A DNA stretch of 64,000 nt, from positions 62,001 to 126,000 of the forward strand of contig NZ_NUOT01000013.1 of assembly GCF_002584535.1 (NCBI RefSeq), given 5' to 3'. Under the pieces are notes generated by a model. It had not been told where the DNA came from and made no database searches. It saw only the letters and a list, made by a program, of their open reading frames with translations. This DNA is from Bacillus cereus (GTDB taxonomy: Bacteria > Bacillota > Bacilli > Bacillales > Bacillaceae_G). Numbering within the stretch: position 1 is the first letter of the stretch; each line of letters starts with the position of its first letter. Shown in pieces: positions 1-64,000 of this stretch. The translations under genes were made by a program, and so were the position numbers.

Positions 1-788
1 AGATATTCTTTATCTAAATGAAGCCTCTCAGTTATTAAAAAGATGGATAACGGTCTTATTAACCCTAAACCTAAGCCCGCAACCATAAAAACAAATCCTA
101 AAGTCCTTAATATTTGATGAACCCAAACATATTTGAAGCCAACTTTCATGTCCATCCAAACTGAGGATTCCTGGTCAGTTATGGAAATGTTTTGATCTTT
201 TGGTATGAACATCAATGTCATGGCAGACAATAAAAACATCATTCCCACTAATGCCATTGAAACATGGATACCAAACTGTTCAAATATAAATGTACCTAAA
301 ATCGGGCCGAATATCATGAAAGAAGATATTATAGTTTGAAATAATGACATTCCTTTCTGCATTTGTTCTTCACTCAAGTGCTTCTTAAACAACTTCATCG
401 ATAAAGGCTGTGAAAACTGAGATAGAGTCGCTGAAATGAAAGTAACAAAGAACACAACCTTCCAAGTAGTATAAATAAGGGTAATTAATATTAAAAACAC
501 TGATAATGCACTTAGAAGATCACACCATATCATCGTTCGCTTTGGTTTCCAACGATCTGCAAAGGCACCACCAATAAATGAGAATATAAATATCGGAAGG
601 AATTCTGCAACCGATATAAGTGACACGGCAAATGCATCTCCATCAGTCACTGACACAACAAATAATAAAATAGCAAAATTCCTAATCCAAATACCTATTT
701 GCATAAAACAACTAGCAATTAGAATGACCAGAATGAAACGATTTCTTAAAAGTGAAGTTGCAGACGAATTTGTTTTTTCTAATGGCAT
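1..788 (-). CDS. MFS drug-type efflux transporter (partial, runs off the left edge)
   Basis: The reading frame opens at ATG 788 behind a good AGAGGTG ribosome binding site and stays open to base 1, so the C-terminal part is missing. About 262 residues are visible, with hydrophobic helices throughout and the loop motif GGAFADRWKPKR after helix 2, which is the signature A loop of the major facilitator superfamily. The sequence resembles the DHA3/macrolide-efflux type. It is the last visible gene of the leftward biosynthetic operon, about 110 bases after the SbnI-like gene. The likely role is export of the peptide or its precursor, or self-resistance. The family call is secure; the substrate is inferred from context. 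Confidence 0.85.
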   Translation of the reverse strand, partial: MPLEKTNSSATSLLRNRFILVILIASCFMQIGIWIRNFAILLFVVSVTDGDAFAVSLISVAEFLPIFIFSFIGGAFADRWKPKRTMIWCDLLSALSVFLILITLIYTTWKVVFFVTFISATLSQFSQPLSMKLFKKHLSEEQMQKGMSLFQTIISSFMIFGPILGTFIFEQFGIHVSMALVGMMFLLSAMTLMFIPKDQNISITDQESSVWMDMKVGFKYVWVHQILRTLGFVFMVAGLGLGLIRPLSIFLITERLHLDKEY

Positions 789-868
789 AAGGCACCTCTT
801 AATTTTATTTACAAATTATTTGTTAACAACGAGTTAAGGTATAGTTCCCTCATATAGAACACAATCAT

Positions 869-893
869 CCGAATATTTATTTTTAATATTCGG
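869..893. other. Stem-loop between sbnI-like gene and MFS gene
   Basis: A perfect 9-base inverted repeat (CCGAATATT / AATATTCGG) lies in the gap between these genes. No run of T follows on the minus strand, so it looks more like an mRNA-stability or attenuation element than a full terminator. Confidence 0.4.
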
Positions 894-896
894 AAA

Positions 897-1652
897 TTAA
901 TTGATGCATACCACCGGAAATTCACACACCTGAAATCCGCACGTTTTTTCGTAAAAACATATCCACTCCGCTTCTTCTCCGTTTTCTAAGAGGGAAAGAG
1001 GCACTTCTAAGTTTAAAACTTTATAAGGAATTTTAAATCTCGACAAACCAGGTGGCATTAAGTTTCCTTTTAATGCATTATTTATAATCGTCTCTAAGCT
1101 TATGCCACTATATTGAACCCATGATTCATTTTGAGGCATTGTACTTTGGCGATAAAATCGATTAACTCCATAAGAATGGTATATATCTTGAATAGAGGCA
1201 AAGATATCGTTAATGTTTTGATTCTTCCCCCTCATAATCCCCTCAGAATCTTTACATTTATACTCGGCAATCGTTACACCAACGTTTAAATGAATAGTAT
1301 CAGATAATTGAGGTTTCCAGTTAGGATCACCAATTACATGATACCAATAATCTAAAACGATTGAATCCTGGCTTACAATTTGAATAGGTGCCCTTTTATA
1401 ACCTAATCCTTTTAGTGACGCTAATCTATGATGTCCATCCAGAACGATGAATTTATCATCATACTTGATACAAGGAATAGTATGTTTTACGAAGCCACTA
1501 TCTTTTATCCCCTCAGAAACTGTTTTGATTTTTTTTAAATCTACTTCTTCGTGTGGTATCAATTTATCAATATCAACTACAGCTAATTCGATCTTGTGAT
1601 TATTACATAGAAATGAGTGTACATATACAGATTCTCTCATTAAATTAACCAT
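897..1652 (-). CDS. sbnI: SbnI-like ParB/sulfiredoxin-fold L-serine kinase (O-phosphoserine supply)
   Basis: The protein has 251 residues, close to the 254 of staphylococcal SbnI. It carries a ParB-like fold with the motif LDGHHRLASLKGLGY near residues 71-85, the nucleotide-binding loop of this family. SbnI phosphorylates free L-serine to O-phospho-L-serine, the substrate of SbnA in 2,3-diaminopropionate synthesis; in Staphylococcus it is also a haem-responsive regulator. The cluster holds sbnA and sbnB homologues, so the set is complete. The start ATG has a near-perfect site (CAGGAGGAATAAT). A plain ParB-type DNA-binding role is possible, but the gene set argues for the kinase. Kinase activity is inferred from family and context. 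Confidence 0.75.
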   Translation of the reverse strand: MVNLMRESVYVHSFLCNNHKIELAVVDIDKLIPHEEVDLKKIKTVSEGIKDSGFVKHTIPCIKYDDKFIVLDGHHRLASLKGLGYKRAPIQIVSQDSIVLDYWYHVIGDPNWKPQLSDTIHLNVGVTIAEYKCKDSEGIMRGKNQNINDIFASIQDIYHSYGVNRFYRQSTMPQNESWVQYSGISLETIINNALKGNLMPPGLSRFKIPYKVLNLEVPLSLLENGEEAEWICFYEKTCGFQVCEFPVVCIN

Positions 1653-1712
1653 TATATTATTCCTCCTGTAATCAACATACTAATTTTTGACGTTACTTCA
1701 GAATGAAATAAC

Positions 1713-2420
1713 TTACTTAATTAACTCTTTCCAACAGATTTTTTTTGATATAAATGTATGTTTGATGCCTTCTGCATTTTTAACTGCTACTGATGCTACA
1801 TAGTCCTTCAGTGGCGAATAAGTAAAATAGTTAAAGTCTTCTGCAGTATTTTCATCTAATTGATACGGTACACGAAACGATAATGGTGACAGTGAAAATC
1901 CTAACCCTTTCGCTTTAACTAACGCCTCTTTTCTTGTCCACAAATGGAAAAACCTAATTAACTTCGTTTCATATGATGACCCTGCATTTATATACTTTAT
2001 TTCATCTGGTACGAACACTTGAGGCATAACCTCTAAAAAATCGTATGTAATGTTTTCTACATCTACTCCTATTTGATCCATATAACCAATTACGCATATA
2101 ACTAGTCCTTCAGTATGTGATAAGTTAAAATGTAACGATTCTTTTTCATTGTGCATACATTGTTTCTTTAAAAATAGTTTTCCATATTTATTTTTTATGA
2201 TTTCAACTTCACTTATAGGTATATCTAATTCTTTGCTAATTAATTGTTTAATTAGTAAACGGCCTATAATAAATTCTATTTTTTTGTGGTCAACTTTATA
2301 ATTTTTATATACTTTAAGTTCTTCATCACTTAATATTGATAAACTTTCTTCAAATTCTTCCAAAGACAAATTACTAGGTAAGTGAACTTCATAGATTAAA
2401 ATCTCTCTTCTCATTTTCAT
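1713..2420 (-). CDS. Sfp-type 4'-phosphopantetheinyl transferase
   Basis: This enzyme moves the phosphopantetheine arm of CoA onto the conserved serine of carrier domains and so turns apo-NRPS into the active holo form. The 235-residue protein has the Sfp-family motifs IGVDVE (about residue 117) and FHLWTRKEALVKAKG (about 158-172), which supply the Mg-binding acidic residues and catalytic lysine, and the size fits Sfp (224). It lies in the operon between the M28 peptidase and the SbnI-like gene. The start at ATG 2420 is preceded by AAGGTAG. It would serve the seven carrier domains of this cluster. The family is certain. Confidence 0.92.
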   Translation of the reverse strand: MKMRREILIYEVHLPSNLSLEEFEESLSILSDEELKVYKNYKVDHKKIEFIIGRLLIKQLISKELDIPISEVEIIKNKYGKLFLKKQCMHNEKESLHFNLSHTEGLVICVIGYMDQIGVDVENITYDFLEVMPQVFVPDEIKYINAGSSYETKLIRFFHLWTRKEALVKAKGLGFSLSPLSFRVPYQLDENTAEDFNYFTYSPLKDYVASVAVKNAEGIKHTFISKKICWKELIK

Positions 2421-2501
2421 TTACACTTCTACCTTTTTAATTATTTTAAGTTCATTTGATTATAACAACCTCTTTTAACATGATTCATATACCGTTGTAA
2501 T

Positions 2502-4784
2502 CTATTTCCAAGACCAACCTTCTAATGTATGTTCGAAATTAAACCCTCTTTCCTTATCCCAATTAATGTTATTCAGGTGAACAAATGTCATATAGCCAGG
2601 CCACGCTTGCATAATATTATCTTGTGTTATCTTAGGAGTAGTTATCATATGAGCAAAATTCATCCCTAAAATTCTAACATTTTTATTAACTGCTCCACTT
2701 TCGTATTTAGCTTCTAAATGAATATCTTTAGTATTCCATATACGTAATAAAATCTTATCTTCCAACAAACTTTTGGATAACTTCTCCTTGTCAATTAAAG
2801 TCTCATTTATAGTAATTGAGTCTAGTGCATCTCCATCTTCTATTAATAAAAACAGAGCATTATAATCATTGTTAGAAATAGTTAACTGCAATTTTGTTTG
2901 GCTAAGAGTTTTTCCATCCACTTTCAAATTTGATGACGAGAAGCTCTCTTTTATTGGTGAGAGTTTATACGTCTCCTCTACTCCAAAAAACATTGACTCT
3001 TTCACATTTCTACTGTTATTAAAGATCTTTTTTTGCCAATCATCTAATTCTGTCTGGTCAGTCATCCAATAGTTCCCACCATTAATATCTCTATATAGAT
3101 ACAATGAGCTAGGTCGAGGCTCTGCTGAACTAAACTCGGTGGTCAAAAGAACTTTAATCGACAAAATGATTAAGATGACTAAAGCTGATAGAGCTGAAAT
3201 TGAAATGGTACTCCTATTAGATCGGTTATTAACCAAAAGATAAGTCACAAAAAGCACGGGCATAATAAATATAAATACTGGAGCAATTTTAGGAACTGCA
3301 ATATAGATAACTCGGAATGTATACACAGTAAATAAAATTGGAATTAACGATATAGCTAAAAATATTAGACAACGTTTTATAGAACTAATTCCGGGAAGCA
3401 AATCTGAGATGAAGAATGGAACGGCGAAAAGAAAAATCGGCAGCACCAGTGTTGGAAATATGAAATGGCTCACTACTGAACTGATAAATAAAACGATTAA
3501 AACACCCACGGAAAATACAGGAGTTTTTTTATTTACTTTGAGAACATACAAAGCAATTAACACAATTAGTAAAGCAAACACACCCAAGCTTATTGAAAAT
3601 AAATCATTATTCAATGGAAGCAATCTCCAGGAATCAAATAAATACTGATTAAACCATTTAAAAACCTGTATGTACAATAAACCACTTCCAACTGTCAATC
3701 CAATCACAATAATTGGCATTAAAACATCTAACACTTTAATACTTTTATTTTTGTAGATAACAATTCCTAGAAATAGTAGTATTGATGCGATACATATTAA
3801 ATTTATCCATTTCCCATAAAAAATCACAAAACCAGGGAGCAATGTCCATGAAAGCTGATCGACATCTTCATTTAAAGTCATTTCTCTATCTTTGAGTAGA
3901 TTTATAAAGAGTTTTAAGTTTGAATACTGCATAAATGCTGTACTATGATCGATATTCTCAAATTCATCATTTATATTATGATAATTTCCAAACCCTTCAA
4001 TGAACGCTAAATTAAATCCTATCTGAATGTCATTTTTGAAAACTGTAAAATCTGAATTAAAAGGTAAGAGTTTATAAGCTTCACTAAAAAAGGATGAAGT
4101 AACCGCAAAGTCTGATTGATGAGCGTACTCTTTTACAATCCCTATTGATTGATTTGTGGTTTCAAAAAGAAAAGGTATTCCACTACTCCCTCTCCCTTCC
4201 AGGTTGATAACGCTTTGAATATTATATTCAGCAAAATGATTTTCATAAAACGCTTTTGCTCCTAGAAGACCAATTTCTTCTCCGTCAGTAAATAAAAATA
4301 AAATATTATTGTTAGGAGTTTTTTCTTTTGACTGTTCAATAGCAGTTTGTAGCATATTCGCAACTGCTATTCCATTATCTCCAGCTCCGTTTGAAGATGG
4401 GACAGAATCATAATGTCCGACAATTAAAATTGAATTATCTGTTTTCCCCTTAATCGTTGCAAGAATATTAGAAGGTGTTCCAGTGTCCAGTGGCGGACCG
4501 AACTCCGAATGCTCAACGAAGGAATTTAATTCTGCGACCTTTATACCTTCGTCTTTTAACGTTTTCTTAATAAATTTTCTTGTTTCTTCGTTTCCCTTAG
4601 TTCCTATTGGGCGGACAAATTGTGTCATCTTATCAAGATATTGAAGAGCAGCTTTTTTCTCATATTCAGGATTTACAGGGGCTTTTCCAATATCTTTGGT
4701 CAAATGAAATACAGATCCCCAAATTAATAAAAGAATTAAGATAAACAAAATACTCATTATGCTTTTGTTTTTAAGGCTTTCCAT
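2502..4784 (-). CDS. Polytopic membrane M28-family zinc aminopeptidase (ERMP1/Fxna-like)
   Basis: The 760-residue protein starts with a signal-anchor helix (about 8-27) and then an M28 peptidase domain. Visible zinc-site elements are VGHYDS (about 123-128), the GDNG segment and DGEEIGLLG (about 167-175). Roughly eight further membrane helices follow (about 315-545), then an extracytoplasmic domain of about 200 residues. This layout resembles the ERMP1/Fxna group rather than secreted aminopeptidases. It sits between NRPS-3 and the Sfp gene. In other clusters (colibactin ClbP, zwittermicin ZmaM) membrane peptidases of family S12 remove an N-terminal leader at export; an M28 enzyme could play that part here, or destroy the product as resistance. 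Both roles are inference. Confidence 0.82.
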   Translation of the reverse strand: MESLKNKSIMSILFILILLLIWGSVFHLTKDIGKAPVNPEYEKKAALQYLDKMTQFVRPIGTKGNEETRKFIKKTLKDEGIKVAELNSFVEHSEFGPPLDTGTPSNILATIKGKTDNSILIVGHYDSVPSSNGAGDNGIAVANMLQTAIEQSKEKTPNNNILFLFTDGEEIGLLGAKAFYENHFAEYNIQSVINLEGRGSSGIPFLFETTNQSIGIVKEYAHQSDFAVTSSFFSEAYKLLPFNSDFTVFKNDIQIGFNLAFIEGFGNYHNINDEFENIDHSTAFMQYSNLKLFINLLKDREMTLNEDVDQLSWTLLPGFVIFYGKWINLICIASILLFLGIVIYKNKSIKVLDVLMPIIVIGLTVGSGLLYIQVFKWFNQYLFDSWRLLPLNNDLFSISLGVFALLIVLIALYVLKVNKKTPVFSVGVLIVLFISSVVSHFIFPTLVLPIFLFAVPFFISDLLPGISSIKRCLIFLAISLIPILFTVYTFRVIYIAVPKIAPVFIFIMPVLFVTYLLVNNRSNRSTISISALSALVILIILSIKVLLTTEFSSAEPRPSSLYLYRDINGGNYWMTDQTELDDWQKKIFNNSRNVKESMFFGVEETYKLSPIKESFSSSNLKVDGKTLSQTKLQLTISNNDYNALFLLIEDGDALDSITINETLIDKEKLSKSLLEDKILLRIWNTKDIHLEAKYESGAVNKNVRILGMNFAHMITTPKITQDNIMQAWPGYMTFVHLNNINWDKERGFNFEHTLEGWSWK

Positions 4785-4821
4785 AATAATTATCCTCTTA
4801 ATTTTCAGTCTTTTTTTGGTT

Positions 4822-4857
4822 AAAGAGGAAATATGAATGTATCCATATCCCCTCTTT
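4822..4857. other. Stem-loop between NRPS-3 and M28 peptidase genes
   Basis: Two 14-base arms (4822-4835 and 4844-4857) pair at 12 positions around an 8-base loop. There is no canonical T-tract on the minus strand, so partial termination or RNA processing inside the operon is more likely than a full stop. Confidence 0.45.
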
Positions 4858-4887
4858 ATGAAGTAAAATTCGTAGAATCAAAGTATA

Positions 4888-7800
4888 TTAGACTAATAAA
4901 CTTTTTTTACTACTTTTAATAATATTTAATAATAGGTTGATATTGTCTTTCATGTAAGGTTCAAAGAACATATCAGAATGACTACCGAATCCCTGATTGA
5001 TATTTAGAGTATCTTTCCCTAAAATATCTTTCCACTGAGCTATTACCTTTTCTTTTTCAGCAGATTCATCATAACTATCTTGAGAAACCCAGTACACTTC
5101 CGAATAAATGCTTCTCATGTTTTGCTCATTGTAAAAATAATTTGCAAATGCAAGCCTTTTATTATATGCAACATCAATCATATTTGGATTATCATTTATC
5201 CAATTTGCTAGCTCTGAGACTTGATTTAGCCCATTATTTATGTCCTCATTTACTTCTTTTATAATTTCATCTTCACTTGTCTGATGTTGAATTTGTGTCC
5301 TTGAGTCGAACATAATAACTTTTCCATTTGATGAATATACCCTCTCTAAGTAGGCCGCTACTTCTAAAGCGAGATTTCCACCAGCAGAGTACCCCATAAG
5401 AATCCATTCTTTTTGATTACTCATGTTATAAATATATTCTGCATATTTTTCTATTCTGTCTTGATCTTCAATAAAATCAAATAAATGAAGATTACCTGAC
5501 TTCATATATTTTGGGATATCATTATAAATTAGACCCCAACCTGCAATCGGTGGAAAAGAAAATAGATTGTATTCATCAGTTATATTAAATGTAGTTACTG
5601 GTACAACATCACTATTATCCGTTTTCAAACTCTTTGCAATTCCCATGATTGTAGGTTCTAATACGATTTCTCTAAAGGTTAACAATCTACCTGTTTCACG
5701 CTCTAAGTTGGCTATTAAAGAAATAATTGTTAATGAATTAGCCCCTAACGAGAATACATTGTCACTTCTATAAATCATCATATTTTCCAGTTTTAAAATC
5801 TTCCTTACTAGTTGAGCTACTTTCTTTTCATTTTCAGTAACTAACTCTTCTTTGGAACTATTTATTGTGACCTCTTGTAACGAGTGTCTATCCACTTTAC
5901 CATTTGAATTTAAAGGTAATTTTTGCAGTACTTCCAAAAAGTCTGGAACCATATAATAAGGAAGCTTCTCGTTTAAAAAGCGTTGAATATCTCTTTTCAG
6001 CTCCAATGTATCAGCATGCTTAGACTGAACATACCCTACTAGTAACTGTTCATTATTAATACTTTGCACTTTTACAACCGCATCACTGACTAATGGATGT
6101 TCCGATAAGGTGTGCTCTATTTCCCCTAGTTCAATACGATACCCTCGAATTTTTATTTGATAATCCTTCCTACCGAAAAATTCAATTGTGCCATCTTCCC
6201 GCCATCTTCCAATGTCGCCAGTTTTGTATAGTACTCGATCATGTGAACTCTTAGAATACGGATTTTGAATAAAGCTTACCTCTGTTTTAGCTTGATCATT
6301 TATATATCCTTTTCCTACACAAATTCCTGCAACATATATCTCACCTTTTAGTCCTACAGGTCTTTTTTGTAATTCTTCATCTAGAATATACAGACTACTA
6401 TTTACAATTGGCTTACCAATTGGAACCGGATCTTCCTTAGGTGCTTCATACATAATGTGATGAGCAATATCATCAGATGCTTCGGTCGGACCATAGGCAT
6501 TGACTACTGGTATGGTATGATGCTCAAACCATTTTGTTAGTGTCGCTGTCTTTACTGGCTCCCCCGTTACCAATAAGAATCTTAGATCATTTAACTTCAA
6601 ATCAAATTCGTTTAAATAATCCGCAAGAATATTAAGATATGAAGGTACAACTTCCAAATGAGTGACTTTCTCGTTATTTAAAACATTTATAAAATATTTT
6701 AAGTTTTGCTGTTCTGACTTCTTAATTATTCTCGTTGTTCCCCCGGTGCAGAGTGCCATAAAAAATTGAAATACAGATATATCAAAACAATGTGAAGCAT
6801 TTTGTACCACTACAGAATCTTCGTTACATGACAATAGTTCAATTTTTGCCATGATGTGGTTTAACATTCCTAAGTGCTCAACCATTGCTCCTTTTGGTTT
6901 TCCAGTTGAGCCAGAGGTGAATATAACGTAAGCTAATTGCCTTGAATCAATATCCATATTAAAGCGCTCTTTCTCCAAGTCTTTAACAGGAATTTCATCT
7001 ACTTTTATAACATTGGCATTTATGTCTTTCACTTCAAGTGGGGTATCGTCATTACTAACCGTCAGAATAGTCCTGCAATTCGCTTGTTTTAAAATATCAT
7101 TCATTCGGTCAGATGGTATATCCAGCTCGATTGGAAGATATGCCAGTCCGGCACTCCAAGCTCCTAATATGGAGGCTACCATCCAAGGCGAACGGTCCAT
7201 CATAATTGCAACAATTGATTCTTTTGGCATATTAGCTTCCCTTAAGGAAATCGCGATTCTATTAGACATGTGATATAGCTTCTCGTAACTCCAAGTTTCA
7301 TCTTCAAAAACAATAGCTGGTTTAAGCGGATTTTTCTCCGCTTGTTGCATAACGATTTCCGGAACAGTATATTCTGGTAACTGTAAATGATGATCTGTAA
7401 ATTGTTCCAGCTGCCTTTCTTCTATAGCACTAGTTATTGACAAGTTTGATAAACTTTCTTGGCAGTTGTTCATCATAAAATTTAAAATTGTTTTGTAATG
7501 GTCAATCATTCTCGTGATTGTATTTTCTTTGAATAAATCTGTTGAATAGATGAATTTTAGTTGATAAAATTCATCATTTGGCATAACTACTAATTCTAAA
7601 TCCATCAAAGTAGTATTATCCCCGTTATCCATAATAGAATAGCCTTTAACTTTATCATCTAATCCTTGATTGTCGAAATCATTAAAACTAAAGAGAATAT
7701 CAAAAAGCGGATTACGGTTTAAGGCTCTATCTACATTTAATTCTTCCAAAATTAATTCATATGGAAAGTGTTGATGCTCGAGAACTTTTTCTATCTCCGA

Positions 7801-10800
7801 AAACACTTCCTTTAATGTGTCCTTTACATTTTTCCTTGCATCCAGAGAGTAATTTAGTGGCAGCGTGTTAATAAACACCCCATACAAATCACTAAATTCT
7901 GCTCTTAATCGATTCGAGAAAGGACTTCCAACAATAACTTCTTTACTATTCGAGTACTTATTTAATAGAATATAAAATCCTGTTAAGAAAAAAGTATAAG
8001 GAGTAATCTCTAGTTTACGGCATAATTCACTTACGTCCTCACGTTTATACAAGAAATTATCCTTGATGGAACTTCCTTTATAAGAGCTCTCTTGTGGTCT
8101 CTTATAATCATAAGGTAGGTCTAACTTCACAACACCATTTTGGAATTTGCTATTCCAGAAACTTTTAGCATCTTCAAATTTTCCCTCTGTAAGATACTGA
8201 TTCTCTAATAATGCATAGTGAATATATTCATATTTTTGTTTTTCATAATCTCCACTATAGTAATGTTGATATAAATCTTCTAGAAAGCTAACAATAGATA
8301 AGCCATCCATGACAATATGATGAAAATCAAAAATCACGTAATTTACATCTGAATCCTTTAGATGACCTACTCTGATTAAAGGACCTTCTTCAAGATTGAA
8401 AGGTTTTATAAATTCTTTGAAAGAACTATTTATGTCCTTTCTTTTCTCTAATATTTGAATTGGCACTGAAACATGTTCAATTACTTTTTGCTGAACACTA
8501 TGGTTATCTGATTTAAATATTGTTCTAAAAACACTATTGTTATTAGCAATGAAAGATAAAGACTTTTCAAACTTTTCGCGATTGAAGTCCCCTTCAAATT
8601 TTATTATAACGGGAAGATTATATGCTAGAGACTCCGGTTCCATAGAGTGTAATAGGTACATTCTTTTTTGACTTGTTGAAGTTTGATACCAAATATTCTC
8701 TTGGATCGGTTCGCTTGAGATTACTTCAAGCTCTTTAGACTCTATTTCTTTTGAAATCATTTCAATCGTTTTCAATCTAAAAATATCGCTTAGAAGTAAG
8801 GATGAATTCATCTTATCGTTTATTCCTTTTAATAAACTTACCGCTTTTAGACTATGCCCTCCAAGATCAAAGAAAGAATCATCAATACTCATCTCATTTA
8901 CTAAAAGCTCTTCCTTCCAAATTTCAAGTAACTTTTCCTGAATAGAATTTTCAGGTTTTCTAAGTTGAGTGTTACTCCTACTCTTTTTATTAAGAATACT
9001 TTGACTAAAAAATTCGTGTTGTAATCTATTATTTGAATAGATCAGTGGTAAATAATATTTTCGATGTAACAAGCTTTCAAATTTAGGGATGTTTATCTCC
9101 CAATCTGATAACCTCAGTAAATCAACATCTTTTTCAAACTCATAACCTAAGTAATCCCAATTGTTATAGAATTTATATTGGCTCGATGATGCGTGTAAAC
9201 CAATCATTTCTTTACTTACTGTATTTGTTTCGAAATTACCTAAATGAAAGCTCGGACTTATAACATGAATATTTCCAAAGTTATTTCCTTTTACATTTTT
9301 CTTTGAAATGATTTCGAAACTATACTTCTTTATTATCAAACTTTTAAAAGCTCCTGTTGCATTACGTTGTTCTTTTCCTCCTAGAGCTAAAAGAAATTGG
9401 CTCAATACATTTGGATCAGCGGTTGATAATAAAAGCATTGCTTTTTCCTTACTCACGTTCTGTTGCACAGATCCTACTTCTAAGAATTCAATTAACCCAA
9501 AGCCTGGTACAGAATAGAATTGTACTCTTGCATTATCAAACAATATAGCAGGCTCTGGCTTCGTTACTTCTTCGATTTGAGTTAAGTTATTTTCTTTCAA
9601 TATAGTTGGAATTTCATTTAAATTATTTATTTCAAAACAGATATGGTAAGGACTCTCTCCTCTACTTTCAAGGAAGCTGTTCACTCTACTATCTGGACCA
9701 GTTGAACTAATTAATTCGAGTGTTGGTGCACTCTTATGTTCTAAAAGAGCTAATTCTGCTTTTTGTATTGGATCATAAACTTTTTTTATGCATTTATAGC
9801 CTATACTTTCAAATTCCATAATTTTAGATTCAATGTTCCATACTGAAATACCGATATGATTATACATAAACTGATTTGTTTTATTTTCATTTTTAACTTC
9901 CTCTGGAAAGTCCTGTTCATAAAATACATTTATAAAATTTGATGAAAGGTTTTCTTCAGCATCTAGTAAAAACGAGCCATCTTGTTGTAAATCTGTTAAT
10001 TGGTTTAAAAAGCTTTGAATTGGTTTATTTTTCTCTGTCGGAATAAATTTCCCAGATACCCTTTTCAATTTAAGTTCTTTTGCCAACTTCTTAAGGCACT
10101 CCATTGCTGCAAATTCAACATTTCTACCTAGCGCTCGGCAGCTTAATAAAAATGTATCAATGAACAGTTCATCTTCCTTCACTTCAAAAAATACAACGCC
10201 TACAAGACCATAGTCACCAAATTTGTCTCTTAGTTTTATCACTCTTATGTTCTCATGATTTAACTTTAAAATTTCTGCTTCTGATCGCCTCATTGTAGTT
10301 AGATTAAATTGGTTTGTTCTATATGTTAACTGAGATACACGAGCTAACTCTTCAGGTTTCATCTTATGGAATGACATTTCTAGGTTAAGCAACTTCAAGA
10401 AATCTTCTGTACTTTCTTTACTTTCATAAACTTTTTTCCGCTCTTTTTCTGCTCTGTATAATTCGCTTCTGTTACCCTCGTTACTAACTGACAATTGTAT
10501 ATCAAATGCCCAACTATTTTTGAGTAAAGGTACAATCAAGGAATGCGGTTCAGGCACTTGAATTGTATGAACAGATGGCAGATTATTCATAACTTCAAGA
10601 CACTCCATATGAGAATCATCTAGAAAAATAAAACTATCGATACCTAAATTCAACTCTTTAGCCATAGATAATAAATTATCTGATTTACGTGACCAATTTA
10701 TTCTCCAAGCAACAAAATCTTCTTGCTTTAACACCATCTCACGATTTTGTTTAAAAGTATCTAAAACGTCCTTCTCATTATTTTTTGTACATAATACAAG

Positions 10801-13800
10801 AAGAAAACCTTTATTTTTCAAATCCAATAAGAATTGTTGAAGATGTCGATGAGAATCTTCAATTTTAACTCCAGTCGGGCCATCCTCTCCGCATACACCG
10901 TTCCATAGTGTATTATCACAATCTACTGCGATGACTTTAAACTTTTTTTGATAGAATGATACAATTTCACGCGCTAAACACATACCAATGGATGTAAACG
11001 CTGTGTCTGTATACGGTATATGGGCAATATCGTCCGTTGTTTCATCAAACATGTCTAAAATTTCGTATTCATTTTCAATTTTAGTTAAATCTAATATTCT
11101 TACTGAAGGTAACTCCTTTAGTTGATCACAAATTGTTCCATATATATGATTAATTTCATTTATTAAATCTTCCGATAATTCATAATTAGAAATAGGTAAT
11201 AACACTACGTTTAGCTTCCCTTTAGGTTTAGCTGACTTAATAGCCTCAATATATTTTTGTCCTAAGGACTTAATGATCTCTAATTGTTCTTTCTCATCAT
11301 CCAAATCTCGAATCCAGTCCTCAGCTCTTTGACATACAAATGTGACACCATCATTTTGATTCATCGAGCTTTCTGAGTCATATAACTCTTGAAACACTTG
11401 ATTATATGGTCCAAAAGTAATATTCGGATTCACAGCAAAGTTTTTGCTCCAAAAAGAGATTGAATCTGCAACATTATCGAAAGTAAATGAACTTGATATA
11501 TACACCGGTACTTCAACCATGTTTGCTTTTCTTTTTGAGCTAAGTAGTAAACTGTTTTCTGTTGAAAGTGGCGCAACTCTAGCAAGTGCTACGTCTAATT
11601 CAGCCTCTTCTACATTCAAAAAATTATGATACAAATCTACAAATACTTGTAGTGTATGTTCAGAAAATAAAGCCGAATCATATTCCACTAAAAACTTAAA
11701 CTGTTCCTCTCTAGGAAAAACATCTACTTTTAAATCCAGTTTATTATTACCATGTTCAATACTTAATTCTTCTCCCTGAAATAACTCAGATGACATTTGT
11801 GCTGGGGGCACTTCATTATGAAAAATAAACATAGTATCAAATAGTGGATTTCGGTTAAATTCCCCACTCCATTCACTTTGTTCAACAATATGTGAAAACG
11901 GTACATTATGATTTTCATAACACATTAATAAATCGTTGGTCGTGTTTATAATTAAATCTTTAAAACTTAATTTCTCATTAAAATCTAGTTTAATTGGTAG
12001 ATAATTCATAAACAAACCAATCATATTTTCAATTTGATCGTCATCCCTTCCAGAAATAAGGCTTCCAATGAAGAATTTTTCTGAATTAGAAAGACGGTTT
12101 ATTACAGCTGAGAAAGTTGCGAACAAAATAAAATGGTCTGTTATTGCAGGTAAGTTTAAGAAATTTTTAATTCTGTTCACGGCTTTTTTATCAATGGAAA
12201 ACTCTAATGTTTTACCAATCGATTGTTTAGTAATAGATCGATTTCGCTCTATAGGTAAATCAAGTTCAAAGTACTCTTTAGAAACATATTCCTTCCAAAA
12301 TAGTTCCTGATTACGAAATGAACCCTTCTCTAACTCTTGATTAAGCCAATGAGCGTAATCTTTATATTGAACATTCGGAACCTCAATTACTCCTCCGTTA
12401 TATCTCTCAAATAAGTTTTTAAAGAACGTTACGAGTGACGTTCCATCACAAATAATATGGTGAAAATCAAAGAAAATTGCCTGTCTTTCATTTTCTAGAT
12501 TTATAAGTGCACATCGAAATAATGGACCTTTTTCCAAGTTAAATGGCTGGATGAGGTTTTTCAACATTTCATTAACTTTAGTTGCTTCACAATTATATTC
12601 TTCGATCGTTATTTGAATATTCTCTTTCACCTTTTGTACAAACTCACCATTTTCCTCAGTAAAAATTGTTCTCAAGATTTCATTAGCTTGTACTAACTCA
12701 TTCACACTTTCTTCCATTTTCACTTTATCTAATTTCTTATACAGAATTTGACTCATTGGCATATTGTATGAAGTATTTTGTTTATCTTTAGATTGCACAA
12801 CATAAATCTGCTTCTGAATCGGAGTCATACGTACCTCTTTTAGATCATAAGGAATAATTGTGTTATTCTTATTAAAATTATGCACTACATCTGCAGCCTC
12901 TAACTTTAATGCTAGTGTTCTAACGCTCGGTGATGTAAATACTTCCGAAATTTTCAATTTAATTCCATACTTAGTGTTGATTTTTGAAATCAAATTAATG
13001 CTCTTTAAAGAGTCTCCACCATACTCAAAGAAGTTAGAGTCGATTCCAATAGCATTGTTATTTAAGATATCTTGAAAAATAGTTAATAACTCTTTTTCAA
13101 GAATGGTTCCTGGTTTTTCCGAAATTGTTATTGGCTCATTCTCGCGATCTATAGTAGATAATTTTTGATAATCCACTTTCCCATTAACTGTCAATGGCAC
13201 TTCTTCAATTGCTACAAAAAATTTAGGTACCATAAATGAAGGCAAATAACTCTCTAAATGAAACTTTAAATGCGAAAGATTGTTCTGCGGAAAATCCCCC
13301 TTTACATATGCAATAATAAAGTTTTCATCGAATGCATCTTTTTCAACTGTAACAACAGATTCGATTACATCATCATGCCTGTCTAGGACGTTCTTAATTT
13401 CTCCTATTTCAACACGATTCCCTCGAATTTTAACTTGCGAATCTTTTCTTCCAATGAAAACTAAGTTGCCATCTGGCAACATAGAAACATGGTCACCAGT
13501 CTTAAAATATTTCTCTTTTTTTCCTGTCTCGTCAGTTAAATAGATGAAGCTCTTTTCTGTAAGGTCGACATTATTGTAATAGCCAAAAGTTACTCCTATA
13601 CCACCAATGTATAACTCACCAATAGATAAAGGGCCTACATCCTCTAATTTGTCATCTAGAACTCTCAATTTATAGTTCCGCCAAGCATGCCCCATTGAAA
13701 ACTCTCTATCAATTATTGAATTCTTCTCACCCTTATAGGTTGAAGTCGTTGTAGTAATAGAAACCTCTGATGGTCCATACGTATTAATTAATTCTGGACT

Positions 13801-16131
13801 TTCCCCACTTGTTAATTTGTTCCATAACCCTAAAACTTTTGGTGAGATTCTTTGACCAGACAAAGTAATAATTCGAATACAATTTGGCAAATCTATGTTT
13901 TCGCTTGTTAAAAAAATAACCCATTTCTCCCAATAGGCAGCTGGTATTCCAATTACTGATATTTTATGATCCTCAATAAATGAATTGAAATCGACAAATG
14001 ATTCCATTGCCTCTTCATTTCTAACTATAACCGTACCGCCAATCGTTAAAACTGGCATAATTTCCTCTAGGGTAGCATCAAACCCTAAAGCAGAAAAATG
14101 AATGGATGTATCGCTAGAAGTTAAATTAAACTCTTCAACAGTATCATAATTATGATTTAATAAACCTAAATGCGTCCCGTGAATACCTTTTGGAGCCCCT
14201 GTTGTACCTGACGTAAAAATAATATAAGCACCCATGTTTTCTTCTAATTGATAGTTTGATACAAGATATTGATTATATTTATAATCCAGGAAATTTACCG
14301 TATCTAAGTTTAAAACCTGCTTTTCATCAAATGTATTTAAACAGAGGTTTTCATAACAATCTGAAGTTAAGATTGTCTTCGCGCCACTAATTTCCAACAT
14401 CATTCTTACACGTTCAATTGGGTACTTTGGATCAATTAATACGAACTTCCCTCTCGCTTTTAATATTCCATATATAGAAGCGATAAAATTCACTCCGCGA
14501 TCCATGTAAACGGCGCAAACTTCTTCCTTCTGAAACTTCCTCTCTAACAAGAGAGCTGAAATACCACTAGCTTTTTCGTTAAGCTCCTCATAAGTAATCC
14601 ACTGATTATTATGAACAACAGCTGTAGCTAAAGGTGTTTTTTCTGCTTGCCTCTCAAATAAACGCTGTACAGGAATTAACGGACGCTCACTATGTGGATG
14701 AATATGAATTTTATTTACTACTTCTTCAAGCTGTGACGTATTAAAAATCTTTACTTCACCAATAGATGTATCTAAAGATTCCATCATTTCCATCAAAACT
14801 TTTTCAAATGTATTAAGAATATAATGAGCACTCTCTTCTTCAAGGAAATCCTGTCTATAATGAAAATCAATATAGTATTCTGTAGATTTCTCTGAAATTG
14901 ATAATGTAAAATCAACTTGTGATTCTTCTGCTTTATTTTTTAAAGGTGTAATATCAAACTCAAGATTTTTGGTTTTTACTTCTGGAAAATTGTTAAATGA
15001 AAACAATCCATTAAACAGTTCATAGTTCCTATCATTAAAAAATGCTTTCCTATTTGCGATGATTTCATTTAATCCTGCATTCTGATGTCTAAAGACTGTT
15101 AAACATGTATCTTTTACAGAATGAAGTAAATCCTTAACCTCAATATCTTTGTTTCCTTCTATCACAATAGGGAGTGTATTTGTAAAATATCCTACCTCTC
15201 TTTCTAATTCCGGAAATAATCTCCCCGCAGTAGGTGTTCCTACACATATTTTTTCTGAACCCGTAAATTTATGGTACATAATATAAAAAGCAGCTAAGAA
15301 ATATTGATAAGGCGTAATAGCATGTTCTTTGCAAAAATTATTAATTTTCACATTTGCCTCTGGAGATAACTTCAATGAATTTAACCTTGATTTAAACGAT
15401 AATGTCCCCGTATTGTGTAATAGACCCGGAAACCTAATTGGATTAATAGGTTCTACCAATTTACTCTCCCAGTATTCCATATCTTTGTTCAGTGCTTCTT
15501 TATAACTCCCATTCTGCTTATAAAACAAATAGTCAACAAAATTTCGATTTGGTTTAGCCCCAGTGTTTAAACCGTAATAATATTTCATGATTTCTTCTAA
15601 AAAGATATTAATAGACCAACCATCGGAGATAATGTGATGAAAAGATATTCCCATCGTAAAGCCTTTACTACCATCGTTTACTAGAATCACTCTAGCTAAA
15701 GGCCCAGCCTCTAAATCAAATGGTTCTTCACATAGATTTTTACAAAGAACTAGACTATTTATATTTGTTGAAGGCTTAATAACACTAAAGGTAACTTTCC
15801 CTTCGGTAGAAAGCCTGATTTCTGGATTATCATTATTTTTTACAAAGTTCATTTTAAAAGCTTCAAAGGAAGAAGCTGTAGCACTTACAGCCTCTTCTAA
15901 TTTTTCAAGATTTATATCCCCAGAAATTTTGAAGAAATCCATTAAATGAAAAACTGTGCTCTGAGGATCATCCTCCCAAAATATCCACATTCTTTTTTGC
16001 TCGCTAGACAATGGGATATGCTCAAAATTTGAAGGTCTTTCCGGTAATGAATTTATACTTACACGCTTGTTTCCTCCTTTGAGAGCATTTAAAAGCTTAA
16101 GTTTGTTATTTGAAAGGCTACTGTTAGTCAT
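4888..16131 (-). CDS. NRPS-3: C-A-T / C-FkbH-VOC-T / C-A-T-TE, terminal synthetase
   Basis: About 3747 residues. Motifs in order (residues approximate): C1 HHIISDG (170), A1 FTSGTTGAPKG (650), T1 GGDSL (1043); C2 HHIICDG (1233), FkbH-type HAD domain with DCDNTLWNG (1743), VOC/glyoxalase-fold domain from NHIGISV (2097) to about 2225, an unassigned stretch, T2 GGHSL (2431); C3 HHIVMDG (2613), A3 FTSGSTGKPKG (3080), T3 GANSL (3468), TE with GYSAGG (3587) and a late GSHSD histidine. The middle module has no A domain; FkbH domains load glyceryl units from 1,3-bisphosphoglycerate. Pocket residues read by eye are DAEGTSTIT for A1 (unassigned) and DIFELTADD for A3 (diamino-acid-like). The start at ATG 16131 is preferred over ATG 16149 because GGGTAGGTG lies correctly spaced before it. 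The gene follows NRPS-2 by 10 bases. Confidence 0.9.
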   Translation of the reverse strand: MTNSSLSNNKLKLLNALKGGNKRVSINSLPERPSNFEHIPLSSEQKRMWIFWEDDPQSTVFHLMDFFKISGDINLEKLEEAVSATASSFEAFKMNFVKNNDNPEIRLSTEGKVTFSVIKPSTNINSLVLCKNLCEEPFDLEAGPLARVILVNDGSKGFTMGISFHHIISDGWSINIFLEEIMKYYYGLNTGAKPNRNFVDYLFYKQNGSYKEALNKDMEYWESKLVEPINPIRFPGLLHNTGTLSFKSRLNSLKLSPEANVKINNFCKEHAITPYQYFLAAFYIMYHKFTGSEKICVGTPTAGRLFPELEREVGYFTNTLPIVIEGNKDIEVKDLLHSVKDTCLTVFRHQNAGLNEIIANRKAFFNDRNYELFNGLFSFNNFPEVKTKNLEFDITPLKNKAEESQVDFTLSISEKSTEYYIDFHYRQDFLEEESAHYILNTFEKVLMEMMESLDTSIGEVKIFNTSQLEEVVNKIHIHPHSERPLIPVQRLFERQAEKTPLATAVVHNNQWITYEELNEKASGISALLLERKFQKEEVCAVYMDRGVNFIASIYGILKARGKFVLIDPKYPIERVRMMLEISGAKTILTSDCYENLCLNTFDEKQVLNLDTVNFLDYKYNQYLVSNYQLEENMGAYIIFTSGTTGAPKGIHGTHLGLLNHNYDTVEEFNLTSSDTSIHFSALGFDATLEEIMPVLTIGGTVIVRNEEAMESFVDFNSFIEDHKISVIGIPAAYWEKWVIFLTSENIDLPNCIRIITLSGQRISPKVLGLWNKLTSGESPELINTYGPSEVSITTTTSTYKGEKNSIIDREFSMGHAWRNYKLRVLDDKLEDVGPLSIGELYIGGIGVTFGYYNNVDLTEKSFIYLTDETGKKEKYFKTGDHVSMLPDGNLVFIGRKDSQVKIRGNRVEIGEIKNVLDRHDDVIESVVTVEKDAFDENFIIAYVKGDFPQNNLSHLKFHLESYLPSFMVPKFFVAIEEVPLTVNGKVDYQKLSTIDRENEPITISEKPGTILEKELLTIFQDILNNNAIGIDSNFFEYGGDSLKSINLISKINTKYGIKLKISEVFTSPSVRTLALKLEAADVVHNFNKNNTIIPYDLKEVRMTPIQKQIYVVQSKDKQNTSYNMPMSQILYKKLDKVKMEESVNELVQANEILRTIFTEENGEFVQKVKENIQITIEEYNCEATKVNEMLKNLIQPFNLEKGPLFRCALINLENERQAIFFDFHHIICDGTSLVTFFKNLFERYNGGVIEVPNVQYKDYAHWLNQELEKGSFRNQELFWKEYVSKEYFELDLPIERNRSITKQSIGKTLEFSIDKKAVNRIKNFLNLPAITDHFILFATFSAVINRLSNSEKFFIGSLISGRDDDQIENMIGLFMNYLPIKLDFNEKLSFKDLIINTTNDLLMCYENHNVPFSHIVEQSEWSGEFNRNPLFDTMFIFHNEVPPAQMSSELFQGEELSIEHGNNKLDLKVDVFPREEQFKFLVEYDSALFSEHTLQVFVDLYHNFLNVEEAELDVALARVAPLSTENSLLLSSKRKANMVEVPVYISSSFTFDNVADSISFWSKNFAVNPNITFGPYNQVFQELYDSESSMNQNDGVTFVCQRAEDWIRDLDDEKEQLEIIKSLGQKYIEAIKSAKPKGKLNVVLLPISNYELSEDLINEINHIYGTICDQLKELPSVRILDLTKIENEYEILDMFDETTDDIAHIPYTDTAFTSIGMCLAREIVSFYQKKFKVIAVDCDNTLWNGVCGEDGPTGVKIEDSHRHLQQFLLDLKNKGFLLVLCTKNNEKDVLDTFKQNREMVLKQEDFVAWRINWSRKSDNLLSMAKELNLGIDSFIFLDDSHMECLEVMNNLPSVHTIQVPEPHSLIVPLLKNSWAFDIQLSVSNEGNRSELYRAEKERKKVYESKESTEDFLKLLNLEMSFHKMKPEELARVSQLTYRTNQFNLTTMRRSEAEILKLNHENIRVIKLRDKFGDYGLVGVVFFEVKEDELFIDTFLLSCRALGRNVEFAAMECLKKLAKELKLKRVSGKFIPTEKNKPIQSFLNQLTDLQQDGSFLLDAEENLSSNFINVFYEQDFPEEVKNENKTNQFMYNHIGISVWNIESKIMEFESIGYKCIKKVYDPIQKAELALLEHKSAPTLELISSTGPDSRVNSFLESRGESPYHICFEINNLNEIPTILKENNLTQIEEVTKPEPAILFDNARVQFYSVPGFGLIEFLEVGSVQQNVSKEKAMLLLSTADPNVLSQFLLALGGKEQRNATGAFKSLIIKKYSFEIISKKNVKGNNFGNIHVISPSFHLGNFETNTVSKEMIGLHASSSQYKFYNNWDYLGYEFEKDVDLLRLSDWEINIPKFESLLHRKYYLPLIYSNNRLQHEFFSQSILNKKSRSNTQLRKPENSIQEKLLEIWKEELLVNEMSIDDSFFDLGGHSLKAVSLLKGINDKMNSSLLLSDIFRLKTIEMISKEIESKELEVISSEPIQENIWYQTSTSQKRMYLLHSMEPESLAYNLPVIIKFEGDFNREKFEKSLSFIANNNSVFRTIFKSDNHSVQQKVIEHVSVPIQILEKRKDINSSFKEFIKPFNLEEGPLIRVGHLKDSDVNYVIFDFHHIVMDGLSIVSFLEDLYQHYYSGDYEKQKYEYIHYALLENQYLTEGKFEDAKSFWNSKFQNGVVKLDLPYDYKRPQESSYKGSSIKDNFLYKREDVSELCRKLEITPYTFFLTGFYILLNKYSNSKEVIVGSPFSNRLRAEFSDLYGVFINTLPLNYSLDARKNVKDTLKEVFSEIEKVLEHQHFPYELILEELNVDRALNRNPLFDILFSFNDFDNQGLDDKVKGYSIMDNGDNTTLMDLELVVMPNDEFYQLKFIYSTDLFKENTITRMIDHYKTILNFMMNNCQESLSNLSITSAIEERQLEQFTDHHLQLPEYTVPEIVMQQAEKNPLKPAIVFEDETWSYEKLYHMSNRIAISLREANMPKESIVAIMMDRSPWMVASILGAWSAGLAYLPIELDIPSDRMNDILKQANCRTILTVSNDDTPLEVKDINANVIKVDEIPVKDLEKERFNMDIDSRQLAYVIFTSGSTGKPKGAMVEHLGMLNHIMAKIELLSCNEDSVVVQNASHCFDISVFQFFMALCTGGTTRIIKKSEQQNLKYFINVLNNEKVTHLEVVPSYLNILADYLNEFDLKLNDLRFLLVTGEPVKTATLTKWFEHHTIPVVNAYGPTEASDDIAHHIMYEAPKEDPVPIGKPIVNSSLYILDEELQKRPVGLKGEIYVAGICVGKGYINDQAKTEVSFIQNPYSKSSHDRVLYKTGDIGRWREDGTIEFFGRKDYQIKIRGYRIELGEIEHTLSEHPLVSDAVVKVQSINNEQLLVGYVQSKHADTLELKRDIQRFLNEKLPYYMVPDFLEVLQKLPLNSNGKVDRHSLQEVTINSSKEELVTENEKKVAQLVRKILKLENMMIYRSDNVFSLGANSLTIISLIANLERETGRLLTFREIVLEPTIMGIAKSLKTDNSDVVPVTTFNITDEYNLFSFPPIAGWGLIYNDIPKYMKSGNLHLFDFIEDQDRIEKYAEYIYNMSNQKEWILMGYSAGGNLALEVAAYLERVYSSNGKVIMFDSRTQIQHQTSEDEIIKEVNEDINNGLNQVSELANWINDNPNMIDVAYNKRLAFANYFYNEQNMRSIYSEVYWVSQDSYDESAEKEKVIAQWKDILGKDTLNINQGFGSHSDMFFEPYMKDNINLLLNIIKSSKKSLLV

Positions 16132-16141
16132 TATTTCGCAC

Positions 16142-19100
16142 CTACCCATTAATTTTCTCTAAGTAAAGTATTGCTTCTTCTTCGGAAAGAGATTCTATAA
16201 ATGTAATTAAGTCGCTTTCTATTAATCTAGACATTTGTTTTAATCTTCTGTTAACAAATAAGTTTTCTATAGACACTTTCAATCCAAATTGTTCTTCTAT
16301 TCGACTGACTAATTGAACTGCTTTTAGAGAATTGCCACCTAATTCAAAGAAATCACTATTTAATTTAGGTTTTCTTCCTAATAGTTCTTCCCAAATATCT
16401 ACTAAAACGAAATCAATTTCATTTAGATCTTCTTCCACTTCCAATTCCAATTCATTTCTTGTTTGTGTGACCAAATTCATTAATTTTTTTTGATCAATTT
16501 TTTTATTTGAAGTTAGAGGTATCTCATCAATCATTATTATTTGATTCGGTAACATATATAACGGACAGCTTTTAGCTAATCTTGTTTGGATATTAGATTT
16601 AACCATGCTTTCATCTTCGGAGCTGACAACAAAAGCATATATACTTTTGTCATCTTCGCAATCTGCGATACATACGCACCGAGCTACAAACTCTGATTCA
16701 GCGATTAAACTCTCTATCTCTCCAAGCTCTACTCTATTTCCCCTAATCTTAACTTGACGATCTGATCTGCCAATATAAATAATTTCATTTTCTTCATTCA
16801 TCCAGCCCATATCTCCTGTCCTAAAGAGAGGGATACTGTGTGTATCATCAAATGTAAATACTTGATAGTTATCGACTGAATCATAATTTAAATATCCGTC
16901 TGTAATGTAATTACTTATAATGCATATTTCACCTATTTCTCCCGAGCTGCATATTCTCATCGACTTATCATTTACAATAATCGGAAGTACTCCTGGAATA
17001 GCCTTTCCTAAACCTCTAAAGTTTAGCGTATTATGAGCTAATTCTTTTAGCATTATTCCTTGCGGCGTTTCTGTACATCCGTAAAAACTGAAAATTCTAG
17101 TTGTTGAATTATTCTGTTTTATTTTCTCGTACACACTTCTATTTAAACTTTCTCCACCGGTAAAGATAAAATCTAAGTCTCTATAGGTTTGTTTGTCGGA
17201 AAAGATTAGTTTGCAATAGCTTGGTGTTGTATGGACAACATTGATTTTCTCTTTCATTAACCACTGAATAATGTTATCTGCATCTAAAAGATTCATTCCA
17301 TCCGGCACACACAATACTCCACCACTACATAACGGAGTAAACATATCTCTATAAATAGGGTCATGTGAGAGCCCTGATAGCATAGAAAATGAAGTACCTA
17401 AACCAAAATCAAATTCCTCTATATACCAATTAACAAAGTGAGTTAACGCTCCATGATTCCCTTGAATTGCTTTAGGATCTCCTGTTGTACCCGAAGTAAA
17501 GTTAATATAACAAGCCGTGTCAAAGCAAATTTCATAATCTAAACTTTCTTTGTCTCTGCTGTAGCTATTATTAATAATTTCATCAATATGCTGTATATTA
17601 ACCTCGCTACTTTCAATTTGATGGTCACAACAATTAATTAAGAGTTTTGGGTTAGCTATACTTATTTTCTTTGTTAATAGTTCTTGTGGATGTTCACTAT
17701 CCAAGATGATGAAAGGATTCCTAGATTCCATAGCAGCAAGGCAAATAATCGGTAAATATTTATTTCTATTCGAATAAATTGCAACTCTTTCATTCGGTTT
17801 CAACTTCATCTTTAAATAGGATGTAATCTTTTCTTTCAAGTCATAGCAATATTGATACGAATAAGATTGTCCATGACTCTTAATAGCAATTTGATTAGGG
17901 TATTCACGAGCTACTCTATTAAATTTTTCAAATAGCGGTACTTCAAACTTTTTATCTAGCATATCTGTATAATTTAAAACTTGTTCTTGAGAAGATAGAC
18001 TTGCATTTAAAGTATTCTCAATATTATTTACTAGCAGATTAAAGTACTGTTGAGATATTAGTTTCGCCCTGTTTTCTGTGAATTTATTTCCATCAAATAC
18101 CGAAAAGATTGTAAGCTGATTTTTCTTTTCTTGAACATAAAAAGTGACATCGAATTTCGAATCAATTTCAGGCACAAATTCTGACTCCTCAATGGCCAAG
18201 TTTCCTTTTGAAAGCACTTCGCTCTTCTTTAAATCTGGGAATGCAAGCATATTAAAGAAAAGGCTGAATAATGGTGATTCCCCAAAAGTTCTATCCGGTA
18301 AAATTCTTTCTACTATTTTCTCAAACGGAATCGAGCTATTTTCAATCGCTTCCGTAACACTTTCTTCAACCATGGTTAAAATGGATTGGAACGATACCTC
18401 TTCATTTACCGATATTTTTATAGGCAATGTATTTATGAAACATCCAATCATATCCTCAAATTCAGACCGCTCTCTTCCTGCAATAGGAATACCTATGGTT
18501 AAATCTTCGTTCTTTGTTAATAAGCGTACCAAATGGAAGAAGTTAGCTAACAAAATATTGAATAAACTAACTCTTTTCTCCTGGGACAATTTATATAAAT
18601 CCGTCATGATTCTTGGATTTATGTCCTGTTTCAACAAAATAGAAGATGTATTAACTTCTCTGTTATGATCAAAGCTACTCTCTAATAACGTACTCTCAGG
18701 ATTATCCCCTAATTTTTGCTCCCAATAATCTAGTTGCGGCTGAAATTTCCCACTCTCATACATATCCTTTTGCCATTTCGCGTAGTCATAATACTGTAAA
18801 CTGCTATTTATCTTATATTCATCTAATGTTAATTTTTGTTCTTTTTCTAGAAGATTACACATCACTTCTTTTATGATTAGGTTAATTGACCACCCATCAG
18901 CTATTAAATGACTGAATAAAGCAATGAGTACAAAATCATCTTTCTCTCTTTTAATTAATGTAAATTTCATTAAAGGACCATTTTCCAAATCAAATACATA
19001 CTTAGTTTTCAAGCTAATTAAATTAGATATCTCTACAGGATCGTTTTGTTCTACGTAATCTAACTCCACATGCATTTCATCTGCTATATGAATTTTCGGG

Positions 19101-22100
19101 TCTCCATTTTCAAAAGATAGAGTAGTTCGTAAAACATCAAACTTTGAAACCATCGTATTTATTGCATTTTTTAAATCCTCTTTTATTAAATTACCCTTAA
19201 TATTAAATACACCCGGTATATTAAACATTGTAGTATTTTGATTCACATACTCATAAAACGCCATTCTCTCTTGTGAATATGAAAGAGTCGGGTGATTGTT
19301 GTGCTCAAATTTTTGAAGCCCAGGTACACTAACCTGTAATTCTTCGCTTCTATCAATAACCTGAGCTAAATCTTTAAGTATTGGGTTTTCAAATATTTGT
19401 CTAAGTGTAATTTTTTTGTTGAATGTATTCTCTAATTTGTTTAACATTTGCACAGCTAAAAGACTATGACCACCTAAGCCAAAAAATTCACTTGTTCTTC
19501 CTACATCTCTGCCAACTAATTCTTTCCAAATGCTCGCTAATTTCTCTTCTGTATCACTAAAGTTTTTATCTAGAATCTCCTCTTTTAAAATAGGTTTTGG
19601 CAGCAACTTCCTGTCAATTTTCCCATTCTTATTTATTGGAAATTCTTCTACTTCTATCATCACAACCGGAATCATATAAGAAGGTAAATATGAGCTCAGG
19701 TATGCTTTAACTTCTTCATTACTTACTAAGTTATTGCACGAGTAATATAAAGCTAGATTCGCTTCTCCCGAATCACCCTCGAAGCCAACTACTAAACAGT
19801 TATTTATCTTTTCGTTATTCAATAAAACATTTTCAATCTCATTCAATTCGATCCGATAACCTCTTACTTTCACTTGAAAATCTAAACGACTTAAGAATTC
19901 TAAATCGCCATCCTCATTAATCCTTACTAGGTCACCAGTTTTATAAAATCTATTTTTTTCTCCGTTAAAAGGATTATCTAAAAATGCCTTTTTAGTTTCT
20001 AGCGGAGCATTAATATACCCTCTACCAACTCCAATTCCAGAGACGTATAATTCACCTGGTACCCCTCTAGGAAGTAATTTCATATTATTGTCTAGTACGT
20101 AAAGGTTCATATTCGCAACAGGCTTCCCTACGGGAACATGACTCACAATATCTTCAAATTTCTCTTCTGACCAATAATGTGTCACATCATCTGAGCACTC
20201 AGTTGGTCCGTAAGCATTAACAATCGGAATATTCCCAAAATTATGATGCCATCTATTTACAAGGTCAGGCGGTAGTGTTTCTCCAGTTACAACCAACATT
20301 CTTAACTGATCACATGTTTTCAAGATAGAGAGAGAATCGAGATCATCTAAAATGAAACGAAGTAAAGTTGGAACAACCTCCAAAATCGTGATATTCTTTT
20401 CTAATACTTGTTGTAACAATTCTCTTGAATTCTTGGCAGTATCATCTGATACAATGTGACAGTATCCTCCCACCAAAACGGTAGAGAAAAATTGCCATAC
20501 TGAAATATCGAAACATTGCGAAGCATTTTCAACAATTCTATCTTGATTACTAATTTTAAAATCGTGTATTTTAGCAAATAAATGATTTAGCATACCTATT
20601 TGTTCAATCATTGCCCCTTTAGGCTTACCTGTTGAGCCTGAAGTAAAAATGATATAAGCTAAATCGTTCATTTTTAATTTTCTAACCGGTTCAATGTTAG
20701 GAACATGAATCGTCTCATTAATATTAACCATTCTATTAATTTCTTCCATTAACGGTAACGAGCTTAATGATAGATTGTTTACCGCAATGGTATCTGTTTC
20801 TGACTGCCTTATAATATCTTTAATTCTTTCAGCTGGATAATTCACCTCAAGTGGAATATAAGATCTTCCAGCTTTCCAAATAGATAGTATTGTTTTTACA
20901 AAATCAATACTTCTATCCATATATATTAGTACAGGTGTTGGTGTATCCTCTGGTTGAACAAAAGACCTTGAAAGCAAATCCGTTTCATACTTTAGCTCAG
21001 CATAAGTAATCGTTCCATTATCATCAGAAAATGCAACTTTATTTGGTACACGCATTGCCCATTGATCAATGATTTCATTAATAGACTGATTGAAAGGAAA
21101 TTCAAGTTTATTGTTATTAAAGTCATGTAGTAGAAATTGCTTTTCTTTTTCACTAATAATATCTATATCATCTAGCTTTATATCTTCCATACAAATGATA
21201 CGTAACATGTTTTGGAAGTTTTCTATAAAACGTTCTATAAAGTTTGCATGGAATAAATCTGTACAATACTCTAAATTAAATTGAAACTCTCCATTTTTCT
21301 CTTCTGCAATTAATGAAAGATCGAACTTAGAAGTATAATTTTCAATAAAAATAGGTTCAAGCTCTAACTCTCCCATTCTCATTTCACTTAACGGTGCATT
21401 TTGTAACGTAAATAAAGTTTGAAAAAGTGGTGTTCTACTTAGATCTCTACTATCGTTATATTCCTGTAATAATAGTTCCATTGGTACATCTTGATTCTCA
21501 TAAACGTTCAAGAAATCCCTCTGAATGTTTTCGATTAATTTATGGAACGACATACTTTCATCAAACTGAATAGGTATAGGCAACACATTTACAAAATAGC
21601 CAATAAGCTTTTCAAAATAAACATTTTCTCTATTTGCAAATGGAACACCAATAACAAATTCTTCCTGTCTACTATACTTTTGCAGCATTAAACTATATGC
21701 TGCAAATAGAATATTAAATTCTGTCGTTTTTAAGTATTGCGCTTTTCTTTTAACAGCTTTACAAATATCCTTTCCAGAAGAAAAAAGAACGTGCTTTCCT
21801 TTAAAGGACATTTCTTTTGGTCTCGGAAATGATGTAGGCATTTTTAAAACCGGGAGTTCTTCTGGGAATTTACTCTTCCACCAATCTAACTTGGATTGAA
21901 TGGAATTTTTCTCAATCCTTTTTCTTTGTAAATTAGAGTATACTTTGTAAGGATACTTTATTTCATCAACCTGTATGCTTGTATTAGAATCTTCTTCATA
22001 GAAATGTTTTAGTTCCTCTAATAAGACTCCCATAGACCACCCATCACAAACTGTATGATGAATTGAGAAAGTGAGATAATTCTCTCTTTCGTTTACTTGT

Positions 22101-25100
22101 AATAACTTCGCCCTTAGCAGCGGCGAATGACTCAGATCAAAAGGAATATTACCAAACTCCCTGGAAACATCCTCTATATATTGATTCACATCACAATCTG
22201 GTTGCACGCTTTCCTGGTCAATGTGCAACTCAACTGTATTTTCTTCTATAATAACGTTACCTTCGTCACTTTGCTTAAACGCATAACCAAACACAGTATG
22301 TCTATTCACAATGGTATTTAGAGAACTTGTCAGTCTATCTATATTTAATTTCCCGGAAATTTTTATCGTAAAGACAATGTTATAGAATGGATTGTTGGGT
22401 TCAAGTTGATCCAATAACCACAAACGCTCTTGTCCCATACTAGGAAGGTTCTCTAACAAACTTTGTTCATCTAAAATACTTTCATCTCTAGTATGGCTTG
22501 ACTTAACTATATTAGAGAATTGTTCAAAAACGGGTGCTTCAAACAACTCTTTTAATGTCAAACTTACTTTGAATTTTTCATTTATTTTATTAACTAACTG
22601 CGCAGCAAGTATTGAATTGCCACCCACTTCAAAAAAATTCATCTTGTGATTGATGTCTGCACGTCCTAAAATATCACTCCATACAGCTGAGATTTCCTTA
22701 TCTATACCATAAAAAACTTGCATATTACTCGCTGTATTTAGTTCTTTTCTTTTTTGAAGAAAAATTTCTTCTAGCTTTTTCTCTTCAACTTTGCCATTTC
22801 GATTAATTGGTATCTCATCTACTCTAATAAAATAAGCTGGAATCATATACGATGGTAATTTATCTGCAAGATGCTGTTTAACAGATTGAACATCAATCTC
22901 TACACTATTTTTATAAAACGCACATAGCTCTAATCTATCACTTGTACTTTTAACACCTAAAACTGTAACAAAAGCATGATTAATTAAAGTACCTATATTT
23001 TTCTCAATTTCTTCTTTTTGAATACGATAACCCCTGATTTTTATTTGGCTATCCTTTCTTCCCACGTAATATACATTTCCGTTATCATCGTAGAATCCAT
23101 AATCCCCGGTTTTATATATACGCTTGCCCAGGAAACCTTCTTTTATAAACTTTGAATCTGTTAACTTACTATCATTTAAATATTCTTCTGCAAGGCCTGT
23201 ACCACTTAATATAATCTCTCCTATTGTATATGGTGGGAGGATCATATTGTATTTGTTTAACACATAAGTAAACATTCCCTTAATGGATTGCCCCATACTC
23301 GTCTTATTTGCATAAGAAGAATCTAATGTTAATTCGCAGATATTGCTACCAACAGTGGCTTCAGTTGGCCCATATTCGTTAATCAATTTAGATAAAGGCA
23401 ACAACCTCTTGAACTTTCGAATGAGATCATCATTAATATTTTCTCCACCCGCAACAACACATATTTTTTTACTTGCTAAAGTTTGAGAATCTATTGATTC
23501 AAATAAAATTTCTAAGTGTGCAGGTGTACACTTTAGTAAAAGTGGTTCTTTTACGTTTCGAATATATGAAACGAATCCATCTAAACCTTGCCTTACTTCA
23601 ATGAATTCTACTCTTCCACCATTTATAAGTTGTGGAAAAACGCTTGTTATTGTTAAATCAAAGGATAATGACGTATGGACTACAGCAAGACGATTATCAT
23701 TTATACAATAGTTATTTACGCAATGATCTAAATAATTTCCTAACGCATTTTGAGAAATAATGACACCCTTTGGTACTCCTGTAGAACCCGATGTAAACAG
23801 AACATAAGCCGGATTTTTTGCAATTTTTCTCTTAACAAGAACGTTATGATCAAATTCACAATTTAAATCTATAATTTTTTCATGCTTTAAATTGAGCGAA
23901 TCCAATTCTATTTTCTCCGAGTTATAAATTATACAACTACAATTTGCTGCGTTTAAAATTTGTTGCATACGTTCTGATGGCAATGATAAATCAAGAGGGA
24001 TGTATGTACAATCATTTCTCCAGCAACCTAACACTGAAGAGATAAATGCAGGCTCCCTATCAGTAATAATTGCAATCTTCGAACCTGGAGCGATTCCTTT
24101 GCTAATGAGTTCACCTAGTATTAAGTCTGCTTGCTCACTAAGGTCACTATATGTATAATTAACGCCTTTATATTTTGTAAAGACTAATTGACTATGTTTT
24201 AATATCGCACCTTCCAACATAGCATGAGCATTAAAAATAGAATCCGTTTCTCTTACTGGATTAATTTTTTCATAATGGCTATCGAAATCACTTAGAGAAT
24301 AAGGTGAAATGTTTACTATTTCAGCATCTGGCTTTCTCAGATAGCGATTAAGCAAAATAAAAAAGGTAGATAAAAATGTCTCTGCAAATTTCCTATCATA
24401 TTTTTGTAATGAGTATTCCAATCCAATAGATAATCCATCATTATCTTTATCAACGATAATGGTCATATCTTTCTTTGCCAACGGTCCATATGTTTTATGC
24501 AGTTTACAGATCGAGTCATTAAATAAATTTTCTGAAATAGATGTATCTTGAAATAGAAACATGAAGTCAGAAAAAGGTGAGTAATCTTCAATATACTCTG
24601 AACTAGCAAAGTGATTGACTATTTCTTCATATGGTAGCGATTGATTTTCATTTAACTTTTGAGATAGTTGATGTACCTCTTGCACTAAATCATTAAAGCT
24701 TTTGCTACCAGCCTTAATCTTTAACGGTAATACATTTGCGAAGAACCCCATCATGTTCATCAGATCACTACTAACTCTTCCAGAACCTACTGTTTCTAAT
24801 ACAATTTCATTTTCCCCTGAAAAATATGACAAAGTTCCGATATATGTAGTTAACAATACTGAAAATAAAGAGGCACCATTTTTCTGAATAAAATTATTCA
24901 TCTGTTCCTTTGTCTTATGGTCCACTTTCAGTTCATGATAACCACCAGAAAAGTTGATAAGTGATTTATCATTTGCAGGATAATCAATATCTGTTTTCTC
25001 ATATCCATCTGCGAACATACCATCCCAAAACTCTTTAACTCTCTCTCTTTCACCATTATTAAGCCACTCTACTTGCCACTGTGCGAAATCTGCATACTGA

Positions 25101-25618
25101 ACTTCTATTTCATCTGGTTGATAACAGGTTCCTTTTGAATATGCATTATATGCTTGTGACAGCTCCTTTAAAAATAGTTCAAGCGACCAACCATCTACAA
25201 TAATATGATGGAATACGAATATTACTCTGTGAACATTATTTTTAAAATGGATAACTTTCCACCTAAATAAAGGAGCTGTATGGAAATCAAAAACTGGCAA
25301 GAATATTTCATTGTATTCATCAGAATATACTTTTTCCGAAAATTCCAATTGACTAAACTCTCTTGATTCTCCATGTATTTCAATATCTTCGTGGATAAAT
25401 TGTACTACTTCTCCATTTATCTCTTTTAACGATGTCCTCAATGGCTCATGTCGTTTAACTAGAGTTTTAATTGCTTCTTTAAAAGCATTTTCATGAAACG
25501 CTCCGCTCATTTCAAATTCTAAGGGAACATGATATAGTTGCGTCTTAGCGTATTTTTGCTCGAAATACCATAACCTTTGTTGGGCTTTCGAAGCAGACAT
25601 CTGAAAAATATCATTCAA
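16142..25618 (-). CDS. NRPS-2: three C-A-T modules
   Basis: 3158 residues starting at TTG 25618 behind TGAGGT. Motif positions: C1 HHIIVDG (141), A1 FTSGSTGVPKG (608), T1 GGNSI (998); C2 HHTVCDG (1188), A2 FTSGSTGKPKG (1660), T2 GGHSL (2049); C3 SHLIADG (2238), A3 FTSGTTGDPKA (2708), T3 GGNSL (3091). Pocket residues read by eye: A1 DLTKVGEVG, close to known Asn/Asp codes; A2 DIWEVTADD, diamino-acid-like; A3 DPRHFGFQG, closest to the A domain of fungal alpha-aminoadipate reductase Lys2. C3 lacks the first His of HHxxxDG but keeps the catalytic second His. There is no epimerase or methyltransferase domain. The protein lies between RsgA and NRPS-3 in the operon and probably acts between NRPS-1 and NRPS-3. 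Confidence 0.92.
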   Translation of the reverse strand: MNDIFQMSASKAQQRLWYFEQKYAKTQLYHVPLEFEMSGAFHENAFKEAIKTLVKRHEPLRTSLKEINGEVVQFIHEDIEIHGESREFSQLEFSEKVYSDEYNEIFLPVFDFHTAPLFRWKVIHFKNNVHRVIFVFHHIIVDGWSLELFLKELSQAYNAYSKGTCYQPDEIEVQYADFAQWQVEWLNNGERERVKEFWDGMFADGYEKTDIDYPANDKSLINFSGGYHELKVDHKTKEQMNNFIQKNGASLFSVLLTTYIGTLSYFSGENEIVLETVGSGRVSSDLMNMMGFFANVLPLKIKAGSKSFNDLVQEVHQLSQKLNENQSLPYEEIVNHFASSEYIEDYSPFSDFMFLFQDTSISENLFNDSICKLHKTYGPLAKKDMTIIVDKDNDGLSIGLEYSLQKYDRKFAETFLSTFFILLNRYLRKPDAEIVNISPYSLSDFDSHYEKINPVRETDSIFNAHAMLEGAILKHSQLVFTKYKGVNYTYSDLSEQADLILGELISKGIAPGSKIAIITDREPAFISSVLGCWRNDCTYIPLDLSLPSERMQQILNAANCSCIIYNSEKIELDSLNLKHEKIIDLNCEFDHNVLVKRKIAKNPAYVLFTSGSTGVPKGVIISQNALGNYLDHCVNNYCINDNRLAVVHTSLSFDLTITSVFPQLINGGRVEFIEVRQGLDGFVSYIRNVKEPLLLKCTPAHLEILFESIDSQTLASKKICVVAGGENINDDLIRKFKRLLPLSKLINEYGPTEATVGSNICELTLDSSYANKTSMGQSIKGMFTYVLNKYNMILPPYTIGEIILSGTGLAEEYLNDSKLTDSKFIKEGFLGKRIYKTGDYGFYDDNGNVYYVGRKDSQIKIRGYRIQKEEIEKNIGTLINHAFVTVLGVKSTSDRLELCAFYKNSVEIDVQSVKQHLADKLPSYMIPAYFIRVDEIPINRNGKVEEKKLEEIFLQKRKELNTASNMQVFYGIDKEISAVWSDILGRADINHKMNFFEVGGNSILAAQLVNKINEKFKVSLTLKELFEAPVFEQFSNIVKSSHTRDESILDEQSLLENLPSMGQERLWLLDQLEPNNPFYNIVFTIKISGKLNIDRLTSSLNTIVNRHTVFGYAFKQSDEGNVIIEENTVELHIDQESVQPDCDVNQYIEDVSREFGNIPFDLSHSPLLRAKLLQVNERENYLTFSIHHTVCDGWSMGVLLEELKHFYEEDSNTSIQVDEIKYPYKVYSNLQRKRIEKNSIQSKLDWWKSKFPEELPVLKMPTSFPRPKEMSFKGKHVLFSSGKDICKAVKRKAQYLKTTEFNILFAAYSLMLQKYSRQEEFVIGVPFANRENVYFEKLIGYFVNVLPIPIQFDESMSFHKLIENIQRDFLNVYENQDVPMELLLQEYNDSRDLSRTPLFQTLFTLQNAPLSEMRMGELELEPIFIENYTSKFDLSLIAEEKNGEFQFNLEYCTDLFHANFIERFIENFQNMLRIICMEDIKLDDIDIISEKEKQFLLHDFNNNKLEFPFNQSINEIIDQWAMRVPNKVAFSDDNGTITYAELKYETDLLSRSFVQPEDTPTPVLIYMDRSIDFVKTILSIWKAGRSYIPLEVNYPAERIKDIIRQSETDTIAVNNLSLSSLPLMEEINRMVNINETIHVPNIEPVRKLKMNDLAYIIFTSGSTGKPKGAMIEQIGMLNHLFAKIHDFKISNQDRIVENASQCFDISVWQFFSTVLVGGYCHIVSDDTAKNSRELLQQVLEKNITILEVVPTLLRFILDDLDSLSILKTCDQLRMLVVTGETLPPDLVNRWHHNFGNIPIVNAYGPTECSDDVTHYWSEEKFEDIVSHVPVGKPVANMNLYVLDNNMKLLPRGVPGELYVSGIGVGRGYINAPLETKKAFLDNPFNGEKNRFYKTGDLVRINEDGDLEFLSRLDFQVKVRGYRIELNEIENVLLNNEKINNCLVVGFEGDSGEANLALYYSCNNLVSNEEVKAYLSSYLPSYMIPVVMIEVEEFPINKNGKIDRKLLPKPILKEEILDKNFSDTEEKLASIWKELVGRDVGRTSEFFGLGGHSLLAVQMLNKLENTFNKKITLRQIFENPILKDLAQVIDRSEELQVSVPGLQKFEHNNHPTLSYSQERMAFYEYVNQNTTMFNIPGVFNIKGNLIKEDLKNAINTMVSKFDVLRTTLSFENGDPKIHIADEMHVELDYVEQNDPVEISNLISLKTKYVFDLENGPLMKFTLIKREKDDFVLIALFSHLIADGWSINLIIKEVMCNLLEKEQKLTLDEYKINSSLQYYDYAKWQKDMYESGKFQPQLDYWEQKLGDNPESTLLESSFDHNREVNTSSILLKQDINPRIMTDLYKLSQEKRVSLFNILLANFFHLVRLLTKNEDLTIGIPIAGRERSEFEDMIGCFINTLPIKISVNEEVSFQSILTMVEESVTEAIENSSIPFEKIVERILPDRTFGESPLFSLFFNMLAFPDLKKSEVLSKGNLAIEESEFVPEIDSKFDVTFYVQEKKNQLTIFSVFDGNKFTENRAKLISQQYFNLLVNNIENTLNASLSSQEQVLNYTDMLDKKFEVPLFEKFNRVAREYPNQIAIKSHGQSYSYQYCYDLKEKITSYLKMKLKPNERVAIYSNRNKYLPIICLAAMESRNPFIILDSEHPQELLTKKISIANPKLLINCCDHQIESSEVNIQHIDEIINNSYSRDKESLDYEICFDTACYINFTSGTTGDPKAIQGNHGALTHFVNWYIEEFDFGLGTSFSMLSGLSHDPIYRDMFTPLCSGGVLCVPDGMNLLDADNIIQWLMKEKINVVHTTPSYCKLIFSDKQTYRDLDFIFTGGESLNRSVYEKIKQNNSTTRIFSFYGCTETPQGIMLKELAHNTLNFRGLGKAIPGVLPIIVNDKSMRICSSGEIGEICIISNYITDGYLNYDSVDNYQVFTFDDTHSIPLFRTGDMGWMNEENEIIYIGRSDRQVKIRGNRVELGEIESLIAESEFVARCVCIADCEDDKSIYAFVVSSEDESMVKSNIQTRLAKSCPLYMLPNQIIMIDEIPLTSNKKIDQKKLMNLVTQTRNELELEVEEDLNEIDFVLVDIWEELLGRKPKLNSDFFELGGNSLKAVQLVSRIEEQFGLKVSIENLFVNRRLKQMSRLIESDLITFIESLSEEEAILYLEKING

Positions 25619-25684
25619 AATAGATTACCTCACATTTCCTTTAATTTTTGTTCAGAGACTCCTCAAATAGCTACTTTGATAACG

Positions 25685-26761
25685 TTAATCTTTAAAATAG
25701 TTATATTTGTTTCTTTTATATTTTTCTTTATCTTTAGCACCTTTGCTATAATTCAACTTCTCCTTACTTATTCTTCTGCCTTTTACCCATAGAAAATCTT
25801 GCTCATACGTTATTTTATGATAGTTATCCAAGCGTTTACGCAAAATGATCCCGTTCTCTACAGCTTGATTAACTGCACATCCTTTTTCGTTTTTATGCTG
25901 ACAATTGGAGTAGGTGCAATATTTTGCCCACTCCAATATTTCTGGAAATCCTGCTTTACTATCATTTTCTTCAAGTAAAACTCCAAACTCTCTCATTCCA
26001 GGTGTATCAAGCAAAATAGTCCCGTTATTAAATAAAATTAATTCTCTACGTGTAGTTGTATGGCGGCCTTTTGAGGTAGCTTCACTAACATGACCAACCT
26101 TCATCACTTCAGTTCCAATTAGAGTATTAATAATTGTGCTTTTTCCAACACCACTTGCCCCTACAAATCCTACTGTCTCACCAGGGATTAAATGTGGAAT
26201 TAACGACTGTATGCCGTTTACGCCTTCAAGGGCAGATACTGTTAAGACCTTACCATCAGGATGAATTCTACGAGTTATTTCTACATAAGAATCAGGATCA
26301 GTGACTAGATCCGCTTTAGATAAAACAATAATAAGTTCAATACGACATTTCTGAGCCTGAGTAATGTATCTTTCAAGTCGTCTCGGATTATATTCTTTAT
26401 TCATTGATGTCACTAAAAATAGCTTATCTAGATTTACGCCGATTACTTGCTCTTCATAAAGGCTTCCTGGCTTCTTACGATAAAAAATAGATTTCCTGTC
26501 TAAAATGAATTCTAAAATATATTCATCATTCTTTATGCTTCTAGCCCTTACCCAATCGCCAGGGACCGGTAGACTCGCTGCATTAGATGTTAATAGTTTC
26601 TGAGAGGTCCTACATCTCCTCAAACCTGATTGTGTGGCTATTAGTATATCTTTACTAGTAAAACAAGTAACTACTCTTGCGATTTCACATTGTGAACTTG
26701 TATGCTTGTTAAACTCGTTTTCCCAGTGAAGATTCAAACCATAACTTTTTAAGATATCCAT
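25685..26761 (-). CDS. rsgA: RsgA-family ribosome small-subunit GTPase inside the NRPS operon
   Basis: 358 residues from ATG 26761, which has TAGGAGG at good spacing; a TTG codon sits just before it. The order is an OB-fold part (PVPGDWV), then a circularly permuted GTPase with SKAD (G4) before GASGVGKST (G1) and DTPG (G3), then a zinc knuckle in the pattern Cys-x4-Cys-x-His-x5-Cys. These define RsgA/YjeQ/YloQ, which binds the 30S subunit near the decoding site and aids late maturation. Bacilli normally encode RsgA in the housekeeping prkC region, so this is probably an extra copy. It begins 10 bases after NRPS-1 and ends 66 bases before NRPS-2, so it is co-transcribed. Self-resistance to a ribosome-binding product is the best explanation (inference). 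Confidence 0.9.
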   Translation of the reverse strand: MDILKSYGLNLHWENEFNKHTSSQCEIARVVTCFTSKDILIATQSGLRRCRTSQKLLTSNAASLPVPGDWVRARSIKNDEYILEFILDRKSIFYRKKPGSLYEEQVIGVNLDKLFLVTSMNKEYNPRRLERYITQAQKCRIELIIVLSKADLVTDPDSYVEITRRIHPDGKVLTVSALEGVNGIQSLIPHLIPGETVGFVGASGVGKSTIINTLIGTEVMKVGHVSEATSKGRHTTTRRELILFNNGTILLDTPGMREFGVLLEENDSKAGFPEILEWAKYCTYSNCQHKNEKGCAVNQAVENGIILRKRLDNYHKITYEQDFLWVKGRRISKEKLNYSKGAKDKEKYKRNKYNYFKD

Positions 26762-26771
26762 CAATAACCTC

Positions 26772-29700
26772 CTACACCTTATTTCTTGCTCTTCTTTTGA
26801 TTTTCGGCATACTTAACTGTTCATTTTGACCAGAAAGCAATATCTTATCAATATTCTCTGCCATTTTTCTAATAGTAGTTAATGTATAAAATTCTTCCCA
26901 TGCAACCTTGATAGAAAATCGCTCTTCCATATTCATTTTAATTTTCATAGCGAGCAAAGAATGGCCACCTACTTCAAAAAATTCAGCAATACAACTTACC
27001 TTTTTTCGTCCTAAAATATCACACCAAATTTCTGAAATAATTCTTTCTGTTTCAGTAATAGGTGCCTCATACTTTACGTTTTCTTGGTGTATAACAAGCT
27101 TAGGAAGATTATTTTTATCTATTTTCCCATTTTTTGTTAGCACGAATTTTTCTACAATCACGAAATACGATGGAATCATATACTCAGGTAATAATCCCTT
27201 TAATGTATCCTTAGTAATAGATAGATCAAATCTATTTATTTCAAACGGTTTTATATAAGCCACAATTTGCTTTTGGCCAAATTCATCTTGAACTGTTGTA
27301 ATATATGAATCCTCTACAGTTATATCTTTATCAATCTTCTTTTTTATATCCGTTAACTCAACTCTAAAACCTCTGATTTTTTCTTGCATATCTTTTCTAC
27401 CACAATAAACAATTTCACCTTGTGTATTTCGATATGCTAAGTCACCCGAACGATATAACCGAGTTATATCCCCATTTTCTAATTTAATAGAGATAAATTT
27501 CCTTTGGGTCTCTTCCTCAAGATTCAGATATTCATTGGCAAGACCTTTACCTCCAATATACATCTCACCTACCACTCCAATAGGAAGATTATGAGTGCCA
27601 TCCTGACTTCGAATATCAATAACGGTATCAGAAATAGGAATTCCTATAGGTAAATCTTCTTCATATGATTCTACATCGTGAATTTTATGAAAAGTAGCAA
27701 ACGTAGTTGTTTCACTCGGCCCATATACATGAATAAATTGGCATCCTGGAAGATTCTTAGAGAACTTTTTAACACAATCTAAATTAACTTTTTCACCACC
27801 AAAAAGAATCTGTTTTACCCCCTTAAATGGGCTACTTTCTGCAGTAGAATATTGATTAAATAAAGATGTTGTAATAAATAACGTATCAACACCGTTATGG
27901 CTAATCTTTTCCTTTAATACATCCGGAGATAACAGATCTTCTTTTTCGATTAAAACGAGTTTAGCTCCATTAAGAAAAGCTCCCCAAATTTCAAACGTTG
28001 TAGCATCGAAACCTAAGTTGTTCATTTGAGCAATAACATTTTGGTTTGACAGCTTGCAATAATTAGGGTTTAATACTAACCTCAGAACACCATCATTAGG
28101 AATGCTGATCCCTTTTGGGTTTCCACTCGAACCAGAAGTAAAGACACAATATAACTCATCTTGATCATCCGCATAAACACTTTCGAATAACATATCTGTA
28201 GAATCTTCAATTCGACTTATATTTAAAGTTAAAATATCTGATGGAATACGTAACTCTTTTAAAACATTTGAACTTCCTTCATCAAATAGGATTACCTCCG
28301 GTGAAGTCTGATGGATAATCTCATTCACTCTTGTGAGAGGGGTTCCCTTATCTAATAAAATATAAGAATACCCTGAACGCGTGGCAGCTATTATGCTATA
28401 AATAGAATGAATCGCTTTATCACAACAAATAAGTGCACGGCGCCTTGTTTGTTGTGCAGGATGAGATAACAATACCTTTCCGATGGATGCACTTTTATAA
28501 TTAAGTTCTTTATAAGTCACAGAATGATTTTCTGTTACGATTGCAATTTGATCTGGAACCTTATTGAATTGTTTTTCTAAGTAGTAAGAAACTCCACCTT
28601 TATGATACAAATCACCCATTGGATTATCCGCATGTTCGTTTGTTCGATCAATCAGTTCTACATCTTTTGTTAATAATACTTTAAGCTCTGCTATTTGCTT
28701 ATCTGGCTGTGAGGTAGTAACATCAAGAATATTTTTATAAAAATTCAAAAAACTCTCCATAAACTCTTTCGTCATATGAGAAGCATTATATTGAATAACC
28801 CCATGTAATGAAGTATTAACTTTTTCAAATATACACGTTAGATCAGATTGCGCAAATTTCTTTAGAAGAGGGAATGAAGAAAATTTTATTTCTCCCATAT
28901 CTAATGTAATCCCTTCCACACCTGCAAAAAATAACGAGGCACCTTCAAAATCAGAAGTTCTTGCTTTTTCTAGTACAAACATAGTTTGATATAAAGGCTG
29001 GTTAGCGGAATTACCTTGATCATTGTACTTCTCTATCAATTCTTGATAAGATACCCTTTGATTTGAGAATATTTTTCTTACATCACGTTGTACCAAATTG
29101 GCATACTCAGCAAAAGATTGCGTGTCATTTACCAAGCAGTTTACAGGTAATGTATTCACATAATAACCAATCTTATCTAGATGTTTTTTTGAATGCCGTC
29201 CTAAAAAAGGAACTCCTGTAGCGATATTGTTATTATCAAAATAATAAGATAGCACTATATGGTAATTTGCTAATAAAAAACTAAAAGGAGTAACACCCAT
29301 CTTAAAGGACTCCGAATAAATTTTTTCAGTTAAATCTTTATCTAACTGCAAAACAATGGATTCAGCTGTTTCACTTTTCAACATATCCCTAGACTTTCCG
29401 AATGGCAGCTGAAGTTCCTCTACCCCTTTGTGTAATCTTTCTTTCCAATAATCTAATGACTTCTTATATTTATCTGTTGTTTTATACTCATCTAACATCT
29501 CAATATGATCAAAAAAAGAACAGTCATTTGCTACTAGAGAAAAATCTTCGTTATTCCTCATCTGTTTATAAATAGAAGCGATTTCTTTCAATATCACAAT
29601 AAGTGACCAATAATCGACAACGATGTGGTGTGTAATAAGCAATACATATTTATTATTATCATCAGTAGTAGCAACTATAAATCTAGAAAGTGGTCCATTC

Positions 29701-30020
29701 TTTAAATCAATCAATTTATTTGCTTCAATATTGAAAAAATCACGTACTTCCTGCTCGTTTATAAAAGTGTAGGTTTCAAAAGATACACGATTATTTTCGT
29801 TAACCGTTTGTAGTATTTCACCATTTTTCTCAATAAAACGAGCACATAAAATAGGATGTTTCACAGAAATTAAATCACTAACCTTTTGTAAATCGTATAC
29901 ATCTATATCACTTTCAACCTTTGCAGAAAAGTAAGTATTATATGCCGTTGATTGCGGATTGGCCGTTTGTATTTTCCATAATCCTTTTTGACCCTCTGAC
30001 AATTTATATTCTTTATTCAT
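26772..30020 (-). CDS. NRPS-1: single C-A-T module, probable first synthetase
   Basis: 1082 residues counted from ATG 30020, chosen because GGGTGGGA lies just upstream; an in-frame start at 30059 has no such site. Motifs: C domain with THHIVVDYWS (about 133; the glycine of HHxxxDG is tyrosine), A domain FTSGSSGNPKG (about 630) and NGKID, T domain FFEVGGHSL (about 1018). The pocket read by eye is DAFFLGVTF, similar to codes for branched aliphatic residues such as Ile or Val. If the operon is colinear this is the initiating protein, and the odd C domain could be a starter domain that takes an acyl-CoA or an upstream beta-amino acid. The last 20 residues are strongly basic. Module content is certain; the substrate is a prediction. 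Confidence 0.9.
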   Translation of the reverse strand: MNKEYKLSEGQKGLWKIQTANPQSTAYNTYFSAKVESDIDVYDLQKVSDLISVKHPILCARFIEKNGEILQTVNENNRVSFETYTFINEQEVRDFFNIEANKLIDLKNGPLSRFIVATTDDNNKYVLLITHHIVVDYWSLIVILKEIASIYKQMRNNEDFSLVANDCSFFDHIEMLDEYKTTDKYKKSLDYWKERLHKGVEELQLPFGKSRDMLKSETAESIVLQLDKDLTEKIYSESFKMGVTPFSFLLANYHIVLSYYFDNNNIATGVPFLGRHSKKHLDKIGYYVNTLPVNCLVNDTQSFAEYANLVQRDVRKIFSNQRVSYQELIEKYNDQGNSANQPLYQTMFVLEKARTSDFEGASLFFAGVEGITLDMGEIKFSSFPLLKKFAQSDLTCIFEKVNTSLHGVIQYNASHMTKEFMESFLNFYKNILDVTTSQPDKQIAELKVLLTKDVELIDRTNEHADNPMGDLYHKGGVSYYLEKQFNKVPDQIAIVTENHSVTYKELNYKSASIGKVLLSHPAQQTRRRALICCDKAIHSIYSIIAATRSGYSYILLDKGTPLTRVNEIIHQTSPEVILFDEGSSNVLKELRIPSDILTLNISRIEDSTDMLFESVYADDQDELYCVFTSGSSGNPKGISIPNDGVLRLVLNPNYCKLSNQNVIAQMNNLGFDATTFEIWGAFLNGAKLVLIEKEDLLSPDVLKEKISHNGVDTLFITTSLFNQYSTAESSPFKGVKQILFGGEKVNLDCVKKFSKNLPGCQFIHVYGPSETTTFATFHKIHDVESYEEDLPIGIPISDTVIDIRSQDGTHNLPIGVVGEMYIGGKGLANEYLNLEEETQRKFISIKLENGDITRLYRSGDLAYRNTQGEIVYCGRKDMQEKIRGFRVELTDIKKKIDKDITVEDSYITTVQDEFGQKQIVAYIKPFEINRFDLSITKDTLKGLLPEYMIPSYFVIVEKFVLTKNGKIDKNNLPKLVIHQENVKYEAPITETERIISEIWCDILGRKKVSCIAEFFEVGGHSLLAMKIKMNMEERFSIKVAWEEFYTLTTIRKMAENIDKILLSGQNEQLSMPKIKRRARNKV

Positions 30021-30079
30021 TTTTGATCCCACCCTAAGTATCAGTAGTTTAAGTAACAAAGTACTTTTTTATAAAATAG

Positions 30080-30101
30080 AAATGATGAGCCCCCATCATT
30101 T
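30080..30101. other. Stem-loop between sbnA-like gene and NRPS-1
   Basis: The 135-base gap between these genes contains AAATGATG and CATCATTT arms around a short C/G loop. It lacks a clear T-run on the minus strand and may be a weak attenuator or processing site in front of the large NRPS genes. Confidence 0.35.
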
Positions 30102-30154
30102 AGAAAACCTAATTACTCCTTAGTGCTATCTGATTGATACAAATGTTTAAAACC

Positions 30155-31132
30155 CTATATCAAACTGAGTTCTTTTTCAGAATGAGGATTCAATACTTTA
30201 TGACACCATTCCTCATTGTAAATCGTATCAAAATATCGATCTCCCCTATCTGCAAACAGCGTTACTACATTAGGCTTTTTCACATAGTTTTTATCTTTAA
30301 AATAATTTTTCACTGCACCGTATACAGCACCCGAAGAACCTCCAGCAAATATTGCATGTTTACTTAAGAGTTCTTTACACATTTCTATGCTCGTTTTTTC
30401 ACTGATTATCACAACATCATCAATGATTGAATCTTTTAGAATATCCGGTACAATACTTGAGCCTATCCCAGGGATGGATCTATTTTGAGGTTGCAAACCA
30501 AAAATAACAGAACCTTCCATATCTACCGCGATAACTTTTGATTTCGGGAACTTCTCTTTGACACAATTAGAAATGCCAGTAATTGTCCCCCCAGAACTTA
30601 CACCTAAAAAAATATAATCCACTTCAATTTCGTTACATATTTGCTTCCCTACGGTCTCGTAATATGCATTTGCAACTAATTTATTACCGTATTGATTAAT
30701 CCAATATGAATTTGCTATTGAATTTCTTAGCTCATTAACCTTCTCTAACCTTGTGATTAAATATCCACCTGAATTATCGGGTTCTGTTACTTTTATTACT
30801 GTTGCTCCTAGAGATCTAATGATCATTTCATTCACAGGTAAAATTTTCGGATCAACCACGCAAATAAATTTCAAACCTAGCCTTTTACAATAACTTGCTA
30901 AAGCGATACCAAAATTACCAGACGAAGATTCAATAATTGTTGTATCCTTGTCGATATCACCTTTCTGAAGCAAAGTTTCAAGAATGTGTGCAGCTGCTCT
31001 ATCTTTAACGCTACCAGTAGGGTTGTTTCCCTCTAATTTAACGAATAAATTCACATTACATAAGTCTTTACTTGTTAGTTGTACCATTGGCGTTTTTCCA
31101 ACAAAATCTAATACACTATTATAAATACTCAT
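30155..31132 (-). CDS. sbnA: SbnA-like PLP synthase of 2,3-diaminopropionate precursor
   Basis: 325 residues, almost exactly the size of staphylococcal SbnA (326). It belongs to the cysteine-synthase fold: PLP lysine in TGSVKDRAA (about residues 39-47), the substrate loop SSSGNFGIA (about 69-77), and the phosphate-binding SSGGTITG (about 179-186). SbnA joins O-phospho-L-serine and L-glutamate to form the amino-carboxyethyl glutamate intermediate (ACEGA) that SbnB oxidises to L-Dap. The start has GTGGGAGT upstream. The gene overlaps the end of the type II thioesterase gene by 14 bases, so translation is probably coupled. An ordinary cysteine synthase is unlikely given sbnI and sbnB in the same locus. 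Confidence 0.85.
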   Translation of the reverse strand: MSIYNSVLDFVGKTPMVQLTSKDLCNVNLFVKLEGNNPTGSVKDRAAAHILETLLQKGDIDKDTTIIESSSGNFGIALASYCKRLGLKFICVVDPKILPVNEMIIRSLGATVIKVTEPDNSGGYLITRLEKVNELRNSIANSYWINQYGNKLVANAYYETVGKQICNEIEVDYIFLGVSSGGTITGISNCVKEKFPKSKVIAVDMEGSVIFGLQPQNRSIPGIGSSIVPDILKDSIIDDVVIISEKTSIEMCKELLSKHAIFAGGSSGAVYGAVKNYFKDKNYVKKPNVVTLFADRGDRYFDTIYNEEWCHKVLNPHSEKELSLI

Positions 31133-31856
31133 AATTTACTCCCACTTGATTCTTGTTATTTTTTTCATAAATTAATGATTTGTTTATAATGTTATTAATA
31201 TATTCAACGTTATTGTTAATGAAAAAATGGTTACCATTTAATGTATAAACTATCGCTTCACGCTCGCTGTATTTATTCCATTCTAGAGCTTCCTCTAGTT
31301 TTACTGTATCTTCAGTTCCTATAAGAATGGAAATATCACATTCGATTTTATGCTGATTAGGATTATATTCGTATTCTCCTAGTATCTTTAAATCATTCCT
31401 TATTATCGGTAGAAACAAATCTGTTAATTCTTTACTATCAACCAACTCTTGTGGGATGCCTCCAAGAGCATTCAATTTACTTAGCAATTCCTGATCAGAA
31501 AAATGATGTAATTTTTCTTTATCTTTCATCCGATCCGGTGTTTTGCAACCAGAAAAAAATATATGTTCTGGTAATCTTTTGCCCTCAGAACGGATCTTAT
31601 GATATAGCTCGTAAGCTAATATACTTCCCATGCTATGTCCATATAATGCATACTGATTTTGGTCGATCTTATCCTGAATCATATTATAAATATCATCCGT
31701 TACTTCTTTCATACTCATATAGAAGCCCTCATTAAATCTTTGTCCCCTTCCTTTCAACGGAACAGGATGTAAATAAATAGATTTATCTAAATGATTCCTC
31801 CATTTGTAATACCCTACCTCCGAACCACCAGCGTAAGGTAGACAAAATAATAGCAT
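31119..31856 (-). CDS. Type II thioesterase (SrfA-D/GrsT family)
   Basis: A 245-residue alpha/beta hydrolase that opens with LFCLPYAGGS, the standard start of stand-alone NRPS editing thioesterases. The nucleophile elbow is YGHSMGS (about residues 72-78) and a late histidine lies in GNHFF (about 209). These enzymes free carrier domains from wrong or stalled acyl groups. GGGGGG precedes ATG 31856. The gene lies 80 bases after kamA and overlaps sbnA. It adds to, and does not replace, the terminal TE of NRPS-3. The family assignment is firm. Confidence 0.92.
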   Translation of the reverse strand: MLLFCLPYAGGSEVGYYKWRNHLDKSIYLHPVPLKGRGQRFNEGFYMSMKEVTDDIYNMIQDKIDQNQYALYGHSMGSILAYELYHKIRSEGKRLPEHIFFSGCKTPDRMKDKEKLHHFSDQELLSKLNALGGIPQELVDSKELTDLFLPIIRNDLKILGEYEYNPNQHKIECDISILIGTEDTVKLEEALEWNKYSEREAIVYTLNGNHFFINNNVEYINNIINKSLIYEKNNKNQVGVNYEYL

Positions 31857-31935
31857 GCATTTCCCCCCTTTAAATAGAAACTTTCTAATTATAACTATTA
31901 AGATGAATATTTAAAAATGCAGATTAAAAAGACTA

Positions 31936-33345
31936 TTACACTTTATTGAGTTCATGATTACTTGCCATTTTTTGAAGCTGGGATTGATACTTCTTTTCTT
32001 TTAATTTATCCCTTTTATCCCTATTATTCTTCAATGAAATATGACCAGGATTTTCTTCATACCCTTTTCTTCTACTATACCTCGACAAACCTTCTGGAAT
32101 TAAGCTAGACTGTTTATCTTGGAGTATCCCTGCAACCCCTATAGTTGAAGATTCATTTATATATTGTGGATAGATTTTCTTGAAATAGTCTAATGCCCTA
32201 TTAGCCTTATAGTCTTGCGGCTCAGGATACGATGTAATGACACCTTCAAAATTACGTAAAACCACTTTATCAGGACTTTGTGAAATGATATAGTTTGGCT
32301 GAATAGCAATTTTACCTCCTCCGCCCGGCGCATCTACCACAAATGTAGGTACTGCATAACCCGACGTATGCCCCCTGAGTCCTTCAATAATTTCAAGACC
32401 TTTCGATATAGGGGCTCTAAAATGACTAATGCCTTCTGATAAATCACACTGATATATGTAATAAGGGCGAACACGAATCTTTACTAGATCATGCATTAGC
32501 TTTTTCATTATTGTTACACTATCATTGATACCCGCTAATATCACTGACTGATTTCCTAATGGCACACCTGCATCAGCAAGCATTTCACACGCCTTTTTTG
32601 CTTCCTCTGTAATTTCAATTGATGTATTAAAGTGAGTATTCAGCCATATAGGATGATATTTCTTTAAGATATTACAAAGATTCTCTGTAATTCTTTGTGG
32701 AAAAACGACTGGAGCACGTGTCCCTATTCGAATAATCTCAACATGAGGGATCTCTCTTAAACTTTTCAGTATGTACTCCAATATAGTGTCATTAATTAAC
32801 AAACCATCTCCGCCGGAAATTAATACATCTCTAACCTCAGGCGTTTCTCTTATATACTCAATAGCTCTGTCTAACTGCTTTTTCGGAACCGCCATACCCA
32901 CTTGGCCAGAGAAACGTCGACGTGTGCAGTATCGGCAATACATTGAACACTGATTGGTAACTAAAAATAACACTCTATCTGGATATCGATGAGTTAAACC
33001 AGGAACTGGAGAATCTTCATCTTCCTCTAATGGATCCTCAAGATCGTACTTTGTTTTATATACTTCATTCGAAATCGGTACAGATTGCATCCGAATTGGA
33101 CAATGCGGATCGTCCGGATTCATCAGTGAAGCATAGTACGGAGTAATATTAAGCGGGATTGTTTTTGTAGATATTCTTATTCCCTCTTCTTCATCTGGTG
33201 TTAAATGAATTACTTTTTTTAAATCTTCTAAGGTACGGATTGTATTCGTAAGTTGCCAAACCCAATCATTCCATTGGTCTTCAGTAACATGTTTCCACAT
33301 TTCTATATCTCTCCAATGACGGGTTGGTTTGTATAATTGATCCAC
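31936..33345 (-). CDS. kamA: Lysine 2,3-aminomutase (radical SAM, PLP)
   Basis: 469 residues, similar in length to other bacterial KamA proteins. The radical SAM cluster is CSMYCRYC (about residues 132-139), followed by SGGDGLL, and a PLP-lysine region lies later (about 335-345, GGGGKIA). The reaction converts L-alpha-lysine to L-beta-lysine. The gene starts at GTG 33345 with GGGAG upstream. It is the first gene of the leftward operon and lies 80 bases before the type II thioesterase. In many bacteria kamA pairs with ablB to make the osmolyte N-acetyl-beta-lysine; no ablB is present next to it. It therefore probably supplies beta-lysine to the peptide, as in other beta-lysine antibiotics. Enzyme identity is firm; the role is inferred. 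Confidence 0.88.
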   Translation of the reverse strand: MDQLYKPTRHWRDIEMWKHVTEDQWNDWVWQLTNTIRTLEDLKKVIHLTPDEEEGIRISTKTIPLNITPYYASLMNPDDPHCPIRMQSVPISNEVYKTKYDLEDPLEEDEDSPVPGLTHRYPDRVLFLVTNQCSMYCRYCTRRRFSGQVGMAVPKKQLDRAIEYIRETPEVRDVLISGGDGLLINDTILEYILKSLREIPHVEIIRIGTRAPVVFPQRITENLCNILKKYHPIWLNTHFNTSIEITEEAKKACEMLADAGVPLGNQSVILAGINDSVTIMKKLMHDLVKIRVRPYYIYQCDLSEGISHFRAPISKGLEIIEGLRGHTSGYAVPTFVVDAPGGGGKIAIQPNYIISQSPDKVVLRNFEGVITSYPEPQDYKANRALDYFKKIYPQYINESSTIGVAGILQDKQSSLIPEGLSRYSRRKGYEENPGHISLKNNRDKRDKLKEKKYQSQLQKMASNHELNKV

Positions 33346-33860
33346 TTTTGAACAACTCCCTGAATTATTAGATGAATAGGTTATGATAGTAACTTTAATG
33401 CTTTTTAATCTAAAGTATTGTGCTTGTAAATATGATATAGCGATACTTCATATTCATTTAAAAAGGACGGTACATATTGATGATTCCCCACCATTATCCA
33501 ATTGATAATTTATGGCATTTTTTGTATTTAGCATCAGATTCACTACCTTCTTGCTGTTTAACTTTCTGTATCTAAAATATACGTGTCAATTTATGTTAAT
33601 AACAATCAGTAAAATTTCACAAAAAATCTGGCAATTCATTTCTTGTTTTCACTGCTTTATTTTACATATTTGCGATGAAGAGAAATCATGACAGTACTTC
33701 AGTTTATATTTAGGAATAATAGGAATGGCAAACTCCTACATAGTAAAAATTCTGTCATTGCTCATTTTATATATAAGAAAGACCTTTACATGTCTATGAT
33801 CCTATAAACTTAATATGCTGGGTGGCTACCAATTCTATTTCAAGTAAAATTTGTATAATA
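33346..33860. other. AT-rich spacer upstream of kamA, likely promoter region of the cluster
   Basis: No gene is seen. The region should contain the promoter of the leftward operon, but I cannot name convincing -35/-10 boxes. A perfect small dyad ATTATC-CAATT-GATAAT (33509-33525) is a possible operator; it is in the opposite order to a Fur box, so it does not support iron control. Confidence 0.3.
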
Positions 33861-33892
33861 AAAAAACAGGTAGAATCTACTTTCTACCTGTC
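33861..33892 (-). terminator. Terminator of decayed transposase
   Basis: On the minus strand the arms CAGGTAGAA / TTCTACCTG are followed by a run of seven T. It lies just beyond the transposase remnant and is probably part of the old insertion sequence. Confidence 0.7.
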
Positions 33893-34080
33893 AGACTGTC
33901 GACAAACCCCATTCAAATTAATAAAAAAATGTAAGTATCGCTTACATGAACAAATTTTTCAATCGCCGAAGGATTGTCCAACGCATACCATTTTTTATTC
34001 TCTTCCGTATGCCGAAGATGGCCCACTTCTTCAAGATAGCCTCCCCATAGATAGCGGTGAACCATCTTCGTTTAATTTTC
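33893..34080 (-). pseudogene. Decayed IS1182-type transposase C-terminus and element end
   Basis: Read leftward from about 34075, one frame gives a segment with YLEEVGHLRHTEENKKWYA. From about 33985 another frame gives MRWTILRRLKNLFM. Both match the C-terminal region of IS1182-family transposases as I know them (HLRHT-ENK-YA and HGMRWTTLRG-KK), but the part that should lie between them is gone, so there was an internal deletion. The element end is marked by GTCGACAGTCTG-type sequence near 33891-33905, typical of these elements in Bacillus. It lies between kamA and sbnB, exactly where the Dap genes are split. The family is recognised from memory; no alignment was possible. Confidence 0.6.
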
Positions 34081-34438
34081 CTAAAGCAGCTCTATCATTA
34101 GATTAAAATACAGCTAATCATTTTTAGAATATTTTTTTATATGCAAATATGATACAATAATTTACATAATTGTCAATCAACTCAGAAAACTACAACTTTA
34201 TATCTAAATACTACTTCTATAAACTTTCATTTGCATTCTTAATTATTGTTATTTTAAACAAATGGTTATTCTACTTTAAAATATCAATCTCAAAAACAAT
34301 AGCAATAAGTGTTTATAGATTAGGGATTTTTGAAAGGATGTGTTCTACTCTTTATATTCATTCTACTTTTTAAAACAAACGTTTTATTTTAAGCCTGAAA
34401 GTTTTAGACTAATACATTTTAACTAGGGGTGTAGAAAA

Positions 34439-35407
34439 TTGCTTTACTTAAATTCTAAAGATATTACTGATATTGGAATCAACTGGATAAAAACAGTTGA
34501 AATAATTAAAAAAGCTGTCAACGTTATGAATCATTCTGATTTCTCACAACCAATAAAGCCTTATCTACAATTTAATGATCCAGACAATCGGATTATAGCA
34601 ATGCCAGCGTTTGCTGGGGGAGAGTTTTCAGTAGCAGGTATTAAGTGGATCGCTAGCTTTCCTAAAAATCTTGAAGTTAGTATACCTAGAGCAAATTCAA
34701 TCACAATATTAAATGATGCGACTACTGGTGTACCATTCGCAACAATTAATACACCAATTGTGAGTGGTATACGAACTGCTTCTGTATCAGGTCTTATGAT
34801 TCAAGAGTTTGATAAAGTACATAATCTAAATGATGTAACACTCGGAATAATCGGGTTGGGCCCAATAGGTCAATTACATTTACAAATGGCAACAACCCTT
34901 TTAGGAGATAAAATTAAAAATATACGTCTTTTTGATATATCGGAAATCGATAAAAATAAAATCCCAGTAGAACTTAGAGAAAAAGTCACAATATGCTCGT
35001 CATGGGAAGATGTGTACCGTGATGCAGATATATTTATTACGTGTACTGTATCAAGTAAAGGATATATTGATGGTCCTCCAAAACCAAATGCACTGCTACT
35101 AAACGTATCACTACGTGATTTTAAAACTGATATACTAGACTATTCACCAGTAATTGTAGTTGACAATTGGGAAGAGGTATGTCGTGCAAATACAGATATA
35201 GAAGTCATGCATAATGAAAGAAATTTACAAAAATCAGACACTCTTGATATTAAAGATATTGTTTGTAGTAATGCATTTAAAGAGATTACAGAAGATAAAG
35301 TTGTCATGTTCCATCCAATGGGAATGGCTACTTTTGATATCGTAATTGCTCAATATTACTATGATCAAGCCATTGCTTTAGGCTATGGTCAACCGCTAGA
35401 AGCATAG
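34439..35407 (+). CDS. sbnB: SbnB-like NAD-dependent dehydrogenase making L-2,3-diaminopropionate
   Basis: 322 residues of the ornithine cyclodeaminase/mu-crystallin fold. It has KWIASFP (about residues 71-77), the Rossmann loop GIIGLGPIGQLH (about 138-149) and the late segment VMFHPMGMA (about 293-301). SbnB oxidatively cleaves the ACEGA intermediate made by SbnA into L-Dap and 2-oxoglutarate. The gene begins with TTG 34439 behind AGGGGTG. It is transcribed away from the NRPS operon, unlike in Staphylococcus where sbnA and sbnB are adjacent. An unrelated ornithine cyclodeaminase is possible on fold alone, but sbnA and sbnI nearby make SbnB the better call. A strong terminator follows. Confidence 0.83.
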   Translation: MLYLNSKDITDIGINWIKTVEIIKKAVNVMNHSDFSQPIKPYLQFNDPDNRIIAMPAFAGGEFSVAGIKWIASFPKNLEVSIPRANSITILNDATTGVPFATINTPIVSGIRTASVSGLMIQEFDKVHNLNDVTLGIIGLGPIGQLHLQMATTLLGDKIKNIRLFDISEIDKNKIPVELREKVTICSSWEDVYRDADIFITCTVSSKGYIDGPPKPNALLLNVSLRDFKTDILDYSPVIVVDNWEEVCRANTDIEVMHNERNLQKSDTLDIKDIVCSNAFKEITEDKVVMFHPMGMATFDIVIAQYYYDQAIALGYGQPLEA

Positions 35408-35474
35408 GCTATTAGCAACTCAAATTAAGATTTAACTGTTCAGTTAACCTAATCAACCAATTGAAGAAAAATAC

Positions 35475-35515
35475 AAAAAAGTGTTCTGGATTTTCGATCT
35501 TCAGAACACTTTTTT
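35475..35515 (+). terminator. Terminator after sbnB
   Basis: Long arms AAAAAAGTGTTCTG and CAGAACACTTTTTT flank a 12-base loop. It is a classic rho-independent structure that can work in both directions and marks the right end of the cluster. Confidence 0.88.
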
Positions 35516-35632
35516 CATTTTATCAAACACCGCTTTCGCAGCGCTTATTTAAAAATGCATAACTACTATGTGAATCATGGTTGAATCTTTGATTCTCTTC
35601 TAAATCATACTTTTTTATCCCGATTGGTGAGG

Positions 35633-35694
35633 GCTAATAATCAGTGGGAGATGAAGAAAATCCCCACTGATTAAAGTTTCACTTTATGAATTCT
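35633..35694 (-). repeat. bcr-type intergenic repeat, copy 1
   Basis: On the minus strand this segment reads like the copy at 41075-41139: ATAAAGTGAAxCTTTAATCAGTGGGG, a TTTTCT spacer, then CCCACTGATTATTAG. The internal dyad AATCAGTGGG/CCCACTGATT can fold. Such dispersed folded repeats are usual in B. cereus group spacers. The stretch 35408-35798 holds this repeat and the sbnB terminator and no gene. Confidence 0.65.
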
Positions 35695-35798
35695 CCATTT
35701 TTTTTAATTATCAATTCAAAAAACAAGAAATTTTTTACAATTAATAGTAATATAGAACATATACATATTTATTAAAAATGGTGGGGGCTATTTCAATC

Positions 35799-36656
35799 AT
35801 GATGCGTGCACTTAACTTACATATAAAACAAGCCTTTTTAAATAAGATTTCTCTCACTCTCTTATTGAGTTGGTTAATTCTTGTCTCAATTTATCATTAT
35901 TACTATGTTTTACGATATTTAGGAGGACTACCTGACGGGCTTTTAATAACTGCTTATAAATGGATTGGCTTTCGTGATAATGGGATGGATGTGTATTTAC
36001 TATTAATGCCTGTACTAGCAGCACTCCCTTTTAGCACGAGCTATAACTCTGATAAAGTTGATAAATTCAAATCATTTGTAAGTAAAGAAATTCCCTTTTT
36101 CCCTTATGTATTTACGAAATATATCGTGACCTTCCTAATTGGGGGGCTTCTTTATATTCTCCCATTCGTATTTTCATTGCTGTTTTGTAAACTGACAATT
36201 CCAGATGGTATTCCGACAACCGACTTAGGTATTATTAAGGACAACAGCATGTTTTCATCTTTATATTTCTCTTCTCCAATTTCTTATATTTCCCTATATA
36301 TCGGGATTAATTTTTTATTTGCTGGTCTTATGGCGGTATTGGGTCTTTCTGCATCCATATGGTCTAGAAAAGATTACATGGCAATTCTATTCCCTTTTGC
36401 TATCACCTCTCTACCATATATTATTTTAAATATCGTATTCCCTACAATTGGCGGAGCGCCTATTCATTTATACGATCCAAAACAACCGCTCCAAGGAATG
36501 TCGCCTTACATTGGAATCGTGCAATGCACCTTGTTTTTAGGAATTAGTTTATTTATGTATATGAAAGGTATACAGAAAGATCGAAAGCAATATATGCGGA
36601 GACTTCAAAAAAGAATGCGATGTAAAAAATCGATTCAAAAATCAGTTAGTATGTAA
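35799..36656 (+). CDS. Polytopic membrane protein, ABC-2 permease-like, no partner ATPase
   Basis: About 285 residues with six hydrophobic segments and a basic C-terminal tail (KDRKQYMRRLQKRMR). The topology and the stretch SASIWSRKDYMAILFPFAI resemble permeases of the ABC-2 type, but I do not recognise a named family. The start at ATG 35799 (or 35802) is chosen because GGTGGGGG lies 11 bases upstream; an in-frame ATG at 35778 overlaps that site. No ATPase gene is adjacent on either side. It may belong to the cluster as an export or immunity part, or to the backbone. The function is unknown. Confidence 0.7.
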   Translation: MMRALNLHIKQAFLNKISLTLLLSWLILVSIYHYYYVLRYLGGLPDGLLITAYKWIGFRDNGMDVYLLLMPVLAALPFSTSYNSDKVDKFKSFVSKEIPFFPYVFTKYIVTFLIGGLLYILPFVFSLLFCKLTIPDGIPTTDLGIIKDNSMFSSLYFSSPISYISLYIGINFLFAGLMAVLGLSASIWSRKDYMAILFPFAITSLPYIILNIVFPTIGGAPIHLYDPKQPLQGMSPYIGIVQCTLFLGISLFMYMKGIQKDRKQYMRRLQKRMRCKKSIQKSVSM

Positions 36657-36663
36657 TACAAAA

Positions 36664-36691
36664 TACCCCTCAGCTATTATGCTGAGGGGTA
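36664..36691. terminator. Bidirectional terminator between convergent genes
   Basis: TACCCCTCAGC and GCTGAGGGGTA form an 11-base-pair stem with a 6-base loop, flanked by A-rich and T-rich ends. It separates the permease gene from the convergent nuclease gene. Confidence 0.85.
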
Positions 36692-36698
36692 CTTTTAC

Positions 36699-39065
36699 TT
36701 AGGATGCTTTTTTCAAATCAATTTGTGCAAGCACTGGGTCATGGTCACTCATACGGCCATGTTCCTTCATAATGTTGGAATTTAAATGTACCGGATCCAC
36801 AACTGTATGTGGTGCCATATTATTTGTTACTAAAACATGATCTAATACTTGTGCATTGCCGTCATGAATATATGTGTAACGATTTTCTTTCGAAACCGTT
36901 TCTAACATATCTTGCATGATATCGCCTTTTAATGCTTGCAGTGGTTTCGAGAATTCAAAGTCATTCATATCACCAACTACAACCACTGGTGCATTCACAT
37001 CTCGTTTTTGAATATCTTTTACAAAGCTGTTCACTTCCTGCGCCAGTTGAACGCGTTTCTCTTCACTCTTTAATACAAGAGGTTGAATTTTTCCAAACGG
37101 CGTCGCATCACCAAGTTTTGAATTTAAATGACTTGAAATAACAACAATATTTTGCCCTTGGAATTTAAACTCCGCAGCTAGCGGTTTACGAGTATTATCA
37201 AATACCGGATTATCTTGTCCAATGCGCGTCGGGTTTGTTGCTAACAGCTTTGGATTCTTTTCTAATTTCACACGTGATGGATTATAGAAGAAACCAACGC
37301 GAATGTTCGCTCCCGGTGCCCCGCCATCTTGGTTGTTTTGCGGAGCAACTTCTACATATTCATACTTAGGTCCATGAATTTCTTGCACAGCATCAATAAT
37401 ACGCTTTGCACTTAATGAAGCATCTGTTGTTCCGTCATTCGTTGATCCATTATTATCTTGCATTTCTTGTACACCAATAATGTCTGGCATCTTTAAATTA
37501 TATTTAATAGCATATGCCATTGCTTTTACCTTTTCATCAGATGTTTCTTTTGCATTCGCTGAAAAGTTTTCAATGTTATATGTTGCCACTGTTAATTTTC
37601 CAAGACGAGGCTGAATATTAGCGCCTGCTTGTTTAAACCCGCCATCCGTTACAGATGGTAATTCTGTTACCGGCGAAATACGATACGCACCATAGTCATA
37701 GCCGACTACACCTGTGATATCTCCATTAAATGTATCTCCTGATTTTGCTACATAATCACGAGGTACTTTTAAAGAAAGACGTTCTGGATTGAATTGATTC
37801 TCGCCTAACAATGGTGTTCCATATTTTGTAGTGACCTTATCTCCACCATTTGCAACTGTTACATATAAATTTCCATTTTTCTGCGGTCCAACAATTTGAG
37901 GAGTTGGCATTGTCACGCGCATACCCTCTATACTTTCATAGAAATCAATTGCATCTTCCTCTGGATCAAATACACCAAATGCATCATTATCAATAATTTG
38001 ATCTGGAATCTTTACACCCTTTTCACCTAATACAGTTGCTTCTGGCAACTGTTGATGATTTGCTTTCACTGAGGCATTGCTCGCTTTAATTTCTGTGATG
38101 GCTAAATCTGTATCAAATCTGTCAGCGTATCCAGCTCCAATAAATTCTTCTACCTCACCATCAACGTGCACAAGATCTCCTACTGCTACATTCGCTTCTT
38201 TCTTATAGACATAAATTCCTTCTGAAGTTGCCGTGTCTTCGTCAGGCTGCGAGTCTTGCATATAAAAACCATTCTTATCTAACGCTGTTACGACACCTTC
38301 TACATTTCGTACTTTCTTCCCATTATAAGGAGAAACATGTGATTTCCCTTGAATATCATGAATACGAACTTGCTCACCTTTTATAATTGTAAAAGAAAAT
38401 GTCGAAACTTCTGAAGGTGCAAGTCCTTCTTTCACTGCAATTGCTTTTATCACACTGTTCTCATTTATAACAATCGATTCATTATAACGAATACTTTTAT
38501 CTGTTGGAACAGAGCCATCTAATGTATAGTAGATTGTTGCTCCTTCTGTACTTGTGGTTAATGTTACTGCTGTTCCTTTTTCAATTTCCCCACCATTTGG
38601 TGATGCAGTCACATCACTTACACGGTTTTCCGTTTGTCCTTGAAACTTATATGCTGTTACGGACTTTAAACCAGGGCTACCAAAATAAAGCTCAAGCGTC
38701 CCTGTTAATTGAACTTTCTTCCCAACATTTTCAGGATGATCTTTTACATTCACTGCTGCTCTCACGTCACCTTTTGGCAACTGAACAGGCATGATTTTCG
38801 CAGGATCTGTCTCATTTGGAGAATCTGCAATTGCAACATTCGTATCTCCAAATTTCGCAGGATCTTTCGTGTACTTAGAAGGCCCTTCTGTATATCCAAC
38901 AATATACCCTTCCACTATCCCTTTACTGCTTCCTTGCTGCTTAAACAGTTGAATTGCATCCTGCACAGATAATACAGAATGTTCTTCTGCTTTTACTAAA
39001 GTTCCAGTAAATGAAATCAGTAGTATAAATGATAGCAAGATACTTACTAGTTTCTTCAAATTCAT
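36699..39065 (-). CDS. Secreted endonuclease/exonuclease/phosphatase-family nuclease
   Basis: 788 residues with a signal peptide (about 1-26, ending near VKAEE). It has an N-terminal DUF6359-like OB domain (about 30-145), a chitobiase/FN3-like repeat with GATIYYTLDGSVPT (about 175-188), a second OB-type domain (about 235-330), and a C-terminal DNase I-like domain from VATYNIENF (about 494) through VQEMQ, SSHLNS, VVGDMNDF (about 696) and SDHDPV near the end. These are the catalytic elements of the exonuclease-endonuclease-phosphatase fold. It probably acts outside the cell on DNA or RNA for nutrient gain. The gene stands alone and is typical of B. cereus. Confidence 0.85.
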   Translation of the reverse strand: MNLKKLVSILLSFILLISFTGTLVKAEEHSVLSVQDAIQLFKQQGSSKGIVEGYIVGYTEGPSKYTKDPAKFGDTNVAIADSPNETDPAKIMPVQLPKGDVRAAVNVKDHPENVGKKVQLTGTLELYFGSPGLKSVTAYKFQGQTENRVSDVTASPNGGEIEKGTAVTLTTSTEGATIYYTLDGSVPTDKSIRYNESIVINENSVIKAIAVKEGLAPSEVSTFSFTIIKGEQVRIHDIQGKSHVSPYNGKKVRNVEGVVTALDKNGFYMQDSQPDEDTATSEGIYVYKKEANVAVGDLVHVDGEVEEFIGAGYADRFDTDLAITEIKASNASVKANHQQLPEATVLGEKGVKIPDQIIDNDAFGVFDPEEDAIDFYESIEGMRVTMPTPQIVGPQKNGNLYVTVANGGDKVTTKYGTPLLGENQFNPERLSLKVPRDYVAKSGDTFNGDITGVVGYDYGAYRISPVTELPSVTDGGFKQAGANIQPRLGKLTVATYNIENFSANAKETSDEKVKAMAYAIKYNLKMPDIIGVQEMQDNNGSTNDGTTDASLSAKRIIDAVQEIHGPKYEYVEVAPQNNQDGGAPGANIRVGFFYNPSRVKLEKNPKLLATNPTRIGQDNPVFDNTRKPLAAEFKFQGQNIVVISSHLNSKLGDATPFGKIQPLVLKSEEKRVQLAQEVNSFVKDIQKRDVNAPVVVVGDMNDFEFSKPLQALKGDIMQDMLETVSKENRYTYIHDGNAQVLDHVLVTNNMAPHTVVDPVHLNSNIMKEHGRMSDHDPVLAQIDLKKAS

Positions 39066-39329
39066 CGTCCTCCCCTAATTTTAATATTCTCTTAGCATGT
39101 ATTATCATAACAAAAAATTCTTTATAAAGAACTTAAAATTCGACAAATTTTACAAAAAATTAATCTCATACTTCCGTATGAGTCTGATATTACAATTTCC
39201 ACATCATTCTTTTAATATAAGTAGAACTCATACAGAAAGAAGTGAAATGTTAATCTTGTATCTTGCAGACAGGTATTTTACTTTTGAAGGGGAATTATTA
39301 TAATAAAATATTAAGATAAGGGTGAAAAC

Positions 39330-39600
39330 ATGAAAAGAGTATTAATAAACAAAGCTTCCTATTTAGATAAATCCGAATTAGAGCGTTTGAATACTGCTAT
39401 ATACTTTGCCGAGAAAGCTCACGAAGGGCAATTTCGAATTTCAGGTGAACCCTATATTACTCACCCAATTGCAGTTACAGAAATCTTACTAGACTGTAAA
39501 GCCGATATCATAACTTTAGTGGCAGCATTACTACACGATGTGGTAGAAGATACAAATTACACAATTGAGGAAATACGTGATACGTTTGGTGAAAAAAAGT
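39330..39600 (+). pseudogene. N-terminal fragment of RelA/SpoT-type HD (p)ppGpp hydrolase
   Basis: The frame starts with MKRVLINKASYL after AAGGGTGA and encodes an HD domain: KAHEGQFRISGEPYITHPI (about residues 30-48) and ALLHDVVEDT (about 67-76), both hallmarks of (p)ppGpp hydrolases. It is normal up to DTFGE (about 84-88) and then changes into unrelated residues and stops at 104. The synthetase domain and most of the hydrolase are missing. The point of change coincides with the start of a 2'-5' RNA ligase fragment, so one deletion joined two genes. A functional small protein is unlikely. Confidence 0.7.
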
Positions 39601-39973
39601 GGAGAAATTTTGTAAACAAATGCCTTCTTTCACTTTATCTTTAGGAAAACCACAATTCTTTGGAAAACAAGTTTTATTCTTAAGTGTAGAAGACTCAAAA
39701 GTTTATAAACTACATCGTCTTTTAGTACAAGCAGTCCCTCCATCAGATGATTTGATTAAAAGGTATATGGAAATGGAACAGTATCATCTCCATTTAACGC
39801 TTGGACAAACCCATTGGGGTTTAACTTCGGATGAATTGGTACAAATGGAACAAGTGGCTAGAGATGAATTTACACCATATCCTGAGTGGACCGTTAATTT
39901 CATAAGAATTTATCAAGAAATAGAAGAGAATAAATATCAACCATACAAAGACATTCCGTTTTTAAATTTGTAA
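39600..39973 (+). pseudogene. C-terminal fragment of a 2'-5' RNA ligase-like (2H) protein
   Basis: About 120 residues, recognisable by FTLSLGKPQFFGKQVLFLSV and by the second 2H motif in HLHLTLG. The N-terminal half with the first HxT motif is absent, so the two-histidine active site cannot form. The upstream neighbour in another frame is a truncated RelA/SpoT fragment. The open frame starts within that fragment and has no clear binding site of its own. I read it as the second half of a deletion scar. Confidence 0.6.
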
Positions 39974-40118
39974 ACTTAAAGATACATTGACTTCTGATAA
40001 CGATAATTATGTAAATGAGCTATCCAAATGGATGGCTTATTTTATTTTTTTGCTTAGCGTGATTTTTTTCCGAAATGCTGGCGATACCCCATTAATTAGA
40101 TATAGTATGTGAAATTTT

Positions 40119-40155
40119 AAAAGAAGACACTCAATTCGAGTGTCTTTTCTTTTTG
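40119..40155. terminator. Bidirectional terminator
   Basis: Arms AAAGAAGACACTC and GAGTGTCTTTTC flank a 5-base loop with a T-run on the plus side and an A-run on the other. It serves the convergent DUF4352 lipoprotein gene and the 2H fragment. Confidence 0.8.
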
Positions 40156-40164
40156 TAGATAATA

Positions 40165-40692
40165 TTATTGAAGATTTACTCGAACTTCTTCTTCTGATAA
40201 GGAAATTGGTTTGAAGATTAATTGAAGCTTAGGATCTCCTTGTTTTGATTCGAAAGCAATAGTTCCAGTTATTTTCCCATTTTGTGCAAGTTTTCCAAAA
40301 TTTAATTGAGTATCTTGGTTAATCATAGTTAACGTTGGATCTACAATATTTCCTTCACTGTTTTGTAAACTGAAATCGTGAGCATTATAATGTATTTCTT
40401 CTTTTCCGCCGTTTTCTATAGTTACATTAGCGATTAAAAATTCATGACCCTCTTTAGGTTTATCGAATTCTCCACCTGGAGACTTTTCAACATTTGTAAC
40501 AGTTAATTTGTGATTTCCAAGATTAATTGTTTCGCCAACTTTAAATTTTTTTTTCTCTTCTTTCTTTTCAGTTGTTTGTTCTGTTTTTGTATCATTTGAT
40601 ACTTTCTTGGCAGTTTCTTCTGTATCACTACATCCCGCTAGACTGATAGCAAGCGCTCCAGTTATAACGAGTGTACCCATCTTCTTATACAT
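40165..40692 (-). CDS. DUF4352 lipoprotein
   Basis: 175 residues. A lipoprotein signal ends in LAGC (Cys about residue 21), a Lys/Glu-rich linker follows (about 30-48), and then a telokin-like DUF4352 beta-sandwich from FKVGETINLGNHKLTVTNV. Proteins of this family are attached to the outer face of the membrane; many are of unknown function and some are immunity or stress related. The start ATG 40692 has GGAGGAAA upstream. The gene is single, with a terminator after it. The family is clear; the function is not. Confidence 0.82.
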   Translation of the reverse strand: MYKKMGTLVITGALAISLAGCSDTEETAKKVSNDTKTEQTTEKKEEKKKFKVGETINLGNHKLTVTNVEKSPGGEFDKPKEGHEFLIANVTIENGGKEEIHYNAHDFSLQNSEGNIVDPTLTMINQDTQLNFGKLAQNGKITGTIAFESKQGDPKLQLIFKPISLSEEEVRVNLQ

Positions 40693-40781
40693 TTCGTTTC
40701 CTCCAATTATATAAAATATATGATTCCTGAACTATCATAACAAATATGGTTACAACTTTTTTGTCAGATTATGTCGAACAT

Positions 40782-40805
40782 AAAAAAAAGAGAGCATAAG
40801 CTCTC
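40782..40805 (-). terminator. Rho-independent terminator, minus strand
   Basis: GAGAGC-TTAT-GCTCTC followed by eight T on the minus strand. It could end transcripts that run leftward from the SDR gene. Confidence 0.65.
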
Positions 40806-40840
40806 AGATGGAAAATGTTTCTTCTACAAGGGGTTACCAT

Positions 40841-40965
40841 ACATGCCCATCAACTTAAGAATTCAGAACTATCCCAAAACGAAAAAATGAGCTTTTTTAT
40901 TACAAGTTAGGACAAAATCTCGTTCTGGGGGTAGTTGTATTTTCTTAGCTTGATAGCGATGTGGT
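40841..40965. repeat. Inverted-repeat (MITE-like) element
   Basis: About 30 bases at the left end (GGGGTTACCATACATGCCCA and on) are an imperfect inverted copy of about 30 bases at the right end (GCTTGATAGCGATGTGGTGG and on). The roughly 65-base centre is AT-rich. The form fits a small non-coding mobile or bcr-type repeat. Confidence 0.5.
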
Positions 40966-41074
40966 GGTATCCCATAACCGAATCTATATTAACAAAAGGT
41001 GTTTTCACGTATAGAAAGCATCTTTTCAATCAACAACAAAGGGATCTTTAATGAACCAGAATGCCTTCGCTGTT

Positions 41075-41212
41075 ATAAAGTGAAGCTTTAATCAGTGGGG
41101 GTTTTCTCCCTCCCCACTGATTATTAGTTAAACCAATCGAGCTTTTACGGACAGTGCATCTCCCACCTAACTTCTTTGCTTTCGCTGAATTTTGAAGTGG
41201 GAGTGTTACTGT
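41075..41212 (+). repeat. bcr-type intergenic repeat, copy 2 with extra hairpin
   Basis: The first 65 bases match the minus strand of the copy at 35633-35694. They are followed by a second dyad: CGGACAGT with CTCCCAC on the left and GTGGGAG with ACTGTCCG on the right, ending near GCGGGATAAA. Confidence 0.65.
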
Positions 41213-41279
41213 CCGTTAATGCGGGATAAATCCAACTTTCTAGTAAGTCGATAATCTTACTCCATAATGCTCCGCAAGA

Positions 41280-42020
41280 TTAAAGCGTCTGTCCATTATC
41301 AATTGTAAATATTTGTCCCGTAATAGATTCCTGGATTAATTGAAAAAGAATCGCTTCGGCAATATCATCTGGTGTTGAAATTCTTTGAAGTGGTAGATTC
41401 CCCGCCAGTTGGTACATTTTCTCTTCATTACCTGCCCACCACCTTGTATCGACTGCACCAGGAGAAATACTATTTACTCTAATGTCAGGTGCTAATGCAA
41501 TTGCGAGCGATTTTGTCATCGTATGAATGGCTGATTTTGTTGCGGCATACGGTACGGATGATCCTAATCCCGTTATCCCTGCAACGCTTCCCATATTCAC
41601 AATCGCACCTGATTTTTTCTCCTTCATATAAGGAACAACAGCTTGTATACAATGAAACATCCCTTTCACGTTCACACTAAAAAGGTCATCCCACACTTGA
41701 TCCGTTACAGACTCTAAATCATCCATAGGTATTTGAGCTGTTATACTCGCATTATTCACTAAACAATCGACTGTTCCAAAAAAATGAACAGTTTGAGATA
41801 CCATATCCTCTACTTCTTCTTTTTTGGCTACATCTGCTTTCAAAGCCACCGCGGTACCTCCTCGCTGCTTTATTTCATTCACAGTTTCTAACGCTTCTTT
41901 TTCGGAACGGCTATAATTCACCACAACTTTCGCTCCTAAACTCGCTAATCTCAACGCAACAGCCTTTCCAATACCTGTGCCACCGCCTGTTATAATGGCT
42001 ACTTTATCTTTTATATTCAT
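41280..42020 (-). CDS. Short-chain dehydrogenase/reductase
   Basis: 246 residues of the classical SDR family. It has the cofactor loop TGGGTGIGKA (about 11-20), NNAS (about 88-91), the catalytic serine region MGSVAG and YAATK (Tyr about 157, Lys about 161), and a C-terminal GQIFTIDNG. The cofactor is probably NADP(H) or NAD(H); the substrate cannot be told from sequence. It resembles FabG and glucose-1-dehydrogenase relatives. The LysR gene is divergent with a spacer of 121 bases, so that regulator probably controls it. The start at ATG 42020 has GAGGAG upstream. Confidence 0.88.
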   Translation of the reverse strand: MNIKDKVAIITGGGTGIGKAVALRLASLGAKVVVNYSRSEKEALETVNEIKQRGGTAVALKADVAKKEEVEDMVSQTVHFFGTVDCLVNNASITAQIPMDDLESVTDQVWDDLFSVNVKGMFHCIQAVVPYMKEKKSGAIVNMGSVAGITGLGSSVPYAATKSAIHTMTKSLAIALAPDIRVNSISPGAVDTRWWAGNEEKMYQLAGNLPLQRISTPDDIAEAILFQLIQESITGQIFTIDNGQTL

Positions 42021-42141
42021 TTTAAAATCTCCTCACTGTATCTGATTTGATTTCATTTTATCTTCGTTCGTTTGAGGAGTATAATACTGAATAATGACTA
42101 TGGTATCATTTTAAATAATACCTAGGTGGAGGGATCTATTC

Positions 42142-42975
42142 TTGGAAAGCCATGACTTATGGATTTTTAAGCATGTTGCAGAACTACAATCAATCTCTAG
42201 AGCTGCTGAAAAGTTGGGATATGTACAACCAAATATAAGTCAGCGAATTAAAAACTTAGAAGCTGAACTCGGCGTTAAAATATTAAAGCGCAATAACAGA
42301 GGAGTAACATTAACGGAAGAAGGAAAAGTATTATTAGATTACACAAATGAAATTATGTCTTTAATGAATGAAGCGAAATCAAAAATAAACCCTGAGAAAT
42401 GGAGAGATTCTTTAACACTTGGGGCATCTCAAACTATTTCTGCGGTGAAAGTACCTCAACTATTTTCTTCTTTTTTTGAGTCACATACAAATATTGATAT
42501 GAAGCTAAGAACGAATGATAACGCAAAGTTACAAGAAATGCTTTTGTATGGAGAACTTGATGGGATTTTTTTAAGCGGTGCATATAATGATTCACAATTC
42601 GAAAGTGTGTACAGTTATTTTGAAAATATGATACTCATTTTACCAAAAGATACTCTGCCCGAAAATCAAACTTTACTTGTAAACAGTGATCCAAATTGTA
42701 TATATAGAAAGAAACTATTAGATTATCGTCATATGAATAACTTTGACCAAAGGACGATACTGGAATTTGATTCGCTTGAATCGATTATGCAAGCTGCTCA
42801 CGATGGGCTTGGTATTACGATCGTACCTACTAATGTTGTATATAGCCGAAATAAGCCAAAAACAATTCATTATGAAGAACTGCCCGAAACAGTCGAAATT
42901 GATTTTGTGATTAAACGTAGAAAACAGCAATCGCAAGGCTTAAAGAAATTCATTCGTTTTTTGCGAGAGTTATAA
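42142..42975 (+). CDS. LysR-family transcriptional regulator
   Basis: 277 residues. The N-terminal winged helix (about 1-60) has SISRAAEKLGYVQPNISQRI and LGVKILKRNNRGVTLTEEG, the typical LysR pattern; the rest is a periplasmic-binding-like effector domain. The gene starts at TTG 42142 with GGTGGAGGG upstream. It is transcribed divergently from the SDR gene, the usual layout for a LysR regulator and its target. The effector is unknown. It is somewhat shorter than many LysR proteins (about 295) but looks intact. Confidence 0.88.
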   Translation: MESHDLWIFKHVAELQSISRAAEKLGYVQPNISQRIKNLEAELGVKILKRNNRGVTLTEEGKVLLDYTNEIMSLMNEAKSKINPEKWRDSLTLGASQTISAVKVPQLFSSFFESHTNIDMKLRTNDNAKLQEMLLYGELDGIFLSGAYNDSQFESVYSYFENMILILPKDTLPENQTLLVNSDPNCIYRKKLLDYRHMNNFDQRTILEFDSLESIMQAAHDGLGITIVPTNVVYSRNKPKTIHYEELPETVEIDFVIKRRKQQSQGLKKFIRFLREL

Positions 42976-43098
42976 GTGTAAAGCAAAAGCCCCTTCAGGT
43001 TTCTAGATATATTGATGACTGATGAGTGAGGTAATATATAGTAAATGAAAGTTTATCGGTGCAAACTCGAATATATCGTCACTTTAGCAAACAACGAC

Positions 43099-43129
43099 AA
43101 AAAAAGGAGCCTACTGGCTCCTTTTTTTT
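43099..43129. terminator. Terminator of the hemEHY operon
   Basis: AAAAAAAGGAGCC and GGCTCCTTTTTTT arms with a 4-base loop at the end of hemY. The symmetry allows it to work both ways. Confidence 0.85.
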
Positions 43130-44549
43130 ATTGCGCAATTAATTCCGCTTCATTTATTTTTTCCAAATAAGACAACACATGCTTTACTGCTGCCTCACCT
43201 TGATCGATACAATCTGGAAGACCTGATCCGCCGTAAGAGCTACCAGCTAAATAAACGCCTGGTAATTCTTTATCCATAAATGTTTTTAACTTTGTCATAC
43301 GTTCTTTATGCCCCACAGTATATTGCGGCATGGCATCTTTCCAGCGGCTGACAACCGTAAAGTCCGGCTCTGCTGTAATATCCATTGTTTTTTGTAAATC
43401 TTCTAATATAAAACGAACCATTTCTTCATCTGTTTGTTCGACAATTGCTTCATCACCAGGACGCCCCATATAGCAGCGAAGAAGCACTTGACCTTCCGGT
43501 GTTGTATGCGGCCATTTCTTATGTGTCCACGTACATGCTGTAATGGAAAAATCGCTATTTCGGGATACAACGAAGCCTGTACCATCAATATCACGCTTAA
43601 TAGCTTCTTTTGGAAAGGCTAATGCAACATTAGCAACCGACGTCGATGGAACATTGCGGAAGAAACGAAACTCCTTATACTGTGCAAACATAGACGGCAA
43701 TACTTTGTGAGATGCAGCAACCACAATAGAGTCCGCCTCAATTTCTTTTCCATTGCTCAGCGTAATCGTATAACCATCGCCCATTTTTGCGACTTTTTCA
43801 ATCCGAGTCCCCTTCACAATAGTCCCATCTTCTAGCTGCTCTTCTATTCTTTCTACAATAGATTGCAGCCCTGTTTTCAATGTTAAAAAGATCCCTTGCG
43901 GCGCTGCATCCCTTTCTTTCTTCGGGGCCAAATTACGCATACCGAGTGAAATACTCCGATATTTCTGCTCTACTTGATAAAACTGCGGGAATGTCGCCAT
44001 TAAGCTCATTTGATCAATATCTCCCGCATAAATCCCAGATAACAATGGTTCGATTAAATTTTCAACCACTTCATTTCCTAAACGACGACGGAAAAATTGA
44101 CCAAGTGATTGATCAGAAACAGGCTTTGAACGAGGTAATACAAAATCAAAACCTGCTCTTACTTTACCAATCGGAGAGAACAATTCTGAAAATAGAAAGG
44201 GCGTAATTTGCGTTGGAATTCCCATCATGGATCCACTCGGCATCTTATGTAATCGGTTGTTCACAAGAACAAATGACTGACCAGTTGCGTTGTTTACAAG
44301 CGCATCTCCAAGGCCTAATTCTCTGGCTAACCTGGCTGCACTTTCTTTTCTTTCTAAGAAAGAATCTGGACCGCGCTCAATTGTAAATCCATCTTTTCGA
44401 ACGGTTTGAATTTTGCCGCCAAGCCTACCCGACGCTTCTATTAGCAATGTATCAATCGGCAATCCTTTTTCGCGAACTTCTTTTTGTAAGTAATACGCTG
44501 TTGTTAAACCTGTAATTCCACCACCGATGATAACAACTTTCTTTTTCAA
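43128..44549 (-). CDS. hemY: Coproporphyrinogen/protoporphyrinogen oxidase, FAD-dependent
   Basis: 473 residues. The N-terminal FAD-binding motif is IGGGITGLTTAYYL (about 7-20), with LIEASGRLGGKIQT after it and the C-terminal FAD contact GVYLAGSSYGGSGLPDCI (about 435-452). In Firmicutes this enzyme (also called CgoX) oxidises coproporphyrinogen III to coproporphyrin III in the coproporphyrin-dependent haem route. It is the last gene of hemE-hemH-hemY, 24 bases after hemH, and a terminator overlaps its stop. The gene order equals that of B. subtilis. Nothing is unusual. Confidence 0.95.
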   Translation of the reverse strand: MKKKVVIIGGGITGLTTAYYLQKEVREKGLPIDTLLIEASGRLGGKIQTVRKDGFTIERGPDSFLERKESAARLARELGLGDALVNNATGQSFVLVNNRLHKMPSGSMMGIPTQITPFLFSELFSPIGKVRAGFDFVLPRSKPVSDQSLGQFFRRRLGNEVVENLIEPLLSGIYAGDIDQMSLMATFPQFYQVEQKYRSISLGMRNLAPKKERDAAPQGIFLTLKTGLQSIVERIEEQLEDGTIVKGTRIEKVAKMGDGYTITLSNGKEIEADSIVVAASHKVLPSMFAQYKEFRFFRNVPSTSVANVALAFPKEAIKRDIDGTGFVVSRNSDFSITACTWTHKKWPHTTPEGQVLLRCYMGRPGDEAIVEQTDEEMVRFILEDLQKTMDITAEPDFTVVSRWKDAMPQYTVGHKERMTKLKTFMDKELPGVYLAGSSYGGSGLPDCIDQGEAAVKHVLSYLEKINEAELIAQ

Positions 44550-44573
44550 AATGGCTCCTCCTTTCCCATTGTC

Positions 44574-45509
44574 TCACGAAACTTCTGCTTGTTTCTTTAA
44601 CACGACATCTGCTAAGCAAGAAATAAATGCATCTGATGCATTTGGCATTTCCGGACGATAATACTTCGCTCCAATTTCTTCTGTAACAATTTTACATTCA
44701 ATATCATTGTCATACAACACTTCTAAATGTTCAGCTACAAATCCAACCGGTGCATATACAAATGAAGTGTAGCCGTATTTTTCATGTAGTTCCCTCGTTA
44801 AATCTTGTACATCTGGCCCGATCCATGGGTCCGGTGTATTGCCCGCACTTTGCCAACCGACCGCATAATTAGGAACTTCTGCACCACGTGCAATATAATC
44901 AGCTGTTTCATTTAACTGTTCTGGATAAGGATCACCTAAAGCGATGATTTTCTCTGGTAAACTATGCGCAGATACAATTAACACTGCTTTTTCAAGTTCT
45001 TCTTCTGTCATACTGCTATATACTTTTTTCACTTCATCTACCCAATACTGAATAAATTTCGGTTCTTTATACCAGCTATCGATACCGTGAATTGTTAGAT
45101 TTCCGAGTTTCTCTGCTTCTTCTTGTGCTCTGCCGACATATGATTTTACGCTGAACGTAGAATAATGTGGAGCAAGAACAAGGGCAATTGCTTCTTCAAT
45201 CCCATCGTTATGCATAGCTTCTACAGCATCCTCAATGAAAGGTTCAATATGCTTTAATCCAAGATACATATGGAACTCTACGTTATCCTGCATCCCGTTT
45301 AAATGTTTTTCTAACTTTTTCGCTTGTTCTAATGTAATAGTAGCTAAAGGAGAAATACCACCAATTGCGCGGTAACGTTCTGTCAGGTCCTCTAACATTT
45401 CTGGACTTGGCTTTCGTCCTCTGCGAATATGTGTATAGTAACGTTCAATATCTTCTTCTTTATATGGTGTTCCGTATGCCATTACAAGCAAACCAATTTT
45501 CTTTTTCAT
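44574..45509 (-). CDS. hemH: Ferrochelatase (coproporphyrin III ferrochelatase)
   Basis: 311 residues, equal to Bacillus HemH (310-311). Features are the start [25 protein letters not shown] (about 43-56), the iron-site histidine region VSAHSLPE (about 180-187) and [10 protein letters not shown] (about 219-228). It inserts Fe2+ into coproporphyrin III in the Firmicute pathway. It lies 14 bases after hemE and before hemY, on the same strand. Some B. cereus strains have a second ferrochelatase elsewhere, which cannot be judged here. Confidence 0.95.
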
Positions 45510-45523
45510 ACACCTATTCTCCT

Positions 45524-46570
45524 TTACTTCGCTAACTGTCCTTTAGAATACTCATGAATAAATGACGTCAAACGCTTTAATGTATCTGGATTTACTTCCG
45601 GGAATACACCGTGACCTAAGTTAAATACATAACCAGGTTGTTTCATCCCTTGATCTAAAATTGTTTTTACATGTTCTCTGATAACGTCCCATGGTGCAAG
45701 TAAGAATGAAGGATCCATATTACCTTGTACCGCTTTATGAATACCGCGCCCGCGCGCTTCTTCAATTGACAAGCGCCAATCAAGCCCAACTACATCAAGA
45801 GGTAAGTCATTCCATTCATTTGCTAAATGCCCTGCTCCAACGCCGTGCATGATCATCGGAACGTCCATTGTGCGAACTTCCGTGAAAATACGCTCCATCG
45901 CAGGTTTAATAAATGTGCGGTAATCTGCTACATTCACCGTTCCAACCCAAGAATCAAAGACTTGTACTGCTTTTGCTCCTGCTTTAATCTGTGCTTTCAA
46001 ATATGTGATTACCATATCAGCAAGCTTATCCATTAAGGCAAACCAAGCTTTCGGCTCTGCATACATAAACGCCTTTGTTTTATGATAGTTACGAGAAGGT
46101 CCTCCTTCAATCATGTAACTCGCTAATGTAAATGGCGCCCCTGAAAAACCAATTAATGGAACATCTAACATCTCATTTGTTAATAAACGAATTGTATCTA
46201 ATATGTATGGAACATCATCTTCTGGATGAATTTCACCAAGCTTCTCTACGTCTTGTAAAGAACGGATTGGATTATCAATAACCGGTCCAATTCCAGATTT
46301 AATTTCAACATCGACACCGATTGCTGGAAGTGGTGACATAATATCTTTATACAAAATCGCTGCGTCAACATTATATTGATCAACTGGAAGCTTTGTAACA
46401 TATGCACATAGCTCTGGATTGTGTGTAATTTCAAATAAAGAATACTTCTCTTTTATTTTTCTATATTCAGGTTGTGAACGACCTGCTTGTCTCATATACC
46501 ATGCTGGTACATATTCTGTTTGTTCCCCCATGCATGCTTTTAAAAATGTCTCATTTATAGTTCTTACCAA
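45524..46570 (-). CDS. hemE: Uroporphyrinogen decarboxylase
   Basis: 348 residues when started at TTG 46570, which gives [12 protein letters not shown] as in related Bacillus proteins and has AAGGGAG upstream; a longer start at 46594 lacks support. The family signature [11 protein letters not shown] (about residues 21-31) and the second block [17 protein letters not shown] are present. It decarboxylates uroporphyrinogen III to coproporphyrinogen III. It is the first gene of hemEHY. A -10 box TATAAT at 46666-46671 on the minus strand may be its promoter. Confidence 0.95.
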
Positions 46571-46753
46571 GACCCTTGCTCCCTTCCTTACCAATGCTTC
46601 TAGCGAATCCTATCCTACTTATTTATCTTTTTTTACTATACAGCTTGTAAAACAAAATGCATAACATTATATACGTTGTTCATGAAATTGACACAAACGT
46701 TCGTAAAACCGCTTACTATTTTCACAACATTCTTATTATATCACAAGCAAAAA

Positions 46754-48871
46754 CTACGGTTTAGCTACTTTTGTCTTTTCACCTTCTCGATTTGTTTGTG
46801 AGTTATACGGAACAACATAAAAACTTGGTTTAGAGAATATGTTAATAAACTTTTCTTCGTACTCACCAATTCCCTTTACTGTTCCAACATGGGTATGGAT
46901 TCCGTTCTCAACCTTATAGATTCGATAGATAACTCTTTTATCTTGAAGTGGTTTCCAGTTCAATTTCATCGTAAATAAACCAAACGGACTAAACGATAAT
47001 TTCGCCTCTATATTTTCAATTTTACTTAAGCGGATTGGTGTTCCGATCGTTTCAACACCTTTTGGCTTCTTGAAATTTGAATCATCTTGTACGTTCGCCT
47101 TCGTTAAAATCTTTTTAAATAATTGTGTTGCAGACGCACTCTCATCATGCAGTTGATGCTCGTTATCCGTACGATCGTACCCAATCCAGACCGCTCCTAC
47201 TAAACTCGGCGTGTATCCAACAAACCAAAAATCTCTAGCGCCTTCGCTTTGATTCGGAAGAGACGTTGTACCTGTTTTTCCTGCTAGTGCACCTTTATAT
47301 TCTCCCGCTTTTGCCGTACCTTCTTTTACGACACCTTCTAGCATTTTTGTCATATACCATGCTGTTTGTTTTGAAAACACTTTCGTTTCGTTTTTCGGTG
47401 ATTCTCCAATCACCTTTCCGTGTCGATCGAGTACCTTTTCAATCACATGTGGCTCAATAATGTTTCCATTCGCTAAAAACGAACGGTACATCTTTACAAG
47501 TTCAAATGGAGAAACCCCTTCTTTCAGCCCGCCAAGTGCCGTGCTTAAACCAGATTCTGCAATATGAATATTCCCCTTCTCTAAATATTGCTTTCCTTCT
47601 TCTATCCCCATTTCATGTAATAAAGATACAGCTGGTACATTCGCTGACTCTAAGAGCGCATCGTACATTGTTACTTCTTTTGAATACCGATGATTATAAT
47701 TTCTTGGTTCATATCCTTCAACAGAGACTCGTTCATTTGTTAATAAAGAATACGGATTATACTTTTTCGTTTCCAGCGCTGGTGCGTACACAATGAGCGG
47801 TTTTAAAACAGACCCTGGCTGTCTTTTCGCGAACACTCTATTAAACCCTCTTGGCACATACTCTCGTCCGCCAATCGCTGCTTTAATTCCTCCTGTCATA
47901 TTATCCATTAATAAAAAGGCACCTTGTGCTCCGCCCTCTTTTCCTGGAAAATTGCGTGCATCTTGAAATTGATCGTAAGCGACTTTTTGAATTTTTTCAT
48001 CCATTGAAACAACAAATGTATATCCACCGCGCAGAACTTCTTGATGCGACAAACCATATAAGCGTGCCGCCTCATCTATTACCATATCTACATAGGGCAT
48101 ATAAGCAAGTTCTCGCTCATTTAAATTTTTATAAAGCGCAATTGTTTTCCCTTGGTAGCGAACACTTTCCTCCGCTGATACATAGCCTTGTTTATGCATA
48201 AGTGACAATACTAAATCACGGCGTTCCTTACTCTTTTTTGGATATAAGAACGGTGAATACCCGTTTGGTGCTTTCGGAAGACCCGCAAGCATCGCTCCTT
48301 CTTCAACCGTCAACTCCTCTACATTTTTATTAAAATACAATTTTGCTGCTGCTTGAATTCCGTAGGCACCATGACCAAAATAAATATGATTCATATACAT
48401 TTCGAGAAGTTGCCCCTTCGTATATTTTTGTTCTAATTTAAGTGCGATTGCCACTTCTTTTAATTTACGTGTAAATGTTTTTTCATGAGTTAAAAAAACA
48501 TTTTTAACAAGTTGCTGCGTAATGGTACTACCGCCCTCGACTTTTTCTCTTGCTAAAATATCTTTATACAATGCGCGAAACACAGAAGGATAGTCAATCC
48601 CATGATGGTCATAAAACCGAGCATCCTCTACAGCGATAAATGCTTGTTGTACATGTTTCGGAACTTGTTCAATCGATACAAGATCTCTATTTTCTACATA
48701 TAATTTTGTAATTTCTTTTCCTTGTTGATCAACAATACGTGATGAAGAGTGGAAAACCAGCTGCTTTTCATCCATCATATAACCACCAGCTAACACAATG
48801 AGTTTATAGAATACAATTGCGACTACAAACACCGCCACGCCGCCCATTAAGGTCCACATTATTTTCTTCAT
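46754..48871 (-). CDS. pbpF: Class A penicillin-binding protein (glycosyltransferase plus transpeptidase)
   Basis: 705 residues. A membrane anchor (about 8-30) is followed by the GT51 glycosyltransferase domain with EDARFYDHHG (about 87-96) and GGSTITQQLVKN (about 118-129). The transpeptidase domain has the serine in PGSVLKP (about 356-362), SANVPA (about 410) and KTGTT (about 531). It polymerises and cross-links peptidoglycan on the outer face of the membrane. The position next to hemE and opposite hmoB equals pbpF in B. subtilis, where it has a sporulation-linked role. The domains are intact. Confidence 0.93.
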   Translation of the reverse strand: MKKIMWTLMGGVAVFVVAIVFYKLIVLAGGYMMDEKQLVFHSSSRIVDQQGKEITKLYVENRDLVSIEQVPKHVQQAFIAVEDARFYDHHGIDYPSVFRALYKDILAREKVEGGSTITQQLVKNVFLTHEKTFTRKLKEVAIALKLEQKYTKGQLLEMYMNHIYFGHGAYGIQAAAKLYFNKNVEELTVEEGAMLAGLPKAPNGYSPFLYPKKSKERRDLVLSLMHKQGYVSAEESVRYQGKTIALYKNLNERELAYMPYVDMVIDEAARLYGLSHQEVLRGGYTFVVSMDEKIQKVAYDQFQDARNFPGKEGGAQGAFLLMDNMTGGIKAAIGGREYVPRGFNRVFAKRQPGSVLKPLIVYAPALETKKYNPYSLLTNERVSVEGYEPRNYNHRYSKEVTMYDALLESANVPAVSLLHEMGIEEGKQYLEKGNIHIAESGLSTALGGLKEGVSPFELVKMYRSFLANGNIIEPHVIEKVLDRHGKVIGESPKNETKVFSKQTAWYMTKMLEGVVKEGTAKAGEYKGALAGKTGTTSLPNQSEGARDFWFVGYTPSLVGAVWIGYDRTDNEHQLHDESASATQLFKKILTKANVQDDSNFKKPKGVETIGTPIRLSKIENIEAKLSFSPFGLFTMKLNWKPLQDKRVIYRIYKVENGIHTHVGTVKGIGEYEEKFINIFSKPSFYVVPYNSQTNREGEKTKVAKP

Positions 48872-48964
48872 TCATCGTCCTTCTTTCCAAATGATGGTAC
48901 ATTTATTATTTGAAAAAGAATAATCTTTATGTATATAATCTTCCAAGTTTTTGGCAAGAGTTGC

Positions 48965-48970
48965 TATAAT
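48965..48970 (+). promoter_or_regulatory. Probable -10 box of hmoB
   Basis: A perfect TATAAT lies 37 bases before the hmoB start in the divergent pbpF/hmoB spacer. The -35 region (TTCCAA at 18-base spacing) is weak. Confidence 0.5.
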
Positions 48971-49001
48971 GAAAGCAAAATCATTAAGGGGGGCATTATA
49001 A

Positions 49002-49475
49002 ATGAAAGCAATCATTTCATACGAAACACCTCTAGAACAACCGCATTTCACTGCAAAGAATGATGAAAAAAATATGTTTTATAAAGAAAATACAGAAGAA
49101 ACTGTAGAAGGTTCACTTAGCTATGACGTGCTAGACGCAGTCGGAGAATTTAAAGGACAACCTGGCTTTATTGTTTGTAACAACATTTCTGTTACAGATG
49201 AAGGCCGTCCTGTCTTTGAACATCGTTTCAAAAGCCGCGCAGGTCTTATTGAAAACGAACCCGGTTTCCAAGCAATCCGCGTTCTTCGCCCATTAAGTAA
49301 CGATACATATGTCATTATGACAATGTGGGAAACGGAGCAAAACTTTAAAGATTGGACGGAATCACGTTCTTTCGAAAATGCACATAAAAAACGCCCTGCA
49401 CAAGCAAGTGCAGAGCCGCAAAAAAGTATTTTTTCAAGACCATCTTTTGTGACAACATTTGATGTGTTAGCGTAA
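49002..49475 (+). CDS. hmoB: Haem-degrading monooxygenase HmoB
   Basis: 157 residues. The C-terminal half (about 65-150) is an antibiotic-biosynthesis-monooxygenase-type ferredoxin-like fold, with GFQAIRVLRP and MTMWETEQNFKDWTES, as in IsdG/HmoB haem oxygenases. In B. subtilis hmoB (yhgC) is next to pbpF in the same orientation, so position agrees with sequence. The enzyme opens haem to free iron. Spacing from AAGGGGGGC to the ATG is normal. A long open frame on the opposite strand (49121-49654) is a shadow of this gene. Confidence 0.9.
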   Translation: MKAIISYETPLEQPHFTAKNDEKNMFYKENTEETVEGSLSYDVLDAVGEFKGQPGFIVCNNISVTDEGRPVFEHRFKSRAGLIENEPGFQAIRVLRPLSNDTYVIMTMWETEQNFKDWTESRSFENAHKKRPAQASAEPQKSIFSRPSFVTTFDVLA

Positions 49476-49518
49476 AAAATACCCTTATCCTTTTCAAAGG
49501 TGCAAACAACATCAGCAG

Positions 49519-49548
49519 AAGACGAAATCCCAATGATTTCGTCTTTTT
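49519..49548 (+). terminator. Terminator of hmoB
   Basis: AAGACGAAAT and ATTTCGTCTTTTT form a stem with a short loop and a T-run, 45 bases after the stop. Confidence 0.85.
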
Positions 49549-49580
49549 CATTATATTTGTAGAGTAAAGGGGGATTGGAT

Positions 49581-50006
49581 ATGAAATTCACAAAGTATTT
49601 TCTCCTTTTGTTCGCACTGATTTTATTAGTGATGACAGGTTGTTCAATCGGCATAGAAAACGAAAAACAGAATATAAAAGTTCAACAATGTATCGGTAAC
49701 GAAAATAACTATGAAGATTTCAATGAAATTACGAATAATGGGCAAGTTCGTAAAGTGAAAAAAATATTAGATAAAGCTGATTGGGAAAATGTAAAAGTAG
49801 ATATGACACGTCCTGCTGATTACCGTTTTATATTTCAATTTAAAAATCCTAAAATAGAAGCAAAAGCTGTTTTATATGAACTTTGGATCAGTCCCAATAA
49901 AGATAAAGTAAAAGTTGTAAGAGGTGGTCGTGAGTACGTTCAACTCAGTAATGAAGATTCATCCTCCCTATTTGAGATTTTAATAGGAGAAAAGCTTGGG
50001 AGATAA
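49581..50006 (+). CDS. Small lipoprotein of unknown function
   Basis: 141 residues from ATG 49581, placed by AAAGGGGG nine bases upstream; a TTG two codons earlier is less likely. A lipoprotein signal ends in VMTGC (Cys about residue 22). The mature part is hydrophilic, with no family that I recognise; it contains KADWENVKVDMTRPADYRF and RGGREYVQLS, a beta-rich arrangement like small periplasmic-type inhibitors. The gene stands alone between two terminators. It is probably exposed on the outer face of the membrane. Confidence 0.75.
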   Translation: MKFTKYFLLLFALILLVMTGCSIGIENEKQNIKVQQCIGNENNYEDFNEITNNGQVRKVKKILDKADWENVKVDMTRPADYRFIFQFKNPKIEAKAVLYELWISPNKDKVKVVRGGREYVQLSNEDSSSLFEILIGEKLGR

Positions 50007-50022
50007 CCCAAGCTCTTTTTTT
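49993..50022 (+). terminator. Terminator of the small lipoprotein gene
   Basis: AGCTTGGG and CCCAAGCT arms overlap the stop codon and are followed by seven T. Confidence 0.85.
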
Positions 50023-50044
50023 ATCTTTTAACGAAAGCCGTTAC

Positions 50045-51481
50045 TTATTCTTTTTGCTTATACCAATCTCGTATGTAATTGGCATCCTCTTCACGCACAT
50101 GCTTCAATTCATAATGACGCCCAATAGCGCTGCAAGCTACCGCTATAATATACGTATACAGCCTATCTTTACGCTGAAAATACGATTGCGTTTTTGTCAT
50201 TGCTTGTACATGTCTTCTTCTCACGAATCCTGTATACTTGGCGATGCCCCTGTATACAAGCGTTAACTGATCAGATTTTATCGCATATCCACCCGTTTTA
50301 TATTTTCCATACCCAAGAATCGTAAAGAACAAAAATAATGGCACTAATGTTAATAACGCACTATATTGCTCGAAATACAAACTTGCCCCTATAATCGGTA
50401 CCGATGCAAGTCCAAAAATAATCCAGCCCATAATCAAGTAACGACGCAGCGCAGCTTTTGGCAAATGTACAATTTCCTCTTCTATTTCATACGGCAACTT
50501 TAAATAGGTCAATAGCTCTTGTACATCCTTTTTCTTCATAAGCGGGTGCAATATGACATTCATATTCTTTGTATCTATGCTTTGAATGACTTCTACTTCC
50601 ATAGAACAATAGCCAAACGGTTGACGAAGAATTCCTTCTTTCATTGTCAACGCTTGAATCCGGTGCAATTTTAAAACAATCTCTTTCTTTTCGAGTAGCC
50701 CTTGTGAAATGCGAATTTCATTTCCGTTTCTCTGCACGGTAAAGTTCGCGTGTTTGAAAGCATAGCCAATTGTAGAGATGATCCATGAGATTACGATTAA
50801 AATCGCGCCCATGTATAACAAATTATATACACTATTGTCTTTCACATATGATTCTATTTCATCTATTAACCATTTCGGAAGAACGTTATCAAACTGTGTA
50901 TAAAGAAAGAACAATCCTGAAAATAACAAGCCAAACTGACCGGATGTAATAGACGCTAGCAAAATTTCTTTTGCTGTTAACTGATAAACAGTTGTGTTTG
51001 TTTCTTGTCGCAAGCTTTCCTCTTCTTTTATAGGCTTCTCGTCTTCTACTTTATTTAATAAGGCGATTAATTCTTTCGCTTCCTCTTCCTTAATACCAGC
51101 TAACGTTACCTCTGGATCCTTCCCACCACCAGCCGCTTCAATTTTGAGCTTCGTTAATCCAAATAACTGATAGATAATATTTGAAGTCGTACTAATTGTT
51201 TGCACACGCTCTTTATTTAGATAGCTTTCCTTTTTAACAAATACCCCTTGTTTTATATGTAAAATGTTGTTTTCAATCCAATAAACTTTAAAGTACCATT
51301 TCACAAACGAAAAGATGGCCAAAATCAATAAAAAACCTACAATGAAAATGGGAAACCAATACCAAGGCTCTCTTTCATCTTTCGGACCAAATAAAACAAC
51401 GATAATAAGCGGAAATAAACTAGAAATCCTTATATCAAATAATATCGTAATCGGATGTTGCCTTTTATTCATCCTCATCAC
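50045..51481 (-). CDS. PH-domain membrane protein, YdbT-like, copy 1
   Basis: About 478 residues with several membrane helices and repeated bacterial PH (DUF304) domains: VKKESYLNKERVQTI (about 83-97), VLKLHRIQALTMKEGILRQP in the middle and FVRRRHVQAMTKTQSYFQR near the end. It resembles YdbT of B. subtilis, which works with YdbS; the pair is linked to resistance to some peptides, and the mechanism is not settled. The start lies inside the end of the YdbS-like gene (17-base overlap), so translation is coupled. A second, diverged copy of the pair lies at 53357-55235. Confidence 0.82.
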   Translation of the reverse strand: MMRMNKRQHPITILFDIRISSLFPLIIVVLFGPKDEREPWYWFPIFIVGFLLILAIFSFVKWYFKVYWIENNILHIKQGVFVKKESYLNKERVQTISTTSNIIYQLFGLTKLKIEAAGGGKDPEVTLAGIKEEEAKELIALLNKVEDEKPIKEEESLRQETNTTVYQLTAKEILLASITSGQFGLLFSGLFFLYTQFDNVLPKWLIDEIESYVKDNSVYNLLYMGAILIVISWIISTIGYAFKHANFTVQRNGNEIRISQGLLEKKEIVLKLHRIQALTMKEGILRQPFGYCSMEVEVIQSIDTKNMNVILHPLMKKKDVQELLTYLKLPYEIEEEIVHLPKAALRRYLIMGWIIFGLASVPIIGASLYFEQYSALLTLVPLFLFFTILGYGKYKTGGYAIKSDQLTLVYRGIAKYTGFVRRRHVQAMTKTQSYFQRKDRLYTYIIAVACSAIGRHYELKHVREEDANYIRDWYKQKE

Positions 51482-51941
51482 TCACTTTCGCAAGTTCCCC
51501 AATTCGTCGTTTCAACTCTTCTGCTTCTCTCTTTGTTAACCCTGGAATACTATGAGAAGTCGCTGCCGTTGAAATTTGTAATTCTGCTAGCTCATATTTT
51601 CTCATAATCGGCCCTTGTTCGATCGTAACATGCTGAACACGTATCATCGGAACAAGTACACGTTTTACAACAAACATCCCTCTTTGAATTTCAATCTCTT
51701 CTTCATCTAGCCGGTAGCTATAGTACCGCTGGCGTAATGCGGGAAAAATAAAGTAATCTAGCGGTGCATACAGTATCGTCAAGGTGACCAATACACCAAA
51801 CAACCAGCCCCACCAATGAAATTGAATCATAAAAAAGAGATATGCTAAAACGATGCTTACAAGTACCCCGGCACCAATTAATGCATGGATTTTCCACACT
51901 TTCACCATATTCGGATGAATTTCATTTTCTAATGGATGCAT
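51465..51941 (-). CDS. PH-domain membrane protein, YdbS-like, copy 1
   Basis: 158 residues with two membrane helices near the start (about 20-60) and one PH domain with RVQHVTIEQGPIMRKY (about 102-117) and STAATSHSIPGL (about 124-135). It belongs to the YdbS family and is the first gene of a two-gene unit with the YdbT-like protein. It differs only moderately from the second copy at 54759-55235; start region, motif blocks and overlap length are conserved. ATG 51941 is preceded by GGAGTGATT. Confidence 0.83.
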   Translation of the reverse strand: MHPLENEIHPNMVKVWKIHALIGAGVLVSIVLAYLFFMIQFHWWGWLFGVLVTLTILYAPLDYFIFPALRQRYYSYRLDEEEIEIQRGMFVVKRVLVPMIRVQHVTIEQGPIMRKYELAELQISTAATSHSIPGLTKREAEELKRRIGELAKVSDEDE

Positions 51942-52260
51942 GTAATCACTCCAAATTTAGAAATCTATTGAATACATATACTATTTATCCCTCATTGTAA
52001 TATGTCATTCTCATACAAAACAAGGTAAAATAAACAGTTTTTGTAAAAGTGCAATTTATTATTTTTTCTTAATATGTAGAACACATCCCATACCTAAACG
52101 AAACTGTTATCTCTCCACATTTAAATTATAGGGTAAACTGTTTTTTCCTATTCTCTTTTTTGTATACGAGACTAAACCACCATTTCTTTGAAATATAGAC
52201 TATTAAACAAGCAATTCTTGCATTTAAACATAAAATATTTCTAAAAGGAGGTGCTTTTAA
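51942..52260. other. Spacer without genes upstream of the small spore-type gene
   Basis: AT-rich divergent spacer of about 320 bases. Apart from a possible sporulation -10 box close to 52261, nothing definite is seen. Confidence 0.5.
52229..52237 (+). promoter_or_regulatory. Possible sigma-K -10 box
   Basis: CATAAAATA fits the CATAnnnTA pattern of mother-cell sigma-K promoters and lies 24 bases before the start of the small cysteine-containing gene. The -35 element is not clear. Confidence 0.3.
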
Positions 52261-52479
52261 ATGGCTAATAATCATGATAAATGCGTATGTGAACAGTTAG
52301 TAACTTTACCATTGGGTACAGAAGTAGATATTTATTTAAGTGGAAATACACTCGAAGATGTTATTTTTGTTAATTTCAATGCGGACAATTTTTGTGCAAC
52401 TTTTATAGATAATGAAACAGAACCAGGAACTATACTTGTTTTAGATTGTGGAGATATTTTAGCACTTCGAATTGAATAA
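52261..52479 (+). CDS. Small acidic Cys-containing protein, probable spore-surface protein
   Basis: 72 residues, acidic, four cysteines (CVCEQ near the start, then FCATF and LDCGD). The start is certain from AAAGGAGG at ideal spacing. The pattern of short beta strands and paired cysteines is like small coat or exosporium proteins of the B. cereus group, but I do not recognise a named one. It is followed by a strong terminator and faces a convergent C1q-like gene, another spore-surface type. The spore role is inference. Confidence 0.7.
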   Translation: MANNHDKCVCEQLVTLPLGTEVDIYLSGNTLEDVIFVNFNADNFCATFIDNETEPGTILVLDCGDILALRIE

Positions 52480-52486
52480 TTAGATG

Positions 52487-52519
52487 AAAAAAAAGAGCTT
52501 TCCAAAAAGCTCTTTTTTT
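52487..52519. terminator. Terminator, works in both directions
   Basis: AAAAAAAAGAGCTT and AAGCTCTTTTTTT arms with a 6-base loop between the convergent 72-residue gene and the C1q-like gene. Confidence 0.85.
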
Positions 52520-52537
52520 GATTATACTGATGCAATT

Positions 52538-52975
52538 TTATGGAGATGAAAATCTAGCTACTTCAAAACGTGTTCCTTCGTTATTCAAAATAGTCATATT
52601 TCCTCCGCTAATCATTGTCCATACTTGAACTTTATCCCTTTTATTTAATTGTAGAATCGTACTTACTCTTACGGCATGAGGCCGCCCAACTAATTTTGGC
52701 ACAAAATAGTGATCTTCTCTAACAATATCGATATCATTTACACGTATTAACATTGTTATAGTACGAGAAATATCAAAAGGATAAGTAGCAAGAAATGCTG
52801 CACCTGCAGTAATAGCATATACTCCCTTTCTTGCAGGAACAAAGGTTGAGTCGGATATATTATACTCATTTTTTAAATCGAATTGTTTCGTTTCATACGT
52901 AATCTGTTTAAATTGTGCTGTAGGTATATTCTGGTTAAATGCTTTTACAGCTCTAAATGCGGACGGTCTAATCAA
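52538..52975 (-). CDS. C1q/TNF-like jelly-roll protein
   Basis: 145 residues forming one C1q-like beta-sandwich, with FVPARKGVYAITAGAAFLA (about 45-63) and VWTMISGGNMTIL near the end. Similar domains close the exosporium collagen-like proteins of the B. cereus group, but no collagen repeat is present. The only clean start is TTG 52975 and it lacks a nearby binding site. An upstream ATG at 53015, behind an eight-base C run, would be in frame only if the run had one base fewer. The true N-terminus is therefore uncertain, and the gene may be phase variable or frame-shifted. Confidence 0.7.
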   Translation of the reverse strand: MIRPSAFRAVKAFNQNIPTAQFKQITYETKQFDLKNEYNISDSTFVPARKGVYAITAGAAFLATYPFDISRTITMLIRVNDIDIVREDHYFVPKLVGRPHAVRVSTILQLNKRDKVQVWTMISGGNMTILNNEGTRFEVARFSSP

Positions 52976-53356
52976 TTGTAGTAACGTTACGATAGGATTC
53001 CCCCCCCTCCCACATTAATGTATGAATGATATAAAAAGAGTGATTGGACACAAATTCTGGAGGGCTTGAGCGTTTCTTTTTTTAATATAAAATCTTGTAC
53101 AAATTAATTTCAAAGTGACATAACAAACCTGAAACAGGTCATTTTTTAACATTATGAAGCTTTTATCTTGCTACTTACTCCCTACCTTTTTGGCCAGCTA
53201 TTGGGGAGCTCGTGAGGAAAAAGAAGTAAGTTCATCTGATACCTCAAAACATAAAAAAATATCGTCTATTCTATTCATTTCCTATCAAGATTCTACTCTT
53301 ACAAATACAAATAGCGCAGTTCAAATCAATTGAACTGCGCTACTGTTATATAGATG
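52976..53356. other. Spacer with C-tract and hairpin, no gene called
   Basis: Holds the homopolymer 53000-53007 and the terminator 53312-53341. A 59-codon frame at 53154-53333 has no ribosome binding site and runs into the terminator. Confidence 0.5.
53312..53341 (-). terminator. Stem-loop terminator after YdbT-like copy 2
   Basis: TAGCGCAGTTCA and TGAACTGCGCTA form a 12-base-pair stem directly after the gene. The T-rich tail on the minus strand is interrupted, so termination may be partial. Confidence 0.6.
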
Positions 53357-54775
53357 CTATTTATCCTTATACCAATCCACCATACGCTCTGCATCTTCCA
53401 AACGCATATGCTCTAATTTATAATTTGTGGATGCACTAGAGAAAGTTTGCGAACATAAATGGGCTCCACGCTGAAAATAAGACTGTGTTTTCTCGATTGA
53501 TTGTACATGCCTTCTTCTCACGAGTCCCGTATATTTAGCAATATTACGATACACCATTGTCAACTGTTCCTCTTCTACCCTGTAACCACCTGCACGGAAT
53601 GTCGCATAACCAAGTGACATCAGTAATACAAACAGAGGTAACAGTAGCCAAATAATAAAGTATTTTTCAAAATATATACTTGCGCCTGTAACCGGAACTG
53701 CTAATATACAAAAGAAAATAAAACTGTCTAATAAATAGCGACGCAGTGCCGTTTTTGGCAAGGCTGTAATAGTAGGATTTAGTTCATATGGCAACTGTAA
53801 ATGTGCAAGCAATTCTGCGACGCGGTCTTTCCGAATAACTGGATGAAGTGTAACGTTCTCCTCACCTTTTTCATTATTTTGAATGACTTCTACATGAATA
53901 GAACAGTAGCCAAATGGTTGACGGAATATCCCTTCTTTTATCGTGATCCCTTGAATGCGGTGCAGCTTTAACACAAGTTCTTTTCTCTCAAGAAGCCCTT
54001 GTGAAATACGAATTTCATCATTTTTCCGGTGCACAGTAAAGTTCGCATGCTTTAAGGCGTAGCCAATTGTAGATACGATCCAAGAAACAACAAGTAACAT
54101 CGCAACTAGATAAATCCAGCCATACACATCATGATCCATCACATATGCTTCTGCTTTGTCTTTCATCCATTTCGGGATATACTCATCTACTTGCGAATAA
54201 ACAAGGAATAAGAGAGAGAACAACAAACCAAATTGACCGGACGTAACCGACGCTAATAAGATCTCTTTCCAAGTCAACTTATATTCCGTCTTATTCTCCT
54301 CTTCCACACGAATTTGTGAAGAATCCTCTTGTATTTCTACGGCTTCCCCTGCCTGTTCATTTAACATTGTAATTAATGATTTTGCTTCATCCATCGTAAT
54401 ACCTGCTAAACTGACCTCAGGCTCATTACCACCGCCAGCTGTTTCAATTTTCAGCTTTGTTAAACCTAATACTTGATATAACATACTTGAACTTGTATTA
54501 ATTGTTTGGACGCGCTCTTTATTCAAGTAACTTTCTTTCTTCACAAATAACCCTTGTTTAATGTGCAGTACATTATTTTCAACCCAATATACTTTATAGT
54601 ACCACTCAACAATAATAGAGATAACTGAAATCACTAGGAAACCTATCGGTACTAAATACCAAAATGGAAATTTCCCTTTTAAACTAAACAGAAAAATAAT
54701 GAATGGTATAAAGTCTGTTATCTTTAATTCAAGTAACATCGTGATTGGATGCTGCCTCTTATACATCCTCATCAC
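53357..54775 (-). CDS. PH-domain membrane protein, YdbT-like, copy 2
   Basis: 472 residues, clearly homologous to the protein at 50045-51481 along its whole length: the same MMRM-KRQHPIT start, VKKESYLNKERVQTIN, VLKLHRIQGITIKEGIFRQP and LVRRRHVQSIEKTQSYFQR blocks. It has several membrane helices and three PH-type (DUF304) domains. The start overlaps the end of the YdbS-like copy 2, as in copy 1. Differences are spread evenly, which points to an old duplication under selection rather than a recent one. The function is as for YdbT, not settled. Confidence 0.82.
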   Translation of the reverse strand: MMRMYKRQHPITMLLELKITDFIPFIIFLFSLKGKFPFWYLVPIGFLVISVISIIVEWYYKVYWVENNVLHIKQGLFVKKESYLNKERVQTINTSSSMLYQVLGLTKLKIETAGGGNEPEVSLAGITMDEAKSLITMLNEQAGEAVEIQEDSSQIRVEEENKTEYKLTWKEILLASVTSGQFGLLFSLLFLVYSQVDEYIPKWMKDKAEAYVMDHDVYGWIYLVAMLLVVSWIVSTIGYALKHANFTVHRKNDEIRISQGLLERKELVLKLHRIQGITIKEGIFRQPFGYCSIHVEVIQNNEKGEENVTLHPVIRKDRVAELLAHLQLPYELNPTITALPKTALRRYLLDSFIFFCILAVPVTGASIYFEKYFIIWLLLPLFVLLMSLGYATFRAGGYRVEEEQLTMVYRNIAKYTGLVRRRHVQSIEKTQSYFQRGAHLCSQTFSSASTNYKLEHMRLEDAERMVDWYKDK

Positions 54776-55235
54776 TCACCTTCGCAAGTTCTCCAATTTG
54801 TCGTTTCAATTGTTCTGCTTCTCTCATCTTTAAACCTGGAATACTATGAGAAGTAGCGGCAGTTGAAATTTGTAATTCTGCTAGATCATATTTTCTCATA
54901 ATTGGACCTTGCTCAATTGTAACGTGTTGCACACGTATCATTGGAACTAATACACGTTTAACTGTAAACATGCCGTGCTGAATTTCTAATTCTTCTTCAT
55001 TTAAGCGGTAGCTGTAATAACGCTGCCGTATTTTTGGAAAGACAAAATAATCAAGCGGTGTATACACAACCGTTAGTCCAATTAGGATATAAAACAGCCA
55101 AGCCCACCAATTAAACTTAATCATGAAAAAGAGATAAGCAAGGATAACTAACACACTTATGCCCAGCTCCATTACAACACGAGCTTTCCAAACTTTGACC
55201 ATATCAGGATGAATTTCATTTTCCAGTGGCTGCAT
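54759..55235 (-). CDS. PH-domain membrane protein, YdbS-like, copy 2
   Basis: 158 residues, the same length as copy 1, with identical blocks RVQHVTIEQGPIMRKY and STAATSHSIPGL and two N-terminal membrane helices. It forms a two-gene unit with the YdbT-like copy 2. The spacer upstream of its start (CGAATCACTCCAAATTTAG) closely matches that of copy 1, so the duplication included the 5' regulatory region. Confidence 0.83.
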   Translation of the reverse strand: MQPLENEIHPDMVKVWKARVVMELGISVLVILAYLFFMIKFNWWAWLFYILIGLTVVYTPLDYFVFPKIRQRYYSYRLNEEELEIQHGMFTVKRVLVPMIRVQHVTIEQGPIMRKYDLAELQISTAATSHSIPGLKMREAEQLKRQIGELAKVSDEDV

Positions 55236-55323
55236 CGAATCACTCCAAATTTAGTAATCTAATATATGAATTCTTTCATCTTACTATTTTACAGAAAATT
55301 ACATAGAAAGAGAATCATTTTTA

Positions 55324-55506
55324 TTACAATTCTTTCTTTTCATCATCTTTCTTCTCCGGAATGAAATAGCCGAACCAAATGAACCAAATCAGGCTAATCA
55401 ATGCCGTCCAGTCCTGTTCACCTTGAAATGCATTTATTACGTTTGGAATTTTATACACTCCAATAAACCCGAGGAAACCTAGCCACCAGTCTTTTCGAAA
55501 TTTCAT
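55324..55506 (-). CDS. Small membrane protein
   Basis: 60 residues with two hydrophobic segments (WWLGFLGFIGVY and ALISLIWFIWFGYFI) and a charged tail (PEKKDDEKKEL). GGGGAGAGGG precedes the ATG, so it is probably translated. It resembles short DUF3796-like proteins that occur beside transport or signalling genes, but the family is uncertain and no function can be given. Confidence 0.6.
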   Translation of the reverse strand: MKFRKDWWLGFLGFIGVYKIPNVINAFQGEQDWTALISLIWFIWFGYFIPEKKDDEKKEL

Positions 55507-55918
55507 ATTTCCCTCTCCCCTCTATCGATTGATTGATTCTCAACATTCAAAGAAAATAAAATAGGGCCTGCACTGTTTTCACGTGACATAGGGCGAAAAC
55601 GGGCTCTGATCGTAATCAGTTAAACCGATAATAATATTCATACTATCACTCATAACACCATCCCCTCATCGTTGAACAATACTCCCCCAATCGTTTTTCT
55701 ATCAGATTTTACCGAAAGAGTATCCCTACTTCAAACGAAGTTAAGTGGGGGAGTATTCATAACGACTACGTTTAGCTCGAACGATTGAGGTAATACCTTT
55801 TTTACTACAGTCTCATCCACATTCCTATTTCAACTATTCTTCTCTTAGACACAAAAACCCCCTTTGGTAAGATAGCCAAAGGGGCTGAAACTTCATGACT
55901 TCATTTCAAAGCAACATA
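55507..55918. other. Spacer with large inverted repeat, no gene
   Basis: A perfect 12-base inverted repeat (AATACTCCCCCA at 55678-55689 and TGGGGGAGTATT at 55746-55757) spans 80 bases, with a nearby AATCGTT/AACGATT pair. It looks like a bcr-type folded repeat. The ecsC terminator lies at the right end. Confidence 0.55.
55851..55886 (-). terminator. Terminator of the ecsABC operon
   Basis: On the minus strand AGCCCCTTTGGC pairs with CCAAAGGGGGT across a short loop and is followed by a T-run. It lies about 33 bases after the ecsC stop. Confidence 0.8.
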
Positions 55919-56638
55919 TCAAATCGATATTCCCTTCTGCTGAAGGAAACGAAGGCGATAGCAATTCATCGTCACCTCACCAAGCCGTTGCAACAATTGA
56001 TAGTTTGCATAGGCACCGACCGGGGCACCAATAACCGGTACAAGTTGCAGCATCTTCGCTAAATCGATATAATCTCGATACTCTTGCTGAAATTTCTCCC
56101 AGTTCATATGATTTTCTTTCTCTGTGTCCCACGTTTCGATTGCTTTCCATATTTCCTTGCGATGATTGTCACTGGAAAAAGCAAGCTGAAAGACGTGTAG
56201 GATAAAGAGGCGCTCTTCTTCTTTACTCGTATCGAATCCATACATTGTCGCTGCATCGAATAAAAACTTAATTTTAATGCTGAGTAAAAGCGGAAAATCT
56301 GCAAGCCCTAAAAGAAAACCACCTGCTCCTGTTCCGGCACCTTCTGCGGCCGCAACCTTTTTATACTCATCCATCTTCTTTAAAACCTCTGCATCTCTTC
56401 TTTCAAGCGACCAATCTGTTTCTTTTAACTTCGGTTTTATAAAATTCGATCCTGCACTAATACCTTGGACCATCTTTTTAATCGTTTCTGTTAATACATT
56501 TTGCACTTTTTCCGGAATTAGCTGTTGCATTTTCGTTTGTACCTTTTTTGAAAAACGATTCATTATAGAAGAATCTTTCATGATTGTAAGTTTCCACTGC
56601 TGCAATTTTTTTATGACCTTCTCTTCATATTCAGTCAT
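55919..56638 (-). CDS. ecsC: EcsC family protein
   Basis: 239 residues. The family region has AAAEGAGTGAGGFLLGLADFP (quoted in part: GAGTGAGGFLLGLADFP, about 98-114), a glycine-rich membrane-associated helix, and a C-terminal PVIGAPVGAYANY (about 205-217). EcsC is the third gene of the ecs operon in Bacillus; its biochemical task is not known, and in B. subtilis loss of EcsA gives the strong phenotype. It lies 13 bases after ecsB on the same strand. The start is ATG 56638 with AAGGAA upstream. Confidence 0.88.
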   Translation of the reverse strand: MTEYEEKVIKKLQQWKLTIMKDSSIMNRFSKKVQTKMQQLIPEKVQNVLTETIKKMVQGISAGSNFIKPKLKETDWSLERRDAEVLKKMDEYKKVAAAEGAGTGAGGFLLGLADFPLLLSIKIKFLFDAATMYGFDTSKEEERLFILHVFQLAFSSDNHRKEIWKAIETWDTEKENHMNWEKFQQEYRDYIDLAKMLQLVPVIGAPVGAYANYQLLQRLGEVTMNCYRLRFLQQKGISI

Positions 56639-56651
56639 AATTTCATTCCTT

Positions 56652-57863
56652 TCAGTTTAAGCGTTCGATACGTTTTGCACCGTATTGATATACAAAACCA
56701 ATACTAAAAGCTATGCTAACGGCAAATACAATACAAGTCATGATCATATCTTTTGTTGCGACCGCAAAAATGATGGTAAATACAACACTGCCTATACATA
56801 AAATCGCATTTAACAGTTTCAGAAAATCCTTTTTCTTTTCTTCAGCGTTCACTGGATATAAATCAAGCCAAAGTTTTAAACGATGGTGTTTCCAAAGGCT
56901 TAATAATTGATAACCAATTAAATATAGAAATACGATGCTTACAATGAAACGTCCATATAAAAACGGTATAAAGTAAAGAATCACACCGCCAATAGTAAGT
57001 AAGCGCATATAAAGACCAAAGTAGTTGCCAGATCTTAAAAATGTACGTGTATACAAATATAAATATGTACGATTTTCCCCAATCATTGAAAGCACAAAAT
57101 CAAGCCATTTTCGGCGTGATACTCGCTCTTTTAATGCTGGTACATCGACAAACATATTGGCAATGCGGTACAGGCGCATCATTTTCTTGTCTTCTTCTGC
57201 AATTAAGTATTCCCAGTTTAACGGTTTTCCCTTTACTGTTTGATACATGAATGCGAGATATACAACCATTACAAAGAGAATCACTCCTATATAAATTACA
57301 GGCGTACGTTCTACAAGAAAGTACACAAATAATCCGTTACATATAAAGCGAATGAACCAATCCGCACGCTGCATACTTGGATCTGTTAAAAATGATTTTT
57401 CCCACGCTACAAATAAATTCCATGCTTTAACGAAAATAAGTGCGGCCACAATCCATATGTAAGCCTCTCCTGTTTGCTTCATCTGCTGAAGATATAGCGG
57501 AGCAAGTGCTGCCGCTGCAATTGCTATCACATACAGCTGAATCATAAACGTAAAGAGAAACGCTTTTGTAAAGTATGGCTTTAATTTCTCTTCAACTGGA
57601 AGCAAATACACAAGATCGGCTTCTTTTAATAACGTTTGAATGGATCCTGCTGTTAACACAAGCCCTAGCAATACTGCCATTACAAGTGCGGTCGGAAATG
57701 AAGGTGTTAGTGTCTGCAACCATTGTTGATAATAATATGCACCGGCACCAATGATAAATACGAAAATAAACTTTAAATGATCATTAAAAACATACTTACT
57801 ATATGTACGAACTTCTTTTAAGAAATACTTGAACCGTTCTTTCCACAATGCTTTGCTATTCAT
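56652..57863 (-). CDS. ecsB: ABC transporter permease EcsB
   Basis: 403 residues with about ten hydrophobic segments in pairs and a N-terminal cytoplasmic part (MNSKALWKERFKYFLKEVR). Size and arrangement equal EcsB of B. subtilis (408). It forms the membrane part of the Ecs exporter, which affects protein secretion, regulated intramembrane proteolysis by RasP, and competence; peptide export has been suggested. It overlaps ecsA by 8 bases, so both are made together. Confidence 0.9.
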   Translation of the reverse strand: MNSKALWKERFKYFLKEVRTYSKYVFNDHLKFIFVFIIGAGAYYYQQWLQTLTPSFPTALVMAVLLGLVLTAGSIQTLLKEADLVYLLPVEEKLKPYFTKAFLFTFMIQLYVIAIAAAALAPLYLQQMKQTGEAYIWIVAALIFVKAWNLFVAWEKSFLTDPSMQRADWFIRFICNGLFVYFLVERTPVIYIGVILFVMVVYLAFMYQTVKGKPLNWEYLIAEEDKKMMRLYRIANMFVDVPALKERVSRRKWLDFVLSMIGENRTYLYLYTRTFLRSGNYFGLYMRLLTIGGVILYFIPFLYGRFIVSIVFLYLIGYQLLSLWKHHRLKLWLDLYPVNAEEKKKDFLKLLNAILCIGSVVFTIIFAVATKDMIMTCIVFAVSIAFSIGFVYQYGAKRIERLN

Positions 57864-58599
57864 AATCTTCTTCCTTTGTTAATGCAATATAAATATCATC
57901 TAGCGTTGCACCCGGCATATTAAATTGCGATTGCAACTCAGATAATGTTCCTTTCGCCCGCACTTCACCTTGATGTAAAATAATAAAGGAATCACAATAG
58001 CGCTCCGCAGTCGCTAAAATATGGGTACTCATTAAAATACCAGCACCACTCTTTTTCATCTTGTCCATCATTTGAAGTAGCGATTGAATCGCTAATGGAT
58101 CGAGTCCAACGAAAGGTTCATCGACAATATAAAGAGACGGTTCAACAAGAAAAGCACTCATAATCATTACTTTCTGCTTCATCCCTTTTGAAAAATGAGC
58201 CGGGAACCATTTTAAACGATTCGTCATTCGAAATTCTTTTAATAGTTGCCCTACGCGTTCTTCATATTGCTTCTCCTCCACTCCATATGCCATTGCTGTT
58301 AACTTTAAATGTTCTTCTAATGTTAATTCATCATATAATACAGGTGTTTCAGGAATAAATGAAAAACTAGATCGATACGCTGTCATATCTTCTCGAATTG
58401 TTTTTCCGTTAATTGTAACGCTACCTTTTTTCGGTTCCATTAAACCGATAATATGTTTAATCGTCGTACTTTTTCCAGCTCCGTTTAAACCAATTAAGCC
58501 AACAAGCTCGCCTTTATTAACAGAAAATGAAACATCTTGCAGCACCGGCCGCTTCGTATATCCTCCTGTGACATTTTCTACACGTAATAACTGTCCCAT
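57856..58599 (-). CDS. ecsA: ABC transporter ATP-binding protein EcsA
   Basis: 247 residues. Walker A is GLNGAGKST (about 37-45), the signature loop is the unusual FSKGMKQK (about 138-145) typical of this subgroup, and Walker B is LYIVDEPFVGLDP (about 157-169). EcsA drives the EcsB exporter. It is the first gene of ecsABC and is divergent from hit, as in B. subtilis. The upstream spacer is 576 bases, longer than expected, and contains a probable noncoding RNA on the other strand. Confidence 0.94.
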   Translation of the reverse strand: MGQLLRVENVTGGYTKRPVLQDVSFSVNKGELVGLIGLNGAGKSTTIKHIIGLMEPKKGSVTINGKTIREDMTAYRSSFSFIPETPVLYDELTLEEHLKLTAMAYGVEEKQYEERVGQLLKEFRMTNRLKWFPAHFSKGMKQKVMIMSAFLVEPSLYIVDEPFVGLDPLAIQSLLQMMDKMKKSGAGILMSTHILATAERYCDSFIILHQGEVRAKGTLSELQSQFNMPGATLDDIYIALTKEEDYE

Positions 58600-58739
58600 A
58601 TGACACCACTTTCTTCATTATATTCATTTGCTTGTATTCCATCAGAACGTATACCTTCATCTTATCAAAAAACAAAGGATACTACATAGTACCTAAATTT
58701 CTTCAAAAAAAATTTAATTTCTTTACATATCTCTTGCAA

Positions 58740-59111
58740 AACGGGACATCATAATTAGTGAAGAAGGAACACATTGAAAAAGCAACCACCAAATTGATGA
58801 ATACAGCCTAGCGAAATCATCATGAAATGGGGTGTCCATAATGGACAAAGAAAATTTACACGAAACCAGATAATTTGTTTAATTTTAGAAACGGGGTGTC
58901 TCGAGGAGAGTATATACTGTTTTATAAAATAAACAAGTTCATTTTATAAAGGATTATCATTTCATTGTAAATGGGGTGTCTAAGGCAGAATACGAGCCGA
59001 ATTGTCACATATTTCCTAAATAAATGAGGTGTCTGCGAACGGTAGATTATTATGAAATGCTTTTTCAATCCCTCTTCAGAAAACAGGAAGCTGAGTCAGC
59101 TTCCTGTTTTT
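58740..59111 (+). ncRNA. Candidate noncoding transcript with four GGGGTGTC-type repeats
   Basis: Between ecsA and hit the plus strand has four short direct repeats: GAAATGGGGTGTC (58824-58836), GAAACGGGGTGTC (58888-58900), GTAAATGGGGTGTC (58967-58980) and AAATGAGGTGTC (59022-59033), spaced 64, 80 and 53 bases. A strong plus-strand terminator ends the stretch before the hit gene starts, though no coding gene precedes it on this strand. A short RNA that exposes repeated G-rich loops is the simplest reading. The 5' end is a guess; no clear promoter boxes were found. Confidence 0.45.
59080..59111 (+). terminator. Terminator upstream of hit, plus strand
   Basis: AAAACAGGAAGC-TGAGTCA-GCTTCCTGTTTTT is a strong stem with a T-run. 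It precedes the hit promoter, so it must end a transcript from the ecsA-hit spacer. Confidence 0.8.
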
Positions 59112-59176
59112 CGTATTTGTTCTCCTATGTAAGTATGGTAAAATACGGCTAAGACCTACTTGAAAGGATGAGGACA

Positions 59177-59611
59177 ATGAATCACACAGCGGATAATTGT
59201 ATTTTTTGTAAAATTATTGAAGGACAAATCCCTTGCTCAAAAGTATATGAAGATGAACATGTGCTTGCATTTTTAGATATTAGCCAAGTGACAAAAGGTC
59301 ATACACTTGTCATTCCAAAGGTACATAAACAAGACATTTTTGCCTTAACGCCAGAAATTGCATCACATATTTTTTCTGTCGTTCCAAAAATCACAAATGC
59401 GATTAAATCTGAATTTAACCCAGTCGGCTTTAATCTTCTAAATAACAACGGTGAAAAAGCTGGACAAACTGTATTCCACTTCCACCTTCATTTAATTCCA
59501 CGCTACGGTGAAAACGATGGTTTTGGCGCTGTTTGGAAATCAAACCAAAATGAATATACGACAGAAAATTTACAAAACATCGCAAGTACCATTGCAAATA
59601 GTGTAAAATAA
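59177..59611 (+). CDS. hit: HIT-family nucleotide hydrolase
   Basis: 144 residues from ATG 59177, which gives MNHTADNCIFCKII as in related Hit proteins and has AGGATGAGG upstream; an ATG three codons earlier leaves no room for a site. The histidine triad HFHLHLIP lies at about 98-105, and CxxC near the start may bind zinc. The family hydrolyses purine nucleoside phosphoramidates and similar compounds. Position opposite ecsABC equals B. subtilis hit (yhaE). Confidence 0.93.
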   Translation: MNHTADNCIFCKIIEGQIPCSKVYEDEHVLAFLDISQVTKGHTLVIPKVHKQDIFALTPEIASHIFSVVPKITNAIKSEFNPVGFNLLNNNGEKAGQTVFHFHLHLIPRYGENDGFGAVWKSNQNEYTTENLQNIASTIANSVK

Positions 59612-59637
59612 GGATAGAACACGCTTTATAAAATGAA

Positions 59638-59829
59638 CTATAGTAGCATATAAAACAAGATTGTACATAACAAGCCTACTCCTCCAAAAGAGATATACTG
59701 CTTGGCTTGTTTCTTAACCCAAAATGCTGGAGGATACGATCTTTTTTGTTTTATAAATAACAGTAAATGCATAGCACGTACAAGAAAGAAAAGACTTACG
59801 ATAAAACAAATATTTGTCACGAGTTTCAC
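59638..59829 (-). CDS. Small membrane protein
   Basis: 63 residues with two hydrophobic helices (about 4-26 and 46-62) separated by a basic loop (KQKRSYPPAFWVKKQAKQ). It starts at GTG 59829 behind AAGGGGGGAG, a convincing site. I do not know the family. It lies between hit and yhaH on the opposite strand and has no obvious partner. Confidence 0.6.
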   Translation of the reverse strand: MKLVTNICFIVSLFFLVRAMHLLLFIKQKRSYPPAFWVKKQAKQYISFGGVGLLCTILFYMLL

Positions 59830-59908
59830 TTTTCTCCCCCCTTGTCTTAAGCATATGCACCGTTTTGTACATCATGAATATGAACAAAAAATAAGGAGGT
59901 TTCCTTTT

Positions 59909-60271
59909 ATGTCAAAAGCTAAATCCTTTGTAACAGGCTTAATTTGCGGCGGAGCTGTCGCTGGACTAGCCGTTCTTTTTTCTACTCCTTCTTCAGGTAA
60001 AGTTATGCGCAATAAACTAAAGGAAAAAGGAAATGATGTAAAAAAGACGTTTTCAGATATTGCAGCTGATACAAAATTATTAAAACGTCAAATTGTTGAA
60101 ACAGCTTCAGAAGGTAAAGAAGTTTTTCAAGAATTGAAAGTTGATATGCAGGACACGCTTTCCACATGGAAACAAGATATTGCTCAAAACAAACGTCATA
60201 TTGAACAAGAGATTTTAGACATTCAAAAATCAATTGAAAAACTACAACAAACAGTTCCAGAAAAAGCATAA
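59909..60271 (+). CDS. yhaH: YhaH/YtxH-type membrane-associated protein
   Basis: 120 residues. The start at ATG 59909 follows AAGGAGG with ideal spacing; the longer open frame from 59702 is not used. One N-terminal membrane helix with GLICGGAVAGLAVLFSTPSSGK (in part LICGGAVAGLAVLF) is typical of the YtxH family, followed by a long coiled-coil-like region (about 35-115) rich in Lys, Glu and Gln. The gene lies between hit and hpr as in B. subtilis. The function is not known. A terminator follows. Confidence 0.85.
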   Translation: MSKAKSFVTGLICGGAVAGLAVLFSTPSSGKVMRNKLKEKGNDVKKTFSDIAADTKLLKRQIVETASEGKEVFQELKVDMQDTLSTWKQDIAQNKRHIEQEILDIQKSIEKLQQTVPEKA

Positions 60272-60328
60272 ATGATGTTCCATTCTTAGTTTTTGCATAT
60301 AACAAATATTTTTTATAAATATTTCTCC

Positions 60329-60364
60329 TAACACGACATATCACATAGATATGTCGTGTTTTTA
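60329..60364 (+). terminator. Terminator of yhaH
   Basis: ACACGACATAT and ATATGTCGTGT arms with a short loop, followed by TTTTT. Confidence 0.85.
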
Positions 60365-60571
60365 TGCATTTACAATATATGTTATCCTCTACTACGTGAA
60401 GATAACACTTATAGTTGTGACATCTAAAACGCTTCCACAGTTATGCATGATTTGTACAAAATTATAATTTTTCCGAAAAATTTTCACAATTCTCACAAAA
60501 AGACTTTATTAATTTTTATTTTACTGGCATAATAGATACTAATGAATAAGAATGTAAAAGTGGGTGAGTAT

Positions 60572-61129
60572 ATGAAAAGTGGAGAAAAAGAGTATTCGGT
60601 CAAAGAAGCAATGATTTTTAGCCAACGCATTGCTCAATTATCGAAGGCATTATGGAAATGTGTAGAGAAAGATTGGCAACAGTGGATCAAACCGTATGAT
60701 TTAAACATTAACGAACACCATATTTTATCTATTGCCTATCATTTAAAAGGGGCTTCTATTTCTGAGATTGCAAAGTTTGGTGTGATGCACGTATCAACCG
60801 CATTTAACTTCTCTAAAAAGCTTGAAGAGCGTGGCTATCTTGTATTCTCAAAAAAAGAGGATGATAAGCGAAATACGTATATTGAAATTACAGAAAAAGG
60901 GGAAAAATTGCTGCTGCAATTAATGGAGGAGTATGACCCTGAAAACAATTCTGTCTTTAACGGAGCTCTTGCTCTTCGCAATTTTTATGGTAAGTTCCCA
61001 GAAAATATCGAATTGATCGCGATTTTAAGAAATATTTACGGACAAGATTTTATCGATATTTTTGAGAAATCATTAGAAAATATTGAGGAAAACTTTACAG
61101 AACACGATCAAAAATTAGTTAAAAAATAA
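60572..61129 (+). CDS. hpr: MarR-family transition-state regulator Hpr (ScoC)
   Basis: 185 residues from ATG 60572 ([14 protein letters not shown]), the start used by other Bacillus Hpr proteins; an in-frame ATG at 60542 is weaker. The winged helix lies at about 55-115 ([19 protein letters not shown] and [14 protein letters not shown]). Hpr represses extracellular protease and sporulation genes in the transition phase and also affects peptide transport. Gene order yhaH-hpr-yhaI-prsA matches B. subtilis. The 300-base spacer upstream holds the yhaH terminator and a T-rich promoter region but no gene. Confidence 0.94.
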
Positions 61130-61135
61130 TACCGG

Positions 61136-61471
61136 TTATTTTTTCGCTTTCATACTTAAAAATTCTTGCATAATTGGCTGAAATAAGCCTTGTCTATGTA
61201 GCGCTTCCGCAGTCTCGTTTACTTCGAGCTGATGTGGAAGCGCTTTTTCAAATTGCTCCAAAAGAGCATCAAACAAAAGTAAACCTTCTTGTTTCTCTGC
61301 TATGTATTGTTCGTTCAATTGTTCACAAAGATTTAGTATACGTTCAATATCCTTTTTACGTGCTTTTTTCTTTATAATTAAAGAATAAAATGGACACTTA
61401 TCTTCATCGATCATTTGAAAAAGTAATTCTACATAATATTCAGCTTGCTCTAGTCGCTTTACAACGTCCAT
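61136..61471 (-). CDS. yhaI: YhaI-like DUF1878 protein
   Basis: 111 residues from ATG 61471 (MDVVKRLEQAEYYVEL), with GTGAGGGTG upstream; an in-frame start at 61483 overlaps that site. The protein is helical and contains KARKKDIERILNLCEQLNEQ and a C-terminal LFQPIMQEFL. It belongs to the DUF1878 family, of which YhaI of B. subtilis is a member; the function is unknown. It ends 6 bases from the convergent hpr stop. Confidence 0.85.
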   Translation of the reverse strand: MDVVKRLEQAEYYVELLFQMIDEDKCPFYSLIIKKKARKKDIERILNLCEQLNEQYIAEKQEGLLLFDALLEQFEKALPHQLEVNETAEALHRQGLFQPIMQEFLSMKAKK

Positions 61472-61590
61472 TTTCACCCTCACTTTCTAACCCAATGTCT
61501 TCTATTTCTGAATTTTATAACACGAACAAAATATCGTATGATACAATATATAAAAGTATATGTATTTTGGCCAAAAGGAGGTATCTCCTC

Positions 61591-61785
61591 GTGACTCTTA
61601 TAGAAATTGTTTTTGTCACATTCGCACTTATTGTTCTATTCTACACGAATTTCCTGACGCATACACTGTGCGTGCGAAAACAACTATCCGAAAACCGTCA
61701 AACGAACGCTTTTCGGGTGATTAATGTATGTATTACGATTCTATTAATTTCTAGTTATATAGAAATTATATTTCATGGAAAGTGA
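61591..61785 (+). CDS. Small membrane protein
   Basis: 64 residues from GTG 61591, selected because CAAAAGGAGG lies just before it; the open frame is longer but has no other site. It has two hydrophobic helices (ALIVLFYTNFLTHTL and VINVCITILLISSYIEII) with a polar loop between. A strong terminator follows directly. The family is not recognised. The location between yhaI and prsA is where B. subtilis also has small genes. Confidence 0.65.
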   Translation: MTLIEIVFVTFALIVLFYTNFLTHTLCVRKQLSENRQTNAFRVINVCITILLISSYIEIIFHGK

Positions 61786-61813
61786 GGAAGGAAAGCCCCT
61801 TCCTCACTTTTTT
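61780..61813 (+). terminator. Terminator of the small membrane protein gene
   Basis: AGTGAGGAAGG and CCTTCCTCACT arms followed by six T. Confidence 0.85.
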
Positions 61814-61816
61814 CCT

Positions 61817-61891
61817 CTATAAGCAAATTATACCTATAATAACTAATAAAATAAACAGTACAAGCAATAAAATAATAAGTGATGCATTCAT
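61817..61891 (-). CDS. Very short hydrophobic peptide, YjcZ-like in character
   Basis: A 24-residue frame starts at ATG 61891 behind AAGGAAGGGGAGGGG and codes for MNASL followed by an unbroken hydrophobic stretch ending IIGIICL. The strong binding site and the all-hydrophobic content resemble the short sporulation peptides of the YjcZ type. It is far too short for usual gene finders. No similarity test was possible; expression is inferred. Confidence 0.5.
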   Translation of the reverse strand: MNASLIILLLVLFILLVIIGIICL

Positions 61892-62075
61892 TCGCCCACC
61901 CCTCCCCTTCCTTTATATGCACATTCGCCCAATATGGTACCCTCTACATAATCTGACAATCACGATAAACAAATGGAGAATTTTTCTTTATCAATAGGAA
62001 AAGACGTCGAAATATGATATATTAAATTTTGTACATATTGCTTATACTATAGAATAAATTGACTTTCAGCTAAAT

Positions 62076-62210
62076 TTCATCCTTAGCCTCGGTAAGCCCT
62101 GTTAAGCAGACTTTTCACTCTATAAGAAAGCAAAACTGATGAGACTTAATCGGGCTCTTATGAACAAACATAACCTCACATGAGGCAACAGTTCATTTGT
62201 GCGGGATGAA
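62076..62210 (+). other. Structured 5' leader of prsA
   Basis: Nested complementary segments lie between a likely promoter and the prsA start: TTCATCC (62076-62082) with GGATGAA (62204-62210) closes the whole, AGCCC (62095-62099) pairs with GGGCT (62152-62156), and ATGAAC (62160-62165) pairs with GTTCAT (62191-62196) around a CCTC/GAGG hairpin. It does not match a riboswitch class that I know. The spacer 61892-62243 holds no other feature. Confidence 0.4.
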
Positions 62211-62243
62211 TTAAAAATACATAATAGTAGGAGTGTTTATTGA

Positions 62244-63101
62244 ATGAAGAAAGCTATGCTTGCCTTAGCAGCAACAAGTTTGCTTGCCTTATCAGCATGT
62301 GGATCATCTGATAAAGTCGTTACCTCTAAAGCTGGTGACATTTCAAAAGAAGAATTTTACAACAAAATGAAAGACAGAGTTGGTAAACAAATGTTACGTG
62401 GTATGGTACTAGAACAAGTACTTGTTAAAAACCATAAAGTCGATGATAAAGAAGTCGACAAAAAATACGACGAATACAAAAAGCAACTGGGCGATCAATT
62501 TGACGCTGCTCTAAAACAACAAGGCTTTACAGAGAAATCATTCAAAGAGAGCGTTCGTGCTGAATTAGCAATGACAAAAGCAATTGAAAGCACAATTACT
62601 GAAAAAGAATTAAAAGAAAATTACAAGCCTGAAATTAAGGCAAGCCACATTCTTGTAAAAGATGAAGCAACTGCGAAAAAAGTAAAAGAAGAACTTAATC
62701 AAGGTAAATCTTTTGAAGAGTTAGCAAAACAATACTCTGAAGACCCAGGATCAAAAGAAAAAGGCGGAGATCTTGGCTATTTCGGACCTGGTAAAATGGT
62801 AAAACCATTCGAAGATGCTGCATATAAAATGAAAAAAGATGAGGTAAGTGAACCTGTTAAATCAGACTTCGGTTACCACATCATTAAAGTAACAGACATT
62901 AAAAAACAAGAGAAATCATTTGAAGATTCAAAAGCTGACATCAAAAAACAACTTGTTGCGAAAAAGATGCAAGATGGCGAATTCATGATGAAACTTCAAG
63001 AAGACGAACTTAAAAAGGCTGATGTGAAAGTCCAAGATAAAGATTTAAAAGATACTTTCGAAACGCCAAAAGCTGAAAAAGAAGAAAAAGAAAAAAAATA
63101 A
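62244..63101 (+). CDS. prsA: Foldase lipoprotein PrsA (parvulin peptidyl-prolyl isomerase)
   Basis: 285 residues. A lipoprotein signal ends in LSAC (Cys about residue 19). A chaperone part surrounds a central parvulin domain with [13 protein letters not shown] (about 132-144), [20 protein letters not shown] (about 168-187) and GYHIIKV (about 210-216). The C-terminal tail is very rich in Lys and Glu. PrsA helps exported proteins fold between membrane and wall. B. cereus-group genomes carry several prsA genes; this one is at the hpr-yhaI locus of the B. subtilis single copy. The start is ATG 62244 with AGGAG. A terminator follows. Confidence 0.94.
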
Positions 63102-63114
63102 TGTAATAAAAAAA

Positions 63115-63145
63115 AGCTGTCAGGGAAACCTGACAGCTCTTTTTA
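63115..63145 (+). terminator. Terminator of prsA
   Basis: AGCTGTCAGG-GAAA-CCTGACAGCT followed by TTTTT: a perfect 10-base-pair stem with a GNRA-type loop. Confidence 0.9.
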
Positions 63146-63611
63146 TGGAACGGAACTAAAAAAGCATCTAGCAAATAGCTAGATGCAGATAAAAACACAA
63201 GAGAAGATAAAAAATCTTCCCTTAACCCGTATGCTATTATAACAAAAAAACATGAAAAAGCATAAAAAATATTATTTTTTATTTTTCAAACCTTACTAAT
63301 GTTTTTTCAGGAATAAAGCCATTGTGTTGAGGCGTTAGCTCACCTTCCCCCTCTTCCTACGTTCTCCGAATCATTCATGCTTCCATTTCTTCATATCAAA
63401 TGAACCTTACCTATCATTTCGCCTAGCTAAAAAAGTGCCTTAGGAGAACTTTCCTATTGTCATTAGAGGAAGCTGAAATAAGAATTTATTCAGCTAGATT
63501 TTTTCTATTTTGTAAGGAATGAATTTAAATCTTAACGGTTTATACTATTTGCTCTTATCGTCAATACGAGTATATTAATCATTTATATTTGGAAAATGTA
63601 AATGATGCAAG

Positions 63612-63648
63612 AGAAAAAGAGTTGTTCCATCGAACAACTCTTTTTCTT
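63612..63648. terminator. Terminator of glpD
   Basis: AGAAAAAGAGTTGTTC and GAACAACTCTTTTTCT arms with a 4-base loop, able to work in both directions. Confidence 0.85.
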
Positions 63649-63668
63649 TCTATTCTACGTATAAACGA

Positions 63669-64000
63669 TTACGCTAACGCTGCTGCTTGCTCCTGCTGAT
63701 CTACAGGGACTACAGCGTCCGTTAATGCTTTCTCTAATTCAGCTGTGTATTTCATTTGTTCTTCTTTACTCCAGCCTAATTTTGCCGCCATATATGCAAT
63801 TACTGCTTCTTTCCACTCATATACCCAGTGAATATTGAAGAATACAGCTCCTCTGCGGCGTACGAAGAAGTCAACAGGTTTTGCTGTCATTTCATAGTCC
63901 ATTGCGTATACAAGCGGTACAAGCACGTCTAACGGCATGTTATATTCTTTTGCATCTGCTTTCAATCCTTTTGCTAAGCTAAAGAGAACATCAACGTTAG
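63669..64000 (-). CDS. glpD: Aerobic glycerol-3-phosphate dehydrogenase, C-terminal part (runs off right edge)
   Basis: The frame is open from base 64000, where it reads NVDVLFSLAKGLKADAKEYN, to the stop at 63669, about 109 residues. KPVDFFVRRRGAVFFNI and YEWKEAVIAYMA are typical of the C-terminal domain of GlpD, the FAD enzyme that oxidises sn-glycerol-3-phosphate to dihydroxyacetone phosphate at the membrane. The FAD-binding N-terminus lies outside the window. The TTG at 63965 is not a real start. Confidence 0.88.
   Translation of the reverse strand, partial: NVDVLFSLAKGLKADAKEYNMPLDVLVPLVYAMDYEMTAKPVDFFVRRRGAVFFNIHWVYEWKEAVIAYMAAKLGWSKEEQMKYTAELEKALTDAVVPVDQQEQAAALA

Follow-up and report, generated by a model that had tools for sequence, protein, structure and literature searches.

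The window analyzed here, a 64,000-nucleotide stretch of a Bacillus cereus contig, carries a nonribosomal peptide synthetase (NRPS) operon that we propose makes a cationic seven-unit depsipeptide, most likely an antibiotic against the small ribosomal subunit, with an RsgA paralogue encoded in the operon helping the producer's ribosomes; we put the probability of this reading, which draws on sequence comparison, at about one half. The machinery is of known type, and its combination is without match elsewhere in the genomes and papers searched. Most of the product's units are predictable, and the glyceryl ester that a C-FkbH-glyoxalase module would place in mid-chain is directly testable.

Organization of the cluster

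Positions 1 to 35407 of the window hold one minus-strand operon and a divergent sbnB-like gene, and an ORF check places the reading frames where the preliminary description had put them (Table 1). The gene inventory of that description (three NRPSs, genes for diaminopropionate [Dap], kamA, a type II thioesterase [TEII], Sfp, an exporter, a peptidase, and RsgA) was borne out by the ORFs and by domain searches. Two further features came to light, a glyoxalase/VOC domain behind FkbH and an SbnI/SerK-like protein. The cluster looks intact and compact; the MFS gene crosses the left window edge, and thus the cluster is possibly longer than the window. A promoter-like site lies upstream of kamA, and such sites in the region number 21 versus 20.0 expected, which is chance level. 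An Rfam scan of the window at gathering scores gave no match. No DNA-level match to plasmids was found. We propose a chromosomal location for the operon as the best explanation.

Table 1. Features of the NRPS cluster, in window coordinates
Feature	Position	Strand	Evidence
MFS exporter, cut by window edge	3..788	-	PF07690, 80 bits
SbnI/SerK-like protein, candidate free-serine kinase feeding SbnA	897..1652	-	NF033589, 79.5 bits (below cut-off, 350); PDB SbnI 5ujd, E 2e-17
Sfp-type phosphopantetheinyl transferase	1713..2420	-	PF01648, PF22624
Membrane M28 peptidase	2502..4784	-	PF04389, 122 bits; motifs GHYDS / GAGDN / FTDGEE
NRPS-C, modules 5-7, C-A-T, C-FkbH-Glx-T, C-A-T-TE	4888..16149	-	Codes DAEGTSTIT (module 5), DIFELTADD (module 7)
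Terminal thioesterase (TE), GYSAG serine type	4930..5592 (ends approximate)	-	PF00975, 31.5 bits; motif
Glyoxalase/VOC (Glx) domain after FkbH	9475..9864	-	PF13669, 36.6 bits; aligned to 2qh0; H-E-H-E pattern by eye
FkbH domain, module 6, in A-domain position	9991..10941	-	TIGR01686, 294 bits (cut-off, 147); HAD motif DCDNTLW
NRPS-B, modules 2-4, (C-A-T)x3	16142..25618	-	Codes DLTKVGEVG, DIWEVTADD, DPRHFGFQG
RsgA/YjeQ-type GTPase paralogue inside NRPS operon	25685..26764	-	TIGR00157, 152 bits (cut-off, 100); G and Zn motifs
NRPS-A, module 1, C-A-T	26772..30059	-	Code DAFFLGVTF; Pfam and motifs
sbnA-like, first Dap enzyme	30155..31132	-	TIGR03945, 395.5 bits (cut-off, 350); best PDB match SbnA 5d84
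Type II thioesterase	31119..31856	-	PF00975, 128 bits; GHSMG motif
kamA, lysine 2,3-aminomutase, first operon gene	31936..33345	-	TIGR03820 (AblA), 647 bits (cut-off, 525)
Promoter-like site upstream of kamA	34149..34176	-	11/12 matches
sbnB-like, second Dap enzyme, divergent	34439..35407	+	TIGR03944, 321.1 bits (narrowly under cut-off, 326.9)

The assembly line

Together, NRPS-A, NRPS-B, and NRPS-C contain seven C, six A, and seven T domains, one FkbH domain, and one TE (Pfam; FkbH by TIGR01686), and a scan for the core motifs of the C, A, and T domains agrees with the Pfam count; the motif of the final T domain, LGANS, lies outside the pattern used and was read directly from the sequence. 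With its C-A-T modules, their core motifs intact, and its release domain, the assembly line has what defines a modular NRPS. The earlier claims of three NRPSs, six A domains, one A-less FkbH module, and a terminal TE, seven modules in all, are thus upheld by domain order and motifs, as is the lack of any PKS module. At E 1e-5 the NRPSs gave no ketosynthase or acyltransferase match, and the sole PKS-named match is an ACP model sitting on a T domain. The seven C domains share only 19 to 28% pairwise identity, with motif variants in module 1 (HHIVVDY, of the form HHxxxDY) and module 4 (SHxxxDG). The NRPSs show neither an E domain nor a dual C/E motif, and all-L residues are therefore expected. 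The nearest solved A domain for that of module 7 is 9n1u, and the signature code strings gave no match as literature terms.

Taking the module 1 code to be aliphatic, assembly in gene order would give aliphatic - Asn/Asp - Dap - X4 - basic X5 - glyceryl - Dap. This supports the order predicted before (aliphatic, Asn/Asp, diamino acid, two unassigned units, glyceryl, diamino acid) as well as the polar, cationic character ascribed to the product. The first C domain would probably accept an acyl group or another starter supplied externally, and the TE would release or cyclize the chain. The MFS protein would then export the product, and the M28 peptidase, predicted to face outward (eight hydrophobic segments in a hydropathy scan, the peptidase domain lying between segments one and two), may trim or inactivate it.

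Predicted Dap supply and Dap code

In our model, the SbnI-like protein, which has no Pfam match, would phosphorylate serine, and SbnA and SbnB would convert O-phosphoserine to Dap. Modules 3 and 7 share the code D-I-W/F-E-x-T-A-D-D. The pattern D.[WFY]E..[AV]DD was set after the window codes had been seen. Three loci encode both SbnA and SbnB, and among the 13 A domains read there, 5 match the pattern (2/6 in the window, 2/6 in genome G276, and 1/1 in G532). At 42 loci lacking SbnA/SbnB matches, 0 of the 92 A domains that could be read match it; these control loci span at most about 22 kb, such that more distant Dap genes would be missed. Because the code recurs next to SbnA/SbnB at two other Bacillales loci and is absent from the controls, the predicted incorporation of Dap by modules 3 and 7 is well supported, with gene context in three loci behind it. 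A Dap code backed by gene context also helps in reading other clusters.

Could the product be a siderophore, given that staphyloferrin B is where Dap genes are best known and that relatives of SbnA, SbnB, and SbnI are all present? We consider this improbable: the cluster proteins scanned included no recognizable siderophore synthetase, no iron-uptake protein, and no catechol/hydroxamate enzyme, and we know of no siderophore role for RsgA, KamA, or the M28 peptidase. The Dap-type final module raises a further alternative, namely, that the TE closes the terminal Dap into a beta-lactam, as in sulfazecin, and beta-lactam formation has indeed been proposed for a Flavobacterium cluster that combines FkbH with a Dap in last position. 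The TE motif, however, is the serine type GYSAG rather than Gln-Cys-Asn, and no sulfotransferase was recognized among the scanned cluster proteins; we rejected a SulM-like beta-lactam former on the TE motif and regard beta-lactam closure as very improbable.

The FkbH-glyoxalase module

Returning to the depsipeptide model, the FkbH domain of module 6 scores above its cut-off and replaces the A domain, as in a glyceryl-loading module, and is followed by a VOC domain whose H-E-H-E residues we take to be a ligand pattern. FkbH would draw on 1,3-bisphosphoglycerate for its glyceryl group, which the C domain of module 6 would esterify. Because glyceryl lacks an amine, the bond formed by module 6 should be an ester, and the product is thus probably a cationic depsipeptide.

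The RsgA paralogue

The protein encoded between NRPS-A and NRPS-B has the circularly permuted GTPase motifs, including Walker A GASGVGKST, and the zinc finger of an RsgA GTPase. Compared with the best-matching RsgA of each of six genomes, it is 35 to 39% identical in five and 31% identical in the sixth, indicating more than a plain copy of the RsgA native to the lineage; two RsgA matches occur in 5/6 genomes compared, and so paralogues are common. It scores 124.6 bits against 2ykr and 94.2 bits against 1t9h, which we take to be E. coli RsgA and B. subtilis CpgA, respectively.

Cells that have lost CpgA/RsgA become more sensitive, in B. subtilis to drugs that target the ribosome and in E. coli to gentamicin. 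We speculate that a new cationic glyceryl-depsipeptide might hit the 30S subunit and that the RsgA paralogue might be a dedicated self-resistance gene, that is, a ribosome-assembly GTPase serving as an immunity factor; in this specific form, the idea is tentative and on balance doubtful. Among the matches listed in a literature search, RsgA as an immunity factor was not described. The copy may mark the small subunit as the target, and if RsgA copies do mark ribosome-directed peptides, they would offer a handle for genome mining.

Alternatively, does the paralogue act as a metabolite-repair phosphatase for the FkbH step, keeping FkbH from misloading, with no part in ribosome protection? B. subtilis CpgA dephosphorylates 4-phosphoerythronate, a by-product of an enzyme that also yields 1,3-bisphosphoglycerate, the FkbH donor. 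This activity depends on the Walker A lysine and is shared by CpgA orthologs from three other Firmicutes, and the window RsgA keeps the Walker A motif. On the other hand, E. coli RsgA cannot replace CpgA for this activity, and it is 2ykr, taken as the E. coli structure, that the window RsgA matches with the higher score; moreover, an RsgA match lay near none of 80 FkbH loci (the best 80 of 360 relatives). We judge the phosphatase role unlikely and favor help to the producer's ribosomes.

KamA and beta-lysine

An equivalog-level score, alignment to 2a5h across residues 13 to 425, and the catalytic motifs CSMYCRYC, CDLS, and VDAPGGGGK identify the predicted KamA as a genuine, intact lysine 2,3-aminomutase. 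It may or may not supply beta-lysine to the peptide. In four related genomes, the complete KamA is 79 to 83% identical to it, with 87% reached over part of the length in one of the four, and no beta-lysine-type A domain was recognized among the cluster A domains. Both observations suit an ordinary chromosomal gene that is first in the operon by chance, with a product lacking beta-lysine, a reading that we find credible, if somewhat short of even odds, given that kamA lies only 79 bases from the TEII gene on the same strand and that genomes G600 and G545 hold two KamA copies each, elsewhere.

Comparison with known systems

Searches of one genome per species across 84,980 species, of Bacillales genomes, and of plasmids turned up nothing related to the cluster as a whole. 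Low-degeneracy patterns for close FkbH-Glx relatives gave 21 candidate stretches in the 84,980 species, none confirmed, and conserved FkbH patterns gave 360 relatives among 500 candidates, the best 80 of the 360 all matching at 44% or less. At the DNA level, the best match reached 72% identity among the 278 scored of 397 Bacillales genomes, a set with no named B. cereus genome; this comparison gives no support to an origin in the B. cereus group. In the family of G086, some match occurred in 159/193 genomes but an FkbH match in only one, a Niallia (G476) with a PKS-NRPS hybrid, the others among the matches listed being short and in the glyoxalase part; the family of G600 gave an FkbH match in 0/19 genomes, and the order of G143 gave a match in 3/397 at E 1e-60. 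Around the Niallia locus and two of the three G143-order loci (G723 left out), only FkbH, TEII, and Sfp matched, with no SbnA, SbnB, SbnI-like, KamA, RsgA, or M28 match, and the Niallia hybrid was rejected as a relative.

Another Bacillales genome, G276 (loci L131 to L133), resembles the window in SbnA (66%), SbnB (47%), the SbnI-like protein (32%), Sfp (33%), and TEII (46%), in an Asn-type and two Dap-type modules with near-identical codes, and in a separate single-module C-A-T protein whose code is of the aliphatic type. It differs in having no KamA, FkbH, RsgA, or M28 match, C-A-T proteins only 28% identical, and an S12 beta-lactamase/ABC fusion and an SHMT gene of its own. The Flavobacterium Leaf82 cluster also has seven modules with FkbH and a terminal Dap; however, the SulTE-type TE of sulfazecin SulM and Leaf82 needs a Cys motif where the window TE has serine, and the other residues differ. 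Edeine, from Brevibacillus, is likewise a Dap peptide, and EdeB carries an SbnI-like domain, whereas RsgA is unmentioned in the main text of the edeine study.

Of seven plasmid contexts of rsgA viewed, five have no NRPS gene nearby; in the Streptomyces plasmid clusters of NBC_00162 and NBC_01546, rsgA adjoins NRPS and peptidase genes. The RsgA of these clusters is 39% identical to that of the window over 257 residues, but the stretches fetched show no SbnA, SbnB, or KamA match, and the one weak FkbH match in NBC_01546 (28%) lies about 19.5 kb from rsgA in a neighboring PKS-like part.

For module 6, six Paenibacillus and clostridial loci (L005, L007, L008, L010, L015, and L025) have FkbH followed by the same kind of Glx domain, yet all six carry a KS match, Glx identity to the window is only 23 to 30%, and a Dap gene, KamA, and RsgA had no match there. 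Finally, in vioprolide, glycerate is loaded by FkbH and joined through an ester bond, and the corramycin assembly line also uses FkbH. Both share with the window cluster a C-FkbH-T module with FkbH in place of the A domain; in those systems this module comes second, after a fatty-acyl ligase, whereas in the window it is the sixth of seven modules, and FkbH is followed by a glyoxalase-fold domain.

Organization and setting of the cluster

A preliminary description of three NRPSs with accessory genes is borne out by ORF, Pfam, and motif evidence, and the genes apparently form an intact, orphan NRPS cluster. The minus strand carries, in the direction of transcription, kamA, the gene for a type II thioesterase (TEII), sbnA, NRPS-A (module 1), an rsgA paralogue, NRPS-B (modules 2 to 4), NRPS-C (modules 5 to 7), and genes for an M28 peptidase, an Sfp-type transferase, an SbnI/SerK-like protein, and an MFS transporter truncated at the left window edge, with sbnB transcribed divergently from this run. 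The gaps between minus-strand neighbors (-14 to 108 bases) are compatible with a single operon. The three NRPSs together hold 7 C, 6 A, and 7 T stretches and 1 TE by Pfam, and core motifs agree except for the last T (LGANS), which lies outside the motif used and was read from the translation. The C domains of modules 1 (HHIVVDY) and 4 (SHLIADG) depart from HHxxxDG. Among the papers listed, no description of the cluster was found; its product may already be known.

A terminator-like hairpin between a promoter-like site and kamA is possibly an attenuation element; the region contains 4 terminator-like sites versus 1.8 (sd 1.4) in shuffles.

The flank, which runs from a nuclease gene and the hem genes to prsA, shares synteny with one compared genome (G600). 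Of 299 genomes of the class, 258 have a HemY match, at best with 67% identity, and the hem genes reach at best 72% DNA identity among the 278 genomes scored of 397 in the order (119 unscored). Together, this synteny and the hem matches indicate that the window is chromosomal DNA and, by these matches, Bacillales; on the same evidence, membership of the Bacillus cereus group appears unlikely. Eleven cluster queries gave no match in a 39 kb stretch taken from around the hem genes of G600. Elsewhere in the window, two tandem ORF pairs of similar size, whose 158-residue proteins are similar by eye, are apparently a duplication.

Features of the window and of related loci
Feature	Location	Strand	A-domain code
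Module 1 A domain			DAFFLGVTF
Module 2 A domain			DLTKVGEVG
Module 3 A domain			DIWEVTADD
Module 4 A domain			DPRHFGFQG
Module 5 A domain			DAEGTSTIT
Module 7 A domain			DIFELTADD
Terminator-like hairpin	window 33865-33892	minus	
Tandem ORF pair (478/158 residues)	window 50045-51941		
Tandem ORF pair (472/158 residues)	window 53357-55235		
Cousin Dap/Asn NRPS cluster (L131-L133)	G276 C14, about 233.6-266 kb		
Compact Dap pathway (L135, L136)	G532 C2, about 116-124 kb		
KamA relative	L039 155-1222		

Substrate codes and predicted diaminopropionate supply

Nine of the 10 code positions were read from alignments, in GrsA numbering, and the module 1 code is presumably aliphatic. Passages of a 2025 survey (PMC12283262) tie DLTKVGHVGK to Asp and Asn and, in the Asp/Asn section, give DLTKIGEVGK as also compatible with cyano-Ala; they connect DPRHLALLAK with aminoadipate and DPRHVSLLAK with Asn. 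Glu239, Val/Ile330, and Thr331 occur in what appears to be the survey's Arg set, with which module 5 has D235, A236, E239, I330, and T331 in common.

Can the codes of modules 3 and 7 be tied to diaminopropionate (Dap)? At an E value of 1e-40, 3 of 397 genomes of the order, a sample from a larger group, have an SbnB relative. One (G798) shares only 30% identity, and the 20 kb around it gave no other cluster match; the other two (G276 and G532) adjoin SbnA (66% and 54%, respectively). Near these, two of the six A domains read in G276 carry DIWEITADD and DIWELTADD, and the single one read in G532 carries DIWELTVDD. The pattern D.[WFY]E..[AV]DD, fixed after the window codes had been seen, fits none of 92 complete codes from 95 aligned A domains in short control loci (42 of the best 80 of 360 FkbH relatives, all 42 lacking an SbnA/SbnB match). 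The late choice of pattern and the shortness of the control loci weaken this test; the G276 and G532 domains had been located via their Dap genes. Of the solved A domains, 9n1u is nearest to that of module 7 and has the code DVWEMNADD, read by eye.

As for supply, SbnA scores above its model cutoff and SbnB 6 bits under; the third protein matches structures of SbnI and free serine kinase and falls far under the SbnI cutoff. In staphyloferrin B biosynthesis, SbnI produces O-phosphoserine, the substrate of SbnA. SbnI kinase activity is mentioned in a passage of PMC9641203.

In the G532 locus, SbnA-SbnB has as neighbors at least one ABC transporter gene and a protein of 702 residues whose A domain is of the Dap type. 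The G276 cousin has, on one strand, genes for SHMT, three NRPSs (1797, 3201, and 1494 residues), an alpha/beta hydrolase, Sfp, TEII, an S12 beta-lactamase fused to an ABC transporter, a C-A-T protein of 1087 residues, SbnA, SbnB, and an SbnI-like protein. In common with the window it has codes of the Asn, Dap, Dap, and aliphatic types, but no match to FkbH, KamA, RsgA, or M28 was found in the 80 kb fetched. S12 peptidases of this kind release prodrugs in other NRPS systems, which by analogy suggests that the membrane M28 peptidase of the window may have a similar role. According to part of PMC11285072, saframycin SfmE is a membrane-bound peptidase that takes off an acyl chain.

KamA and the RsgA paralogue

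By score and motifs, KamA is a true lysine 2,3-aminomutase, so that a supply of beta-lysine is plausible. It shares 79 to 83% identity with full-length KamA of four genomes (G600, G545, G735, and G647), 87% with G647 over a partial stretch, and 36% with G824; no match was found in a Niallia genome (G476). Alternatively, kamA may be recently recruited or in its operon position by chance. A KamA relative (41%) also lies near a C-FkbH NRPS on a Magnetococcales contig.

RsgA retains its GTPase and zinc motifs and shares 31 to 39% with its best match in each of six genomes. Passages of PMC6449344 and PMC12445079 describe higher sensitivity to ribosome-targeting drugs in Bacillus subtilis without CpgA, part of PMC10295648 places an Escherichia coli rsgA mutant among four with a 2- or 4-fold lower gentamicin MIC, and a section of a protein-synthesis-inhibitor study lists rsgA as duplicated, outside the berninamycin cluster (PMC9290621). 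Our reasoned guess is that the paralogue protects the producer from its own product. CpgA has phosphatase activity, and a CpgA-like phosphatase tied to the FkbH donor is an unlikely alternative to self-protection.

Of 182 plasmid records with RsgA matches, seven neighborhoods were viewed: rsgA adjoins NRPS genes in two (NBC_00162 and NBC_01546, same cluster type), is in a run with MFS and oxygenase genes without NRPS in two, and has no such run in three. SbnA, SbnB, and KamA had no match on any of the seven stretches; NBC_01546 has a weak FkbH match (28%) about 19.5 kb from rsgA. In the first two, Streptomyces plasmids of two strains (L115, L117, and L118), the genes next to rsgA also include those for a 2OG-Fe dioxygenase and a prolyl oligopeptidase. 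In the two with MFS genes, likewise Streptomyces plasmids (L139 and L140), the run is conserved, includes a cupin protein and a 2OG-Fe oxygenase, and is perhaps a small natural-product operon.

Release and the FkbH module

A SulM-like beta-lactam former, for which part of PMC11298585 asks for a Gln-Cys-Asn motif and considers a sulfotransferase gene, was rejected, as the TE carries GYSAG instead; no sulfotransferase was recognized among the cluster proteins scanned.

Module 6 reads C, FkbH (294 bits versus a cutoff of 147), a glyoxalase-fold domain aligned to 2qh0, and T. Among the best 80 of 360 FkbH relatives, a C domain immediately precedes 41 of 86 FkbH domains, in 38 loci, and the C-FkbH module is thus an established kind; a glyoxalase domain directly follows FkbH in 6 of these 80 loci, making the extra domain a minority variant. 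According to passages of a review (PMC8949500), 1,3-bisphosphoglycerate is the source of the glyceryl that FkbH loads in NRPS modules, and in vioprolide this unit is linked by an ester-forming C domain. Since glyceryl has no amine, ester formation is expected, and we infer that module 6 should form an ester like that of vioprolide, whose first two modules are, according to part of PMC10099666, the same as those of corramycin.
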